A stretch of 64,000 nt of DNA from Styela clava. Lineage: Eukaryota > Chordata > Ascidiacea > Stolidobranchia > Styelidae. The stretch spans positions 15,748,001-15,812,000 of the forward strand of contig NC_135261.1 in NCBI RefSeq assembly GCF_964204865.1. The letters run 5' to 3'. Positions 1 to 64,000 of the stretch are shown one piece after another. The notes under the pieces were generated by a model. The model was given only the letters and a program-made list of their open reading frames with translations. It was not told the origin of the DNA and searched no databases. Both the position numbers and the translations under genes were made by a program. The stretch's first letter is position 1. The number at the start of each line of letters is the position of its first letter.

Positions 1-19
1 GTATAATTATATTTTCCAG

Positions 20-108
20 AATATGCCGTCTGTGAAGAAATTCGTTTGTTATGGTGTAAAGAGGGGTTGATAAAATTTATTCCATTGAATCGAAAAGGAG
101 CATCGTAA
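20..108 (+). CDS. Possible terminal exon of an unidentified gene cut by the window edge
   Basis: A polypyrimidine tract and TTTTCCAG acceptor at 11-19 is followed by an open stretch (entered with two leftover bases) that reads YAVCEEIRLLWCKEG, then LIKFIPLNRKGAS, and stops at TAA 106-108. It looks like a C-terminal exon whose upstream part lies outside the window. I do not recognise the family. Composition (Trp, Cys, Leu spaced as in coding sequence) is the only support beyond the acceptor, so it could be chance. Confidence 0.25.
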
Positions 109-180
109 TCAATCTTGAAAACTTATGTATGAACTTTTAACTTAGTGTCAAAAGTTACGCCACTCCGATACATTATTAGA

Positions 181-262
181 AATAAATTAGAATTATAAAT
201 TAGATATAATTAGATTAGATATAATTAGATTAGATTAGATATAATTAGATAAATTAGAAATA
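181..262. repeat. ATTAGAT-type simple repeat
   Basis: Irregular tandem copies of ATTAGAT / ATAATTAGAT with period 7 to 10. Low-complexity AT-rich sequence. The rest of 109-680 shows no gene that I can support. Confidence 0.7.
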
Positions 263-684
263 AAGAGGTCGGTGCTTTTGCTAAAATATGGCTGTCCATT
301 CGGATGTTGTTGTTGCTTTAGGATAAAATAGTGATATTTAGAGATGGAAGTGTCTTCAGGAATAATAGTACTTCTATATATATACTCTTCTCTAAAATAA
401 CGAGAACCCTCAGGCTTGGTTATTTCGAAAAACTTCGCCTCCACTTTATTCCGTTCACAAGTAGTTTACTGTTAGCGAATTTAATTTTATACATTTTTGC
501 AATAAACTGTGAGTTTTTTGAGTCTAGTTGAGTGCGATTCTGTGTAGCTTTTCATGCAAAAAATGCTCGTTTAAAACAATTTATTGAGCTTTGTCATCTG
601 AAAACCTGTTGCTATATAGAGGAAACTCTTTACAATAATAGCGTGATGGAATAAAAAATTATCAAGGTTATCAATTCATTACTT

Positions 685-900
685 ATCGATCTTGATCGGT
701 AAGTATGTTGATATGTATTTGTCTGTTTGTGTCTTTGTCTGTTAGATACACGCGATATCTCACTAAAGCGAGGATGAATCCGCTCCAAATTTTGCAAATG
801 CATTCATCATATCTTGTATCAGAAGCCTATTGATTTTGGATGAATTATATTGTATAATTAGCGAGTTATTGATTGATTAGTGATGGGACACACTAATGAG
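685..900 (+). repeat. Dispersed repeat, partner of 10283-10442
   Basis: Starts near CGATCTTGATCGGTAAGTA and runs through blocks GTCTGTTAGATACACGCGAT, ATAATTAGCGAGTTATT and TTAGTGATGGGACAC. The same blocks in the same order, with indels, occur reverse-complemented at 10283-10442. The left end is itself a short palindrome (CGATC..GATCG). No coding potential and no class assigned; it behaves like a short non-autonomous mobile element. Confidence 0.6.
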
Positions 901-1176
901 TGAGAGCGAAAGATACACGCCGCGATAAGTCGGCGGTTTCTGATCGCTATCTAGTTTATTTTTCAGATTGTAATTTTGCAATATTCATTTCTTTACATGA
1001 TTTCAATACAATAAGCACAACAATCTCTAATTCAGCGTTTATGCCATTCGAAAAATGTCTGTTCTCATAATCCTGGGCCGCGCCAGATTAAATTGCTCTT
1101 CGAGCATTTGCGGTTTCGGCCAATTCTCGTATATTCCGCTTTAAACATTTGGCACACAATACTTTGTGTTCTATTG

Positions 1177-1265
1177 CAGTGGTTCCCAACCTTTCTCTAC
1201 CCTGGCGGACCGGTGAAATTAAATTAAATGTAACCTACTCGCGGACCGGTAAAAAATTGAAATGA
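1177..1265 (+). mobile_element. hAT-like terminal sequence (CAGTGGTTCCCAACC)
   Basis: The terminus CAGTGGTTCCCAACC followed by GGCGGACCGG resembles hAT termini and the other hAT ends in this window (23060, 24432, 54731). The 8 bases before it (TTCTATTG) do not form a direct repeat with the bases after the nearest opposite-facing end at 5090 (GCATAGAA), so I do not pair these two ends into one element. Sequence from 1266 to 2835 contains a diverged internal duplication (blocks TATATTTGCGTAAT at about 1288 and 1432) and no gene I can support. Confidence 0.5.
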
Positions 1266-2835
1266 CCGGAAGGAAAAGACTAAGATATATTTGCGTAATA
1301 TAATGCAATGTCGGGCACTCAATATGCTTTTAGGAAAAATAGGCGCACTTATAAACATTTCACACGAAGAAAAACTATCAAATAATGTGACGGCCAACAA
1401 TTGAAATGGGTGGAACATAAAATAATACCATATATTTGCGTAATGAAAATCAGTGTTGGGCACCCATTATGCGTGAGAAACTCACGCATAAAACATCTCA
1501 CATAAAAGACATGTACATGCCTATTTATGTACAAACACAATTAACTCTAGTGAGAATTTTGCTGCTGTTTCGTTTCCAATATAGGATTGCAAACGAGGCC
1601 TCCAAGAAGCTCTGCAGCGGCGTGCAGACTATTTCTTTGCTTCGTTTTAATTAAAACTAGTGATGAAAGTGTTTTTTTTCGCATAAAGCATAAGTTACTG
1701 GTTGAAAATACGGACAACAGTTCGATTGCTCGATTACTCAGCGATGGGTATTCGTTATCAAGAGATCCAAAATTGTGACAGTGGTTCGTTTTTTAAAATC
1801 CGGACAGTAGAGTAGAATCACAATTGTAATCAAGCTTTTTCTTTTTCATCGAATTCATCATATGAATCTGTCTGCAGTTGATCGACGCCGCAAACGAAAT
1901 GAATTTACATTACAATGAGAGTGTCGTAGGTAACTTGGCACCAGGCTCAAAATACTACTGTGTCTGCTCAAAATACTGGAAAAGATCTCTACGGCCCATG
2001 CTTTTTTGTGCGTCTCATGACCACCTGCAGTGTCGCAACAAGTTTATATCTTACTGGAATATGCATAACGTTTTACATGGATGGTCATATTAATCAGGAA
2101 AAGCACGCAGAACAGAAAAAGCACGGTGCCGATTTTTAGGTTTCTGAATATTGCGAGATTTGGTGGAGCGCATTCGCGATGAATCGAAGACGAAAAAGCG
2201 AAAAGTGTGATTGCTCGATGCCAAGATGTCGCGAAAGTCGTCGCCAAGATATCGCAAAATGACGACGGAAAGAAATTGTGTAATAAACCAACGTAACCTC
2301 GTCATCGGCAAAGCTGTAGGCAATATTAGTAATTTGGACAACATTTTTTACAGTTCAGTTCGGGAAACTTGAAATTAGCCCAAAACATCTTCCGATTTGA
2401 AAAAGTATTTCGGCATAATATATTAATTACCATGATCGTAACAAGCGCAACAGCGCTAAACAACAACTTGGATTGCCCTTAAGCAATATTAGTTTGAAAT
2501 TCTAGTTTTAAATTGATCCCGGACAACGATTTTAATTATATCATTCGGTCTATGACGTCCATATAAATTACTTAACAAGAATTAATATTGAAAATCTTTT
2601 ATAAACGTATTTTATAAAGTGTATATAAGCCTATGAAGCCTTTGAGACTGATTATTCAATTTGCTGCTTTCTTAGTTTCAATCGGAAATTTCGACTTTGT
2701 TTATCTCCAGTAAAAGTTTGAAATTACAACTCCGAATAGTTAGACATTTCAACTTTGTCTCCGACTTCCGAAAGTTTGAAAATATAATAAAAACGTGCTC
2801 AACTCGGGACTCGATATTCAGCTTACTTTGTTTTG

Positions 2836-2985
2836 TAGGACGCTTGTGGACAACGGATAATTCCCCAGTTGCCACATTTTATATTAGAAGGTTTTCATGT
2901 TTGGTAATACACATTATGATATCCTCATAATTTGGCATTCACATGAGGAGTTTGAAACAATATCCGAGGAGACGTCTATGTATAT
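2836..2985 (+). repeat. Outer left block of the inverted duplication carrying the oxygenase genes
   Basis: Matches the reverse complement of about 16690-16860. Shared blocks include ACAACGGATAATTCCCC, the GAAGGTTTTC.TGTTTG run and GACGTCTATGTATAT. It lies farther out than the gene-proximal block (from about 5105), so the two arms are collinear apart from about 2.1 kb (2986-5104) found only on the left. Confidence 0.7.
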
Positions 2986-4739
2986 ATCGTCACGCTAAAA
3001 ACCGAATTGCGTGAGTCATTTTTAGCAGTCTTGAGAAAAACGTAAAAAACTTTCTAATGATATTGTTATGCCATTGAGAGTCAATAATTTGCCATGGTTC
3101 AATTTTTTGATCGTAGCCGGATTTAAGTTAATTTGTATGACGCAGTTAAGTGACGTCATAATGGCGCACTGTGACTTAGGCAGAAATGTGTCTATGACTT
3201 GGGGACATACGCAATTTTGCAACTTTACTATATGCACCAGTCCTGAAAACTAAACATTCCAAAAACGAATGTAATTTTCAGTATCTACAATGTCCAATTC
3301 CCAAAATAGCTAATCAGTTTCAATTACATTATTTTTTATGTTTAAAAATATATATTTCATCAATATAACACGTTATGCACACCCACCAAAATAAGATTGA
3401 GATTAAACATAAAGAATAAAACAGCAATATAAGAATGAACGTTATATGACATTTGCAAGGGATAAAAAATCGCTCACATTTCAAGCGTGTACTTCGCGCT
3501 GCGATAGAAAAACGACGCACAACAAGAAATAAAATTCAATAAACTTTAGCGTTGCGCACTGAATGTTTTATTATGACTAACAAAAGCTCACAGCACGATA
3601 AAGAACAAATAAACAACAGAACGATCGATCAATCATATCCTGGACTGATCCGATGCGGTGACTTTACCAAGCGAAAATTTTATATTACGCTCGAATGACT
3701 TGCCCTATCAGCGCAGTACTAGTATTTTATAAAAGAGTAAATCAATAAGCAGTCAACTGTATAGTCGCATTTGAGCTTTACAAGATATTCACTCGTTCAA
3801 CAGATGACAGGATGAGAGAGGTGAAAAATTTTTTGGTATTTTTTGACGTTTCGAGAGACGTCATCAACACGGGTTTCAGTTTACGGTCCTCCAGTGATAT
3901 CTATCGTATAATACTCAAAAAGGCCTTTACAGTGATATATAATTATTGTATATTGGGTAAATTTTGCGGGTCGTATGACAAGAATAAAAATGGGTATACG
4001 AAATTGGCTCGATTGCTCATCAAGCAAGGGGTTTTAAAAATCCGACTTTTTTAGTTTATAAATGGCGGTTGCGTCGACTTATGACAAGATGAAAACATAA
4101 CTTCTTTAAAATGCCACGGCAATCTGCGAACATAATAATGTGAGAATATATTGCTCGATTATATTTAGTTTTGATACGTATTTTTCCGATCTTGCGAATT
4201 TGTTATCGCCGTTAGGAAAATCCTAGTATCTGCCATAAATGTCCAGAAAGTACAACTTCATTTAGTACTTATTAAAAATATAATTAAAGTGACTAATATA
4301 ATTATAACCAAAGTAACAAATATAATTAAATTAATTATATTAGTGAATCAAATAAAATATTCATCGCCTTGCTTTAATATTAATTTAATTGTGATCATTT
4401 TAATCTGCGGTTGTGTTGACGAAATAAAGCAATACTGCTCAAAAAATATCATGACAATCCGTGGAGCCAGTAAGGAAAAGAATCCTGAGGGTAAATGCCC
4501 TGATACGTTTACTACGGTGGCATCCGAAATTTTGCGATTTGCAATGTCTGAAAAGCGTTTTTAATCGGTCGCGGACCATCATAAAACAAAACTTATGGTG
4601 TTCTCCGTTTTATTTTTAGTATTTTGTAGTGCTGCTTTTCAAGTTAGAAATTTTAGGTTGCCATCATTAAGTATTAACACCTACCAGAAAAAAGTTATTC
4701 CTCGTTGTTCGGGCTCGCGAGAAACACTATCGACGCGTG

Positions 4740-5090
4740 CGCAGACTCGTGTTTTCGTCGGAAATCCGCAGGTAAGATGTGAAATCAAATCGTTTGATTG
4801 AGCGATGCGCAAGTGACCTGTCGCGTCACCTGTTATCAAATTTTCGAATAGTAAATTGCTATTCTAATAGTTGAATATTCGAATATATGCCCAGCCCTAC
4901 TCAGTATCCAGTAATTATTGACTCGATCAATGTTATGTGAATAAACTCGCTTTTTATGTTTTATGTAAATTCTAACGTAAATCGTAACTTGGCTGATGGT
5001 TAAGTTTCGTAAAAACGTTTGCGGCTCAAAGTGAATTTCTGGCTCGTTGCGGACTCATTTGGGACCGCGGACGCGGGTTGCGAAACACTG
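4740..5090 (+). mobile_element. hAT-like element right end (family shared with 19675-20074)
   Basis: Ends GGGTTGCGAAACACTG at 5090, whose reverse complement is a CAGTGTTTCGCAACCC hAT-like terminus. The preceding 350 bases match 19675-20074 in order, including the blocks CTAACGTAAATCGTAACTTG and GCGGACTCATTTG. It lies in the 2.1 kb that interrupts the left arm of the oxygenase duplication, so it probably came with, or caused, that insertion. The left terminus and any transposase are not identified; 2986-4739 holds no gene I recognise. Confidence 0.55.
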
Positions 5091-5380
5091 GCATAGAACA
5101 ATAAGTATTCATATTACCGCTAGCACTATCTTCAAACTAATGAAACAAATTATAATTTAACAAATTTATTTACCTTTAGGCTTGTGAGGTTGTGCTGAAA
5201 ACAACATACATTACTCGTGTGATTGAGGTAGTCTGGTTCTGTACTATTGTATACACATACTATACGAGTACAGTATGAATAATAGGACCATGTGTGATGT
5301 TGCTCACTCCATACCAGTGCAGACATGACAAAATACGACATTTCTTTTTTAAATTTCTCGTTATGATTAACTATTAGTCA

Positions 5381-5605
5381 CATGTTACCTGGAATTGTTC
5401 GTGTAATGTTTAATCAATTCATTGAAACCTTACTACTGTAAAGGTCGCTAAAAAATTTGAATTCTTCAGTTTTTCATTTTTTTTTTAATTTCACGTAATT
5501 ATTAAACATGTCACATGTTACCTACAATTGTCCGTGTAACGTTTAATCAATTCATTAAACATTACTACAGTGAAAGTCGCTTAAGGAATTCAAATTCTTC
5601 TATTG
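5381..5605 (+). repeat. Tandem duplication just upstream of the + strand oxygenase
   Basis: Two diverged copies about 132 bases apart (5381-5478 and 5513-5605) share CACATGTTACCT, GTGTAA.GTTTAATCAATTCATT and the AATTCTTC end. The second copy ends about 38 bases before the ATG at 5643. The - strand paralogue has the block once (about 16263-16325), so the duplication probably arose in this copy. It occupies the likely promoter. Confidence 0.7.
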
Positions 5606-5642
5606 GATTCACTGTTGCAATAGTTAATCTCCTAATACCGAT

Positions 5643-7716
5643 ATGACTGAAGACGCGCTCACAATTGTTGATTTCCTAAACTGCGGCCCAGAGAAATATG
5701 AAAAATCAAAACAAAGTACGAAAGCTGCTAGTAGAAAAATATACGAAGCATTATCTACAAAAGGTTATGTTTGCATTCAAAACTGCGGAATTGAAAGGTA
5801 ATATGTTTTTATTCCTGACAATTTACTAAACTATAAAGTCGTTAGAATATGTTGCTGCTGACAAGTAAAAAGTATCTATGTGACATGGTATGGACATATT
5901 TTATGTCAGATACTGATACTTGATACTGATACTAACCAAATCTAATCTTTCATCGTTCTTTTTTTTTTCAAATTTCAGTTCAGAAATAATGAATATTTTT
6001 GAAAATGCAAGCACATTTTTCCGCCTGGATACCGATATAAAATTGAAGTATCGAGTAGATCAAGACATCATTGGTTATTTACCATTCGACGGCGACATGT
6101 AAGTTAGTGCTAAAACATTCTCGTGTATTTAAAATTTCACTACAACGTACTACACTACCACCACCGTGGCATAATTTAGCAACTATATAGAATAGAAATG
6201 ATGTTTGAATTATGTGCATCTATGTCTCTATGACAACAACATGTTTATCTTTAATTATGATACTTCCGGAAAAATGTCATCCGTTGAATTCCCAGAAACT
6301 AACCCAAATTTCACACAAAATGATTTGCGATACTAATTTACAACAAAGTGCTTCAACATTTTTTTTTTCATAATTTTTAAAAAAAATGATTAGTTTGGAT
6401 ATATTTAATCTGACAAGTCACATAAAAGAGGATGATAGTTGAATTGTTCTTCTATTGAAATTGTATTTTCTTTTTTTCACACATTAGGAAGTTTTCACAC
6501 GTCCTTCCTAGCGGGAGAGAAGCGCTATACGTTACGGGGGCAGGATTCGTTCTACCTAATATAAATTGGCCGTCCGACCAATACGTGCCAGAGTTTACCA
6601 AAAATATCAAAGAACTTGGCGAAAAACTGCGTAAACTGGCAAACTTGATGATGGATATTATTGCGGAAGAAATGCAATTGCAGGTGACTTTAGAAGGACA
6701 AAATATCAAATTTGAAAATTTATATCAATAATGGAAATAAAAAAATATTTGGAATACACTTTGTTACAAAAAATTATCTTATCAGGATCGGCAATATTTT
6801 AGAAAGCTGACTAGTCGAATGAATCAATCAGGAAACTACACAATGATTCGGATAAATCACTATCCGCCAGTTGATGATAATCAAAAACTACCACAGGGTA
6901 CTTGTAGACTTGTTGAACACACCGATCTAACTTATATTTCTTTTATATTTCGGAATACTCAAGGTGGCTTACAGGTATTTGAGAAGTATTAAATGTTTTT
7001 TTTGAATTTAGTTATTGACTGATACCAATTTAATAAACTAGTCAAAATGTAGATAGATACTCAATAATATGATTCTTGCAATTTTCGTAGTTTGGTAGCG
7101 TTTTGGTAAATTTTGAATGTAATTTTAGATGCTTGACAAAAATGAAGAATATATTGACATCCCTTTTGTTCCGAATAGTATGCTTATGATTACTGGTGAT
7201 TTAATGCAAAAATGTACAAGAGGAAAGATACCTGCAATTGTAAGTAGTGTCTTAGACGTATGAATGAATATCCTATAGTAACTGGAAGTGTAAAAGAGTT
7301 CAGTCACTTGTTTTTTTTTCAGTATTCCATGATTTATGTTTTATGTAAACGTCATGCAATACATCGCACATTGCGACATTCCGACACATGTTTATTAAAC
7401 TTTAACATATGCACTGAACGATTTTTTTTATCTTTTCAACTACGTAACCTTCAACTATATATAACCAAAAACTACAAGATCGTGGTGTAAGAATTGACAA
7501 AATTAAAATTTCTAGAAACATCGAGTTGTCGTGTCAGACAACCCTGATATGAGAAGAGACAGAATTTCGATGAATTACTTCGTACGTGCAGACAACGAGG
7601 TTCCCGTTAAGGATATTGAAATCGGGTCAACCGATTTGGGATCCAGCAATTATCGTTGGACATCCGGCGCAAAAACGATGGGAGAAATCATTGAGAACGA
7701 GTGTAGGGAATATTAG
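5643..7716 (+). CDS. 2-oxoglutarate/Fe(II)-dependent oxygenase, isopenicillin-N-synthase-like (copy A)
   Basis: Six exons with GT-AG borders and consistent phase: 5643-5797, 5979-6098, 6488-6683, 6786-6974, 7129-7239, 7516-7716, giving 323 residues. Residues 1-100 form a DIOX_N-like region (IVDFLNCG near the start, GYVCIQNCGI at about 43-52). The catalytic double-stranded beta-helix is complete: YPP at 183-185, iron ligands H202 and D204 (HTD), GDLMQKCTRGK at 243-253, third ligand H259 in HRVVVSD, and R273-x-S275 for 2-oxoglutarate. Length and motif order match the IPNS/ACC-oxidase-like superfamily. The substrate cannot be told from sequence; animal members are mostly uncharacterised. Probably cytosolic, as no signal peptide is seen. 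The first ATG is used; the paralogue starts at the same place. A tandem duplication sits directly upstream. Confidence 0.9.
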
Positions 7717-9112
7717 TTAATCAGATCATAATTTTACCAGTGTAGAAAAAAGGTAATATCGATTAGCTCAAGATTAACAATGGCGGTGTTTGATTTTTGT
7801 TTATTTTAACACACAAATAATAAGAGAAACATATATATACCAATGTGAGCTATTTCATGAGGATTGGTTTTGTATGTCTGACGAATTTGCAGTCATAAAT
7901 CTAACATCTGAAAATTGAATCTCCAGGTAATTCTACAGAACTGGAGTTTTTCTTGTCTAGAATAGCATATCTAACCTCATAGTAGGAAACTATGCATATT
8001 TGAGTCGTGTTTCTTTTCTTGTTGTTAAGCCAAAATTACCCAATCATCGCTACCATTTTGAATCATGTCTTATTGGGGATTTAATTAAATAAATAGTGCA
8101 TAAACAATTTTGACCTAGTCGATAGCAAGAAATCGTTCCTACTCAGTTTTTAGGTGTTTATCAATTGATGTTTAGCAGTTATTTTAACTAAAAACATGTT
8201 ATTTATAAGTAAATGGAAATAGGTTTACATATTCTGATTCTGTATATATATTTCAAAATCTTCTAGTTCTCTACTTTGTAATTTTGTTTTTGAAAATAAA
8301 GACATCCCCCCAAAATAAGCTGTATTGTTATTTTTTGAAAGAAAATTGAAGACAATGTTCTATTTTCGGGGAAACACAGTATGGTGATGTATTCACTCGG
8401 AATCGTGAGATTTTTGTTTTACGCCAGTTTTAATAATTGTGTGTCGAATCAAGCGCCTAAAAAAGTACATTAGATATATAGTATTTTGTGTAAAATTGGT
8501 ATTCTCTTTGCGGCCCCTAGTTTGGGAAGTCTTGTCCTAGACAAGTCTTTCGTTATGTCTATTTTCAGTAGTCGTGCCAGTCTTCCGATAATCATTTAAG
8601 TTTATAGGCGCAGTAGATTCATATTCGGCTACATAATTGATTTATTATCCAAAATTTGATTCTAATAACTAATTGCATGTATTATTCCCGTGCTTTATAA
8701 CACACGAGTCCCAAATATATTTAATTGAGGCCACTTGGCTGTCTATTCCGATCAACAATCTGGCATCAGTGAGTTCATCCACAGGTTGCTCTCTCTTTTG
8801 TGTTTTTAGTGAGCGCAGCACCTCTGTCAATCACCTCTGGAATTTTGTTATTTGTAAGTTCTATTTTTTGTGTTTGTTTTTATTGATTTAGTTACTATTT
8901 GGAGTGACGGCCATTTAAATACATTAAATAGTGGTTACTGCTGGAATAGACTGACCCACTGATGCCCATCACTGCAATAAAGTCAAAGCAACAAAGGTTG
9001 GGTGGTCCAATTAAGATCGGGCCTTTTGAGTATTTCTGAAGTTACCGCATATTGAATCACACAATTTCACTTCATATCATAGTTAAGTGATAGCATCAGT
9101 TATTACCTACAA
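7717..9112. other. Intergenic DNA downstream of oxygenase copy A
   Basis: AT-rich sequence without recognisable exons. Candidate polyadenylation hexamers occur (for example AATAAA near 8297), but I cannot tell which one serves the upstream gene. Confidence 0.5.
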
Positions 9113-9352
9113 TCTTGTTGGACACGTTTAGTGGACATAACGATCGTTTCAAAATTTTGTTGTTATTGTTATTTGTCTCCATCATTTTTCAAAAATCGCT
9201 TTTCTTTTCGAATACTGGACCAATTGCTTTGAAATTTTCAGTGGTTGAAGATAAAATTTTTCTCCAGAAGGCTATCATTTTTTTTGCTATGACGTCATCA
9301 AAATTATTGCCATTGGGTGGCGCTACGTGTCCATATATTTGAGCATAGCTCT
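9113..9352 (+). mobile_element. Short repeat family member (TTGGACACG...CTCTCTTG)
   Basis: A unit of about 240 bases beginning TTGGACACGTTTAGTGGACA and ending GAGCATAGCTCTCTTG. Near-identical or diverged members lie at 13192-13438 (reverse), 48626-48815, 49235-49425, 50411-50634 and 50868-51095. GGACACGT at the start and ACGTGTCC about 30 bases before the end form short inverted repeats. It contains the palindrome TGACGTCA (9290-9297). There is no convincing ORF; it looks like a non-autonomous element of unassigned class. Confidence 0.75.
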
Positions 9353-10282
9353 CTTGATTTATTTATGCTGCTTTAAGGTATCTTACAGTATGAGCTAGTA
9401 AAATAAATATATATTGTATTTTTTTATGGAATTCTGTCCTCCACGCCTGGCTTGCGTTACCAGAAGCCTTTGTGTCATTTGAACTTGCTTGAGGTTGTGA
9501 AACTGCGCTGAATAAATGTATAAAACATAGCGTAGTATCGTTTGCAATAAATACCTCAATATTTTTTTAAATAACTAATACTAATATACAAGTTGCCTAA
9601 CTCCTAGGAGATGTAAAGCGCAAACATACGCTAAATACACTGGTATTATATACAATTCACAGCGATATGGAACAATATTTGGAAGTGATCTTCATATATA
9701 AGGGAATTGTAAAGTTGCAATGGACGTCAAAGAAAATCGCGGTCGTAATTAGTGAAAACCAAAATCTCCAACGATCCTTTTATTGCAATTCTTGCATGCC
9801 GGCTATAACAAGCCAGGTCAACAAGGTTTAAATTGGATTCTATACGGAGTAAATTAAATCTGTTCATCAAGAAGAAAAGCATGTAATGAATGATCATTCG
9901 TACTAATCCTACTACATTATCTTTCTTAAAATTACGAGCAATTGGACAAGGGGAATTCAAATATGGTTAGCAGGTTGGGATAGGCATGGCGGGAAAGGTG
10001 ATGTATGAAGAGTGAGAAGGGTACCTGAAGCTGAGCTGATGAGCAATTTGTTGATGGTGTTAGCTATATGGCGGCATTGTAAGTAGGTGTAAAAGATTGA
10101 TATGACGTATTTTAGAATACGCAATGTGGCACCTTGGAACAGAAAAAAATACCGGAACGGAAAACCGAGGAAAAGAACTGGCCAAATACGAAATAAAAGT
10201 TGTTCGGGGATATATCAAACGAGAATATCGGTCGGAGACCGAAGACCCATCGATCGAAACTGCGGTTTCGATTCATGACTCT

Positions 10283-10442
10283 ATAGTGACACCGCGTGTC
10301 CCATCACTAATTAAAAAATAACTCGCTAATTATACGACATAGCAAATGCACATGCGATATTTGGAGCAACCACGCCTTCGTGAGATATCGCGTGCATCTA
10401 ACAGACAGATACCCATCAACATACTTACCGATCTAAAGATCG
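10283..10442 (-). repeat. Dispersed repeat, reverse copy of 685-900
   Basis: The reverse complement carries, in order, ATCGGTAAGTATGTTGAT, TCTGTCTGTTAGAT, GCGATATCTCAC, ATAATTAGCGAGTTATT and TTAGTGATGGGACAC, as in 685-900. The left copy has about 55 extra bases. Open frames crossing it look incidental. Confidence 0.6.
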
Positions 10443-10478
10443 ATATCTTCCAGAGATGGTATCCGAAACGATGTAGAG

Positions 10479-10512
10479 CAGGGGTGGAAAAAGTACGGCC
10501 CGCGGGCCGAGA
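10479..10512 (+). mobile_element. Isolated hAT-like terminus
   Basis: CAGGGGTGGAAAAAGTACGG followed by a CCCGCGGGCCG palindrome resembles a hAT end. No matching opposite terminus was found nearby, so it may be a solo end or the edge of a decayed element. 10513-11360 shows nothing else I can name. Confidence 0.35.
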
Positions 10513-11360
10513 AACATTGCTCAAATATATGAAAACGAATTTGTTTTACCAACAATTCCCCGAAAGTCATATATATCCTGAACGAAACTGGAACTACGGA
10601 GCAGCCACGGTAGGTAACTTACGGATACTTGTATCAGGGTACCGGTATAGCAACTAACCCCCAAATGTACCCCATTTCATGTTGAAATCATCAAAACAAA
10701 GTTAATTTTTCCCAAAATTCGAACAAAGATTTTCGTAGGAATCAAATTACACCAGTTTTAAGAACATAACATGTTCCACCCAGTCATTATCAAATTGAAA
10801 TTTATATTCTCAAGACCTTTGGCACTGATTGAAATAATTATATCTAAGTTCCCATCCGTACGATGTACATAATTACCCTTATTGAGATAATAGGAGTTTC
10901 TGTTTATAACGTGAATCACGAGCTCACGTTAAGATTTATGATGGACGTATAAATAGGACTCGTTATCTTTCAAGGGGAAGACGATGAATACCATTCAAAG
11001 CTAGTAGGGATAAATGTTATAAGATTTATATTCTGTGTATCGTGGAAATCTGAGAATAAAATCAAACAGAGTTTTCTAAAGTTTCCTTCATTCACGTGGG
11101 CGTTGAAGCTGAAGGGTAAACGGGTAACTTGCAAGTCAGAGACAATCTACAAATTAGCAATATACGGTAACATCCCATTCATTTACAAATAATATATGCC
11201 ATAAATGGTGAACCCGACGTGATCGTACCCGGACTGTCCTAGCTTTTCCATGTCTTGTGTCGATGAAGATTCATGCTTCCAGATTCAACATGAATTGAAA
11301 TACAAAATAATATATAAATTTAGGTTAATTAGCGCCTTTTTAAATTTCAATAAATGACAG

Positions 11361-11549
11361 AAGGTGCAAATTAAAGGACTATCCTTCGAAACAAGCGAAG
11401 CAGTAGTCTACCTGACCAGTGCTGTCGAAAAACTTTCGCGTAGCACGAGTGAGGTCGAAGAACCGCTACAAATATTTAATTTCCATGAAGTCATTACACA
11501 AAATTTCGAGGGAAAAACAAATCACATAGGACCCACAGAAATTTTTTAA
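11361..11549 (+). CDS. Possible exon of an unidentified gene
   Basis: A TGACAG acceptor at 11355-11360 is followed by 62 open codons starting KVQIKGLSFETSEAVVYL and ending at TAA 11547-11549. The reading shows alternating hydrophobic and charged residues (SAVEKLSRSTSEVEEPL), as in real protein. I do not recognise the family and see no matching upstream exon, so it may be a gene relic or chance. Confidence 0.22.
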   Translation, partial: KVQIKGLSFETSEAVVYLTSAVEKLSRSTSEVEEPLQIFNFHEVITQNFEGKTNHIGPTEIF

Positions 11550-12145
11550 AAAGGTTAAACGTTTAGCCTTATAGCGAAAAATACTTAAATAACATTTAAC
11601 CACTGAAAATAAAATAGGTTATATCGTTTCAAGTGCATTATTAACGTTGAGTAAAATTTTAACATTAAAAAAAAATACTTATTCTAAAGTTAATTAAACA
11701 ATCTAATTTATTTAGTATGATTGTCAATAATTCTTCGTGATAGTCGGAGGTCATAATTGGTAGCATTGGTGTGTTAATTTTTCTCTCTTAAACAGACAGC
11801 GTTGCGACAGATGTCGCAGACAATCACTTTACTATGGGATACAATTCATGTTTGAAGTGGGTCAGTTACAGATAACAGACTTGGTTACTTGGCCGGAGGT
11901 TCAAAACTTAATACAAAAATGTTTATTTCAAAAATTTCTGTGGGCTTCATGAGATTTGTTTTTCACTTCGACGTTTTGTGTGGCGACGTCAACAAAATTG
12001 AAAATTAGTTATATCATCTACGCGACGGCATACCAGCGAATCTCGTGATTAGCGAAAGTTGGAAGCTTTCTCAAGAAGTATAAGATCATTTCGACTCCAT
12101 GCTCAGCATATTAGACAATGGAATAATTGATAAAAAAAAAAACAG

Positions 12146-12320
12146 AATATATATATATATAACTGATTATAAGCAGGAAAGCAAACAAAACCTTAAGTAA
12201 AGTTTATAACGTACAGATTTCAGATTGAAAGGCGTTGTCAAAAGAAGTGGTACGTGTTCGCTCACCCAAAAGTATTAAATTAATTAAACACACGCACACA
12301 CACACATACATACAATCACG
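12146..12320. repeat. AT and CA microsatellites
   Basis: A short (AT)n run at about 12149-12163 and an interrupted (CA)n run at about 12289-12311. The surrounding 11550-13110 is AT-rich with no supported gene. Confidence 0.75.
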
Positions 12321-13115
12321 AGGACATAAAAAGATTAAAATAAAAAAAAACATTATATATTATTGGTAAAAATGAAAAAATATACAAACGAGTTACAAAA
12401 AAATATTAATAATTTCGTACGGATTGCCGGATTGGATACCGAATTAGGTAACAGCATCTTGTGAATAAATAAATATCATGTTTTTGTCTATTTTGATATT
12501 TTTATATAAAAATAAAATATAATTAACGCAAACTTGGCATACCGTTTTATTGTATAACTATTGCCTCTGTATGTGTTACTTCTATTCCAACAGCCTAAAA
12601 TTCAAATAACGCGGAATATTTAAATAAATGACTTAACGACACGTCTGCTGGCATTTTAGACTTTGACTGCAAGCCTAATTCCATGTTTATCATTATTTTG
12701 ATTGAACTTTTTTGTGAAATGTATTTTGCGTATCAAAAATAAAATGATGATTGATAAAGACAAAAGTCCGGTTTCGATGGTGACGACATTATGAAACATT
12801 TACCAATTACAAAACTGTATCAAACTTGTATTATGATACTCATGACACTATCTATTATATACTCCACTGAAAATTTTCACAATCTGAACTATTTTAAAGA
12901 CTTCTTGACGGTAATCAATAACCGAATTGCTACGTTATATAAAGATCTGAATGACGTATAATGCTCAGTCTGGCGAATAATGAAGTATAAAAATGGAAGA
13001 AACTGGTTCCAAATTATCTTATGTTCATGCGAGAAATAAAAAAGAAAATGGTTATGTTCTGGTAACCTTGGTCTAACCCTAAGAAACATGATTCAACAAC
13101 TGACGGTCCTAGGAA

Positions 13116-13615
13116 AATTCGCGCTGGAAATTTCGTCGCATAAAAAATCGCCGCAAGAACATTTTGCTGTAAAACAAGTATTTGTGAAAACAAGAGAGAT
13201 ATGCTCAAATATATGGACACGTAGCGCCACCCAGTGGCAATAATTTTGATGACGTCATAGCAAAACAAAAAGTAATAGCCTTCTGGAGAAAAATTTTATC
13301 TTTAACCACTGAAAATATCAAAGCAATTGGTCCAGTATTCGAAGAGAAAAGCGATTTTTTTAAAATGGAGACGGAGACAAATAACAATAACAACAAAATT
13401 TTGAAACGATCGTTATGGCCACCAAACGTGTCCAAAAACAGTTAGGTTTTTGAAGTACCTTTTTATTTAAAAAAGATTCGTTATTTAAGACCATACCCTA
13501 ACTCTACAAACCTAACTGTTTTTATCACAAATACTTGTTTTACAGCAAAATGCTCTTGCGGCGAATTTTCTTATGCGGCGAATTTTCTTATGCGACGAAA
13601 TTTCCTGCGGCGAGA
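13116..13615. repeat. Fold-back structure enclosing a short-repeat copy
   Basis: The left arm (about 13116-13190, containing CTGTAAAACAAGTATTTGTG) is the reverse complement of the right arm (about 13525-13610, containing CACAAATACTTGTTTTACAG). A second inner pair is ACAGTTAGGTTT near 13439 and AAACCTAACTGT near 13508. The arms enclose the reverse-oriented short-repeat unit at 13192-13438. The right arm repeats GCGGCGAATTTTCTTATGCG in tandem. Confidence 0.65.
13192..13438 (-). mobile_element. Short repeat family member (TTGGACACG...CTCTCTTG), reverse
   Basis: Read on the - strand it begins TTTGGACACGTTTGGTGGCC, keeps ACTGGACCAATTGCTTTG, carries TGACGTCA (13250-13257) and ends CTCTCTTG. It is very close to the copy at 9113-9352. 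It sits between the arms of the fold-back structure. Confidence 0.75.
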
Positions 13616-14053
13616 TTTCCTACAGCGAAATTTTTCAGGCATGAGTACTGACAGGTTGGATAAGCTATTACAGACTTGCAACTACGGGAAAGCCTGTGTT
13701 GAATAAAGGTGCGCCCTTCGGTTTTAACCAGTTATGTGTATCTGGACCTCCTGTATTAAAAGTAGCACACCCCTGAGCTGAGTTATGGTACAGAATACTA
13801 TTTATTTATACTGGGTATTTATTCACTTGTATGACAAACGTCGTCAAAATTTCTCAATACATTCAACACGGCTGTCCAGAAGTCATGAAAAATCAGTATA
13901 ATAATATAATATATTGGAAGAAAGCTAAATAGCCAGCTTTTGCAAATACAATTTATACACAACGTGAAATATGCAATGCATGTTACATAATAAAAATTGA
14001 TTACTTCAAATATACAATCAATGCTATCAAATGTGGATTCTACAATCCTATAT

Positions 14054-16199
14054 CTATGTAGCCTTTACTCCGTAGCTCCATTTGGCTTCGTTCCGAATAA
14101 TTTCTCCCATGGTTTTTGCGCCCGCCGTCCAGCGGTAATTGCTGGATCCCAAATCGGTTGACCCGATTTCGATATCCTCAACGGGAACCTCGTTGTTTGC
14201 ACGTACGAAGTAATTCATCGAAATTCTGTCTTTTCTCATATCTAGGTTGTCTGACACGACAACTCGATGTTTCTAGAAATTTCAATTTTGTCAATTCTTA
14301 CATTACGATCTTTTACTTGTTGATGTGGATTTATAACGTCACATAGTTAAAAAAGTCGAACAAAATTCGCCAAGTGCGTACGGCAAAGTGAAATAAGCAT
14401 GTGTATAGGATAGTGTTTTCAGAGTGATTTAACAACTCTTTACAATCCTGATCTTCTTAGGATCGGTATGTGTGTCGGAATGCGATGTCTTCATGACATT
14501 TACATAAAAACATAAATCATGGAATACTGAACAAAAACTGAGTGACGAAACTCTTTACCACTTCCAATTACTATCGAATATTCCTACATATTAGAATCTT
14601 ACACGCTACTTACAATTGCAGGTATCTTTCCTCCTGTACATTTTTGTATTAAATCACCAGTAATAATAAGCATACTATTCGGAACGAATGGGATGTCAAT
14701 ATATTCTTCATTTTTGTCAAGCATCTAAAATTACATTCAAAATTCACAAAAATGGTACTAAACTACGAAAATTGGAAGAAACATAATATTTAAGGATATA
14801 TATCTTGATTAGATTATTAAACTGGTATCAGTCAACAAATAATTCTAAATAAACATTTAATACTCCTCAAATACCTGTAAGCCACCTTGAGTATTCCGAA
14901 ATATAAAAGAAATAAAAGTGAGATCAGTGTGTTCAACAAGTCTACAAGTACCCTGTGGTAGTTTTTGATTATCATCAACTGGTGGATAGTGATTTATCCG
15001 AATCATTGTGTAGTTTCCTGATTGATTCATTCGACTAGTCAGCTTTCTAAAATATTGCCGATCCTGATGAAATAATTTTGAGTAAAACAGTGTATTTTAA
15101 ATAATTGAAATAGATAATATTTTGATATTGATATGAATATTCAAATTTTAAAACTTTTGTCCTCTTAAATCACCTGCAATTGCATTTCTTCAGCAATAAT
15201 ATCCATCATCAAGTTTGCCAGTTTACGCAGTTTTTCTCCTAGTTCTTTAATGTTTTCGGAGAAATCTGGCACGTATTGGTCAGACGGCCAATTCATATTA
15301 GGTAGAGCAAATCCTGCCCCGGTAACGTATAGAGCTTCTTTCCCATTGGGAAGGACGTGTGAAAACTTCCTATTGTGAAAAAAAGAGAATACAATTTTAA
15401 TAAAACAATTCAAATATCATGCTTTTTCAGTCGCGTTGTCAGATCAAATATATCCAAACTAATCAATTTTATGAAAATTATATAAAAAAATTTGGAACAC
15501 ATTGTTGTTAATTAGTATCGCAAATATTTTGTATATATGTGATATAGGTTAGTTTCTGGGAATTCAGCGAGTAAAATTTTCGGAAGTAGCATAATTAAAG
15601 ATAGATATGTTATTATCAGAGTTGCACATATTGCAAATATCATTTCAATTCTATATGATTGCTAAATTATACCACGATTGTGGCCGTAGTGTGATACAGT
15701 GGTGGGTTAAATTTATATACACGAGAATGATTTAGGGTGAACTTACATGTCGCCGTCGAACGGTACATAACCAATGATGTCCTGGTCCATCCGATACTTC
15801 AATTTTATATCGTTATCCAGGCGGAAAAATGTGCTTGCATTTTCAAAAATATCCGTTATTTCTGAACTGAAATAAAAAAAAAGTGAACCATACAGAATTA
15901 GATATTGTCATTATCAGCATTAAGTCCTAGACTGACATAAACTATAGCCATACCATATCACATAGATACTTTTTACGTATGATTAGCAACATTTCAACGG
16001 CTTTATAGTTTAGTAAGTTGTCAGGAATAAAACCATATTACCTTCCAATTCCGCAGTTTTGGATGCAAACATAACCTTTTGTAGATAATGCTTCGTATAT
16101 TTTTCTACTAGCAGCTTTCATACTTTGTTTTGATTTGTCATATTTCTCTGGGCCGCAGTTTTGAAAGTCAACAATTGTGAGCGCTGAGTCGTCAGTCAT
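14054..16199 (-). CDS. 2-oxoglutarate/Fe(II)-dependent oxygenase, isopenicillin-N-synthase-like (copy B)
   Basis: Six exons on the - strand, 5' to 3': 16199-16042, 15866-15747, 15369-15174, 15063-14875, 14724-14614, 14272-14054; 330 residues. Exons 2 to 5 have exactly the lengths of copy A (120, 196, 189, 111). Exon 1 has one extra codon and exon 6 is 18 bases longer, ending EAKWSYGVKAT instead of ECREY. Catalytic residues are kept: H203-x-D205, H260 and R274-x-S276, plus the YPP motif. Substitutions against copy A are scattered and mostly conservative, with no frame breaks, so both copies appear under selection. One change lies in the loop before the third ligand (CTGGK here, CTRGK in copy A). 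Substrate unknown. Confidence 0.9.
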
Positions 16200-16600
16200 A
16201 TCGGTATTCTAGGATTACCTATTGTAACAGTGAATCCAACAAAAAAATTTGAACTCATTAAACGACTTTCACTGTAGCAATGTTTTAATGAATTGATTAA
16301 ACGTTACACGGACATTTCCATGTAGCATGTGGCAATTGAATATTCAATCATAACATGAAACTGAAAAAAAGAAATTTCGTCATGTCATGTCTGTACTGGT
16401 AGAGTGAACAACACGACATACGGTCCAATTATTCGATGATGTATAGTATGTGAAAACAATAGTATAAAACCAGGGTGTTCCAAGCGCACGAGTAATGTAG
16501 CCGCAGTTGTATCTAGCACAACCTCACGGGCCGCAAGCAAAAATTCTATTTTGTATTGATATTTTGAAGATAGTGCTAACGGTAATAATAATACGTATTT
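14054..16600 (-). repeat. Right arm of inverted duplication (pairs with 5105-7716)
   Basis: Exons, introns and upstream DNA mirror 5105-7716. Upstream, ATTGATTAAACGTTACACGG (16292-16311) mirrors CCGTGTAACGTTTAATCAAT in the left arm. Confidence 0.85.
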
Positions 16601-16689
16601 TTCTAGGCACAAGGATATTTATCGCGAGTAGCTTTTCTTTATTTTTTCAAAGCCTTATTGATCCTGGTGATTGATATATATACATATAC

Positions 16690-16860
16690 ATAGACGTCGG
16701 ATATCGTTTCAAGCGCCTTACAGTGAATGCCAAAGTATGTGAATGTCATAGTGTGTATTAGCAAACACGAAAACCTTCAAAATTATAATGGGATAACCGC
16801 AACCGGGGAATTATCCGTTGTCGATAAGCGTCCAAAAACACAGTAATGCACATTATGTAA
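16690..16860 (-). repeat. Outer right block of the inverted duplication (pairs with 2836-2985)
   Basis: Read as reverse complement it gives GACAACGGATAATTCCCC followed by the GAAGGTTTTCGTGTTTG run, matching 2836-2985. It lies only about 90 bases from the gene-proximal block, whereas the left arm has about 2.1 kb between the corresponding blocks. Confidence 0.7.
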
Positions 16861-19674
16861 AATTCTCATCAAATGGAGTATACCGCAAAACCTCTACGGA
16901 CGCATGATATCGCCGGGCGTACGTAACCCGGATAATTACTCAAATTTCTTCGCCCGTTTTCTAATTTAATAACAGTTAATTAACTATGTGATATCGCTAA
17001 TCAGTTTGGGCGGGAATGAGGAGAAGCGCTTCGATTTTCTCAACCAGTCAGTGAGGTGGGTGATGGCGAACGGTTATCTATTTCGTAAAATATTGGGCTA
17101 TTCAACGTAGTCGTTGATTATTTTGACGCAACATTAGGGTAAGCACATGTTTTTTTGATAAATAAAATAGATATATAAAGGCGCTGCTGTAATTTTTGCT
17201 ATTCTTGGTATAATGTTTAATAAGTGGCGAATTATTAAACTTGAGGGGTCCCTAGAATCAAGATTTTGTCGGTCGATAATTGCGGAGTTAATTAAAAAAC
17301 ATAATCTAAAAGGTTGAAGAATGGACCCCCGTAACAAAATCGCAATCACATATATGAAATCCAATTTAAATTTAAATTCAACTCTGCTAAATTTTTATTT
17401 GAAGGTGGGACGAGATTTGTAAAATATTTAGATAAGCATACAAAGTTAACCGATCTAATGAAGCGGGTCATGGTTACCCGAATAAGTAAAACTATTTTTT
17501 CATTTTGCTTTGCTATTTCTTGTTTCACAAGCGTACCGCTGGTGGATGCTAGTAATCTGTTGCATTCATGATGTGGATCGATATCAGTATATAGGTTCCA
17601 GTCACTTACTCTCAACAGTGTTTTAAAAAGTATTCTTATTATTTCTGTTACTACTATGGATATCACGTTATCAACACCTGTTTCGCAGCAATTTTCAGCG
17701 TAAAGCAGTTTGCCTCATTGTACGAAATTGAAGGCATACGCGAAACCTTTTATATGAAACGAATTACATATTTTAATGGATTAAAATTTTGTACATATAT
17801 TTATTTATCAAGTATTCATATTTAGATCTAATACATGCTTTGACACTCATTGCTGTACAAAGAAATATCGACCATAGACTGCTGGAGAAAATAAATTTGA
17901 AACATGACACCAAGTCGCCACACAGGGGTAAATATTACACGTTAATGTTATATAATGGCTAATATACAGCTTATCTGGCCACTGAAGTAGCATATAATCT
18001 CTGGTCTGAGCCTTAGAGATAACCAACCAAAACACTTTAGACTAGCAATATTTACTATGGGACTCTTTTATTTTATGTTTTTAATTTGAAATAGACTTTA
18101 TAAATCGAATCTAATAGGTTCATGTTTACCAACAATCAATGAATAAGTGTATTTTGATATTTTTCTCAGACGTGTTTTAATCATTTGTAGCAACAAAAAA
18201 AAATTGTTTAGGAAAAGATTTAATCCCCTTTAAACAGGGACTCATCAATGCACACCGTCGTGATAATAGGGTACATAATTTGTTTCCCAGACGCCAAAAT
18301 GTAGAAAATAAGAAAAGCTGAAGAATATGTTCAAATGAAGTGCCAAATATTTGCGTGACCTGTTTTTGGTGATCCTAGAGGACCTAGATTGTATTTTTGA
18401 AAATAAATTAAGATTTGTTTCCGAACATTCTTCAATTTCTTTTTTTTTTTGTAACGTAAACCTTTATTAGAGTGTATATCAACGATTCGACAAGCAGTTC
18501 GTCAACTAAACTAATTCAAAACTAATACATCACTGATATCATGAAATTTTGAGACAGGAGTATCGTATTTTATATAGTTATTTGAGTTGATTTCTCGAAA
18601 TCTACTCGGCTTTACAGAAGTTAAATTGCCTTTACCGTGGTACTTAAACGCAGCTGTTGATTTAATAATATTCACTCTGCCAGTGCGTATCTATTTATTT
18701 ATTGTTTTTTATTTGGTTTAATGTTGCTGGAACGTCAAATGTTATTGTTTTATGAGCTCGAGATTGATTGTTGGGAGCAAGGCTAAAGTCACCATTGTGA
18801 AATATACAATTATGTGAAAAGTGTTACCATTGATTATGTTTAACTATTCCCATTATAATTTTCCGGTATATGTGCAACAACAAGATTACCGGAATATTGG
18901 GCCAATTTTTTTTTAAATACTAAAAAGTGATTTATATGATACGAACATTAAAAATAAGTTTATTTCAACACGTGTTTACATTTCCTATACTTTTTACTTT
19001 AGGTTGGGTCACATAAGTTATTCAGGTAAAGCCTTTTTCTTAAGTTGGCAATGAGACATTGTTGCATATGTACAGTGTTTTTCAAAACAGCGCGCCGAGA
19101 TAAAAAAAATCAATACATACAAGTGATAATTTTATCAATGCTTGCAATGGTACATTGAATTTGCTCACGCAATTGACTGGCTCACAGATACTATAGTAGG
19201 CTTTAAATTTTCGTTATACTCTTGTAAGAAGTAATGACTGTAAATGTTATTGAGTTTCCCCTTCAATTGAAATTTCAAGAACGCTAGCTTCCGTAGAAAA
19301 AAATACTCCATCGAACAAGTCTTTATGGCTGGCTCCTGGATTCGTCTTTTTTCTGTTTGTATTTATCTACCCAGTCTATGTTATTTTTGCCTCAAAACAA
19401 AACCACTGAAATGTTGTTACTGCGTATCCGTTAAAATCTGATGGACTTCACTTTATGGTATTTCATATTCAAATTATTATATCCGCTCGGAATACTTTGA
19501 AATGTTACTTTTTTGTTATTTGTATCGGTGCTTCAAATTTTTCCAAATGGACAACTTAAAAGATGGGAACTCATGCGACATTGGCGCACAATAAGAGCAA
19601 TGGAGTTGCAGGAAACAAATAGATAAAAAAAAAAGCACAAATATAACACTCAATTTTAACGTAGGCGAAAAGTA
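16861..19674. other. Intergenic DNA without supported genes
   Basis: AT-rich sequence with scattered short open frames on both strands, none with splice context or recognisable motifs. Confidence 0.5.
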
Positions 19675-20074
19675 CGTGTAAACTTGTGTTTTTGTCACAA
19701 ACAGCAAGTTCGTTGCAATCCAATCGTTTGATTCAGTGCGATTGTCTAAGTCTCATGTTACCAGGTATTCTAATAGTTTGCTGTTCGAATATTTCAATCA
19801 GCCCTCCTCGGTAATTGTTGACTCGATTAATTTTATGTGAATAAACTTGCCTTTTATGTTTTATGTAAATACTAACGTAAATCGTAACTTGGCTGGTACT
19901 TAAGTCTGGTAAAAACGTTTTTGCCCCGCAATGAATTTCGCGATACTAAAAAGGTTAGACACCTACATGAAATATACTATTACCTAACTTTCTAAAACGC
20001 TATTGCTCGTTGAGGCCTCATTCAAACGCTCTGCGGACTCATTTGAGATCGCGGACTCGGGTTGGGAAACATTG
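19675..20074 (+). mobile_element. hAT-like element right end (family shared with 4740-5090)
   Basis: Ends GGGTTGGGAAACATTG at 20074, the reverse complement of a CAATGTTTCCCAACCC terminus. Shares AATCGTTTGATT, TTTTATGTTTTATGTAAAT and GCGGACTCATTTGAGA with 4740-5090, in the same order, with about 90 extra bases near 19935-20020. The left terminus was not found. Confidence 0.5.
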
Positions 20075-20644
20075 TAATAGATACTGGAATGAAGCCAGTA
20101 TGTGTATTTAAATATAATATATATATAATTTAGAACTATCATCCTTCGCGTTCAATTTGGCCACAAACTTAAAGCTGCATTATTTTTTATCATTTTTTCA
20201 TGAACTTTGTAGCGATATACCGAGTTGACCCTATAATATGCCGCCGCAACAATCGTGCAATGTCATTCGGTCTTCTGGCACTGTTGATTCGAGTCGGTCG
20301 ACCGGTTAATTTTATCGAAAGACCACTGCTCATTTGCAACATAATAAGGAATGCCATTGTCATATGGTTAAAAAGTATGACGACCAATATTACCTCGGAT
20401 ACAACTCCCCATTGAAATAGTTGACTTCAAAAACAATTTAATGCGCTATAAATGTGATTTGGCAAACATATGATATCAACGTGTTCGGATTGAATTCTCC
20501 TTATAAACGCTTTTTAAATTATTAGTGAAAATAATAAGTTTGTTTCAGTAGTTTGTACAAGATTCCCATAAGACGTCTTGCTAGATTAACGATAGCAAAT
20601 GGCACAAAATGGTGTCCATTGTCAGTAGTGGATCATGTGCTCCA

Positions 20645-20715
20645 GAGGCGCTGGGTCCAATGGGTCCTGCCCGATGGGTCCAGTCCTATGGCTCCGGTCC
20701 GATGGGTCCAAACTC
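20645..20715 (+). repeat. Imperfect GATGGGTCC tandem repeat
   Basis: Four or five irregular copies of a unit like GATGGGTCCNGTCC inside otherwise AT-rich DNA. A 103-codon open frame runs through it (20635-20946), but I see nothing to suggest it encodes a protein. Confidence 0.55.
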
Positions 20716-22532
20716 GGCAGTGGTCAGTTAGTTTATTTTTATTGCTGTCTTGGCCGAGGAGATTTCAGGGTAAAGAAGTTTGAAATGAACGTAAGAGAAA
20801 AAGTTTGTTTGCTTATCGTTCAATCTTTGAAACCGCTAAAGAGAAGATTTGCGATTGTTTGTACTTTGGCGTCACCGGTAATTAATTGGATAGCTGATAG
20901 AGCTTGTAACCATTCGCGTACGAAAGAATTTGGATTGTTTGTCTAATAGGGATTAGTGCAAGTGAAACGATTCAGATTGTTTTTTATCAGAAGTAATTTG
21001 TCGTCAAGATTAACCTTAATTTTTCTGATGTCTATTATAAGCAAACGAATTGCTTACTCGCCGTGGCAGAAAAATTGCAAGTATTTGCGCTGCGCATTTG
21101 GGTTTTGAAAAACATAACTCGACAATCAAATCAATGGACATGTTGGCATTTGAGTTCGAGTTATGATTTTACATTTTTGCTTTGTAAAATGGATGTAGAC
21201 TTTTAACAAAGGAGTAAAAAAAATGGTAGTGGGACTTTATGGTAGTATTATATTAACTGAATATGAAAATCTTTATACGGCCATAATTTGCAAAATGTGA
21301 AGGATATTCAATGGTCGGCAATGAGAGATTCAAATTATTTAATCGTTCATACTACATGATCGCTGGAAATCACTGGGTTTCAGACATTTTTAGCCATTAG
21401 AAATTAGAATCGGTGTATTAGATTACTCTAATTTTTTGATAGTCAATTATGACTGTTGTTTATCTGTGTGAAAATCATCGTTTATATTTCAGCTTTTTGG
21501 TATCTATGTAGAATCAATACACTAATTTTTGATATTGGGGTATGGGATTTTCAGTGCACATGGTCGTATATTCGAGCTTTCGCATGTATTTTCGGAGATA
21601 AAGATTACTGATTTTTAGGAAGTTGTTTATGTTGGTGTTTACAGAATGTTTGATAGTATGTTTATTATTGTTGCGGAATAGTGCGTCTTTATAATCGGAA
21701 TGAAGGTATTTTGTCGTTTTAATTTCATCTTAATGGGTACGAGTTATATTGTTGGATTTTTTTTTTTTCAGGGTTTATAATCGTATGTTTATATCTTGAT
21801 ATATTTGCACAGAGATAATAGGAATTGGTGGATTTTTGATGTTTCTTACCGTGGTGTTTACATGGAGGTATTTATCGTGTATCGTGAATGTCTATGTAAA
21901 ACAACATTTCCAATTAAGTAATATAAGCAGATATCATAAAATTACTCGATATATAATGCATTTGATAAAAATACTCATTTAAAATTTGCAAGTCATTAAC
22001 ATGAAAATAAATTATCACAAGAGAGCAATGCTCAAACATATCCACACAAAGTACAAAACGCCGTAGCACGTGTAGAGGCAATCTGCCGCAGTGGACTGCC
22101 GCCACGATGTCATAAAAAGTATTCCCGTAATTAAAAATCGAACAGCGCATTTTGAAACCCTCCCCAGCCGGTCGTTCTGGTGCCATTTTACTTTGATTAT
22201 TTGTTTGTCAACCATTAGGCCCTAAAGCTTCACTCGTGGCTTTATATTAGCGTGTGATAGAGCTCTATTAGGCAATATATGTAAAACGCACTCATCTAAA
22301 AAAAAACATTTTTACGCCAAAATTCCGAAATTTCTATTGAACTTGCGAGATTTTGTGTCTAGTAGAGGGTTAATAATTATTCCTAATTAATTAATGTTTA
22401 TTTCAACGTTTTCTTGAGTTATTTTCCAACAGAACAACACCAGAATCACTATTATAGCAAGAATGGTTACTCTAAAATCCACGATTGTATTTACAGAATT
22501 TTCAAGTTCAAGGCTTCAATTGGCAATTTTGA

Positions 22533-22540
22533 TGACGTCA
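22533..22540. promoter_or_regulatory. CRE-like palindrome TGACGTCA in unit 1
   Basis: A perfect 8-bp CREB/ATF-type palindrome within conserved unit sequence, about 2.45 kb upstream of the lipocalin ATG. Also present at 29560, 42711 and 58908. The match is seen; function is inference. Confidence 0.35.
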
Positions 22541-22867
22541 CACCTCTAATTATTAGTCCACACGCCCCCCTCAATGCAAAAAATGTTAATTTTTTCAACG
22601 AAAATGCGCGTAGAAAGATGTAAACATTCTAATGCGCGCCGCTACGCGTGGAAATTACCCTTAATTTTACGTTTTTTTCAGGTTTAAAAAATCTCGATAC
22701 CTCTGCCAAGTATGGTGCAGTCGAAATCATATTTATCAAAACATCACAGTGCCAGGGATGATATGTATGACTGAAAATACATGCTAAACCAATAATAAGT
22801 GATCATTGATTTCCTGTCCGAGTCGCGTCAACAATTTCACACATGTGACTAGCGATTTGGAATTAAG

Positions 22868-23045
22868 TTGAAAATTATACAATGAAGACATGATACAAAT
22901 GTTTCAACGCTCTTGTTTGGAATTTTGAACTAGAGGAATTCATCCTTATCCTTCAAAATTTGATGATAAGATAAAAAAAAATCAGTTCATTGTTAATAAA
23001 TTTAAATAAAAATAAAGTGGTTTGGTGTTTTGGGGGGTGGATATC
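22868..23045 (+). repeat. Relic of lipocalin 3' flank upstream of copy 1
   Basis: Matches 26805-26950, the flank downstream of the same gene. Shared blocks are ATTATACAATGAAGACATGA, AACTAGAGGAATTCATC and the GATAAGATAAAAA run, then TTAATAAATTT. Equivalent blocks lie upstream of copies 2 (29895-30072), 3 (43068-43240) and 4 (59262-59435). The simplest reading is that a lipocalin copy once preceded this one in a shorter tandem array. Confidence 0.75.
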
Positions 23046-23509
23046 ACAGTACATTAGAGCAGTGGTCGGCAACTTTTTTTCAAGTGACGGACCGGTAAAG
23101 TCTGACCAAAAGCCTATGCAATAAGTTATACGCATCAGGAAATTTATGTTGATTGTTGACAATATACTAAAAACGACGGTGATGCTATTTAATCCGATAT
23201 CTGTATTTGTTTGATGACTATCAACTGTATCCATATTCGAGATATGGTCGACATTGACACACGAAACGGGTGGTTTCTTACACTTCGATATTTCGTTTTT
23301 GTAGTAATCAATATTGAAAACCAGGCCTCACATTAGTAAGATTTCGAGAAAGTTAACAATGCCTGTATCATTTTGTTGGGGAGATCTTATTCGGACTGAT
23401 GAGAGACATTCTTATATGGGCGTAGAGAAAACAATTTACCCAGCAATATTGCGACATACTGACATGGCATTTGTTTATAAAGTCAGACATACTGCTCAAT
23501 AGTGTTGTG

Positions 23510-24264
23510 CAGTGATCAGCAAACTTCATGTACTTGCGGACCAAATATATACATTACCGGTAGCGCGCGGGCCGCAATATTACATTAATTAAACTTCAAA
23601 TTCTGACGCATTCGCATTACTGCCCTTGCTCTGTTGAAAGCCTGTCCCAATGAGATGTGTATGTGTCGTTTTTTTCAATATATTATCCAACAATACATTG
23701 TTTTTATTTACTTAATATCAATGTAAAAGATGATGTTTTTATAACAACTTGTCGTCCAAATGATGATCTGACAAGCGAGTACGATATTTAATCTAAGTGG
23801 AATGCATTTCAGATAAAGCTGCTCAAGGCCATATGTTCTTCCGAACGTGCAAATTACACGTTTTGCACTGTCGCACAGATTACCTAGTCCCGGGTTTTCG
23901 ACGACTCGTTTCGTAACGAGTTTAACATTGAAACCCTTAACAACTGCGAAGCTGACTGGGCATATAGAGCAAACCGGTTTTTGAATGCGCAAGAAAGAAA
24001 AATATTTAACCGTTCAAGCACTTTGAAATGCTCGAGCCTCATTTTCAAATTTTAAAAATTAAAATTAACTCGAACGACATACAACTGACGCTACTTGTAA
24101 CATACCAAGCGCCGTACAGCAGCACTTGTCACCACATAAATCCGTGTAGAGACCATAATAAATTTGGGATCAATTTTTGTTTTATGTATTAAATGTCGGG
24201 TCGTTCGAGGGCCGCAACAAATTAGTACGCGGGTCGCATTTGGCCCGCAGTTTGCCGACCCCTG
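23510..24264 (+). mobile_element. Nested hAT element, 755 bp (unit 1)
   Basis: Left end CAGTGATCAGCAAACTTC and right end GCAGTTTGCCGACCCCTG are imperfect inverted repeats. Flanking octamers GTGTTGTG and GTGTTTGT differ at the last positions, as in an aged target duplication. It holds the broken transposase piece at 23738-23992. Confidence 0.7.
23738..23992 (-). pseudogene. hAT transposase C-terminal (hATC dimerisation) relic
   Basis: The - strand reads CTFGRTYGLEQL (23815-23870). In a shifted frame it continues LSEMHST*IKYRTRLSDHHL, then DDKLL (down to about 23740). This matches the FGSTYxCEQxFSxMxxxKxKYRTRLTDxHL pattern of hAT transposase C-termini. A frameshift and an in-frame stop break it. 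It is the dimerisation region only, so it is not functional. Confidence 0.75.
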
Positions 24265-24927
24265 GTGTTTGTCTGGTTTATTGTTGGGTGCTGTTTTTAG
24301 TCGTAGGGTTTATGGTTACATTGTAAAGGTTATATTACGGCCTTGTTCGTTTTTGTGTCACCTCTCTGCGGACCGGCAGTGACCTTTCCGCGGACCGGCG
24401 ATGGGCCGCGGCCCGGTGGTTGCCGACCACTGCATTAGAGTGTATATGTCCATTACAGCCTATATTTGTTACTGTATAGGTGTGTGTAAATAGCACTCCA
24501 ATGATGAAACATCAAAAATTAGGATATGATAGAATTTACATATTTGTACAGAAAAAAAGATTGGATGGAGAACATGTTCTTGAAAATGTGAATCTATTGA
24601 TCCCTTTTTGCCTCCTCTTCCATGAAACGATGCATGTTCTACATTCCCAGACAGTATAAACAAAAAAAATTACGCATTTCCCACAGCCTTGTTTAGAATA
24701 TATAACATCATCAAGCGCACAAATATATGTACAGAATGCAAAGCCTGTAACGAACAGTCTGTACTATGACTTGGATAGGTGAGGATGTCAATTGCGCTCT
24801 TCCGATTGAAATATTATTGCTTCAGTATCTATAGACTTTTCGCTGCAACTATCATTATATAATTCTGAAATGTCACAGATTTCTGTAAGTTTGGATAACT
24901 CACTAAACTCTAGAAAGTTTCCCGGGT

Positions 24928-24935
24928 TATAAAAG
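24928..24935 (+). promoter_or_regulatory. TATA box of lipocalin copy 1
   Basis: TATAAAAG lies 49 bases upstream of the ATG at 24985. About 0.5 kb of upstream DNA is conserved among the four copies and, less strongly, in copy 5. Copies 3 to 5 have TATGAAA(A)G here. Confidence 0.6.
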
Positions 24936-24984
24936 ACTGAATTTTGTGTTTTTTCAAACTTAAGATTTGCTACTTTAAAATAAA

Positions 24985-26593
24985 ATGCTGACCTTGAAAA
25001 ACATATTGTGTATTTCACTTTTGATGCTTGGTATAAGCATTGAGATTAATCTGGCAAAAGAATGTAAAATTCCAGAGAACAATGAGGACATTGACTGGGA
25101 TAAGGTATGTATATAATTAAATTGTAAAACCTTTACTTCCATTCGGTTTTTAATATATATATAAAAGATGTGTCGTTTTCCGCTTACACTTTTCTCCAAA
25201 AGTTTGATTAAGACAGCATTAGGACTTCAGATACATTATCTCACAATAATACATCTGGAGATTTCAACCTCTTCACTTCACTCAACTTTTCAAATGTGTC
25301 ACAGGTGTTAACAGTTGAGATTTAGTAAAACTCTCCTTGCATAATGAAATTATTCAGTAGAAATTACAAACCATATTGTTGTGTGCAGGTTAAGAATGAC
25401 TGGTATCTGGTGCTACACACCAACGATGAGGTCATGAATGAAGATGTTATAGGTGCAAAACTACAGAACTTCTCCAATACAAATGAAGGAATGCAAATGG
25501 TGGTTACTAATTTACATGAGAAGTAAGTTTATAATTTATTTCAAATAAAGTTGAAAAAAAAACTGAAAAAATGACTAAAACACTGCAATATTCAAACTAA
25601 AGTATATAAGCGAATTCTGTTACATTTGAATGGACAGATCAAACTACTCAGTCTCCAAATCAGAGATACATTCAAAAACAGAAGATATGTAATTTTAAAA
25701 ACATTGTATGTAAAAAAAAAACATTTTACTTTATTTCAGTTCTCCTCCCCAAACGTTTACAATTGATCGGACCAAACGAATTGACGGCGTTTATTATGGG
25801 ATGAAGAGCGAAAGTATTATTTTTGGATATGACTATATAGTTAAAATGAAATATAATAAATAAGAAATTCAATATTTTGATACAGAACCAGCTGTTTTGG
25901 CTTCACACACTCTAACACAAGACGGAGGAACAAATAATAATGCTAAAAAAATAGGTAATGTATAATTGAATTTACAGATTAAAATGGTTACGGTGAATAC
26001 ATTTAAAAATAGTTAAAACATTTTAATATTCAGATGATGCCTTGTTCAATGGTGATATTCTGGTTCTATACGACAAAAAGAATTATTTAGTCCATGCATT
26101 CTGCAGTCTTTCAGGTATTTTAGGCCACTTCTCATTTAGTTTCAATGACAATTTATTCTCAGCAGCATTGATAGAACACACAATAAAAGGAATTAGACTC
26201 ACTCAAGAGTAAATAATATATTCAGTGAGTAATGAAAATTGATCACTTAAAACCAGTCAAGGATGTTCATTCACAAGGAATGTCTACTCACTAGTGAAGG
26301 TAGTTACACATTGCATGTAAGGTGGGGAATAGGAGAAAAGCAACATAAGACAACAAATTTTTCAAAAAAGTGACATCAACCAATTGCATATCTGTAGATT
26401 TCTGGAGCGATTTATATCGAATCTCAATATCTTTTCAGGTGAATGGGTTGTCTGGTCGGCATTTCCAACCCTAAATCCAACTATTCATCAAATTAGTTCA
26501 ATGTGGAACAAGCTCATTGAGAAAGGAATCATTGTACAACTTTATCCTTCTAAAATTGTTGAACATCCGGAGTTGATGGAAAGTTTGAACTGA
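24985..26593 (+). CDS. Secreted lipocalin-like protein, copy 1
   Basis: Six exons: 24985-25104, 25389-25522, 25740-25813, 25886-25954, 26034-26114, 26439-26593; 210 residues. Residues 1-24 are a signal peptide (hydrophobic LCISLLMLGISI). NDWYLVLH (43-50) fits the strand-A W-Y motif, LYDKKNY (144-150) the TDYxxY motif, and WVVWSAFPTL then ISSMWNKLIEKGI the last strand and helix. The only mature cysteines, C27 and C156, sit where ApoD-type lipocalins form their N-terminal-to-strand disulfide. One N-glycosylation sequon (NFS, 67-69). The exon 3 donor (A|GTATTA) is supported by alignment with the clearer donor in copy 5. AATAAA at 26693 follows the stop by about 100 bases. Family assignment rests on motifs and architecture. 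Ligand unknown; probably carries a small hydrophobic molecule outside the cell. Confidence 0.8.
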
Positions 26594-27543
26594 CGAGATT
26601 TTTCAATATTGAGTTATAACCCTGAACAGAAATTCATTTAATGGGAATTATAACACTGCAGTATACTATTTAGTACAACTACTATATTCTAGAATAAATA
26701 AGAAAACTACAGGAGTCATTTTTTATGCAATTTTAGGCGTTATGCCGTGGCTTTCTCAGTTTCATTGTTATCGTAAATCGTAATTATGTTGTGCTATATT
26801 TAAGTTGCAAATTATACAATGAAGACATGATGCAAATGTTTTAACACTCTAAATGCAATTCTAAACTAGAGGAATTCATCTTTATCTTCCACAATTTGAT
26901 GAGATAAGATAAAAAGATTAATTCATGATTAATAAATTTGATCGAAAACTACCGTACACTCTAAATGAAAAAAGTGGGAATTCCCACCGAAATATTTGGT
27001 TCACAAGGTTTTCTACTTCTTCCACCCTTTGGGTAGGTGTTTAACATTTCCACCCTAACAACCCCACCCAAATCGATAAGAAGATCAACCTTCTTGCAAG
27101 CCTGGAAACGTACTATAACCACCCAAAGGAAGCATGAAACCACGACAGGTTTTCAAGATTTAAACAATTTATTAAAACAGTAAATATTCGGCCAAATTAG
27201 GTCGCAAATAAATACAGTCGTAATGAGAAAGTCAAGTTACGCCTTTTTTGTTTTTTGAATGGAAATTCTTCATTTGGCAGAACAATGAGCATATATACAA
27301 TGAGTGGAAACTTGCAAAGATTTGCTCATTGTGGCATTGTTCCCTGCATTTTTTACGTCGTCCAGCTAAATGGTTCGCTGCATATTAAGAAAACGCATTG
27401 CTCGCTGCCAAAATCCCTTGCTTCAGCCGAGTCGGGTGCGAAATTGGCCGTATTAACTTGACTTGAGGTCTTTAATTCTTCAATACATATTTGATTTTGG
27501 GTTTCGAAGTATGGTACGCTGAAAGCATACAACTATGAGCATA

Positions 27544-28580
27544 TGCTTATTGGGAATGCATATCTATTAGACAGAAAACGTATCTACAGAACAGAATATG
27601 AACCAGTCGCCGAGAGGAGTGCGGTTATTTATGTATTTATTAATTGATATAACATGGGATTTACATATTTATCCAAGGGGAGAAGAAGGCCTAAATATAT
27701 GGCAAACCACGGCCTTTCTCAATCATAGCTCTGTGCTCCATATGAATCACATGGCTCTGCGAGCTATTCGTTTACTTATTAAAAATACTGATTTTAACTA
27801 TAAATTACTCTGGGATATCTTGCCATTGAAAACAAAAGCCAGAAATTGGAAAAAAAGCAGGGAATGAAATGTGTGTATTATGTAATGGAGAACCTGAGTT
27901 TGTTTCACATATTTTCATGTATTGTAAATTTACAAAAAATATTTATGAAGATTTTGTTTTAGATATATTGAAATTGATTAGAATACATTTTGTTATCAAT
28001 ATGATTCTTGCATATTATTTAATTTTAACGATCCTTTATGTAGTCATATAGATACTGTTGATTTGGATGCAATTATACTTTTGTAATCAATAGTGAGATA
28101 TAAAATTTTGACCATGAGAAATTCTATTATATTCGAAAATAAAACACCACATTTTGCCTTTCTCAAAAAGCAGATAAAAATGGCCATAATATGTAGAAAA
28201 ATATAGAGAATTATAGAATATACAACCCATTTGAGAGGGAATTGAAAAATTTATGAAAAATTTAGTTAAAAAGAAAATTATATGTTTATGATATGTATTT
28301 TAAATTAACTAATTTTATTTTTATTGTTTTATATCAATGCATTTATTAAAATAACCTAATTATGGTATGAATTACTACTGGAATTGAACAAAATAAATAC
28401 TGGATCATGGAGGCAAACTGGAATATGAACTTATTTATATTATATATATTATTTTATATTTACCGTAATTAAAATCACTCATTGAGTGAACGAATTAGCA
28501 TACTGTAATGCTTATTGGGAATACATACCATCTATTAGGCAGAAAACTTATCTACAGAACAGAATATGAACCAGCCAAGT
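27544..28580 (+). repeat. LINE-tail segment bounded by 75-bp direct repeats (unit 1)
   Basis: TGCTTATTGGGAATGCATA through ACAGAACAGAATATGAACCAG (27544-27604) recurs with few changes at about 28510-28574. The pair brackets the LINE fragment. It recurs in units 2 and 3. Confidence 0.6.
27598..28051 (+). pseudogene. Non-LTR retrotransposon (LINE) ORF2 C-terminal fragment, unit 1
   Basis: The first frame ends FNYKLLWDILPLKTKARNWK, then KSRE and a stop (27865-27867). The next frame begins at 27869 with CVLCNGEPEFVSHIFMYCKF. C-x2-C-x8-H-x4-C after a WxILPLKTRxxxWKK-like stretch is the zinc-knuckle (zf-RVT-like) tail of LINE reverse transcriptases. A frameshift separates the halves and no polymerase domain is present, so this is a dead 5'-truncated piece. 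Confidence 0.75.
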
Positions 28581-29894
28581 GGGGACCTGGGATATTGTAT
28601 TCATTGATATAGATAGAGATAGTTTATTTTGAAAATTCCACAATCTGACAATACAAACAAATAAAAAATGGAGAGTTCTGGAGAGCGAGCAAAACCTTTA
28701 AAAATGTTCAAAACACGATGAGTATCATGTGCCTGCTGTGTTATAGCAAGTAGTAATGTGTAATGATTGTAATGTGTAATGATTTTTTTTTTTTCAGGGT
28801 TTATAATCGTATGTTTATATCTTGATATATTTGCACAGAGATAATAGGAATTGGTGGATTTTTGATGTTTCTTACCGTGGTGTTTACATGGAGGTATTTT
28901 ATCGTGTATTGTGAATGTCTATGTAAAACAACATTTCCAATTAAGTAATATGAGCAGATATCATAAAATTACTCGATATATAATGCATTTGATAAAAATA
29001 CTCATTTAAAATTTGCAAGTCATTAACATGAAAATAAATTATCACAAGAGAGCAATGCTCAAACATATCCACACAAAGTACAAAACGCCGTAGCACGTGT
29101 AGAGGCAATCTGCCGCAGTGGACTGCCGCCACGATGTCATAAAAAGTATTCCCGTAATTAAAAATCGAACAGCGCATTTTGAAACCCTCCCCAGCCGGTC
29201 GTTCTGGTGCCATTTTACTTTGATTATTTGTTTGTCAACCATTAGGCCCTAAAGCTTCACTCGTGGCTTTATATTAGCGTGTGATAGAGCTCTATTAGGC
29301 AATATATGTAAAACGCACTCATCTAAAAAAAAACATTTTTACGCCAAAATTCCGAAATTTCTATTGAACTTGCGAGATTTTGTGTCTAGTAGAGGGTTAA
29401 TAATTATTCCTAATTAATTAATGTTTATTTCAACGTTTTCTTGAGTTATTTTCCAACAGAACAACACCAGAATCACTATTATAGCAAGAATGGTTACTCT
29501 AAAATCCACGATTGTATTTACAGAATTTTCAAGTTCAAGGCTTCAATTGGCAATTTTGATGACGTCACACCTCTAATTATTAGTCCACACGCCCCCCTCA
29601 ATGCAAAAAATGTTAATTTTTTCAACGAAAATGCGCGTAGAAAGATGTAAACATTCTAATGCGCGCCGCTACGCGTGAAAATTACCATTAATTTTACGTT
29701 TTTTTCAGGTTTAAAAAATCTCGATACCTCTGCCAAGTATGGTGCAGTCGAAATCATATTTATCAAAACATCACAGTGCCAGGGATGATATGTATGACTG
29801 AAAATACATGCTAAACCAATAATAAGTGATCATTGATTTCCTGTCCGAGTCGCGTCAACAATTTCACACATGTGACTAGCGATTTGGAATTAAG

Positions 29895-30072
29895 TTGAAA
29901 ATTATACAATGAAGACATGATACAAATGTTTCAACGCTCTTGTTTGGAATTTTGAACTAGAGGAATTCATCCTTATCCTTCAAAATTTGATGATAAGATA
30001 AAAAAAAATCAGTTCATTGTTAATAAATTTAAATAAAAATAAAGTGGTTTGGTGTTTTGGGGGGTGGATATC
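29895..30072 (+). repeat. Relic of lipocalin 3' flank upstream of copy 2
   Basis: Same as 22868-23045, shifted by 7,027. Confidence 0.75.
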
Positions 30073-30086
30073 ACAGTACATTAGAG

Positions 30087-31459
30087 CAGTGGTCGGCAAC
30101 TTTTTTTCAAGTGACGGACCGGTAAAGTCTGACCAAAAGCCTATGCAATAAGTTATACGCATCAGGAAATTTATGTTGATTGTTGACAATATACTAAAAA
30201 CGACGGTGATGCTATTTAATCCGATATCTGTATTTGTTTGATGACTATCAACTGTATCCATATTCGAGATATGGTCGACATTGACACACGAAACGGGTGG
30301 TTTCTTACACTTCGATATTTCGTTTTTGTAGTAATCAATATTGAAAACCAGGCCTCACATTAGTAAGATTTCGAGAAAGTTAACAATGCCTGTATCATTT
30401 TGTTGGGGAGATCTTATTCGGACTGATGAGAGACATTCTTATATGGGCGTAGAGAAAACAATTTACCCAGCAATATTGCGACATACTGACATGGCATTTG
30501 TTTATAAAGTCAGACATACTGCTCAATAGTGTTGTGCAGTGATCAGCAAACTTCATGTACTTGCGGACCAAATATATACATTACCGGTAGCGCGCGGGCC
30601 GCAATATTACATTAATTAAACTTCAAATTCTGACGCATTCGCATTACTGCCCTTGCTCTGTTGAAAGCCTGTCCCAATGAGATGTGTATGTGTCGTTTTT
30701 TTCAATATATTATCCAACAATACATTGTTTTTATTTACTTAATATCAATGTAAAAGATGATGTTTTTATAACAACTTGTCGTCCAAATGATGATCTGACA
30801 AGCGAGTACGATATTTAATCTAAGTGGAATGCATTTCAGATAAAGCTGCTCAAGGCCATATGTTCTTCCGAACGTGCAAATTACACGTTTTGCACTGTCG
30901 CACAGATTACCTAGTCCCGGGTTTTCGACGACTCGTTTCGTAACGAGTTTAACATTGAAACCCTTAACAACTGCGATGCTGACTGGGCATATAGAGCAAA
31001 CCGGTTTTTGAATGCGCAAGAAAGAAAAATATTTAACCGTTCAAGCACTTTGAAATGCTCGAGCCTCATTTTCAAATTTTAAAAATTAAAATTAACTCGA
31101 ACGACATACAACTGACGCTACTTGTAACATACCAAGCGCCGTACAGCAGCACTTGTCACCACATAAATCCGTGTAGAGACCATAATAAATTTGGGATCAA
31201 TTTTTGTTTTATGTATTAAATGTCGGGTCGTTCGAGGGCCGCAACAAATTAGTACGCGGGTCGCATTTGGCCCGCAGTTTGCCGACCCCTGGTGTTTGTC
31301 TGGTTTATTGTTGGGTGCTGTTTTTAGTCGTAGGGTTTATGGTTACATTGTAGAGGTTATATTACGGCCTTGTTCGTTTTTGTGTCACCTCTCTGCGGAC
31401 CGGCAGTGACCTTTCCGCGGACCGGCGATGGGCCGCGGCCCGGTGGTTGCCGACCACTG
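30087..31459 (+). mobile_element. Non-autonomous hAT element, 1,373 bp, TSD CATTAGAG (unit 2)
   Basis: Same ends, TSD and length as 23060-24432, so it was duplicated with the unit rather than inserted separately. The nested element is at 30537-31291. Confidence 0.93.
30765..31019 (-). pseudogene. hAT transposase C-terminal relic (unit 2)
   Basis: Copy of 23738-23992 with the same frameshift and stop. One base change converts F to I in the VSFAVV run (now VSIAVV). Confidence 0.72.
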
Positions 31460-31954
31460 CATTAGAGTGTATATGTCCATTACAGCCTATATTTGTTACT
31501 GTATAGGTGTGTGTAAATAGCACTCCAATGATGAAACATCAAAAATTAGGATATGATAGAATTTACATATTTGTACAGAAAAAAAGATTGGATGGAGAAC
31601 ATGTTCTTGAAAATGTGAATCTATTGATCCCTTTTTGCCTCCTCTTCCATGAAACGATGCATGTTCTACATTCCCAGACAGTATAAACAAAAAAAATTAC
31701 GCATTTCCCACAGCCTTGTTTAGAATATATAACATCATCAAGCGCACAAATATATGTACAGAATGCAAAGCCTGTAACGAACAGTCTGTACTATGACTTG
31801 GATAGGTGAGGATGTCAATTGCGCTCTTCCGATTGAAATATTATTGCTTCAGTATCTATAGACTTTTCGCTGCAACTATCATTATATAATTCTGAAATGT
31901 CACAGATTTCTGTAAGTTTGGATAACTCACTAAACTCTAGAAAGTTTCCCGGGT

Positions 31955-31962
31955 TATAAAAG
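31955..31962 (+). promoter_or_regulatory. TATA box of lipocalin copy 2
   Basis: TATAAAAG, 49 bases before the ATG, as in copy 1. Confidence 0.6.
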
Positions 31963-32011
31963 ACTTAATTTTGTGTTTTTTCAAACTTAAGATTTGCTAC
32001 TTTAAAATAAA

Positions 32012-33620
32012 ATGCTGACCTTGAAAAACATATTGTGTATTTCACTTTTGATGCTTGGTATAAGCATTGAGATTAATCTGGCAAAAGAATGTAAAATTCC
32101 AGAGAACAATGAGGACATTGACTGGGATAAGGTATGTATATAATTAAATTGTAAAACCTTTACTTCCATTCGGTTTTTAATATATATATAAAAGATGTGT
32201 CGTTTTCCGCTTACACTTTTCTCCAAAAGTTTGATTAAGACAGCATTAGGACTTCAGATACATTATCTCACAATAATACATCTGGAGATTTCAACCTCTT
32301 CACTTCACTCAACTTTTCAAATGTGTCACAGGTGTTAACAGTTGAGATTTAGTAAAACTCTCCTTGCATAATGAAATTATTCAGTAGAAATTACAAACCA
32401 TATTGTTGTGTGCAGGTTAAGAATGACTGGTATCTGGTGCTACACACCAACGATGAGGTCATGAATGAAGATGTTATAGGTGCAAAACTACAGAACTTCT
32501 CCAATACAAATGAAGGAATGCAAATGGTGGTTACTAATTTACATGAGAAGTAAGTTTATAATTTATTTCAAATAAAGTTGAAAAAAAAACTGAAAAAATG
32601 ACTAAAACACTGCAATATTCAAACTAAAGTATATAAGCGAATTCTGTTACATTTGAATGGACAGATCAAACTACTCAGTCTCCAAATCAGAGATACATTC
32701 AAAAACAGAAGATATGTAATTTTAAAAACATTGTATGTAAAAAAAAAACATTTTACTTTATTTCAGTTCTCCTCCCCAAACGTTTACAATTGATCGGACC
32801 AAACGAATTGACGGCGTTTATTATGGGATGAAGAGCGAAAGTATTATTTTTGGATATGACTATATAGTTAAAATGAAATATAATAAATAAGAAATTCAAT
32901 ATTTTGATACAGAACCAGCTGTTTTGGCTTCACACACTCTAACACAAGACGGAGGAACAAATAATAATGCTAAAAAAATAGGTAATGTATAATTGAATTT
33001 ACAGATTAAAATGGTTACGGTGAATACATTTAAAAATAGTTAAAACATTTTAATATTCAGATGATGCCTTGTTCAATGGTGATATTCTGGTTCTATACGA
33101 CAAAAAGAATTATTTAGTCCATGCATTCTGCAGTCTTTCAGGTATTTTAGGCCACTTCTCATTTAGTTTCAATGACAATTTATTCTCAGCAGCATTGATA
33201 GAACACACAATAAAAGGAATTAGACTCACTCAAGAGTAAATAATATATTCAGTGAGTAATGAAAATTGATCACTTAAAACCAGCCAAGGATGTTCATTCA
33301 CAAGGAATGTCTACTCACTAGTGAAGGTAGTTACACATTGCATGTAAGGTGGGGAATAGGAGAAAAGCAACATAAGACAACAAATTTTTCAAAAAAGTGA
33401 CATCAACCAATTGCATATCTGTAGATTTCTGGAGCGATTTATATCGAATCTCAATATCTTTTCAGGTGAATGGGTTGTCTGGTCGGCATTTCCAACCCTA
33501 AATCCAACTATTCATCAAATTAGTTCAATGTGGAACAAGCTCATTGAGAAAGGAATCATTGTACAACTTTATCCTTCTAAAATTGTTGAACATCCGGAGT
33601 TGATGGAAAGTTTGAACTGA
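32012..33620 (+). CDS. Secreted lipocalin-like protein, copy 2
   Basis: Exons 32012-32131, 32416-32549, 32767-32840, 32913-32981, 33061-33141, 33466-33620. I see no coding difference from copy 1, so the 210-residue protein is the same, including signal peptide, DWY motif, C27/C156 and the NFS sequon. Its introns and TATA region are also essentially unchanged. This is the second gene of the 7,027-bp tandem pair. Being identical, the two should add gene dosage rather than new function, unless one is an assembly duplicate. Confidence 0.8.
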
Positions 33621-34624
33621 CGAGATTTTTCAATATTGAGTTATAACCCTGAACAGAAATTCATTTAATGGGAATTATAACACTGCAGTATACTATTTAG
33701 TACAACTACTATATTCTAGAATAAATAAGAAAACTACAGGAGTCATTTTTTATGCAATTTTAGGCGTTATGCCGTGGCTTTCTCAGTTTCATTGTTATCG
33801 TAAATCGTAATTATGTTGTGCTATATTTAAGTTGCAAATTATACAATGAAGACATGATGCAAATGTTTTAACACTCTAAATGCAATTCTAAACTAGAGGA
33901 ATTCATCTTTATCTTCCACAATTTGATGAGATAAGATAAAAAGATTAATTCATGATTAATAAATTTGATCGAAAACTACCGTACACTCTAAATGAAAAAA
34001 GTGGGAATTCCCACCGAAATATTTGGTTCACAAGGTTTTCTACTTCTTCCACCCTTTGGGTAGGTGTTTAACATTTCCACCCTAACAACCCCACCCAAAT
34101 CGATAAGAAGATCAACCTTCTTGCAAGCCTGGAAACGTACTATAACCACCCAAAGGAAGCATGAAACCACGACAGGTTTTCAAGATTTAAACAATTTATT
34201 AAAACAGTAAATATTCGGCCAAATTAGGTCGCAAATAAATACAGTCGTAATGAGAAAGTCAAGTTACGCCTTTTTTGTTTTTTGAATGGAAATTCTTCAT
34301 TTGGCAGAACAATGAGCATATATACAATGAGTGGAAACTTGCAAAGATTTGCTCATTGTGGCATTGTTCCCTGCATTTTTTACGTCGTCCAGCTAAATGG
34401 TTCGCTGCATATTAAGAAAACGCATTGCTCGCTGCCAAAATCCCTTGCTTCAGCCGAGTCGGGTGCGAAATTGGCCGTATTAACTTGACTTGAGGTCTTT
34501 AATTCTTCAATACATATTTGATTTTAGGTTTCGAAGTATGGTACGCTGAAAGCATACAACTATGAGCATATGCTTATTGGGAATGCATATCTATTAGACA
34601 GAAAACGTATCTACAGAACAGAAT

Positions 34625-35078
34625 ATGAACCAGTCGCCGAGAGGAGTGCGGTTATTTATGTATTTATTAATTGATATAACATGGGATTTACATATTTATC
34701 CAAGGGGAGAAGAAGGCCTAAATATATGGCAAACCACGGCCTTTCTCAATCATAGCTCTGTGCTCCATATGAATCACATGGCTCTGCGAGCTATTCGTTT
34801 ACTTATTAAAAATACTGATTTTAACTATAAATTACTCTGGGATATCTTGCCATTGAAAACAAAAGCCAGAAATTGGAAAAAAAGCAGGGAATGAAATGTG
34901 TGTATTATGTAATGGAGAACCTGAGTTTGTTTCACATATTTTCATGTATTGTAAATTTACAAAAAATATTTATGAAGATTTTGTTTTAGATATATTGAAA
35001 TTGATTAGAATACATTTTGTTATCAATATGATTCTTGCATATTATTTAATTTTAACGATCCTTTATATAGTCATATAG
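34625..35078 (+). pseudogene. LINE ORF2 C-terminal fragment, unit 2
   Basis: Same two-frame structure as unit 1 (KSRE stop, then CVLCNGEPEFVSHIFMYC), with one V-to-I change near the end. Confidence 0.75.
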
Positions 35079-35837
35079 ATACTGTTGATTTGGATGCAAT
35101 TATACTTTTGTAATCAATAGTGAGATATAAAATTTTGACCATGAGAAATTCTATTATATTCGAAAATAAAACACCACATTTTGCCTTTCTCAAAAAGCAG
35201 ATAAAAATGGCCATAATATGTAGAAAAATATAGAGAATTATAGAATATACAACCCATTTGAGAGGGAATTGAAAAATTTATGAAAAATTTAGTTAAAAAG
35301 AAAATTATATGTTTATGATATGTATTTTAAATTAACTAATTTTATTTTTATTGTTTTATATCAATGCATTTATTAAAATAACCTAATTATGGTATGAATT
35401 ACTACTGGAATTGAACAAAATAAATACTGGATCATGGAGGCAAACTGGAATATGAACTTATTTATATTATATATATTATTTTATATTTACCGTAATTAAA
35501 ATCACTCATTGAGTGAACGAATTAGCATACTGTAATGCTTATTGGGAATACATACCATCTATTAGGCAGAAAACTTATCTACAGAACAGAATATGAACCA
35601 GCCAAGTGGGGACCTGGGATATTGTATTCATTGATATAGATAGAGATAGTTTATTTTGAAAAGTCCACAATCTGACAATACAAACAAATAAAAAATGGAG
35701 AGTTCTGGAGAGCGAGCAAAACCTTTAAAAATGTTCAAAACACGATGAGTATCATGTGCCTGCTGTGTTATAGCAAGTAGTAATGTGTAATGAATTTAAT
35801 TCACTGTGGTAAATGAATTGCTATCTTTTTATTTGTT

Positions 35838-36300
35838 ATGAGCACACTTGCTGGAACTCCATAATCTATTATTTTAATTTTTAGTAACACTTTTTATAAA
35901 AATATCAAATTGTTTATCATACTTGCATCCATATTTTGCCCTAAATTCCATTCTATGACACTTTCTCTGTATCTAAATATCTATGTACATGACCACATTA
36001 TTTATTTTTTAGTAATACTTCATTTAAAAGTATCATAATGTTTATTATAATTGCTATTCTAGTATTTTATCAGTTTTTTGCCTTATATTTCATTCTATGA
36101 TACTTTCTCTGTATCCAAATATCTATATGTATATGAGCACTTTATTTATTTTTTAGTACCGGTAATACTTATTTAAAAATAACCTATTGGGTATCATTGC
36201 TATTTCAGTATATTATCAATATTTCGCCTTAAAATTCATTCTATGTTACGTGCTCTGTAGCCGAATATAGATATGTACATGAGCACTTTATTTCATATAT
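35838..36300 (+). repeat. 146-bp tandem repeat, about three copies
   Basis: ATGAGCAC- or ATGACCAC-type starts recur at about 35839, 35990, 36133 and 36279. Each copy carries TTTTTAGTA(A)TACTT, a TTGC/TTTC....GCCTTA block, CATTCTATG and CTCTGTA.CC. Diverged direct repeats in non-coding DNA. Confidence 0.75.
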
Positions 36301-37298
36301 ATATCTGATGGAGAAGGGTCAAATCCTGATCATGTATTATTGTGTGTTACTATCCTCCAAATCACTTGCCAGTCATAATCAAGTATTATAATTTGATGTG
36401 TTCAAATTATAGTGTATAAAGAAATCTACTCATGATTGCATTACTATTATCAAATGTTTATAATTAAAGTGCTATAATAATAGAATTTTCCCCATCTTTG
36501 CTTATAAAAAATCCATGTCCTATTACATTCATTTTTAGTAGACAAATTTTCCAAATAATAGGTATCCTCGCTAACCCATTTTTATGCAGTTGATATGCAA
36601 TACATGTCAACTTATCAGCTGAATAAATGATGATCTTAGGACAAAACATGATTATTTAGTACTTTCCAAATCAAAAATTCTTGTGAATAATGTATATAGT
36701 GAATAAGGTATATGAGAGGTATTGAAGAATTTAACACCGAACCTGTTAAATGACCCGAAATGTTGTAACGTTGTCTCCCAGTCAAACACCTGAGCATCTG
36801 TTTTTTTTTATATTATAATTTATATATGTTCATGGTTTGACGAACGAAATAAACTATCTCTCTCTATTAGTTTAAAATACTGACTTCTGGACTTGGCTAA
36901 TTTTATGCATATCAAAACTTGTCATTTATTTTTTTCCACATGTTTTCCAATAAAACATACTTACGCCTTACTACTGTTATTTGTAGCTTATTATTGTTAG
37001 CTAATTATTTTTGAGGTGGGGCGCAAGACTTCACAATTCTAAAAAGGGGGTGCGGTGCGGCTTGAAAAGTTTGGGAATGTTTGTATGTAGTAGATAGAAC
37101 CTAACCTGGTACACATGGTTCCGGTGTCTACCAACTGGGTTTACATACTTCAAGAGTACCTTTTTGTATTACAGTTGTGAAACAGAAAAAGCTGAATGTC
37201 GGTCTTATTCCATCTGTAAAGTTACCAAAAACTCCACAAAGAATGAACAATGTGTATTATCGATGAAATGAAAAGTGACATATAAAAAATACAGAAGC

Positions 37299-37705
37299 TG
37301 TGGAAAATATTTTGCATTACAGAAAAATTAGTTCACATATTAAATATTTTACATTACAAAAAAAATGGTGCTCCAGAAGTATGTGTACCAATATGAAGGT
37401 AACTAATTTTGTTCGCCTACTTTATATCAAGTTGTGTAAATGGACTAAATTCTATCGGTAGGGGGATATTTACTTGTGTAACACAGACAATTCCCGAACT
37501 TTTAATATAACAAAAATAAGGAGAATCGTAACCTAACCTGGTACACATACTACGAGTACCGAAAAAACAGCCCACATAGTAAAAGCAGTTATGGAAATAC
37601 TTTACATTACAGAAAAATTAATTCACATAGTAAATAGCAGACGAAGGAAATATTTTGCATTGCAGAAAAAATAGCTCACATAGTTAATAGCAGTCATGAA
37701 ATATT
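37299..37705 (+). repeat. Short minisatellite, unit near 50 bp
   Basis: Four diverged copies of a unit like GGAAATATTTTGCATTACAG followed by AAAAATTAGTTCACATAGTAAATAGCAG. Two copies of CCTAACCTGGTACACAT (about 37099 and 37531) lie in the same stretch. It recurs at about 51575-51981. Confidence 0.6.
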
Positions 37706-37729
37706 TCTCACTATTGATTACAAAAGTAT

Positions 37730-38760
37730 AATTGCATCCGAATCAACAGTATCTATACGACTATATAAAGGATCGTTAAAATCAAATAATATGCAAGAAT
37801 CATATTGATAACAAAATGTATTCTGATCAATTTTAATATATCTGAAACAAAATCTTCATAAATATCAAAACTCAGGTTCTCCATTACATAATACACACAT
37901 TTCATTCCCTGCTTTTCTTCCAATTTCTGGTTTTTGTTTTCAATGGCAAGATATCCCAGAGTAATTTATAGTTAAAATCAGTATTTTTAATAAGTAAACG
38001 AATAGCTCGCAGAGCCATGTGATTCATATGGGAAAAAGAGCTATGATTGAGAGAGGCCGTGGTTAGCCATATATTTAGGCCTTCTTTTCGGCTTTCCTCT
38101 CCCCTTGGATAAATATGTAAATCCCATGTTATATCAATTAATAAATACATAAATAACCGCACTCCTCTCGGCGACTGGTTCATATTCTGTTCTGTAGATA
38201 CGTTTTCTGTCTAATAGATATGCATTCCCAATAAGCATATGCTCATAGTTGTATGCTTTCAGCGTACCATACTTCGAAACCCAAAATCAAATATGTATTG
38301 AAGAATTAAAGACCTCAAGTCAAGTTAATACGGCCAATTTCGCACCCGACTCGACTGAAGAAAGGGATTTTGGCAGCGAGCAATGCGTTTTCTTAATATG
38401 CAACGAACCATTTAGCTGGACGACGTAAAAATGCAAGGGACAATGCCACAATGAGCAAATCTTTGCAAGTTTCCACTCATTGTATATATGCTCATTGGGC
38501 AGAAGCAGCAGGCATGCTGTGATGAATGTCAAGCTTTTCTGCTACGTAATGGTATTTGTAGATTGAAAATCTTGTAACAAGAGTCCAGCACTGCAATTGC
38601 TTTTGTGTAATTGAAGCTTCCATTCGAACTGTGATCTGGTGATGATCCAGAGTTCATCATTGGAATGGACTTACAATCTAAAAATACAAAAAAAAAAGAT
38701 TGGATGAGTATGTCTTTTGCAGTAGAAAAACGGTCGCATGTCAACTTCGAACACATTCAA
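37730..38760 (-). pseudogene. Inverted copy of the LINE-tail segment (spacer B1)
   Basis: The reverse complement of about 27240-28110 with some changes. The - strand reads through FNYKLLWDILPLKTKTRNWK (frame 38183 to 37902). It has a four-codon insertion (SRKE) relative to units 1 to 3. About 40 bases that encode the H and last C of the zinc knuckle are deleted near 37868, so it is more degraded. Confidence 0.7.
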
Positions 38761-39009
38761 TAAAAATGTTTCCAACTGAATTGGAGTCCTTGTACTGGAC
38801 AAGTACTTTATGATAGTAATTTATAAAAGTGGTGAACAACACAGACTAGCTATTTTTTCAGTTTGTCTTCTTACCAAGGTCATATTGAAATAGACGAATT
38901 ATTGAATAGAAATGGGCTATACATAAGTATTGGTTCTAACTCTTCATGATTTTAAAGCATAGAGTGATATCATCATACATCTACATATAGGCTATATAGA
39001 ATCAAAAAT

Positions 39010-39385
39010 TTCAACAATATGTTTGTAATGGTGACATTATTTCATTCATTCTCAACAGAGTCAACACTGTATTTTACACCCAAATACAACGCACTAGATT
39101 TAAAAACATGTACCAACCTATCAGTTGTTCACTGCTCATCTGCTATATTTCTCCCATTTAGTTCCTCTGCTATTAGCTACTTGTGAGTTCCAATACTGTG
39201 ATCATCTTCATTTTCAAGAAAGTCAACATCCTGAATAGAAAGTTATTTTCAACAATATGTTTGTAATGGTGACATTATTTTTATTCATTTCGCACTGTAT
39301 TTTACACCCAAATACAACGCACTGGATTTAAAAACATGTACCATTATTATTACCATTATTATTACCATTATTATTGCATATCGCC
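39010..39385 (+). repeat. Direct duplication plus 12-bp ATTATTACC microsatellite
   Basis: CAACAATATGTTTGTAATGG through AAAACATGTACCA occurs at about 39014-39118 and 39250-39344. It is followed by three copies of ACCATTATTATT. The second copy of this region is at about 53287-53640, with fewer microsatellite units. Confidence 0.7.
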
Positions 39386-39427
39386 GGATGAGAACAGAAG
39401 GGACCTAAGTCACATTTTTGGAAAATT

Positions 39428-39700
39428 CATCTTTTTTTCAATATTTTGGGGTTTTGAGCCATGCTCTACAAGGTGGATGGTCTTGAAATCCTGAATTTCT
39501 AAATAATAAAAGTTTCAGATGGACTTAGGACTATAATATTTAGTAGAAGTTAAGAACAGAATGGGCCTAAGTCCAGCTTAAATTTTTGTTATTGAGAAAT
39601 TCAGGATTTCAAGACCACCACCTTGTAGAATGTATTGTAGAGCATGGCTCAGAAGTCAGAACCCCAATGCTCAAAACCCCAAAATATTGAAAAAAGAGTC
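39428..39700. repeat. Imperfect hairpin (fold-back) element
   Basis: The left arm (39428-39503), with TCAATATTTTGGGGTTTTGAG, CATGCTCTACAAGGTGG and TCTTGAAATCCTGAATTTCT, is inverted at 39595-39697. The right arm has a 30-base insertion between blocks. Repeated GGGCCTAAGTC/GGACCTAAGTC motifs lie inside and just outside. A copy is at about 53690-53965. Transcripts would fold into a long hairpin. Confidence 0.7.
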
Positions 39701-41229
39701 CTAAGTTCCAGTATGATGAGCATGAACATCAGAAATGAAATGTCCGAAACTTACATCCCTAAAAAATTATTCAGTGCAACTTGGGCCTAAGTCACCTTGC
39801 ATCCCATACAAAAAATTCAGAAGTTGTTGAGAACAGAATGGGCCAAAATCCTTTATGGGGGTAAAAAAGCTGGAAGGAATTGAAGCTAAAGTGCCAAAAA
39901 ATACCGATTACAAAGATATTCTCCTCCACACTAAAATAACCAGAGCTCAGGTATATAATAAGTGTGAATATTTAGGAATTTAGAAAGCCATATGACGCGA
40001 TGGTGATGCAGTGATGTAATTTCCGGATGACGTAGTCATGTGGGGGTTAGAAATTAGACATGCAAAAATTGTCGAGACCGGCCAACTATAAGTATCTGCG
40101 GCGCGTACTGCAGGAGACCCATCTTATCTAGGCCTAGTACTGGTCACTTAACGTTAGCAAACAAAGCTTGACAAGATCTGAAGTTTGGCAAATCCAAAGT
40201 ATCTAGTTGAGATAGAATACCGTAGCTCACGTTACTTGTACGAAGTTCAGAATTTACGACTCACGATATAAGTTACTGATAACGTTAAATTTCTGTATTT
40301 ACCGTTATAGGCTATAGCCTAGTCTTATCTAGTACTGGTCCCTTGACATTAGCAAACAAAGCTTTGGTTTGCTTGACTGGCAACGTTGGCTGAACGCAAT
40401 CTGAATCCACATGAACACTGTAATAGTAGTAGTGGATTGACTGATCGATTGTTTAATTATGGCTAGATTAAGGTGCCGGTACCGTACCGGTACTATAATT
40501 TCGCGTTGCACAGAGATAATGGGAATTGGTGGATTTTTGATGTTTCTTACCGTGGTGTTTACGTGGAAGTATTTTATCGTGTATGGTAAACATGTTGTTG
40601 CGTGTGATTCCAATGCGCTCAAAAATAACTTTATAAAATTTACCTGTATGGAGGTATTGCGTGAAGTGTACTGTACGGAGTTTTTGATAATTTTGTAATT
40701 TTTTTTCAATTTTGCGAAGTTCTTTTTGCAAGCTGTGTATTTGAATTTTACATTATTGCTTGTGCGCAACCGTAGTTTTTCTGTAATTCCAATGCGCTTA
40801 ATAATACGTTTACAAAATTCACCTAGCGATATTTGGGGTGGGGTGATTTTTTTTTTGCCCGAAAACGTTCATTCAACAGGAGAATTTCGTTACATTGTAC
40901 CCCGAAAAAGATGGATGCTCATCATGGTTTTAGTATTATGTTGAAGACATTTAATTTTAATTTAATGTGAATGTAAAAATCTTAAATTCATATTTTTACC
41001 CCGTAAAGCAAAACTTGGTTCCTCATACAGCGTTCCCTCTATTTTGGTTTAATATTTGTTCACTTAAAATGTAGGTTTCCGCAAGAATTATTATCATTCG
41101 TAATATTCTTTGATTATAATTTAAAAATTAATATTATATCTTACTTGAATCGGAGTTTAAAATGAGAAAATTAATATTTGAATGATGAGACAATCGTAAA
41201 GGTAAAAATGTTATGCAGTAAAACGCTTT

Positions 41230-41445
41230 TTCGGACACGAAATAGACCTATGTATCGTTTTGTTATTATGTTGTTGTTTGTTCCTCTTGGTGTTTGTATT
41301 TCTTCTTCTTGTAGAGAAACAAATCGATTTTCTCGTTAACTACTATGTCAATTACTTTGTAATTTCCGTGATTAAAGATTGTTTTTGTTTCTATAAAGCT
41401 ATGACTTTTATTTATTCCTTAATTATTTGCGAGATCTGATATTTC
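41230..41445 (+). mobile_element. Diverged relative of the TTGGACACG short repeat (C1)
   Basis: GGACACGAAATAGACC, TTATGTTGTTGTTTGTTC, TTTTCTCGTTAACTAC, TAAAGCTATGACTTTTATTTATTC and GATATTTCAT align in order with the unit at 48626-48850. It leads directly into the palindrome left arm. A copy is at about 57427-57642. Confidence 0.6.
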
Positions 41446-41446
41446 A

Positions 41447-42337
41447 TTTAAAATGCGCTGTTCGATTTTTAATTACGGGAATACTTTTTATGACATCGTG
41501 GCGGCAGTCCACTGCGGCAGATTGCCTCTACACGTGCTACGACGTTTTGTACTTTGTGTAGATATATTTGAGCATTGCTCTCTTGTGGTAATTTATTTTC
41601 ATGTTAATGACTTGCAAATTTTAAATGAGTATTTTTATCAAATGCATTATATATCAAGTAATTTTATGATATCTACTTATATTATTTAATTGGAAATGTT
41701 GTTTTACATAGACATTCCTGATGTATGTTATATTAGGAAACCTGGAAAATTGGGGGAATGTGAATTTTTGTATTGTAATGTGAATTATGATTATTTAGGA
41801 ATTAATAATTTTCGTTTATGATGCTTTAAAAAACCATTGTAGGATTTTAAATTCTCTACTTGGAAAATATAAAATAATAAATGTGTTCGATAGTGTTTAG
41901 TTGAATTTCAGTACAACTATTTAAATTACACAGCTGAGCGCTCACTGCCAGAGTGAAATAATTGTAACAGTAACTGAATGACTGAGGTAATAATCATAAT
42001 TCACATTACAATACAGAAATTCGCATTCCCCCAATTTTTCAGGTTCCCTAATATAACATACATCAGGAATGTCTATGTAAAACAACATTTCCAATTAAAT
42101 AATATAAGCAGATATCATAAAATTACTTGATATATAATGCATTTGATAAAAATACTCATTTAAAATTAAGTCATTAACATGAAAATAAATTACCACAAGA
42201 GAGCAATGCTCAAATATATCCACACAAAGTACAAAACGCCGTAGCACGTGTAGAGGCAATCTGCCGCAGTGGACTGCCGCCGCGATGTCGTAAAAAGTAT
42301 TCCCGTAATTAAAAATCGAACAGCGCATTTTAAAACC
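41447..42337. repeat. Large palindrome: 365/350-bp arms, 176-bp spacer (before copy 3)
   Basis: The left arm 41447-41811 and right arm 41988-42337 are near-perfect inverted repeats (for example GCGGCAGTCCACTGCGGCAG inverted at 42260-42279, and CCTGATGTATGTTATATTAGG inverted at 42049). The spacer holds no gene. Units 1 and 2 carry only the right arm (about 21886-22175), so the palindrome is specific to units 3 and 4. Confidence 0.88.
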
Positions 42338-43239
42338 CTCCCCAGCCGGTCGTTCTGGTGCCATTTTACTTTGGTTATTTTTTTGTCAGCCATTAGGCCC
42401 TAAAGCTTCACTCGTGGCTTTTTATTAGCGTGTGATAGAGCTCTATTCAGCAATATATGTAAAACGAATTCATCTAAAAAAAAAAATTTTTACGTCAAAA
42501 TTCCAAAATTTCTATTGAACTTGCGAGATTTTGTGTCTAGTAGAGGGTTAATAATTATTCCTCATTAATTAATTTTTATTTCAACGTTTTCTTGTGTTAT
42601 TTTCCATCAGAACAACACCAAAATCACTATTATAGCAAGAATGGTTACTCTAAAATCCACGCTTGTATTTACAGAATTTTTAAGTTCAAGGCTTCAATTG
42701 GCAATTTTGATGACGTCACACCTCTAATTATTAGTCCACACGCCCCCCTCAATGCAAAAAATGTTAATTATTTCGACGGAAATGCGCGTAGAAAGACGTA
42801 AACATTCTAATGCGCGCCGCTACGCGTGAAAATTACCATTAATTTAACGTTTTTTTCAGGTTTAAAAAATCTCGATACCTCTGCCAAGTATGGTGCAGTC
42901 AAAATCATATTTATCAAAACATCACAGTGCCAGGGATGATATGTATGACTGGAAATACATGCTAAACCAATAATAAGTCATTATTAAGGATTGATAATCA
43001 TTGATTTCCAGTCCGAGTCGCGTCAACAATTTCACACATGTGACTGGCGATTTTGAATTAAGTTGAAAATTATACAATGAAGACATGATACAAATGTTTC
43101 AACGCTCTTGTTTGGAATTTTGAACTAGAGGAATTCATCCTTATCCTTCAAAATTTGACGATAAGATAAAAAAAAAAATCAGTTCATTGTTAATAAATTT
43201 AAATAAATATAAAGTGGTTTGGTGTTTTGGGGGTGGATA

Positions 43240-43275
43240 TCACAGTACATTAGAGTGTACTGTATATATATATAT
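43240..43275. other. Empty hAT target site in unit 3
   Basis: Reads through CATTAGAG once (43247-43254) between the same flanks that hold the 1,373-bp hAT in units 1 and 2. It is followed by a short (TA)n run. The equivalent site in unit 4 is near 59443-59475. Confidence 0.88.
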
Positions 43276-43789
43276 ATCCATTACAGCCTATATTTGTTAC
43301 TGTATAGGTGTGTGTAAATAGCACTCCAATGATGAAACATCAAAAATTAGGATATGATAGAATTTACATATTTGTACAGAAAAAAAGATTGGATGGAGAA
43401 CATGTTCTTGAAAATGTGAATCTATTGATCCCTTTCTGCCTCCTCTTCCATGAAACGATGTATGTTCTACATTCCCAGACAGTATAAACAAAATTTCCCA
43501 CAGCCATTCCCAGACAGTATAAACAAAAACATTACGCATTTCCCACAGCCTTGTTTAGAATATATAGCATCATCAAGCGCACAAATATATGTACAGAATG
43601 CAATGCTTGTAACGAACAGTCTGTACTATGACTTGGATAGGTGAGGATGTCAATTGCGCTCTTCCGATTGAAATATTATTGCTGCAATATCTATAGAATT
43701 TTCGCTGCAGCTATCATTATATAATTCTGAAATGTCACAGATTTCTGTAAGTTTGGATAACTCACTAACCTCTAGAAAGTTTCCCGGGT

Positions 43790-43797
43790 TATGAAAG
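43790..43797 (+). promoter_or_regulatory. Variant TATA element of lipocalin copy 3
   Basis: TATGAAAG replaces the TATAAAAG of copies 1 and 2 at the same distance from the ATG. An A-to-G change at the fourth position normally weakens TBP binding. Confidence 0.45.
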
Positions 43798-43846
43798 ACT
43801 TAATTTTGTGTTTTTTCAAACTTAAGATTTGCTGCTTTAAAATAAA

Positions 43847-45433
43847 ATGCTGACCTTGAAAAACATATTGTGTATTTCACTTTTGATGCTTGTTATAAGC
43901 ATCGAGATTAACCTGGCAAAAGAATGTAAAATTCCAGAGAACAATGAGGACATTGACTGGGATAAGGTATGTATATAATTTAATTGTAAAACCTTTACTT
44001 CCAGTCAGTTTTTGATATATATTTTTAAAAGATTTGTCGTTTTCCGCATACACTTTTCTCCAAAAGTTTGATTAAGACAACATTAGGACTTAAGATACAT
44101 TATCTCACAATAATACATCTGGAGATTTCAACCTCTTCCCTTCACTCAACTTTCCAAATGTGTCACAGGTGTTAACAATTGAGATTTAGTAAAACTCTTC
44201 TTGCATAATGAAATTATTCAGTAGAAATTACAAACCATATTGTTGTGTGCAGGTTAAAAATGACTGGTATCTGGTGCTACACACCAACGATGAGGTCATG
44301 AATGAAGATGTTATAGGTACAAAATTACAGAACTTCTCCAATACAAATGAAGGAATGCAAATGGTGGTTACTAATTTACATGAGAAGTAAGTTTATACTT
44401 TATTTCAAATAAAGTTAAAAAAAAAACTGAAAAAATGACTAAAACACTGCAATATTCAAACTAAAGTATATAAGCGAATTCTGTTACATTTGAATTGACA
44501 GATCAAACTACTCAGTCTCCAAATCAGAGATACATTCGAAAACAGAAGATATGTAATTGTACATTTTACTTTATTTCAGTTCTCCTCCCCAAACCTTTAC
44601 AATCGATCGGACCAAACGAATAGACGGCGTTTATTATGGGATAAAGAGCGAAAGTATTATTTTTGGATATAACTATATAGTTAAAATGAAATATAATAAA
44701 TAAGAAATTCAATATTTTGATACAGAACCAGCTGTTTTGGCTTCACACACTCTAACACAAGACGGAGGAACAAATAATAATGCTAAAAAAATAGGTAATG
44801 TATAATTGAATTTACAGATTAAAATGGTTATGGTGAATACATTAACAATAGTTAAAACATTTTAATATTCAGATGATGCCTTGTTCAATGGTGATAATCT
44901 GATTCTATACGACAAAAAGAATTATTTAGTCCATGCATTCTGCAGTCTTTCAGGTATTTTATGCCACTTTTCATTTAGTTTCAATGACAATTTATTCTCA
45001 GCAGCATTGATAGAACACACAATAAAAGGAATTAGACTCACTCAAGAGTAAATAATATATTCAGTGAGTAATGAAAATTGATCACTTAAAACCAGTCAAG
45101 GATGTTCATTCACAAGGAATGTCTACTCACTAGTGGAGGTAGTTACACATTGCATGTAAGGTGGGGAATAGGGGAAAAGCAACATAAGACAACAAAATTT
45201 TTTAAAAAAGGGACATCAACCAATTGCATATCTGTAGATTTCTGGAGCGATTTATATCAAATCTCAATATCTTTTCAGGTGAATGGGTTGTCTGGTCGGC
45301 ATTTCCAACCCTAAATCCAACTATTCATCAAATTAGTTCAATGTGGAACAAGCTCATTGAGAAAGGAATCATTGTACAACTTTATCCTTCTAAAATTGTT
45401 GAACATCCGGAGTTGATGGAAAGTTTGAACTGA
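43847..45433 (+). CDS. Secreted lipocalin-like protein, copy 3
   Basis: Exons 43847-43966, 44253-44386, 44580-44653, 44726-44794, 44873-44953, 45279-45433, with the same lengths and phases as copy 1; 210 residues. Against copy 1 it has five replacements (G16V, A63T, M106I, I141N, V143I) and about seven silent changes; exons 4 and 6 are unchanged. Silent sites thus change more per site than replacement sites, consistent with purifying selection. Signal peptide, W45-Y46, C27/C156 and the NFS sequon are kept. The promoter carries TATGAAAG. Intron 2 is shorter than in copies 1/2. Confidence 0.8.
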
Positions 45434-46437
45434 CGAGATTTTTCAATATTGAGTTATAACCCTGAACAGAAATTCATTTAATGGGAATTATAACACTGCA
45501 GTATACTATTTAGTACAACTACTATATTCTAGAATAAATAAGAAAACTACAGGAGTCATTTTTTATGCAATTTTAGGCGTTATGCCGTGGCTTTCTCAGT
45601 TTCATTGTTATCGTAAATCGTAATTATGTTGTGCTATATTTAAGTTGCAAATTATACAATGAAGACATGATGCAAATGTTTTAACACTCTAAATGCAATT
45701 CTAAACTAGAGGAATTCATCTTTATCTTCCACAATTTGATGAGAAAAGATAAAAAGATTAATTCATGATTAATAAATTTAATCGAAAACTACCGTACACT
45801 CTAAATGAAAAAAGTGGGAATTCCCACCGAAATATTTGGTTCACAAGGTTTTCTACTTCTTCCACCCTTTGGGTAGGTGTTTAACATTTCCACCCTAACA
45901 ACCCCACCCAAATCGATAAGAAGATCAACCTTCTTGCAAGCCTGGAAACGTACTATAACCACCCAAAGGAAGCATGAAACCACGACAGGTTTTCAAGATT
46001 TAAACAATTTATTAAAACAGTAAATATTCGGCCAAATTAGGTCGCAAATAAATACAGTCGTAATGAGAAAGTCAAGTTACGCCTTTTTTGTTTTTTGAAT
46101 GGAAATTCTTCATTTGGCAGAACAATGAGCATATATACAATGAGTGGAAACTTGCAAAGATTTGCTCATTGTGGCATTGTTCCCTGCATTTTTTACGTCG
46201 TCCAGCTAAATGGTTCGCTGCATATTAAGAAAACGCATTGCTCGCTGCCAAAATCCCTTGCTTCAGCCGAGTCGGGTGCGAAATTGGCCGTATTAACTTG
46301 ACTTGAGGTCTTTAATTCTTCAATACATATTTGATTTTGGGTTTCGAAGTATGGTACGCTGAAAGCATACAACTATGAGCATATGCTTATTGGGAATGCA
46401 TATCTATTAGACAGAAAACGTATCTACAGAACAGAAT

Positions 46438-46891
46438 ATGAACCAGTCGCCGAGAGGAGTGCGGTTATTTATGTATTTATTAATTGATATAACATGGGAT
46501 TTGCATATTTATCCAAGGGGAGAAGAAGGCCTAAATATATGGCAAACCACGGCCTTTCTCAATCATAGCTCTGTGCTCCATATGAATCACATGGCTCTGC
46601 GAGCTATTCGTTTACCTATTAAAAATACTGATTTTAACTATAAATTACTCTGGGATATCTTGCCATTGAAAACAAAAGCCAGAAATTGGAAAAATAGCAG
46701 GGAATGAAATGTGTGTATTATGTAATGGAGAACCTGAGTTTGTTTCACATATTTTCATGTATTGTAAATTTACAAAAAATATTTATGAAGATTTTGTTTT
46801 AGATATATTAAAATTGATTAGAATACATTTTGTTATCAATATGATTCTTGCATATTATTTAATTTTAACGATCCTTTATATAGTCATATAG
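46438..46891 (+). pseudogene. LINE ORF2 C-terminal fragment, unit 3
   Basis: Same as in units 1 and 2 with a few changes (IRLPIKN for IRLLIKN, WKNSRE for WKKSRE). The frame break and C-x2-C-x8-H-x4-C knuckle are the same. Confidence 0.75.
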
Positions 46892-47648
46892 ATACTGTTG
46901 ATTTGGATGCAATTATACTTTTGTAATCAATAGTGAGATATAAAATTTTGACCATGAGAAATTCTATTATATTCGAAAATAAAACACCACATTTTGCCTT
47001 TCTCAAAAAGCAGATAAAAATGGCCATAATATGTGGAAAAATATAGAGAATTATAGAATAAACAACCCATTTGAGAGGGAATTGAAAAATTTATGAAAAA
47101 TTTATTTAAAAAGAAAATTATATGTTTATGATATGTATTTTATATTTACTAATTTTATTTTTATTGTTTTATATCAATGCATTTATTAAAATAACCTAAT
47201 TATGGTATGAATTACTACTGGAATTGAACAAAATAAATACTGGATCATGGAGGCAAAATGGAATATGAACTTATTTATATCATATATATTATTTTATATT
47301 TACCGTAATTAAAATCACTCATTGAGTGAACGAATGAGCATACTGTAATGCTTATTGGGAATACATACCATCTATTAGGCAGAAAACTTATCTACAGAAC
47401 AGAATATGAACCAGCCAAGTGGGGACCTGGGATATTGTATTCATTGATATAGATAGAGATAGTTTATTTTGAAAAGTCCACAATCTGACAATACAAACAA
47501 ATAAAAAATGGAGAGTTCTGGAGAACGAGCAAAACCTTTAAAAATGTTCAAAACACGATGAGTATCATGTGCCTGCTGTGTTATAGCAAGTAGTAATGTG
47601 TAATGAATTTAATTCACTGTGGTAAATGAATTGCTATCTTTTTATTTA

Positions 47649-48110
47649 TGAGCACACTTGCTGGAACTCCATAATCTATTATTTTAATTTTTAGTAACAC
47701 TTTTTATAAAAATATCAAATTGTTTATCATACTTGCATCCATATTTCGCCCTAAATTCCATTCTATGACACTTTCTCTGTATCCAAATATCTATGTACAT
47801 GACCACATTATTTATTTTTTAGTAATACTTCATTTAAAAGTATCATAATGTTTATTATAATTGCTATTCTAGTATTTTATCAGTTTTTTGCCTTATATTT
47901 CATTCTATGATACTTTCTCTGTATCCAAATATCTATATGTATATGAGCACTTTATTTATTTTTTAGTACCGGTAATACTTATTTAAAAATAACCTATTGG
48001 GTATCATTGCTATTTCAGTATATTATCAATATTTCGCCTTAAAATTCATTCTATGTTACGTGCTCTGTAGCCGAATATAGATATGTACATGAGCACTTTA
48101 TTTCATATAT
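47649..48110 (+). repeat. 146-bp tandem repeat, unit 3 copy
   Basis: Corresponds to 35838-36300 with the same three-repeat structure. Confidence 0.75.
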
Positions 48111-50410
48111 ATATATCTGATGGAGAAGGGTCAAATCCTGATCATGTATTATTGTGTGTTACTATCCTCCAAATCACTTGCCAGTCATAATCAAGTATTA
48201 TAATTTGATGTGTTCAAATTATAGTGTATAAAGAAATCTACTCATGATTTCATTACTATTATCAAATGTTTATAATTAAAGTGCTATAATAATAGAATTT
48301 TCCCCATCTTTGCTTATAAAAAATCCATGTCCTATTACATTCATTTTTAGTAGACAAATTTTCCAAATAATAGGTATCCTCGCTAACCCATTTTTATGCA
48401 GTTGATATGCAATACATGTCAACTTACCAGCTGAATAAATGATGATCTTAGGACAAAACATGATTATTTAGTACTTTCCAAATCAAAAATTCTTGTGAAT
48501 AATGTATATAGTGAATAAGGTATATGAGAGGTATTGAAGAATTTAACACCGAACCTGTTAAATGACCCGAAATGTTGTAACGTTGTCTCCCAGTCAAACA
48601 CCTGAGCATCTGTTTTTTTTTATTATTGGACACGTTAGTGGACATAACGATCGTTTTGGTATTTTCGTTGTTCTTGTTCTTATTTGTCTTCTTCTTGGTA
48701 TCGTTATGAAAAAATCGCTTTTCTCGTTGATTACTGGACCAATTGCTTTGAAATTTTCAGTGAGTAAAGATTATATTTTTCCCCAGAAGGCTATTACTTT
48801 TATTTATTCTTAAATTTTATATGAATCCTATGAGATATGATATTTCATACAAAATTTCGCGGTATTTATTTTTACTCATGGGAACACTGTTTTGCACTTA
48901 TTTCAAGCGGTTTCGCGATCGATTGTCTTGCTCAGTACTACAGCTACTGTAGGTCGGTACTGGTAAGTTGCCATACCGGTACCGTAACGCAGTGAAATTG
49001 ACTTATTCCTTCCGCGGTATTACTAATGCTGCAATGCAAGTTTTATAGCCTATCGTATGCGGAACGGAATATCAGACCTACAGGTCCGGTACTGGTAGCT
49101 CAGTACGTAAGTACGATACTGGTACTGGTGCCGGTGTCTTACCACAATAAAATTACTGTAACTTATTCTTTCACGGTCCTACCAGTGCAGTAATGCAAGC
49201 GTTGTAGCACTTGTAGCCTACTATATTTGTTTATTGGACACGTTAGTGGACATAACGATCGTTTTGGTATTTTTGTTGTTCTTGTTCTTATTTGTCTTCT
49301 TCTTGGTATCGTTATGAAAAAATCGCTTTTCTCGTTGATTACTGGACCAATTGCTTTGAAATTTTCAGTGAGTAAAGATTATATTTTCCCCCAGAAGGCT
49401 ATTACTTTTATTTATTCTTAAATTTTATATGAATCCTATGAGATATGATATTTCATACAAAATTTCGCGGTATTTATTTTTACTCATGGGAACACTGTTT
49501 TACACTTATTTCAAGCGGTTTCGCGATCGATTGTCTTGCTCAGTACTACAGCTACTGTAGGTCGGTACTGGTAAGTTGCCATACCGGTACCGTAACGCAG
49601 TGAAATTGACTTATTCCTTCCGCGGTATTACTAATGCTGCAGTGCAAGTTTTATAGCCTATCGTATGCGGAACGGAATATCAGACCTACAGGTTTGGTAC
49701 CGGTACTGGTAGCTCAGTACGTAAGTACGATACTGGTGCCGGTGCCGGTGTCTTACCACAATGAAATTACCGTAACTTATTCTTTCACGGTCCTACCAGT
49801 GCAGTAATGCAAGCGTTGTAGCACTTGTAGCCTACTATATTTGTTTATTTTGATGAGAGTCTACTGGAAACAACATAAAATTTGAAAGGGAAGAATTGTT
49901 CTGTGATCAATTATCTGTCCTAAAGTGTAAACAACATAAAATTTGCAAGGGAACAACTGTTCTGTGATCAATTACCGTATATGGCCTACAGTGTACAGGT
50001 AAGATGCTGGCTGACTGCTAACCGGTACTGGTAGCTCAGTACGTAAGTACGATACTGGTACTGGTGCCGGTACCGGTGTCTTACCACAATGAAATTACCG
50101 TAACTTATTCTTTCACGGTCCTACCAGTGCAGTAATGCAAGCGTTGTAGCACTTGTAGCCTACTATATTTGTTTATTTTGATGAGAGTCTACTGGAAACA
50201 ACATAAAATTTGAAAGGGAAGAATTGTTCTGTGATCAATTATCTGTCCTAAAGTGTAAACAACATAAAATTTGCAAGGGAACAACTGTTCTGTGATCAAT
50301 TACCGTATATGGCCTACAGTGTACAGGTAAGATGCTGGCTGACTGCTAACTCAGTACCGCACCTACGTTAGGTACCGGTACCGCCGTAAATTCAGCTCTC
50401 ATCTCTTTGT

Positions 50411-50634
50411 TGGACACGTAGTGGACATAACGATCGTTTCAATATTATGTTCTTGTTCTTTGACACGTTTTTAAAAAGTCGCTTTTCTCTTCGAATACTG
50501 GACCAATTGCTTTGAAATTTTCAGTGGTTAAAGATAAAAATTTTCTCCAGAAGGCTATTACTTTTTTTTTCGCTATGACGTCATCAAAATTATGTGACCC
50601 TACGTGTCCATATATTTGAGCATAGCTCTCTTGT
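50411..50634 (+). mobile_element. Short repeat family member (TTGGACACG...CTCTCTTG)
   Basis: Starts TTGGACACGTAGTGGACATA, keeps ACTGGACCAATTGCTTTG and TGACGTCA (50576-50583), and ends GAGCATAGCTCTCTTG. It is duplicated at 50868-51095. Confidence 0.75.
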
Positions 50635-50867
50635 TTTGATGAGAGTCTACTGGAAACAACATAAAATTTGAAAGGGAAGAATTGTTCTGTGATCAATTAT
50701 CTGTCCTAAAGTGTAAACAACATAAAATTTGCAAGGGAACAACTGTTCTGTGATCAATTACCGTATATGGCCTACAGTGTACAGGTAAGATGCTGGCTGA
50801 CTGCTAACTCAGTACCGCACCTACGTTAGGTACCGGTACCGCCGTGAATTCAGCTCTCATCTCTTTG

Positions 50868-51095
50868 TTGGACACGTAGTGGACATAACGATCGTTTCAA
50901 TATTATGTTGTTCTTGTTCTTTGACACGTTTTTAAAAAGTCGCTTTTCTCTTCGAATACTGGACCAATTGCTTTGAAATTTTCAGTGGTTAAAGATAAAA
51001 ATTTTCTCCAGAAGGCTATTACTTTTTTTTTCGCTATGACGTCATCAAAATTATGTGACTCTACGTGTCCATATATTTGAGCATAGCTCTCTTGT
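50868..51095 (+). mobile_element. Short repeat family member, tandem copy
   Basis: Nearly the same as 50411-50634, with TGACGTCA at 51037-51044. Its right end abuts the restart of spacer sequence B2. Confidence 0.75.
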
Positions 51096-51574
51096 AATTT
51101 ATATATGTTCATGGTTTGACGAACGAAATAAACTATCTCTCTCTATTAGTTTAAAATACTGACTTCTGGACTTGGCTAATTTTATGCATATCAAAACTTG
51201 TCATTTATTTTTTTCCACATGTTTTCCCAATAAAACATACTTACGCCTTACTACTGTTATTTGTAGCTTATTATTGTTAGCTAATTATTTTTGAGGTGGG
51301 GCGCAAGACTTCACAATTCTAAAAAGGGGGTGCGGTGCGGCTTGAAAAGTTTGGGAATGTTTGTATGTAGTAGAACCTAACCTGGTACACATGGTTCCGG
51401 TGTCTACCAACTGGGTTTACATACTTCAAGAGTACCTTTTTGTATTACAGTTGTGAAACGGAAAAAGCTGAATGTCGGTCTTATTCCATCTGTAAAGTTA
51501 CCAAAAACTCCACAAAGAATGAACAATGTGTATTATCGATGAAATGAAAAGTGACATATAAAAAATACAGAAGC

Positions 51575-51981
51575 TGTGGAAAATATTTTGCATTACAGAA
51601 AAATTAGTTCACATATTAAATATTTTACATTACAAAAAAAATGGTGCTCCAGAAGTATGTGTACCAATATGAAGGTAACTAATTTTGTTCGCCTACTTTA
51701 TATCAAGTTGTGTAAATGGACTAAATTCTATCGGTAGGGGGATATTCACTTGTGTAACACAGACAATTCCCGAACTTTTAATATAACAAAAATAAGGAGA
51801 ATCGTAACCTAACCTGGTACACATACTACGAGTACCGAAAAAACAGCCCACATAGTAAAAGCAGTTATGGAAATACTTTACATTACAGAAAAATTAATTC
51901 ACATAGTAAATAGCAGACGAAGGAAATATTTTGCATTGCAGAAAAAATAGCTCACATAGTTAATAGCAGTCATGAAATATT
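51575..51981 (+). repeat. Short minisatellite, copy of 37299-37705
   Basis: Same diverged units of about 50 bp as in B1. Confidence 0.6.
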
Positions 51982-52005
51982 TCTCACTATTGATTACAAA
52001 AGTAT

Positions 52006-53036
52006 AATTGCATCCGAATCAACAGTATCTATACGACTATATAAAGGATCGTTAAAATCAAATAATATGCAAGAATCATATTGATAACAAAATGTATTCT
52101 AATCAATTTTAATATATCTGAAACAAAATCTTCATAAATATCAAAACTCAGGTTCTCCATTACATAATACACACATTTCATTCCCTGCTTTTCTTCCAAT
52201 TTCTGGCTTTTGTTTTCAATGGCAAGATATCCCAGAGTAATTTATAGTTAAAATCAGTATTTTTAATAAGTAAACGAATAGCTCGCAGAACCATGTGATT
52301 CATATGGGAAAAAGAGCTATGATTGAGAGAGGCCGTGGTTCGCCATATATTTAGGCCTTCTTTTCGGCTTTCCTCTCCCCTTGGATAAATATGTAAATCC
52401 CATGTTATATCAATTAATAAATACATAAATAACCGCACTCCTCTCGGCGACTGGTTCATATTCTGTTCTGTAGATACGTTTTCTGTCTAATAGATATGCA
52501 TTCCCAATAAGCATATGCTCATAGTTGTATGCTTTCAGCGTACCATACTTCGAAACCCAAAATCAAATATGTATTGAAGAATTAAAGACCTCAAGTCAAG
52601 TTAATACGGCCAATTTCGCACCCGACTCGACTGAAGCAAGGGATTTTGGCAGCGAGCAATGCGTTTTCTTAATATGCAACGAACCATTTAGCTGGACGAC
52701 GTAAAAATGCGGGGGACAATGCCACAATGAGCAAATCTTTGCAAGTTTCCACTCATTGTATATATGCTCATTGGGCAGAAGCAGCAGGCATGCTGTGATG
52801 AATGTCAAGCTTTTCTGCTACGTAATGGTATTTGTAGATTGAAAATCTTGTAACAAGAGTCCAGCACTGCAATTGCTTTTGTGTAATTGAAGCTTCCATT
52901 CGAACTGTGATCTAGTGATGATCCAATGTTCATCATTGGAATGGACTTACAATCTAAAAATACAAAAAAAAAAGATTGGATGAGTATGTCTTTTGCAGTA
53001 GAAAAACGGTCGCATGTCAACTTCGAACACATTCAA
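52006..53036 (-). pseudogene. Inverted copy of the LINE-tail segment (spacer B2)
   Basis: Corresponds to 37730-38760. The - strand frame 52459 to 52178 reads FNYKLLWDILPLKTKARNWK, with the SRKE insertion and the same loss of the knuckle's H-C half. Confidence 0.7.
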
Positions 53037-53689
53037 TAAAAATGTTTCCAACTGAATTGGAGTCCTTGTACTGGACAAGTACTTTATGATAGTAATTTAT
53101 AAAAGTGGTGAACAACACAGACTAGCTATTTTTTCAGTTTGTCTTCTTACCAAGGTCATATTGAAATAGACGAATTATTGAATAGAAATGGGCTATACAT
53201 AAGTATTGGTTCTAACTCTTCATGATTTTAAAGCATAGAGTGATATCATCATACATCTACATATAGGCTATATAGAATCAAAAATTTCAACAATATGTTT
53301 GTAATGGTGACATTATTTCATTCATTCTCAACAGAGTCAACACTGTATTTTACACCCAAATACAACGCCCTAGATTTAAAAACATGTACCAACCTATCAG
53401 TTGTTCACTGCTCATCTGCTATATTTCTTCCATTTAGTTCCTCTGCTATTAGCTACTTGTGAGTTCCAATACTGTGATCATCTTCATTTTCAAGAAAATC
53501 AACATCCTGAATAGAAAGTTATTTTCAACAATATGTTTGTAATGGTGACATTATTTTATTCATTTCGCACTGTATTTTACACCCAAATACAACGCACTAG
53601 ATTTAAAAACATGTACCATTATTATTACCATTATTATTGCATATCGCCGGATGAGAACAGAAGGGACCGAAGTCACATTTTTGGAAAAT

Positions 53690-53965
53690 TCATCTTTTTT
53701 CAATATTTTGGGGTTTTGAGCCATGCTCTACAAGGTGGATGGTCTTGAAATCCTGAATTTCTAAATAATAAAAGTTTCAGATGGACTTAGGACTATAATA
53801 TTTTGTAGAAGTTAAGAACAGAATGGGCCTAAGTCCAGCTTAAATTTTTGTTATTGAGAAATTCAGGATTTCAAGACCACCACCTTGTAGAATGTATTGT
53901 AGAGCATGGCTCAGAAGTCAGAACCCCAATGCTCAAAATCCCAAAATATTGAAAAAAGAGTCCTA
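53690..53965. repeat. Imperfect hairpin element, copy of 39428-39700
   Basis: Arms at about 53690-53763 and 53857-53960 carry the same inverted blocks as the B1 copy. Confidence 0.7.
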
Positions 53966-54730
53966 AGTTCCAGTATGATGAGCATGAACATCAGAAATGA
54001 AATGTCCGAAACTTACATCCCTAAAAAATTATTCAGTGCAACTTGGGCCTAAGTCACCTTGCATCCCATACAAAAAATTCAGAAGTTGTTGAGAACAGAA
54101 TGGGCCAAAATCCTTTATGGGGGTAAAAAAGCTGGAAGGAATTGAAGCTAAAGTGCCAAAAAATACCGATTACAAATATATTCTCCTCCACACTAAAATA
54201 ACCAGAGCTCAGGTATATAATAAGTGTGAATATTTAGGAATTTAGAAAGCTCTATGACGCGATGGTGATGCAGTGATGTAATTTCCGGATGACGTAGTCA
54301 TGTGGGGGTTAGAAATTAGATATGCAAAAATTGTCGAGACCGGCCAACTATAAGTATCTGCGGCGCGTACTGCAGGAGACCCATCTTATCTAGGCCTAGT
54401 ACTGGTCACTTAACGTTAGCAAACAAAGCTTGACAAGATCTGAAGTTTGGCAAATCCAAAGTATCTAGTTGAGATAGAATACCGTAGCTCACGTTACTTG
54501 TACGAAGTTCAGAATTTACGACTCACGATATAAGTTACTGATAACGTTAAATTTCTGTATTTACCGCTATAGGCTATAGCCTAGTCTTATCTAGTACTGG
54601 TCACTTGACATTAGCAAACAAAGCTTTGGTTTGCTTGACTGGCAACGTTGGCTGAACGCAATCTGAATCCACATGAACACTGTAATAGTAGTAGTGGATT
54701 GACTGATCGATTGTTTAATTATGGCTAGAT

Positions 54731-55927
54731 CAGTGATTTCCCTACACCCCCCCTATAGGGGGTGAACACCCCCCCCCCTAAAATTTCAAACACCCCCCCT
54801 AATTTTGAGGTGAGATTCCACACTGTAATTCCTAACTCTAGTATAATTGTATTCAAATATAACGCCTATGGCATATTCATCAGTGTAGATGAGTGGTTCC
54901 AAACCGAAGTCTGCGGGCCAATTACGGCTCGCGTGACGATTTAAAATGGCCCGCCGAACTTGAGTGAAATAGTTTAACCCTTCATGTGGTACATTTTGAG
55001 TTTTAGATACCGTCTATTGTTACATCATTATCACAGTTTAAGTACGTTTATTTCGTAACAATTGAATTATATCGGCATCTTATGTATACGTATGGGTATT
55101 AGGATTACACACTGCAGTATTTTAGATATCAGCCGTATATTAGGAAAGCTTAATAATGTCACAAAACGAAAACTAGGTACCGAAAACAGACGTTTTTTAG
55201 ATGAATGATAGCGTTTTTATTTTTTTATTGAAAAGAATCAAATTTCAGCGATTTGTCTTCTTACCAACAAAATATTTCAGTTCTGAAGGAATACAACATT
55301 ATGCGACATTATGATCAGTTGACGCGCGTATTTCAAAATTTAATTCATTGCATAATTCATACAAAGTTCAAACAAACATGTTAAAAAAATGTGAAATGTG
55401 TAACAAAACAAGCCATAAGTAGCCATTCATACAATGCCAGATGAGCTAGTAACTTCATTAGTCACTATCAGTTGCAAATTACTTGTTGAAACCTAGTAGT
55501 ATATAGTTACGGTGGAAAGCCTTGCTTTATTATCTATTTCCCGGGAGTTCTATCAGCTAAATATTATAATTATTGATTTCATTACATAACAAACTGCGAT
55601 GCTAGGTGTATCTAAAATCGAGCTTAGAGCCTATTTTGGTGCCTATTTCTCAAAATTTTCTCAGGGCGCTTAGGCGCGCCCTGAACCCCAGCCGTGCCGT
55701 CCCGCACTTTTCCTCGCTGCCCTTTTCTGGCCCTACAATTTTATTCTGCTGTGGATTTTGGCTCGCCGTCAATCAACTTGGGGGGCCCCTCTTGTACATC
55801 GTTTCTTAAATACATACCATTTTTTTAAGAATACAAATAGCCTAGTTTTATCTCAAATAGAAAATTATTTACCACCCCCTAAATTTCGAAACACCCCCCC
55901 TAAATGGAAAAGCTTGGGAACATACTG
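54731..55927 (+). mobile_element. hAT element, 1,197 bp, TSD GGCTAGAT
   Basis: Ends CAGTGATTTCCC and GGGAACATACTG, flanked by the exact direct octamer GGCTAGAT (54723-54730 and 55928-55935). The other copy of this spacer reads GGCTAGATTAAGG without interruption at about 40462, the empty site. Runs of C (ACACCCCCCCTA) lie just inside both ends. A GTGGTTCCAAACC...GCGGGCC stretch near 54890 looks like part of another hAT end. No transposase was recognised. Confidence 0.92.
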
Positions 55928-56257
55928 GGCTAGATTAAGGTGCCGGTACCGTACCGGTACTATAATTTCGCGTTGCACAGAGATAATGGGAATTGGTGGA
56001 TTTTTGATGGTAAACATGTTGTTGCGTGTGATTCCAATGCGCTCAAAAATAACTTTATAAAATTTACCTGTATGGAGGTATTGCGTGAAGTGTACTGTAC
56101 GGAGTTTTTGATAATTTTGTAATTTTTTTTCAAGTTTGCGAAGTTCTTTTTGCAAGCTGTGTATTTGAATTTTACATTATTGCTTGTGCGCAACCGTAGT
56201 TTTTCTGTAATTCCAATGCGCTTAAAAATACGTTTACAAAATTCACCTAGCGATATT

Positions 56258-57028
56258 TGTTACTCTGTTATAGGGTCGCAAAATAGCCTGTGATTAAAGT
56301 GTGTATGTTAAAAACACTAATTTTTATTTTTGTGATATAGATCATAACAAAATTAACCAATTTTGTTTGATACAATAAGTAGATAGAATTATTTGTTTGT
56401 TATGTTTCATGGTGTTTATACATTGAATGATTCATTAGCAGTGTTCCCTCTAAGGTGTGCGCGTGTGCTCGCGCACACAACTTTCAGAGGCTGCGCACAC
56501 GCATAGATTTACTGTGCATAGACGTATTTCGATGTAATGTAACAATGTTCTCGGTTGGCAGGTTGAGAAAGTTTGTTGTTGCCCACCCATTACCCGGTTA
56601 GAACGCCAAAATTTCTTCATTGGTTTTTGCACAAATATTAGTCATTTCCAAATAAGTGCGCACACACCAAAATTTCTGCGCACACATACTACAAAAAATT
56701 AGGGGGAACATTGTTCATTAGCATTCGATGAAAAATCTGGGTTGGACTTATTTACTTGGTATGTGTTTCATTGCATCGGTACATTATTGTGAAAATTTAC
56801 TAATCATTAAACATTGGGGTTAAGAGTATTCCACACAACGTGATTGGCGCTAACTACAGATAAACGAAATCAGTTACGTTGTGTTGGTTTACAGCGGAAA
56901 TTGAAAAAAAAGTGTAGTAGAAGAGTAGAATAAGTTATTATAACAACGATCAACTTGAAATTTTTGCAGTGACATTAATTTATGTTTTAAAATGTCCTGA
57001 TGAAATTTTATAATATTTCTCTTTTACT
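56258..57028 (+). other. Unit-specific 770-bp segment containing a hAT MITE
   Basis: Lies between CTAGCGATATTTG and GGTGGGGTGA, which are adjacent at about 40837 in the other copy. No terminal repeats were found at its own ends, so it may be an insertion here or a deletion there. Confidence 0.75.
56439..56713 (+). mobile_element. hAT MITE, 275 bp, TSD TTCATTAG
   Basis: Ends CAGTGTTCCCTCTAA and TTAGGGGGAACATTG are inverted repeats, with exact 8-bp direct repeats TTCATTAG outside (56431-56438 and 56714-56721). Inside both ends are GCGCACAC-rich motifs in opposite orientation. Too short to code for anything. Confidence 0.92.
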
Positions 57029-57643
57029 GCGGTGGGGTGATTTTTTTTTTGCCCGAAAACGTTCATTCAACAGGAGAATTTCGTTACATTGTACCCCGAA
57101 AAAGATGGATGCTCATCATGGTTTTAGTATTATGTTGAAGACATTTAATTTTAATTTAATGTGAATGTAAAAATCTTAAATTCATATTTTTACCCCGTAA
57201 AGCAAAACTTGGTTCCTCATACAGCGTTCCCTCTATTTTGGTTTAATATTTGTTCACTTAAAATATAGGTTTCCGCAAGAATTATTATCATTCGTAATAT
57301 TCTTTGATTATAATTTAAAAATTAATATTATATCTTACTTGAATCGGAGTTTAAAATGAGAAAATTAATATTTGAATGATGAGACAATCGTAAAGGTAAA
57401 AATGTTATGCAGTAAAACGCTTTTTCGGACACGAAATAGACCTATGTATCGTTTTGTTATTATGTTGTTGTTGTTTGTTCCTCTTGGTGTTTGTATTTCT
57501 TCTTCTTGTAGAGAAACAAATCGATTTTCTCGTTAACTACTGTGTCAATTACTTTGTAATTTCCGTGATTAAAGATTGTTTTTGTTTCTATAAAGCTATG
57601 ACTTTTATTTATTCCTTAATTATTTGCGAGATCTGATATTTCA

Positions 57644-58534
57644 TTTAAAATGCGCTGTTCGATTTTTAATTACGGGAATACTTTTTATGACATCGTGGCG
57701 GCAGTCCACTGCGGCAGATTGCCTCTACACGTGCTACGGCGTTTTGTACTTTGTGTAGATATATTTGAGCATTGCTCTCTTGTGGTAATTTATTTTCATG
57801 TTAATGACTTGCAAATTCTAAATGAGTATTTTTATCAAATGCATTATATATCAAGTAATTTTATGATATCTACTTATATTATTTAATTGGAAATGTTGTT
57901 TTACATAGACATTCCTGATGTATGTTATATTAGGAAACCTGGAAAATTGGGGGAATGTGAATTTCTGTATTGTAATGTGAATTATGATTATTTAGGAATT
58001 AATAATTTTTGTTTATGATGCTTTAAAAAACCATTGTAGGATTTTAAATTCTCTACTTGGAAAATATAAAATAATAAATGTGTTCGATAGTGTTTAGTTG
58101 AATTTCAGTACAACTATTTAAATTACACAGCTGAGCGCTCACTGCCAGAGTGAAATAATTGTAACGGTAACTGAATGACTGAGGTAATAATCATAATTCA
58201 CATTACAATACAGAAATCCACATTCCCCCAATTTTTCAGGTTCCCTAATATAACATACATCAGGAATGTCTATGTAAAACAACATTTCCAATTAAATAAT
58301 ATAAGCAGATATCATAAAATTACTTGATATATAATGCATTTGATAAAAATACTCATTTAAAATTAAGTCATTAACATGAAAATAAATTACCACAAGAGAG
58401 CAATGCTCAAATATATCCACACAAAGTACAAAACGCCGTAGCACGTGTAGAGGCAATCTGCCGCAGTGGACTGCCGCCGCGATGTCGTAAAAAGTATTCC
58501 CGTAATTAAAAATCGAACAGCGCATTTTAAAACC
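57644..58534. repeat. Large palindrome before copy 4
   Basis: Arms 57644-58008 and 58185-58534, the counterpart of 41447-42337 at +16,197, with very few differences. Confidence 0.88.
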
Positions 58535-59983
58535 CTCCCCAGCCGGTCGTTCTGGTGCCATTTTACTTTGGTTATTTTTTTGTCAGCCATTAGGCCCTAA
58601 AGCTTCACTCGTGGCTTTTTATTAGCGTGTGATAGAGCTCTATTCAGCAATATATGTAAAACGAATTCATCTAAAAAAAATAATTTTTACGTCAAAATTC
58701 CAAAATTTCTATTGAACTTGCGAGATTTTGTGTCTAGTAGAGGGTTAATAATTATACCTCATTAATTAATTTTTATTTCAATGTTTTCTTGTGTTATTTT
58801 CCATCAGAACAACACCAAAATCACTATTATAGCAAAAATGGTTATTCTAAAATCCACGATTGTATTTACAGAATTTTTAAGTTCAAGGCTTCAATTGGCA
58901 ATTTTGATGACGTCACACCTCTAATTATTAGTCCACACGCCCCCCTCAATGCAAAAAATGTTAATTATTTCGACGGAAATGCGCGTAGAAAGACGTAAAC
59001 ATTCTAATGCGCGCCGCTACGCGTGAAAATTACCATTAATTTTACGTTTTTTTCAGGTTTAAAAAATCTCGATACCTCTGCCAAGTGTGGTGCAGTCAAA
59101 ATCATATTTATCAAAACATCACAGTGCCAGGGATGATATGTATGACTGGAAATACATGCTAAACCAATAATAAGTCATTATTAAGGATTGATAATCATTG
59201 ATTTCCTGTCCGAGTCGCGTCAACAATTTCACACATGTGACTGGCGATTTTGAATTAAGTTGAAAATTATACAATGAAGACATGATACAAATGTTTCAAC
59301 GCTCTTGTTTGGAATTTTGAACTAGAGGAATTCATCCTTATCCTTCAAAATTTGACGATAAGATAAAAAAAAATCAGTTCATTGTTAATAAATTTAAATA
59401 AATATAAAGTGGTTTGGTGTTTTGGGGGTGGATATCACAGTACATTAGAGTGTACTGTATATATATATATCCATTACATCCTATATTTGTTACTGTATAG
59501 GTGTGTGTAAATAGCACTCCAATGATAAAACATCAAAAATTAGGATATGATAGAATTTACATATTTGTACAGAAAAAAAAGATTGGATGGAGAACATGTT
59601 CTTGAAAATGTGAATCTATTGATCCCTTTCTGCCTCCTCTTCCATGAAACGATGTATGTTCTACATTCCCAGACAGTATAAACAAAATTTCCCACAGCCA
59701 TTCCCAGACAGTATAAACAAAAACATTACGCATTTCCCACAGCCTTGTTTAGAATATATAGCATCATCAAGCGCACAAATATATGTACAGAATGCAATGC
59801 TTGTAACGAACAGTCTGTACTATGACTTGGATAGGTGAGGATGTCAATTGCGCTCTTCCGATTGAAATATTATTGCTGCAATATCTATAGAATTTTCGCT
59901 GCAACTATCATTATATAATTCTGAAATGTCACAGATTTCTGTAAGTTTGGATAACTCACTAAACTCTAGAAAGTTTCCCGGGT

Positions 59984-59991
59984 TATGAAAG
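59984..59991 (+). promoter_or_regulatory. Variant TATA element of lipocalin copy 4
   Basis: TATGAAAG, as in copy 3. Confidence 0.45.
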
Positions 59992-60040
59992 ACTTAATTT
60001 TGTGTTTTTTCAAACTTAAGATTTGCTGCTTTAAAATAAA

Positions 60041-61625
60041 ATGCTGACCTTGAAAAACATATTGTGTATTTCACTTTTGATGCTTGTTATAAGCATCGAG
60101 ATTAACCTGGCAAAAGAATGTAAAATTTCAGAGAACAATGAGGACATTGACTGGGATAAGGTATGTATATAATTTAATTGTAAAACCTTTACTTCCAGTC
60201 AGTTTTTGATATATATTTTTAAAAGATTTGTCGTTTCCGCTTACACTTTTCTCCAAAAGTTTGATTAAGACAACATTAGGACTTAAGATACATTATCTCA
60301 CAATAATACATCTGGAGATTTCAACCTCTTCACTTCACTCAACTTTCCAAATGTGTCACAGGTGGTAACAATTGAGATTTAGTAAAACTCTTCTTGCATA
60401 ATGAAATTATTCAGTAGAAATTACAAACCATATTGTTGTGTGCAGGTTAAAAATGACTGGTATCTGGTGCTACACACCAACGATGAGGTCATGAATGAAG
60501 ATGTTATAGGTACAAAATTACAGAACTTCTCCAATACAAATGAAGGAATGCAAATGGTGGTTACTAATTTACATGAAAAGTAAGTTTATACTTTATTTCA
60601 AATAAAGTTAAAAAAAAACTGAAAAAATGACTAAAACACTGCAATATTCAAACTAAAGTATATAAGCGAATTCTGTTACATTTGAATTGACAGATCAAAC
60701 TACTCAGTCTCCAAATCAGAGATACATTCGAAAACAGAAGATATGTAATTGTACATTTTACTTTATTTCAGTTCTCCTCCCCAAACCTTTACAATTGATC
60801 GGACCAAACGAATAGACGGCGTTTATTATGGGATAAAGAGCGAAAGTATTATTTTTGGATATAACTATATAGTTAAAATGAAATATAATAAATAAGAAAT
60901 TCAATATTTTGATACAGAACCAGCTGTTTTGGCTTCACACACTCTAACACAAGACGGAGGAACAAATAATAATGCTAAAAAAATAGGTAATGTATAATTG
61001 AATTTACAGATTAAAATGGTTATGGTGAATACATTAACAATAGTTGAAACATTTTAATATTCAGATGATGCCTTGTTCAATGGTGATAATCTGATTCTAT
61101 ACGACAAAAAGAATTATTTAGTCCATGCATTCTGCAGTCTTTCAGGTATTTTATGCCACTTTTCATTTAGTTTCAATGACAATTTATTCTCAGCAGCATT
61201 GATAGAACACACAATAAACGGAATTAGACTCACTCAAGAGTAAATAATATATTCAGTGAGTAATGAAAATTGATCACTTAAAACCAGTCAAGGATGTTCA
61301 TTCACAAGTAATGTCTACTCACTAGTGGAGGTAGTTACACATTGCATGTAAAGTGGGGAATAGGGGAAAAGCAACATAAGACAACAAAATTTTTTAAAAA
61401 AGGGACATCAACCAATTGTATATATGTAGATTTCTGGAGCGATTTATATCAAATCTCAATATCTTTTCAGGTGAATGGGTTGTCTGGTCGGCATTTCCAA
61501 CCCTAAATCCAACTATTCATCAAATTAGTTCAATGTGGAACAAGCTCATTGAGAAAGGAATCATTGTACAACTTTATCCTTCTAAAATTGTTGAACATCC
61601 GGAGTTGATGGAAAGTTTGAACTGA
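60041..61625 (+). CDS. Secreted lipocalin-like protein, copy 4
   Basis: Exons 60041-60160, 60446-60579, 60772-60845, 60918-60986, 61065-61145, 61471-61625; 210 residues. It shares V16, T63, I106, N141 and I143 with copy 3 and adds P30S close to the mature N-terminus. Exon 6 is the same in all four intact copies. Key lipocalin features (W45-Y46, LYDKKNY, C27/C156, C-terminal helix) are kept, and all introns have GT-AG borders. Downstream the AATAAA near 61694 is closer to the stop because of the 3' flank deletion. It is the last intact member before the broken copy 5. Confidence 0.8.
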
Positions 61626-61947
61626 CGAGATTTTTCAATATTGAGTTATAACCCTGAACAGTATACTATTTAGTACAACTACTATATTCTAGAATAAATA
61701 AGAAAACTACAGGAGTCATTTTTTATGCAATTTTAGGCGTTATGCCGTGTCTTTCTCAGTTTCATTGTTGTCGTAATTATGTTGTGCTATATTTAAGTTG
61801 CAAATTATACAATGAAGACATGATGCAAATGTTTTAACACTCTAAATGCAATTCTGAACTAGAGGAATTCATCTTTATCTTCCACAATTTGATGAGATAA
61901 GATAAAAAGATTAATTCATGATTAATAAATTTGATCGAAAACTACCG

Positions 61948-62509
61948 TTTGGTATCTTGGGGTGGATATCACAGCATATTAGAGTGTACGCCTATAAATA
62001 CATTGAAGCTTATATTTGTAATTGTATCAGTGTGTGTAAATAGCACTACAACGATACAACATCAAACGTTGGGATATGATAGAATTTCCATATTTGGACA
62101 GAAATAGGATTGGATGAAGCACCTAAACGAATAAACATGTTCTTGAAAATGTGAATCTATTGATCCCATTCTGCCTTTCTTCTTTCAGGAGACAATGTAT
62201 GTTCTTCATTGCCAGACAGTATGAACAAAAAAAATTACGTATTTCACAGAGCTTGTTTAGAAAATATAGCATCATTAAGCGACTTGGATAAGTGAGGATA
62301 TCAATCGCGCTCTTCCGATTGAAATATTATTGCTACAGCATCTATAGACTTTTCGTTGCAACTATTCATTACATAATTCTGAAATGTCACAAATTGATGT
62401 AAATTTGGATAACTCGCCAACAAACTCTCAAAAGTTTTCAGGGTTATGAAAAGACTTAATTTTGTAGTTTAAATAAGATAAAACTAAGATTTAGCCATTG
62501 TAAAACAAA
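61948..62509 (+). repeat. Diverged lipocalin upstream region (copy 5)
   Basis: Aligns in order with the 0.5 kb before the other copies: GTGTGTAAATAGCACT, GAACATGTTCTTGAAAATGT-type block, GCGCTCTTCCGATTGAAATATT and GGGTTATGAAAAGACTTAAT. A TATGAAA element is at 62445. It is more diverged than any pairwise comparison among copies 1 to 4. Confidence 0.7.
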
Positions 62510-63850
62510 ATGCAGACCTTAAAAACATGTGTATTTCACTTTTGATGCTTGTTATAAGCATCAAGATTAACCAGGCAAAGAAATGTATAATTCCAGAGAA
62601 CAATGAAGACATCGACTCTACTTTCAATGAATTTCTTGAAATCAAGGATTTTAGATATTAAAAAAACAATTGCCTCTTCTCTTAGTTTTCTTAAATATTT
62701 TATTAAGTAAACTCATACTTATATTTTATTAAGTTTACATTGATAACGAAATATTGAAGAATTTGCATTTATCTTGAAGAGTAGTGAATAATGTAGAAAA
62801 TCAGTAGGAAAATTGTCAAATTCACTGTTTTAGTTAAATGAAATTTTTACAATTTTTTTGGTAAAGCTAAATTTTTGTATAGTTTCCCACAATGATAGAT
62901 GGAAACTGGAATGAACATTGAAAAAGATTTATATATCCTGTTTAATTTTCATAATGACAGTTTGCGAATGATTGGTATCTAGGACTACATACCGATGACG
63001 CATTGTCGACAACAGATGTTATAGGTTCAAAAATCTGAAATATCACAAAAACAAAGATTGGAAGTAAATTTTTAATCACAAGTTTCTATGAAAGGTGAGT
63101 GAATATTAGTTTATTGCATAGTAGAAGTTTGAAAAAGTAATGTTTTCAAGGTCTATGAATGTTTGACCAACCCTTGACCCCAGAAAACTTCTTCCTGTAC
63201 TTTGCTATTGCAAAATTTCTGATGTTTATTTTGTAAGCGCTTTGGAGAGTTGACGCTTATGAACTGGTTGATATGTTCAGAACCAGCATTTTAATAAGCA
63301 AAAATATTCAACCACATTTTTTTAAGGCTCCTATGGTAATAAGGCACCATTTTCTGGGCTAATTTTTAATTATAGCAACTAAAGTGAAGCTCATCGAAAT
63401 ACAATCAAGTTATTTGATTCACAACTAATTTTTGAAACCAGATTGAAAACTGACAAATAACACGCTGAACTGCGAAAAAGAGGCAATGTTCACCATCATG
63501 CTTGAATATCATTTACGGTACATCTCATTTTTCAGTTCTCCCCCCCCCCCCCCCCAAAAAAAAAAACAATGAAGGCTTATTGTATCAAACTAAGATCAGG
63601 TGTTTGTAGAGCGAATAAGAGCCAAGGTATGAATTTTATATAGATGACATTTAGAAAAGTTACTTAACACTTTATCAAATAAAAAGCTTTTTCTCATTCT
63701 AGTATAGAGTCAGAGGCTTTGTCTATAAATGCCCTATTAGCAGATGGAAGTTTGGATAAAGATGCAGTAAAAGTAGGTAAGGCACATTAAATCCAACCTT
63801 TTTTAATAAGATGACGAAGCACTTGCATATCTATCCAAAAAATAAATGCT
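62510..63850 (+). pseudogene. Lipocalin-like copy 5, broken
   Basis: Exon 1-like sequence starts at ATG 62510, but a net 4-base loss shifts the frame; an internal ATG at 62527 restores the signal peptide and CIIPENNEDID. The exon 1 donor is then gone and the frame stops at 62661. Exon 2-like 62961-63094 is exactly 134 bases, as in the intact genes, and reads NDWYLGLHTDD, with an in-frame TGA at the position of Q66. Exon 3-like 63536-63626 is lengthened by a C/A homopolymer; exon 4-like 63708-63776 is the normal 69 bases. An exon 5-like start at 63811 (DDEALAYLSKK) stops early. An older paralogue whose borders help validate the gene model. Confidence 0.75.
63541..63567. repeat. Poly-C/poly-A homopolymer run
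   Basis: A C-run of about 15 followed by an A-run of about 12 inside the exon 3-like region of copy 5. The length may be uncertain because of sequencing error. Confidence 0.8.
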
Positions 63851-64000
63851 AATAAATTGACTTGGTGATATGATGAACCACAGTCTACAGCAACTCATGA
63901 GGTCTGGTATTTAAAATGTTGGATATTCTCAACTGATCAGTGGCTATGTGAAGCCTCCAAATACGAGGTCAGTAGACCTCAAAAATGTAATATTTCTATT
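63851..64000. other. Right edge of window
   Basis: AT-rich sequence downstream of the decayed lipocalin. No exon 6-like sequence is seen before the window ends. Confidence 0.4.

Follow-up and report, generated by a model that had tools for sequence, protein, structure and literature searches.

A large lipocalin family in Styela clava and a duplicated cluster of its six-exon members

What kind of protein is encoded by a gene scattered over six small exons, and what do its neighbouring copies tell about the growth of its family? The question is raised by a stretch of 64,000 nucleotides of Styela clava DNA (hereafter the window), where the original prediction had placed a cluster of five secreted lipocalin-like genes. 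Lipocalins are cup-shaped carriers of greasy molecules. The features on which our analysis rests are as follows.

24928..24933, forward strand: TATA-like box, 57 nt upstream of the c1 ATG (consensus match only)
24985..26593, forward strand: c1, predicted six-exon lipocalin gene, intact
26693..26698, forward strand: AATAAA, about 100 nt past the c1 stop codon (consensus match only)
32012..33620, forward strand: c2, intact, same protein as c1
43847..45433, forward strand: c3, intact, 5 amino acids different from c1
60041..61625, forward strand: c4, intact, 1 amino acid different from c3
62510..63776, forward strand: c5, broken copy
62510-62617, forward strand: exon-1-like part of c5, without donor
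62961-63094, forward strand: exon 2 of c5, with a TGA
about 63536-63630, forward strand: degenerate exon-3-like part of c5
63708-63776, forward strand: exon 4 of c5

The exons of c1 (24985-25104, 25389-25522, 25740-25813, 25886-25954, 26034-26114 and 26439-26593) measure 120, 134, 74, 69, 81 and 155 nt, and are separated by five introns, all GT-AG and with phases 0, 2, 1, 1 and 1, so spliced that the product has 210 residues. As predicted, the lengths and splice sites return unchanged in c2, c3 and c4 (starting at 32012, 43847 and 60041), each with an open frame of 633 nt. Since the exons of c1-c4 are 94.6-100% identical, such agreement within the window is barely informative, and a reading of selection from the shared lengths of these almost identical copies was rejected. 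The same plan, with small variations, is kept by 16 more complete models elsewhere in the genome, with protein identity down to 46%: exons 3, 4 and 5 are 74, 69 and 81 nt long in all 16, exon 2 is 134 nt in 15 and 131 in one, exon 1 is 120 nt in 13 and 126, 126 and 174 in the others, depending on the ATG chosen, and exon 6 has 134, 155 or 158 nt. With its GT-AG introns, its open frames and this recurrence outside the window, the six-exon structure is real, and the window genes belong to an unexpectedly large lipocalin family of this genome, in which intronless relatives are also present. In keeping with a tunicate origin, a cellulose synthase stands next to a GH6 domain in this genome.

The expected cluster of five is reduced to four intact members, for c5 has no donor after exon 1, where 4 nt are deleted near the start, and has a stop codon in exon 2. 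Its exons 2 (134 nt) and 4 (69 nt) retain splice sites and length, with 83/134 and 40/69 identical bases, and the exon-5-like and exon-6-like matches lie past the right end of the window. By consensus match only, a TATA-like box stands at the same place in c2 as in c1, with TATG there in c3, c4 and c5, and AATAAA is placed alike in c2 and c3 and nearer to the stop in c4. A weak match at 21291-21353 (tblastn E 0.07) was rejected as an additional copy, and neither tRNA nor Rfam families were found in the window.

As for the identity of the protein, the Pfam families PF00061 and PF08212, which the original prediction had proposed for the check, were not matched. In fact c1 and c3 match no Pfam family at E<=10, while 8 of 8 known lipocalins do match as a control, and the paralogue C16a_33973 has no family at E<=1. 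PF00061 is the best Pfam match for three of nine intronless relatives, at E 8.8e-4, 3.1e-3 and 0.038, all under the 23-bit cut-off; a tenth has no PF00061 match. It is through profiles of paralogues rather than through Pfam that the window genes are exposed, on sequence grounds, as lipocalin homologues. A profile of the 10 intronless rows finds in the PDB lipocalins only (24 of 24 matches at E<=1, best 4.7e-8), and the profile of 12 intron-bearing rows is linked to it over its full length (195 columns, probability 99.6, E 1e-24). A joint profile of 9 intron-bearing and 9 intronless paralogues likewise retrieves lipocalins in 18 of 18 PDB matches at E<=10, led by bilin-binding protein at E 1.1e-7, a strength contributed mainly by the intronless rows, because the intron-bearing rows alone reach just two lipocalins without significance (E 0.25 and 0.72).

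Single sequences were also compared. The alignment scores of the window protein, summed over 8 known lipocalins, were reached by none of 2000 shuffles with either of two matrices, and it has a z of 4.62, whereas none of 20 E. coli proteins exceeds 2.42. Individually, bilin-binding protein alone clearly stands out, its score being reached by 1 and 0 of 2000 shuffles with the two matrices, against 1260 and 511 for insecticyanin, and 1388 and 1331 for L-PGDS. Small lipocalin profiles of 8, 5 and 3 sequences are weak, since 4, 71 and 73 of 2000 shuffles reach the window score (1819, 1726 and 1753 of the 2000 being scored). These weak scores, together with the silence of Pfam and the insignificance of the intron-bearing profile alone, are what one would expect of an unrelated secreted family in which two short motifs had converged on those of lipocalins; however, we regard this as very improbable indeed, in view of the profile link, over the full length, to the intronless branch and of joint and intronless profiles that match lipocalins alone in the PDB. 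A phmmer search with the single window protein gave one match, FlgD at E 0.12, which was taken as chance, and the plasmid and viral collections hold no relative of the protein. AlphaFold2, run on exon 2 alone and with no alignment, gave two helices (pLDDT 71 for the best of five models), which is uninformative for a fragment of a barrel and lends the lipocalin reading no support.

In an alignment of 18 rows, C27, W45 and D146 are invariant and the column of Cys156 holds Cys in 17. The predicted DKKNY strand motif followed by Cys is present in c1 as DKKNYLVHAFC, resembling DNKNYIIGYYC; it is of the TDY type of strands F/G, with the Thr and the first Tyr not kept. In c1-c4, Asn replaces the Gly of GxW (NDW), and GxW occurs in 7 of the 10 intronless rows and in one of the 12 with introns. 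c1 is one position (G to N) off the PS00213 pattern, to which 88 of 2000 shuffles fit equally or better, and C16a_33973, with SGAW, fits the lipocalin signature. Lipocalins of the ApoD/bilin-binding-protein type have two disulfides, one from an N-terminal Cys to strand G and the other from strand B to the C-terminus. Such a pair of bridges is absent from c1, where the mature protein has C27 and C156 as its only cysteines. Of the 10 intronless rows, all have the strand-B Cys and 9 the C-terminal one; among the intron-bearing rows, both are in the C19 row and neither in the other 11.

From these sequence features we think it very probable that c1-c4 encode secreted ligand-binding lipocalins of ApoD/bilin-binding-like origin, expanded by duplication. 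The N-terminus of c1 is hydrophobic as seen by eye, and the product would begin with a signal peptide, leaving a mature lipocalin of about 186 residues, whose eight-stranded barrel may, once outside the cell, hold a ligand that is small and hydrophobic. One disulfide would close the barrel by linking the N-terminal Cys27 to Cys156, where strand G ends. The ancestor was presumably similar to ApoD or bilin-binding protein, and the group may then have lost the strand-B and C-terminal Cys of the second disulfide and, for the most part, also the Gly of GxW.

The group grew by tandem and segmental duplication, and the predicted lipocalin multiplied by recent duplication is borne out by the paralogues and the profile searches. 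Two units in the window form a direct duplication.

21755..28773, forward strand: unit 1 of the direct duplication
28781..35800, forward strand: unit 2 of the direct duplication

Their 99.8% identity across 7,020 bases would also arise if the genes were true lipocalin homologues but one allelic locus had been assembled more than once, so that some near-identical window copies are duplicates and the real count is lower. We hold this to be rather unlikely, for between c1 and the copies c3 and c4 the introns show 1.4-4.6% difference, plus insertions and deletions, and an extra inverted copy about 275 kb right of c4 (99.0-99.5% identical) is without a stretch of about 350 bases present in the window, although for c1 and c2 themselves this is a weaker argument.

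Purifying selection acts on the recent copies. Between c1 and c3, 501 nonsynonymous sites carry 5 changes and 129 synonymous sites carry 7 (Fisher p 0.004), with a dN/dS of 0.18, and the window copies have no indels in 633 coding bases, with some in four of five introns. Could the window copies nevertheless be silent and decaying like c5, as several copies elsewhere in the genome are likewise broken or partial? The constraint just described and the four intact frames of c1-c4 make this quite improbable. In the older family, exon 3 seems to be the fastest-evolving part, with a ratio near 1. In the two groups examined, 5 and 26 of 5000 random sets of 24 codons reach the pN of exon 3, and 164 and 190 reach its pN/pS; for 185 contiguous windows the corresponding numbers are 9 and 13 for pN and 11 and 19 for pN/pS. 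As a sign of acceleration this is only suggestive. The greatest divergence in older clusters would lie in exon 3, and the newest copies, being almost the same protein, may mainly raise dosage, as we propose; the two ratios give no more than a hint of the predicted selection on dosage or ligand range. If expressed, the near-identical and diverged copies form a natural series to separate dosage from ligand diversification.

Besides these clusters, other lipocalin frames sit within a repeat that is dispersed in the genome and has a length of at least about 18 kb. Three copies were read, two on C17 and one on C14; they are about 95-97% identical across nearly all of 9.9 kb each, two of them staying similar, with insertions, for about 18 kb. 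They carry intronless frames, called lipocalins because of their similarity to the intronless genes (Pfam gave no lipocalin match for the three), and at one end interrupted remnants of reverse transcriptase and perhaps integrase. Paired opposite-strand lipocalin matches about 3-6 kb apart occur at 19 places on 10 contigs among the matches listed, tight clusters on C1, C4 and C5 excluded, and the three copies read are among the 19. In the window the repeat was not found, except that a single stretch of 169 bases recurs there twice at 74%. A tentative idea, to which we give somewhat less than even weight, is that this large repeat came to carry lipocalin genes along as it dispersed. If the repeat is truly mobile, such an element spreads lipocalins, an unusual route for a secreted carrier family, and the intron-bearing clusters of the window are the stationary arm of the superfamily. 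The repeat may matter more than the window cluster.

Compared with known lipocalins, the window group is nearest to the ApoD/bilin-binding type, which is among the best PDB profile matches and has, as here, a strand-G motif ending in Cys; moreover bilin-binding protein and insecticyanin also have the N-terminal Cys 18 residues ahead of the strand-A Trp. The group differs from this type in having no strand-B and C-terminal Cys pair, in missing the Gly of GxW except in the single row, and in a single-sequence similarity too low for Pfam. As for gene structure, a report on probasin gives exons 2-5 as 140, 68, 111 and 102 bases (PMC11940140), where exons 2 and 3 sum to 208 as here (134 and 74) and the later phases run alike. 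Bank-vole Obp genes have GxW in exon 2 (PMC2824723), paralleling the NDW of the window genes. Among the coding exons of the mouse class A and the rat Mup genes, exon 3 is described as diverging most (PMC3477143), a feature shared with the older family. Unlike in rodent MUP, OBP and probasin genes, exons 4 and 5 are of other length (69 and 81 here), and the barrel is seemingly split by an extra exon; the comparison of exact intron positions was confined to MUP exon limits.

A literature search for intronless lipocalin clusters gave, among the ten papers listed, none that contains the word lipocalin, which is not proof of absence. Clustered expansion of an ApoD-like lipocalin is described for the ApoD clusters of teleost fishes (PMC6325677); the lineage is different, and the present genome has an intronless branch in addition. 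In Ciona, also a tunicate, a survey detected one lipocalin gene, LCN_Cint (PMC8420045). Compared by gene count, the single gene there stands against many in the present genome, which adds to this lineage a lipocalin subfamily overlooked by the standard family model.

The six-exon gene is borne out in the window: in c1, the copy starting at 24985, the exons splice to a 633-base frame for 210 residues, the introns are GT-AG with phases 0, 2, 1, 1 and 1, and this exon plan, together with open frames, is common to the copies at 32012, 43847 and 60041 (c2 to c4). The units of c1 and c2, whose proteins are identical, form a direct duplication with 99.8% identity over 7,020 bases; c3 differs from c1 by five residues, and c4 from c3 by one. 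The original prediction of five members is nearly right, with four copies intact and the fifth (c5, from 62510) broken: its likeness to the 5' part of c1 reaches 62617, ending just before the donor, and a TGA lies inside exon 2. Exons 2 and 4 of c5 nevertheless keep their splice sites and their lengths of 134 and 69 nt, with 83/134 and 40/69 bases identical. A consensus-like TATAAAA is located at -57 in c1 and c2, and TATGAAA is found in c3-c5.

Several other features were observed in and around the duplicated units. At 23060-24438, a transposable element-like stretch with inverted CAGTGGTCGGCAAC repeats at its ends, possibly hAT-like, occurs in the units of c1 and c2 and has no match in those of c3 and c4. 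About 350 bases of the c1 unit (about 26929-27282) are absent from the copy at C16:16.08 Mb, on the window's own contig, which is 99% identical in other respects. From 62072-64000 on to C16:15823798, the sequence matches piecewise, at ~84-94%, an inverted cluster of that contig at a distance of ~7 Mb, and thus the lipocalin region is partly segmental duplication. Elsewhere in the window, a multi-exon gene resembling 2OG-Fe(II) oxygenases is present in two inverted copies, 5628-7713 (+) and 14057-15416 (-), with ~85% DNA identity; one piece of it, queried with two extra residues in front, gave PF03171 at E 6.8e-6.

Near-identical copies in the window alone prove little about the exon calls, which are more strongly confirmed by paralogues across the same genome, since these keep the exon lengths. 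The genome has 376.6 Mb in 379 contigs, with the window at C16:15748001-15812000. Exon-2 DNA has 14 matches there; for the whole protein, 163 were obtained at E<=10, mostly single exons, some of the weakest maybe by chance. Gene models were made in eight stretches including the window, and counted complete with an open frame and standard splice sites. The first 15 complete models comprise four in the window, one ~275 kb to its right (inverted, encoding the same protein), four on C9 and six on C16 near 8.7 Mb; nine further attempts gave five more, the other four failing on an exon not found, stops or a non-standard donor. C9 also has one broken gene beside its complete models, and several partial copies were met in the modelled stretches. 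Exons 3, 4 and 5 measure 74, 69 and 81 in 20/20 complete models, and exon 2 measures 134 in 19/20. Among 11 aligned paralogues, identity to c1 is 73-81% in three and 46-57% in eight.

As for the lipocalin family, the proposed check for PF00061 or PF08212 was negative: a single-sequence Pfam search gave no family for c1 or c3, while 8/8 known lipocalins match one of the two. When its alignment scores against these eight are added up, the window protein exceeds all 2000 shuffles with both of two matrices, though bilin-binding protein is the only one of the eight to stand out clearly by itself; the window protein has z 4.62, against a highest 2.42 among 20 E. coli proteins and 14-34 for true lipocalins. 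Small lipocalin profiles are less clear, the score being reached by 4, 71 and 73 of 2000 shuffles. The link comes from intronless genes of the same genome. These single-exon genes of 197-265 residues carry signatures such as IDFDRIPGKWF, INWDRLNGKWF and TDYENY, and PF00061 is the best family for 3/9 tested, all below cut-off. A joint profile of nine intronless and nine intron-bearing genes, searched against 177,635 PDB sequences, gave 18 hits at E<=10, every one a lipocalin, among them bilin-binding protein (1.1e-7), crustacyanin (6e-4) and ApoD (0.0018). Ten intronless genes alone gave 24/24 lipocalins at E<=1, and twelve intron-bearing genes alone only two lipocalins, not significant (0.25, 0.72). 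Compared with each other, the two profiles match at E 1e-24 across 195 columns. The family claim holds, and the window cluster belongs to a known family as one of its divergent branches. The two branches form the two sides of a tree (support 100/99; 19 and 16 rows) that omits two protein-identical rows and includes a row from C19 whose exon 3 is non-standard; it carries a long-branch warning from the tool.

When the window protein is aligned to bilin-binding protein, the signal peptide would be encoded by exon 1 together with the N-terminal Cys, strands A-C by exon 2, roughly strands D and E by exons 3 and 4, strands F-G by exon 5, and strand H by exon 6, which would also supply the helix. Cys 27 and 156 of the window protein occupy the positions of the two cysteines that form the first disulfide in lipocalins of the bilin-binding type. 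Of the second pair, one cysteine is found in all 10 intronless rows and the other in 9 of them, and the intron-bearing row from C19 has both; both are absent from the other 11 intron-bearing rows, a joint loss that would be expected for a disulfide.

Between c1 and c3, dN is 0.010 and dS 0.056 (5 nonsynonymous and 7 synonymous changes; Fisher p 0.004), and the coding sequence has no indels while four of five introns have some. For exon 3, pN/pS is 1.05 and 0.88 within two older groups, which comprise 7 and 5 genes; for the other exons it is 0.22-0.54, except exon 4 with 0.84 in one group; the excess of exon 3 is moderate. Because dN is low against dS between c1 and c3 and exon 3 pN/pS is near 1 in the older groups, the pattern would fit dosage for the newest copies and diversification for older ones.

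The intronless branch is widespread. With one such gene as query, at least 152 matches were obtained at E<=0.001, lying on 15 contigs among the matches listed. Also among those listed, C1:7106056-7142499 is a tight cluster of 12 intronless lipocalin matches in both orientations, some crossing a stop codon. Opposite-strand pairs ~3-6 kb apart occur at 19 places on 10 contigs among the matches listed, excluding tight clusters on C1, C4 and C5. Three of these places were read.

Copies read of the dispersed repeat
C17:12763600-12773500, first repeat copy (L044)
C17:14058000-14067900, second repeat copy (L045)
C14:16084300-16094200, third repeat copy (L046)

These 9.9 kb stretches share ~95-97% identity over nearly all their length and all carry intronless lipocalin frames, and Pfam gave a lipocalin call for none of three repeat frames tested. 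For two of the copies the similarity continues, interrupted by insertions, over ~18 kb; the repeat is ~18 kb or more. Its lipocalin part matches at length 2/13 fetched intronless loci (L024 on C1, L025 on C4), mostly at 68-85% and partly outside reading frames. Among four open pieces tested at one end of one copy, one matches reverse transcriptase (RVT_1, E 1.8e-5) and a second matches a zinc domain of integrases (0.015), neither reaching the cut-off; this end holds interrupted reverse-transcriptase remnants and perhaps integrase ones. The repeat may be either a mobile element that carries lipocalin genes or a segmental duplication spreading beside an old retroelement.

Apart from the lipocalins, C9:16168000-16187800 (L041-L043) has a cellulose synthase exon followed just downstream, in the same orientation, by a GH6 domain (PF01341, E 9.9e-11); the exon gives TIGR03030 at E 3.8e-31, under that model's full-length cut-off, and PF03552 above its cut-off. 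Cellulose synthase with a GH6 domain is a tunicate hallmark, and no animals other than tunicates are known to have cellulose synthase, so this pair suggests that the genome is a tunicate's.

To sum up, the size and form of the whole lipocalin family in this genome are more surprising than the window cluster. The expansion is notable since a published survey detected one lipocalin in Ciona (PMC8420045), against many here, although Ciona was searched by others and with different methods.
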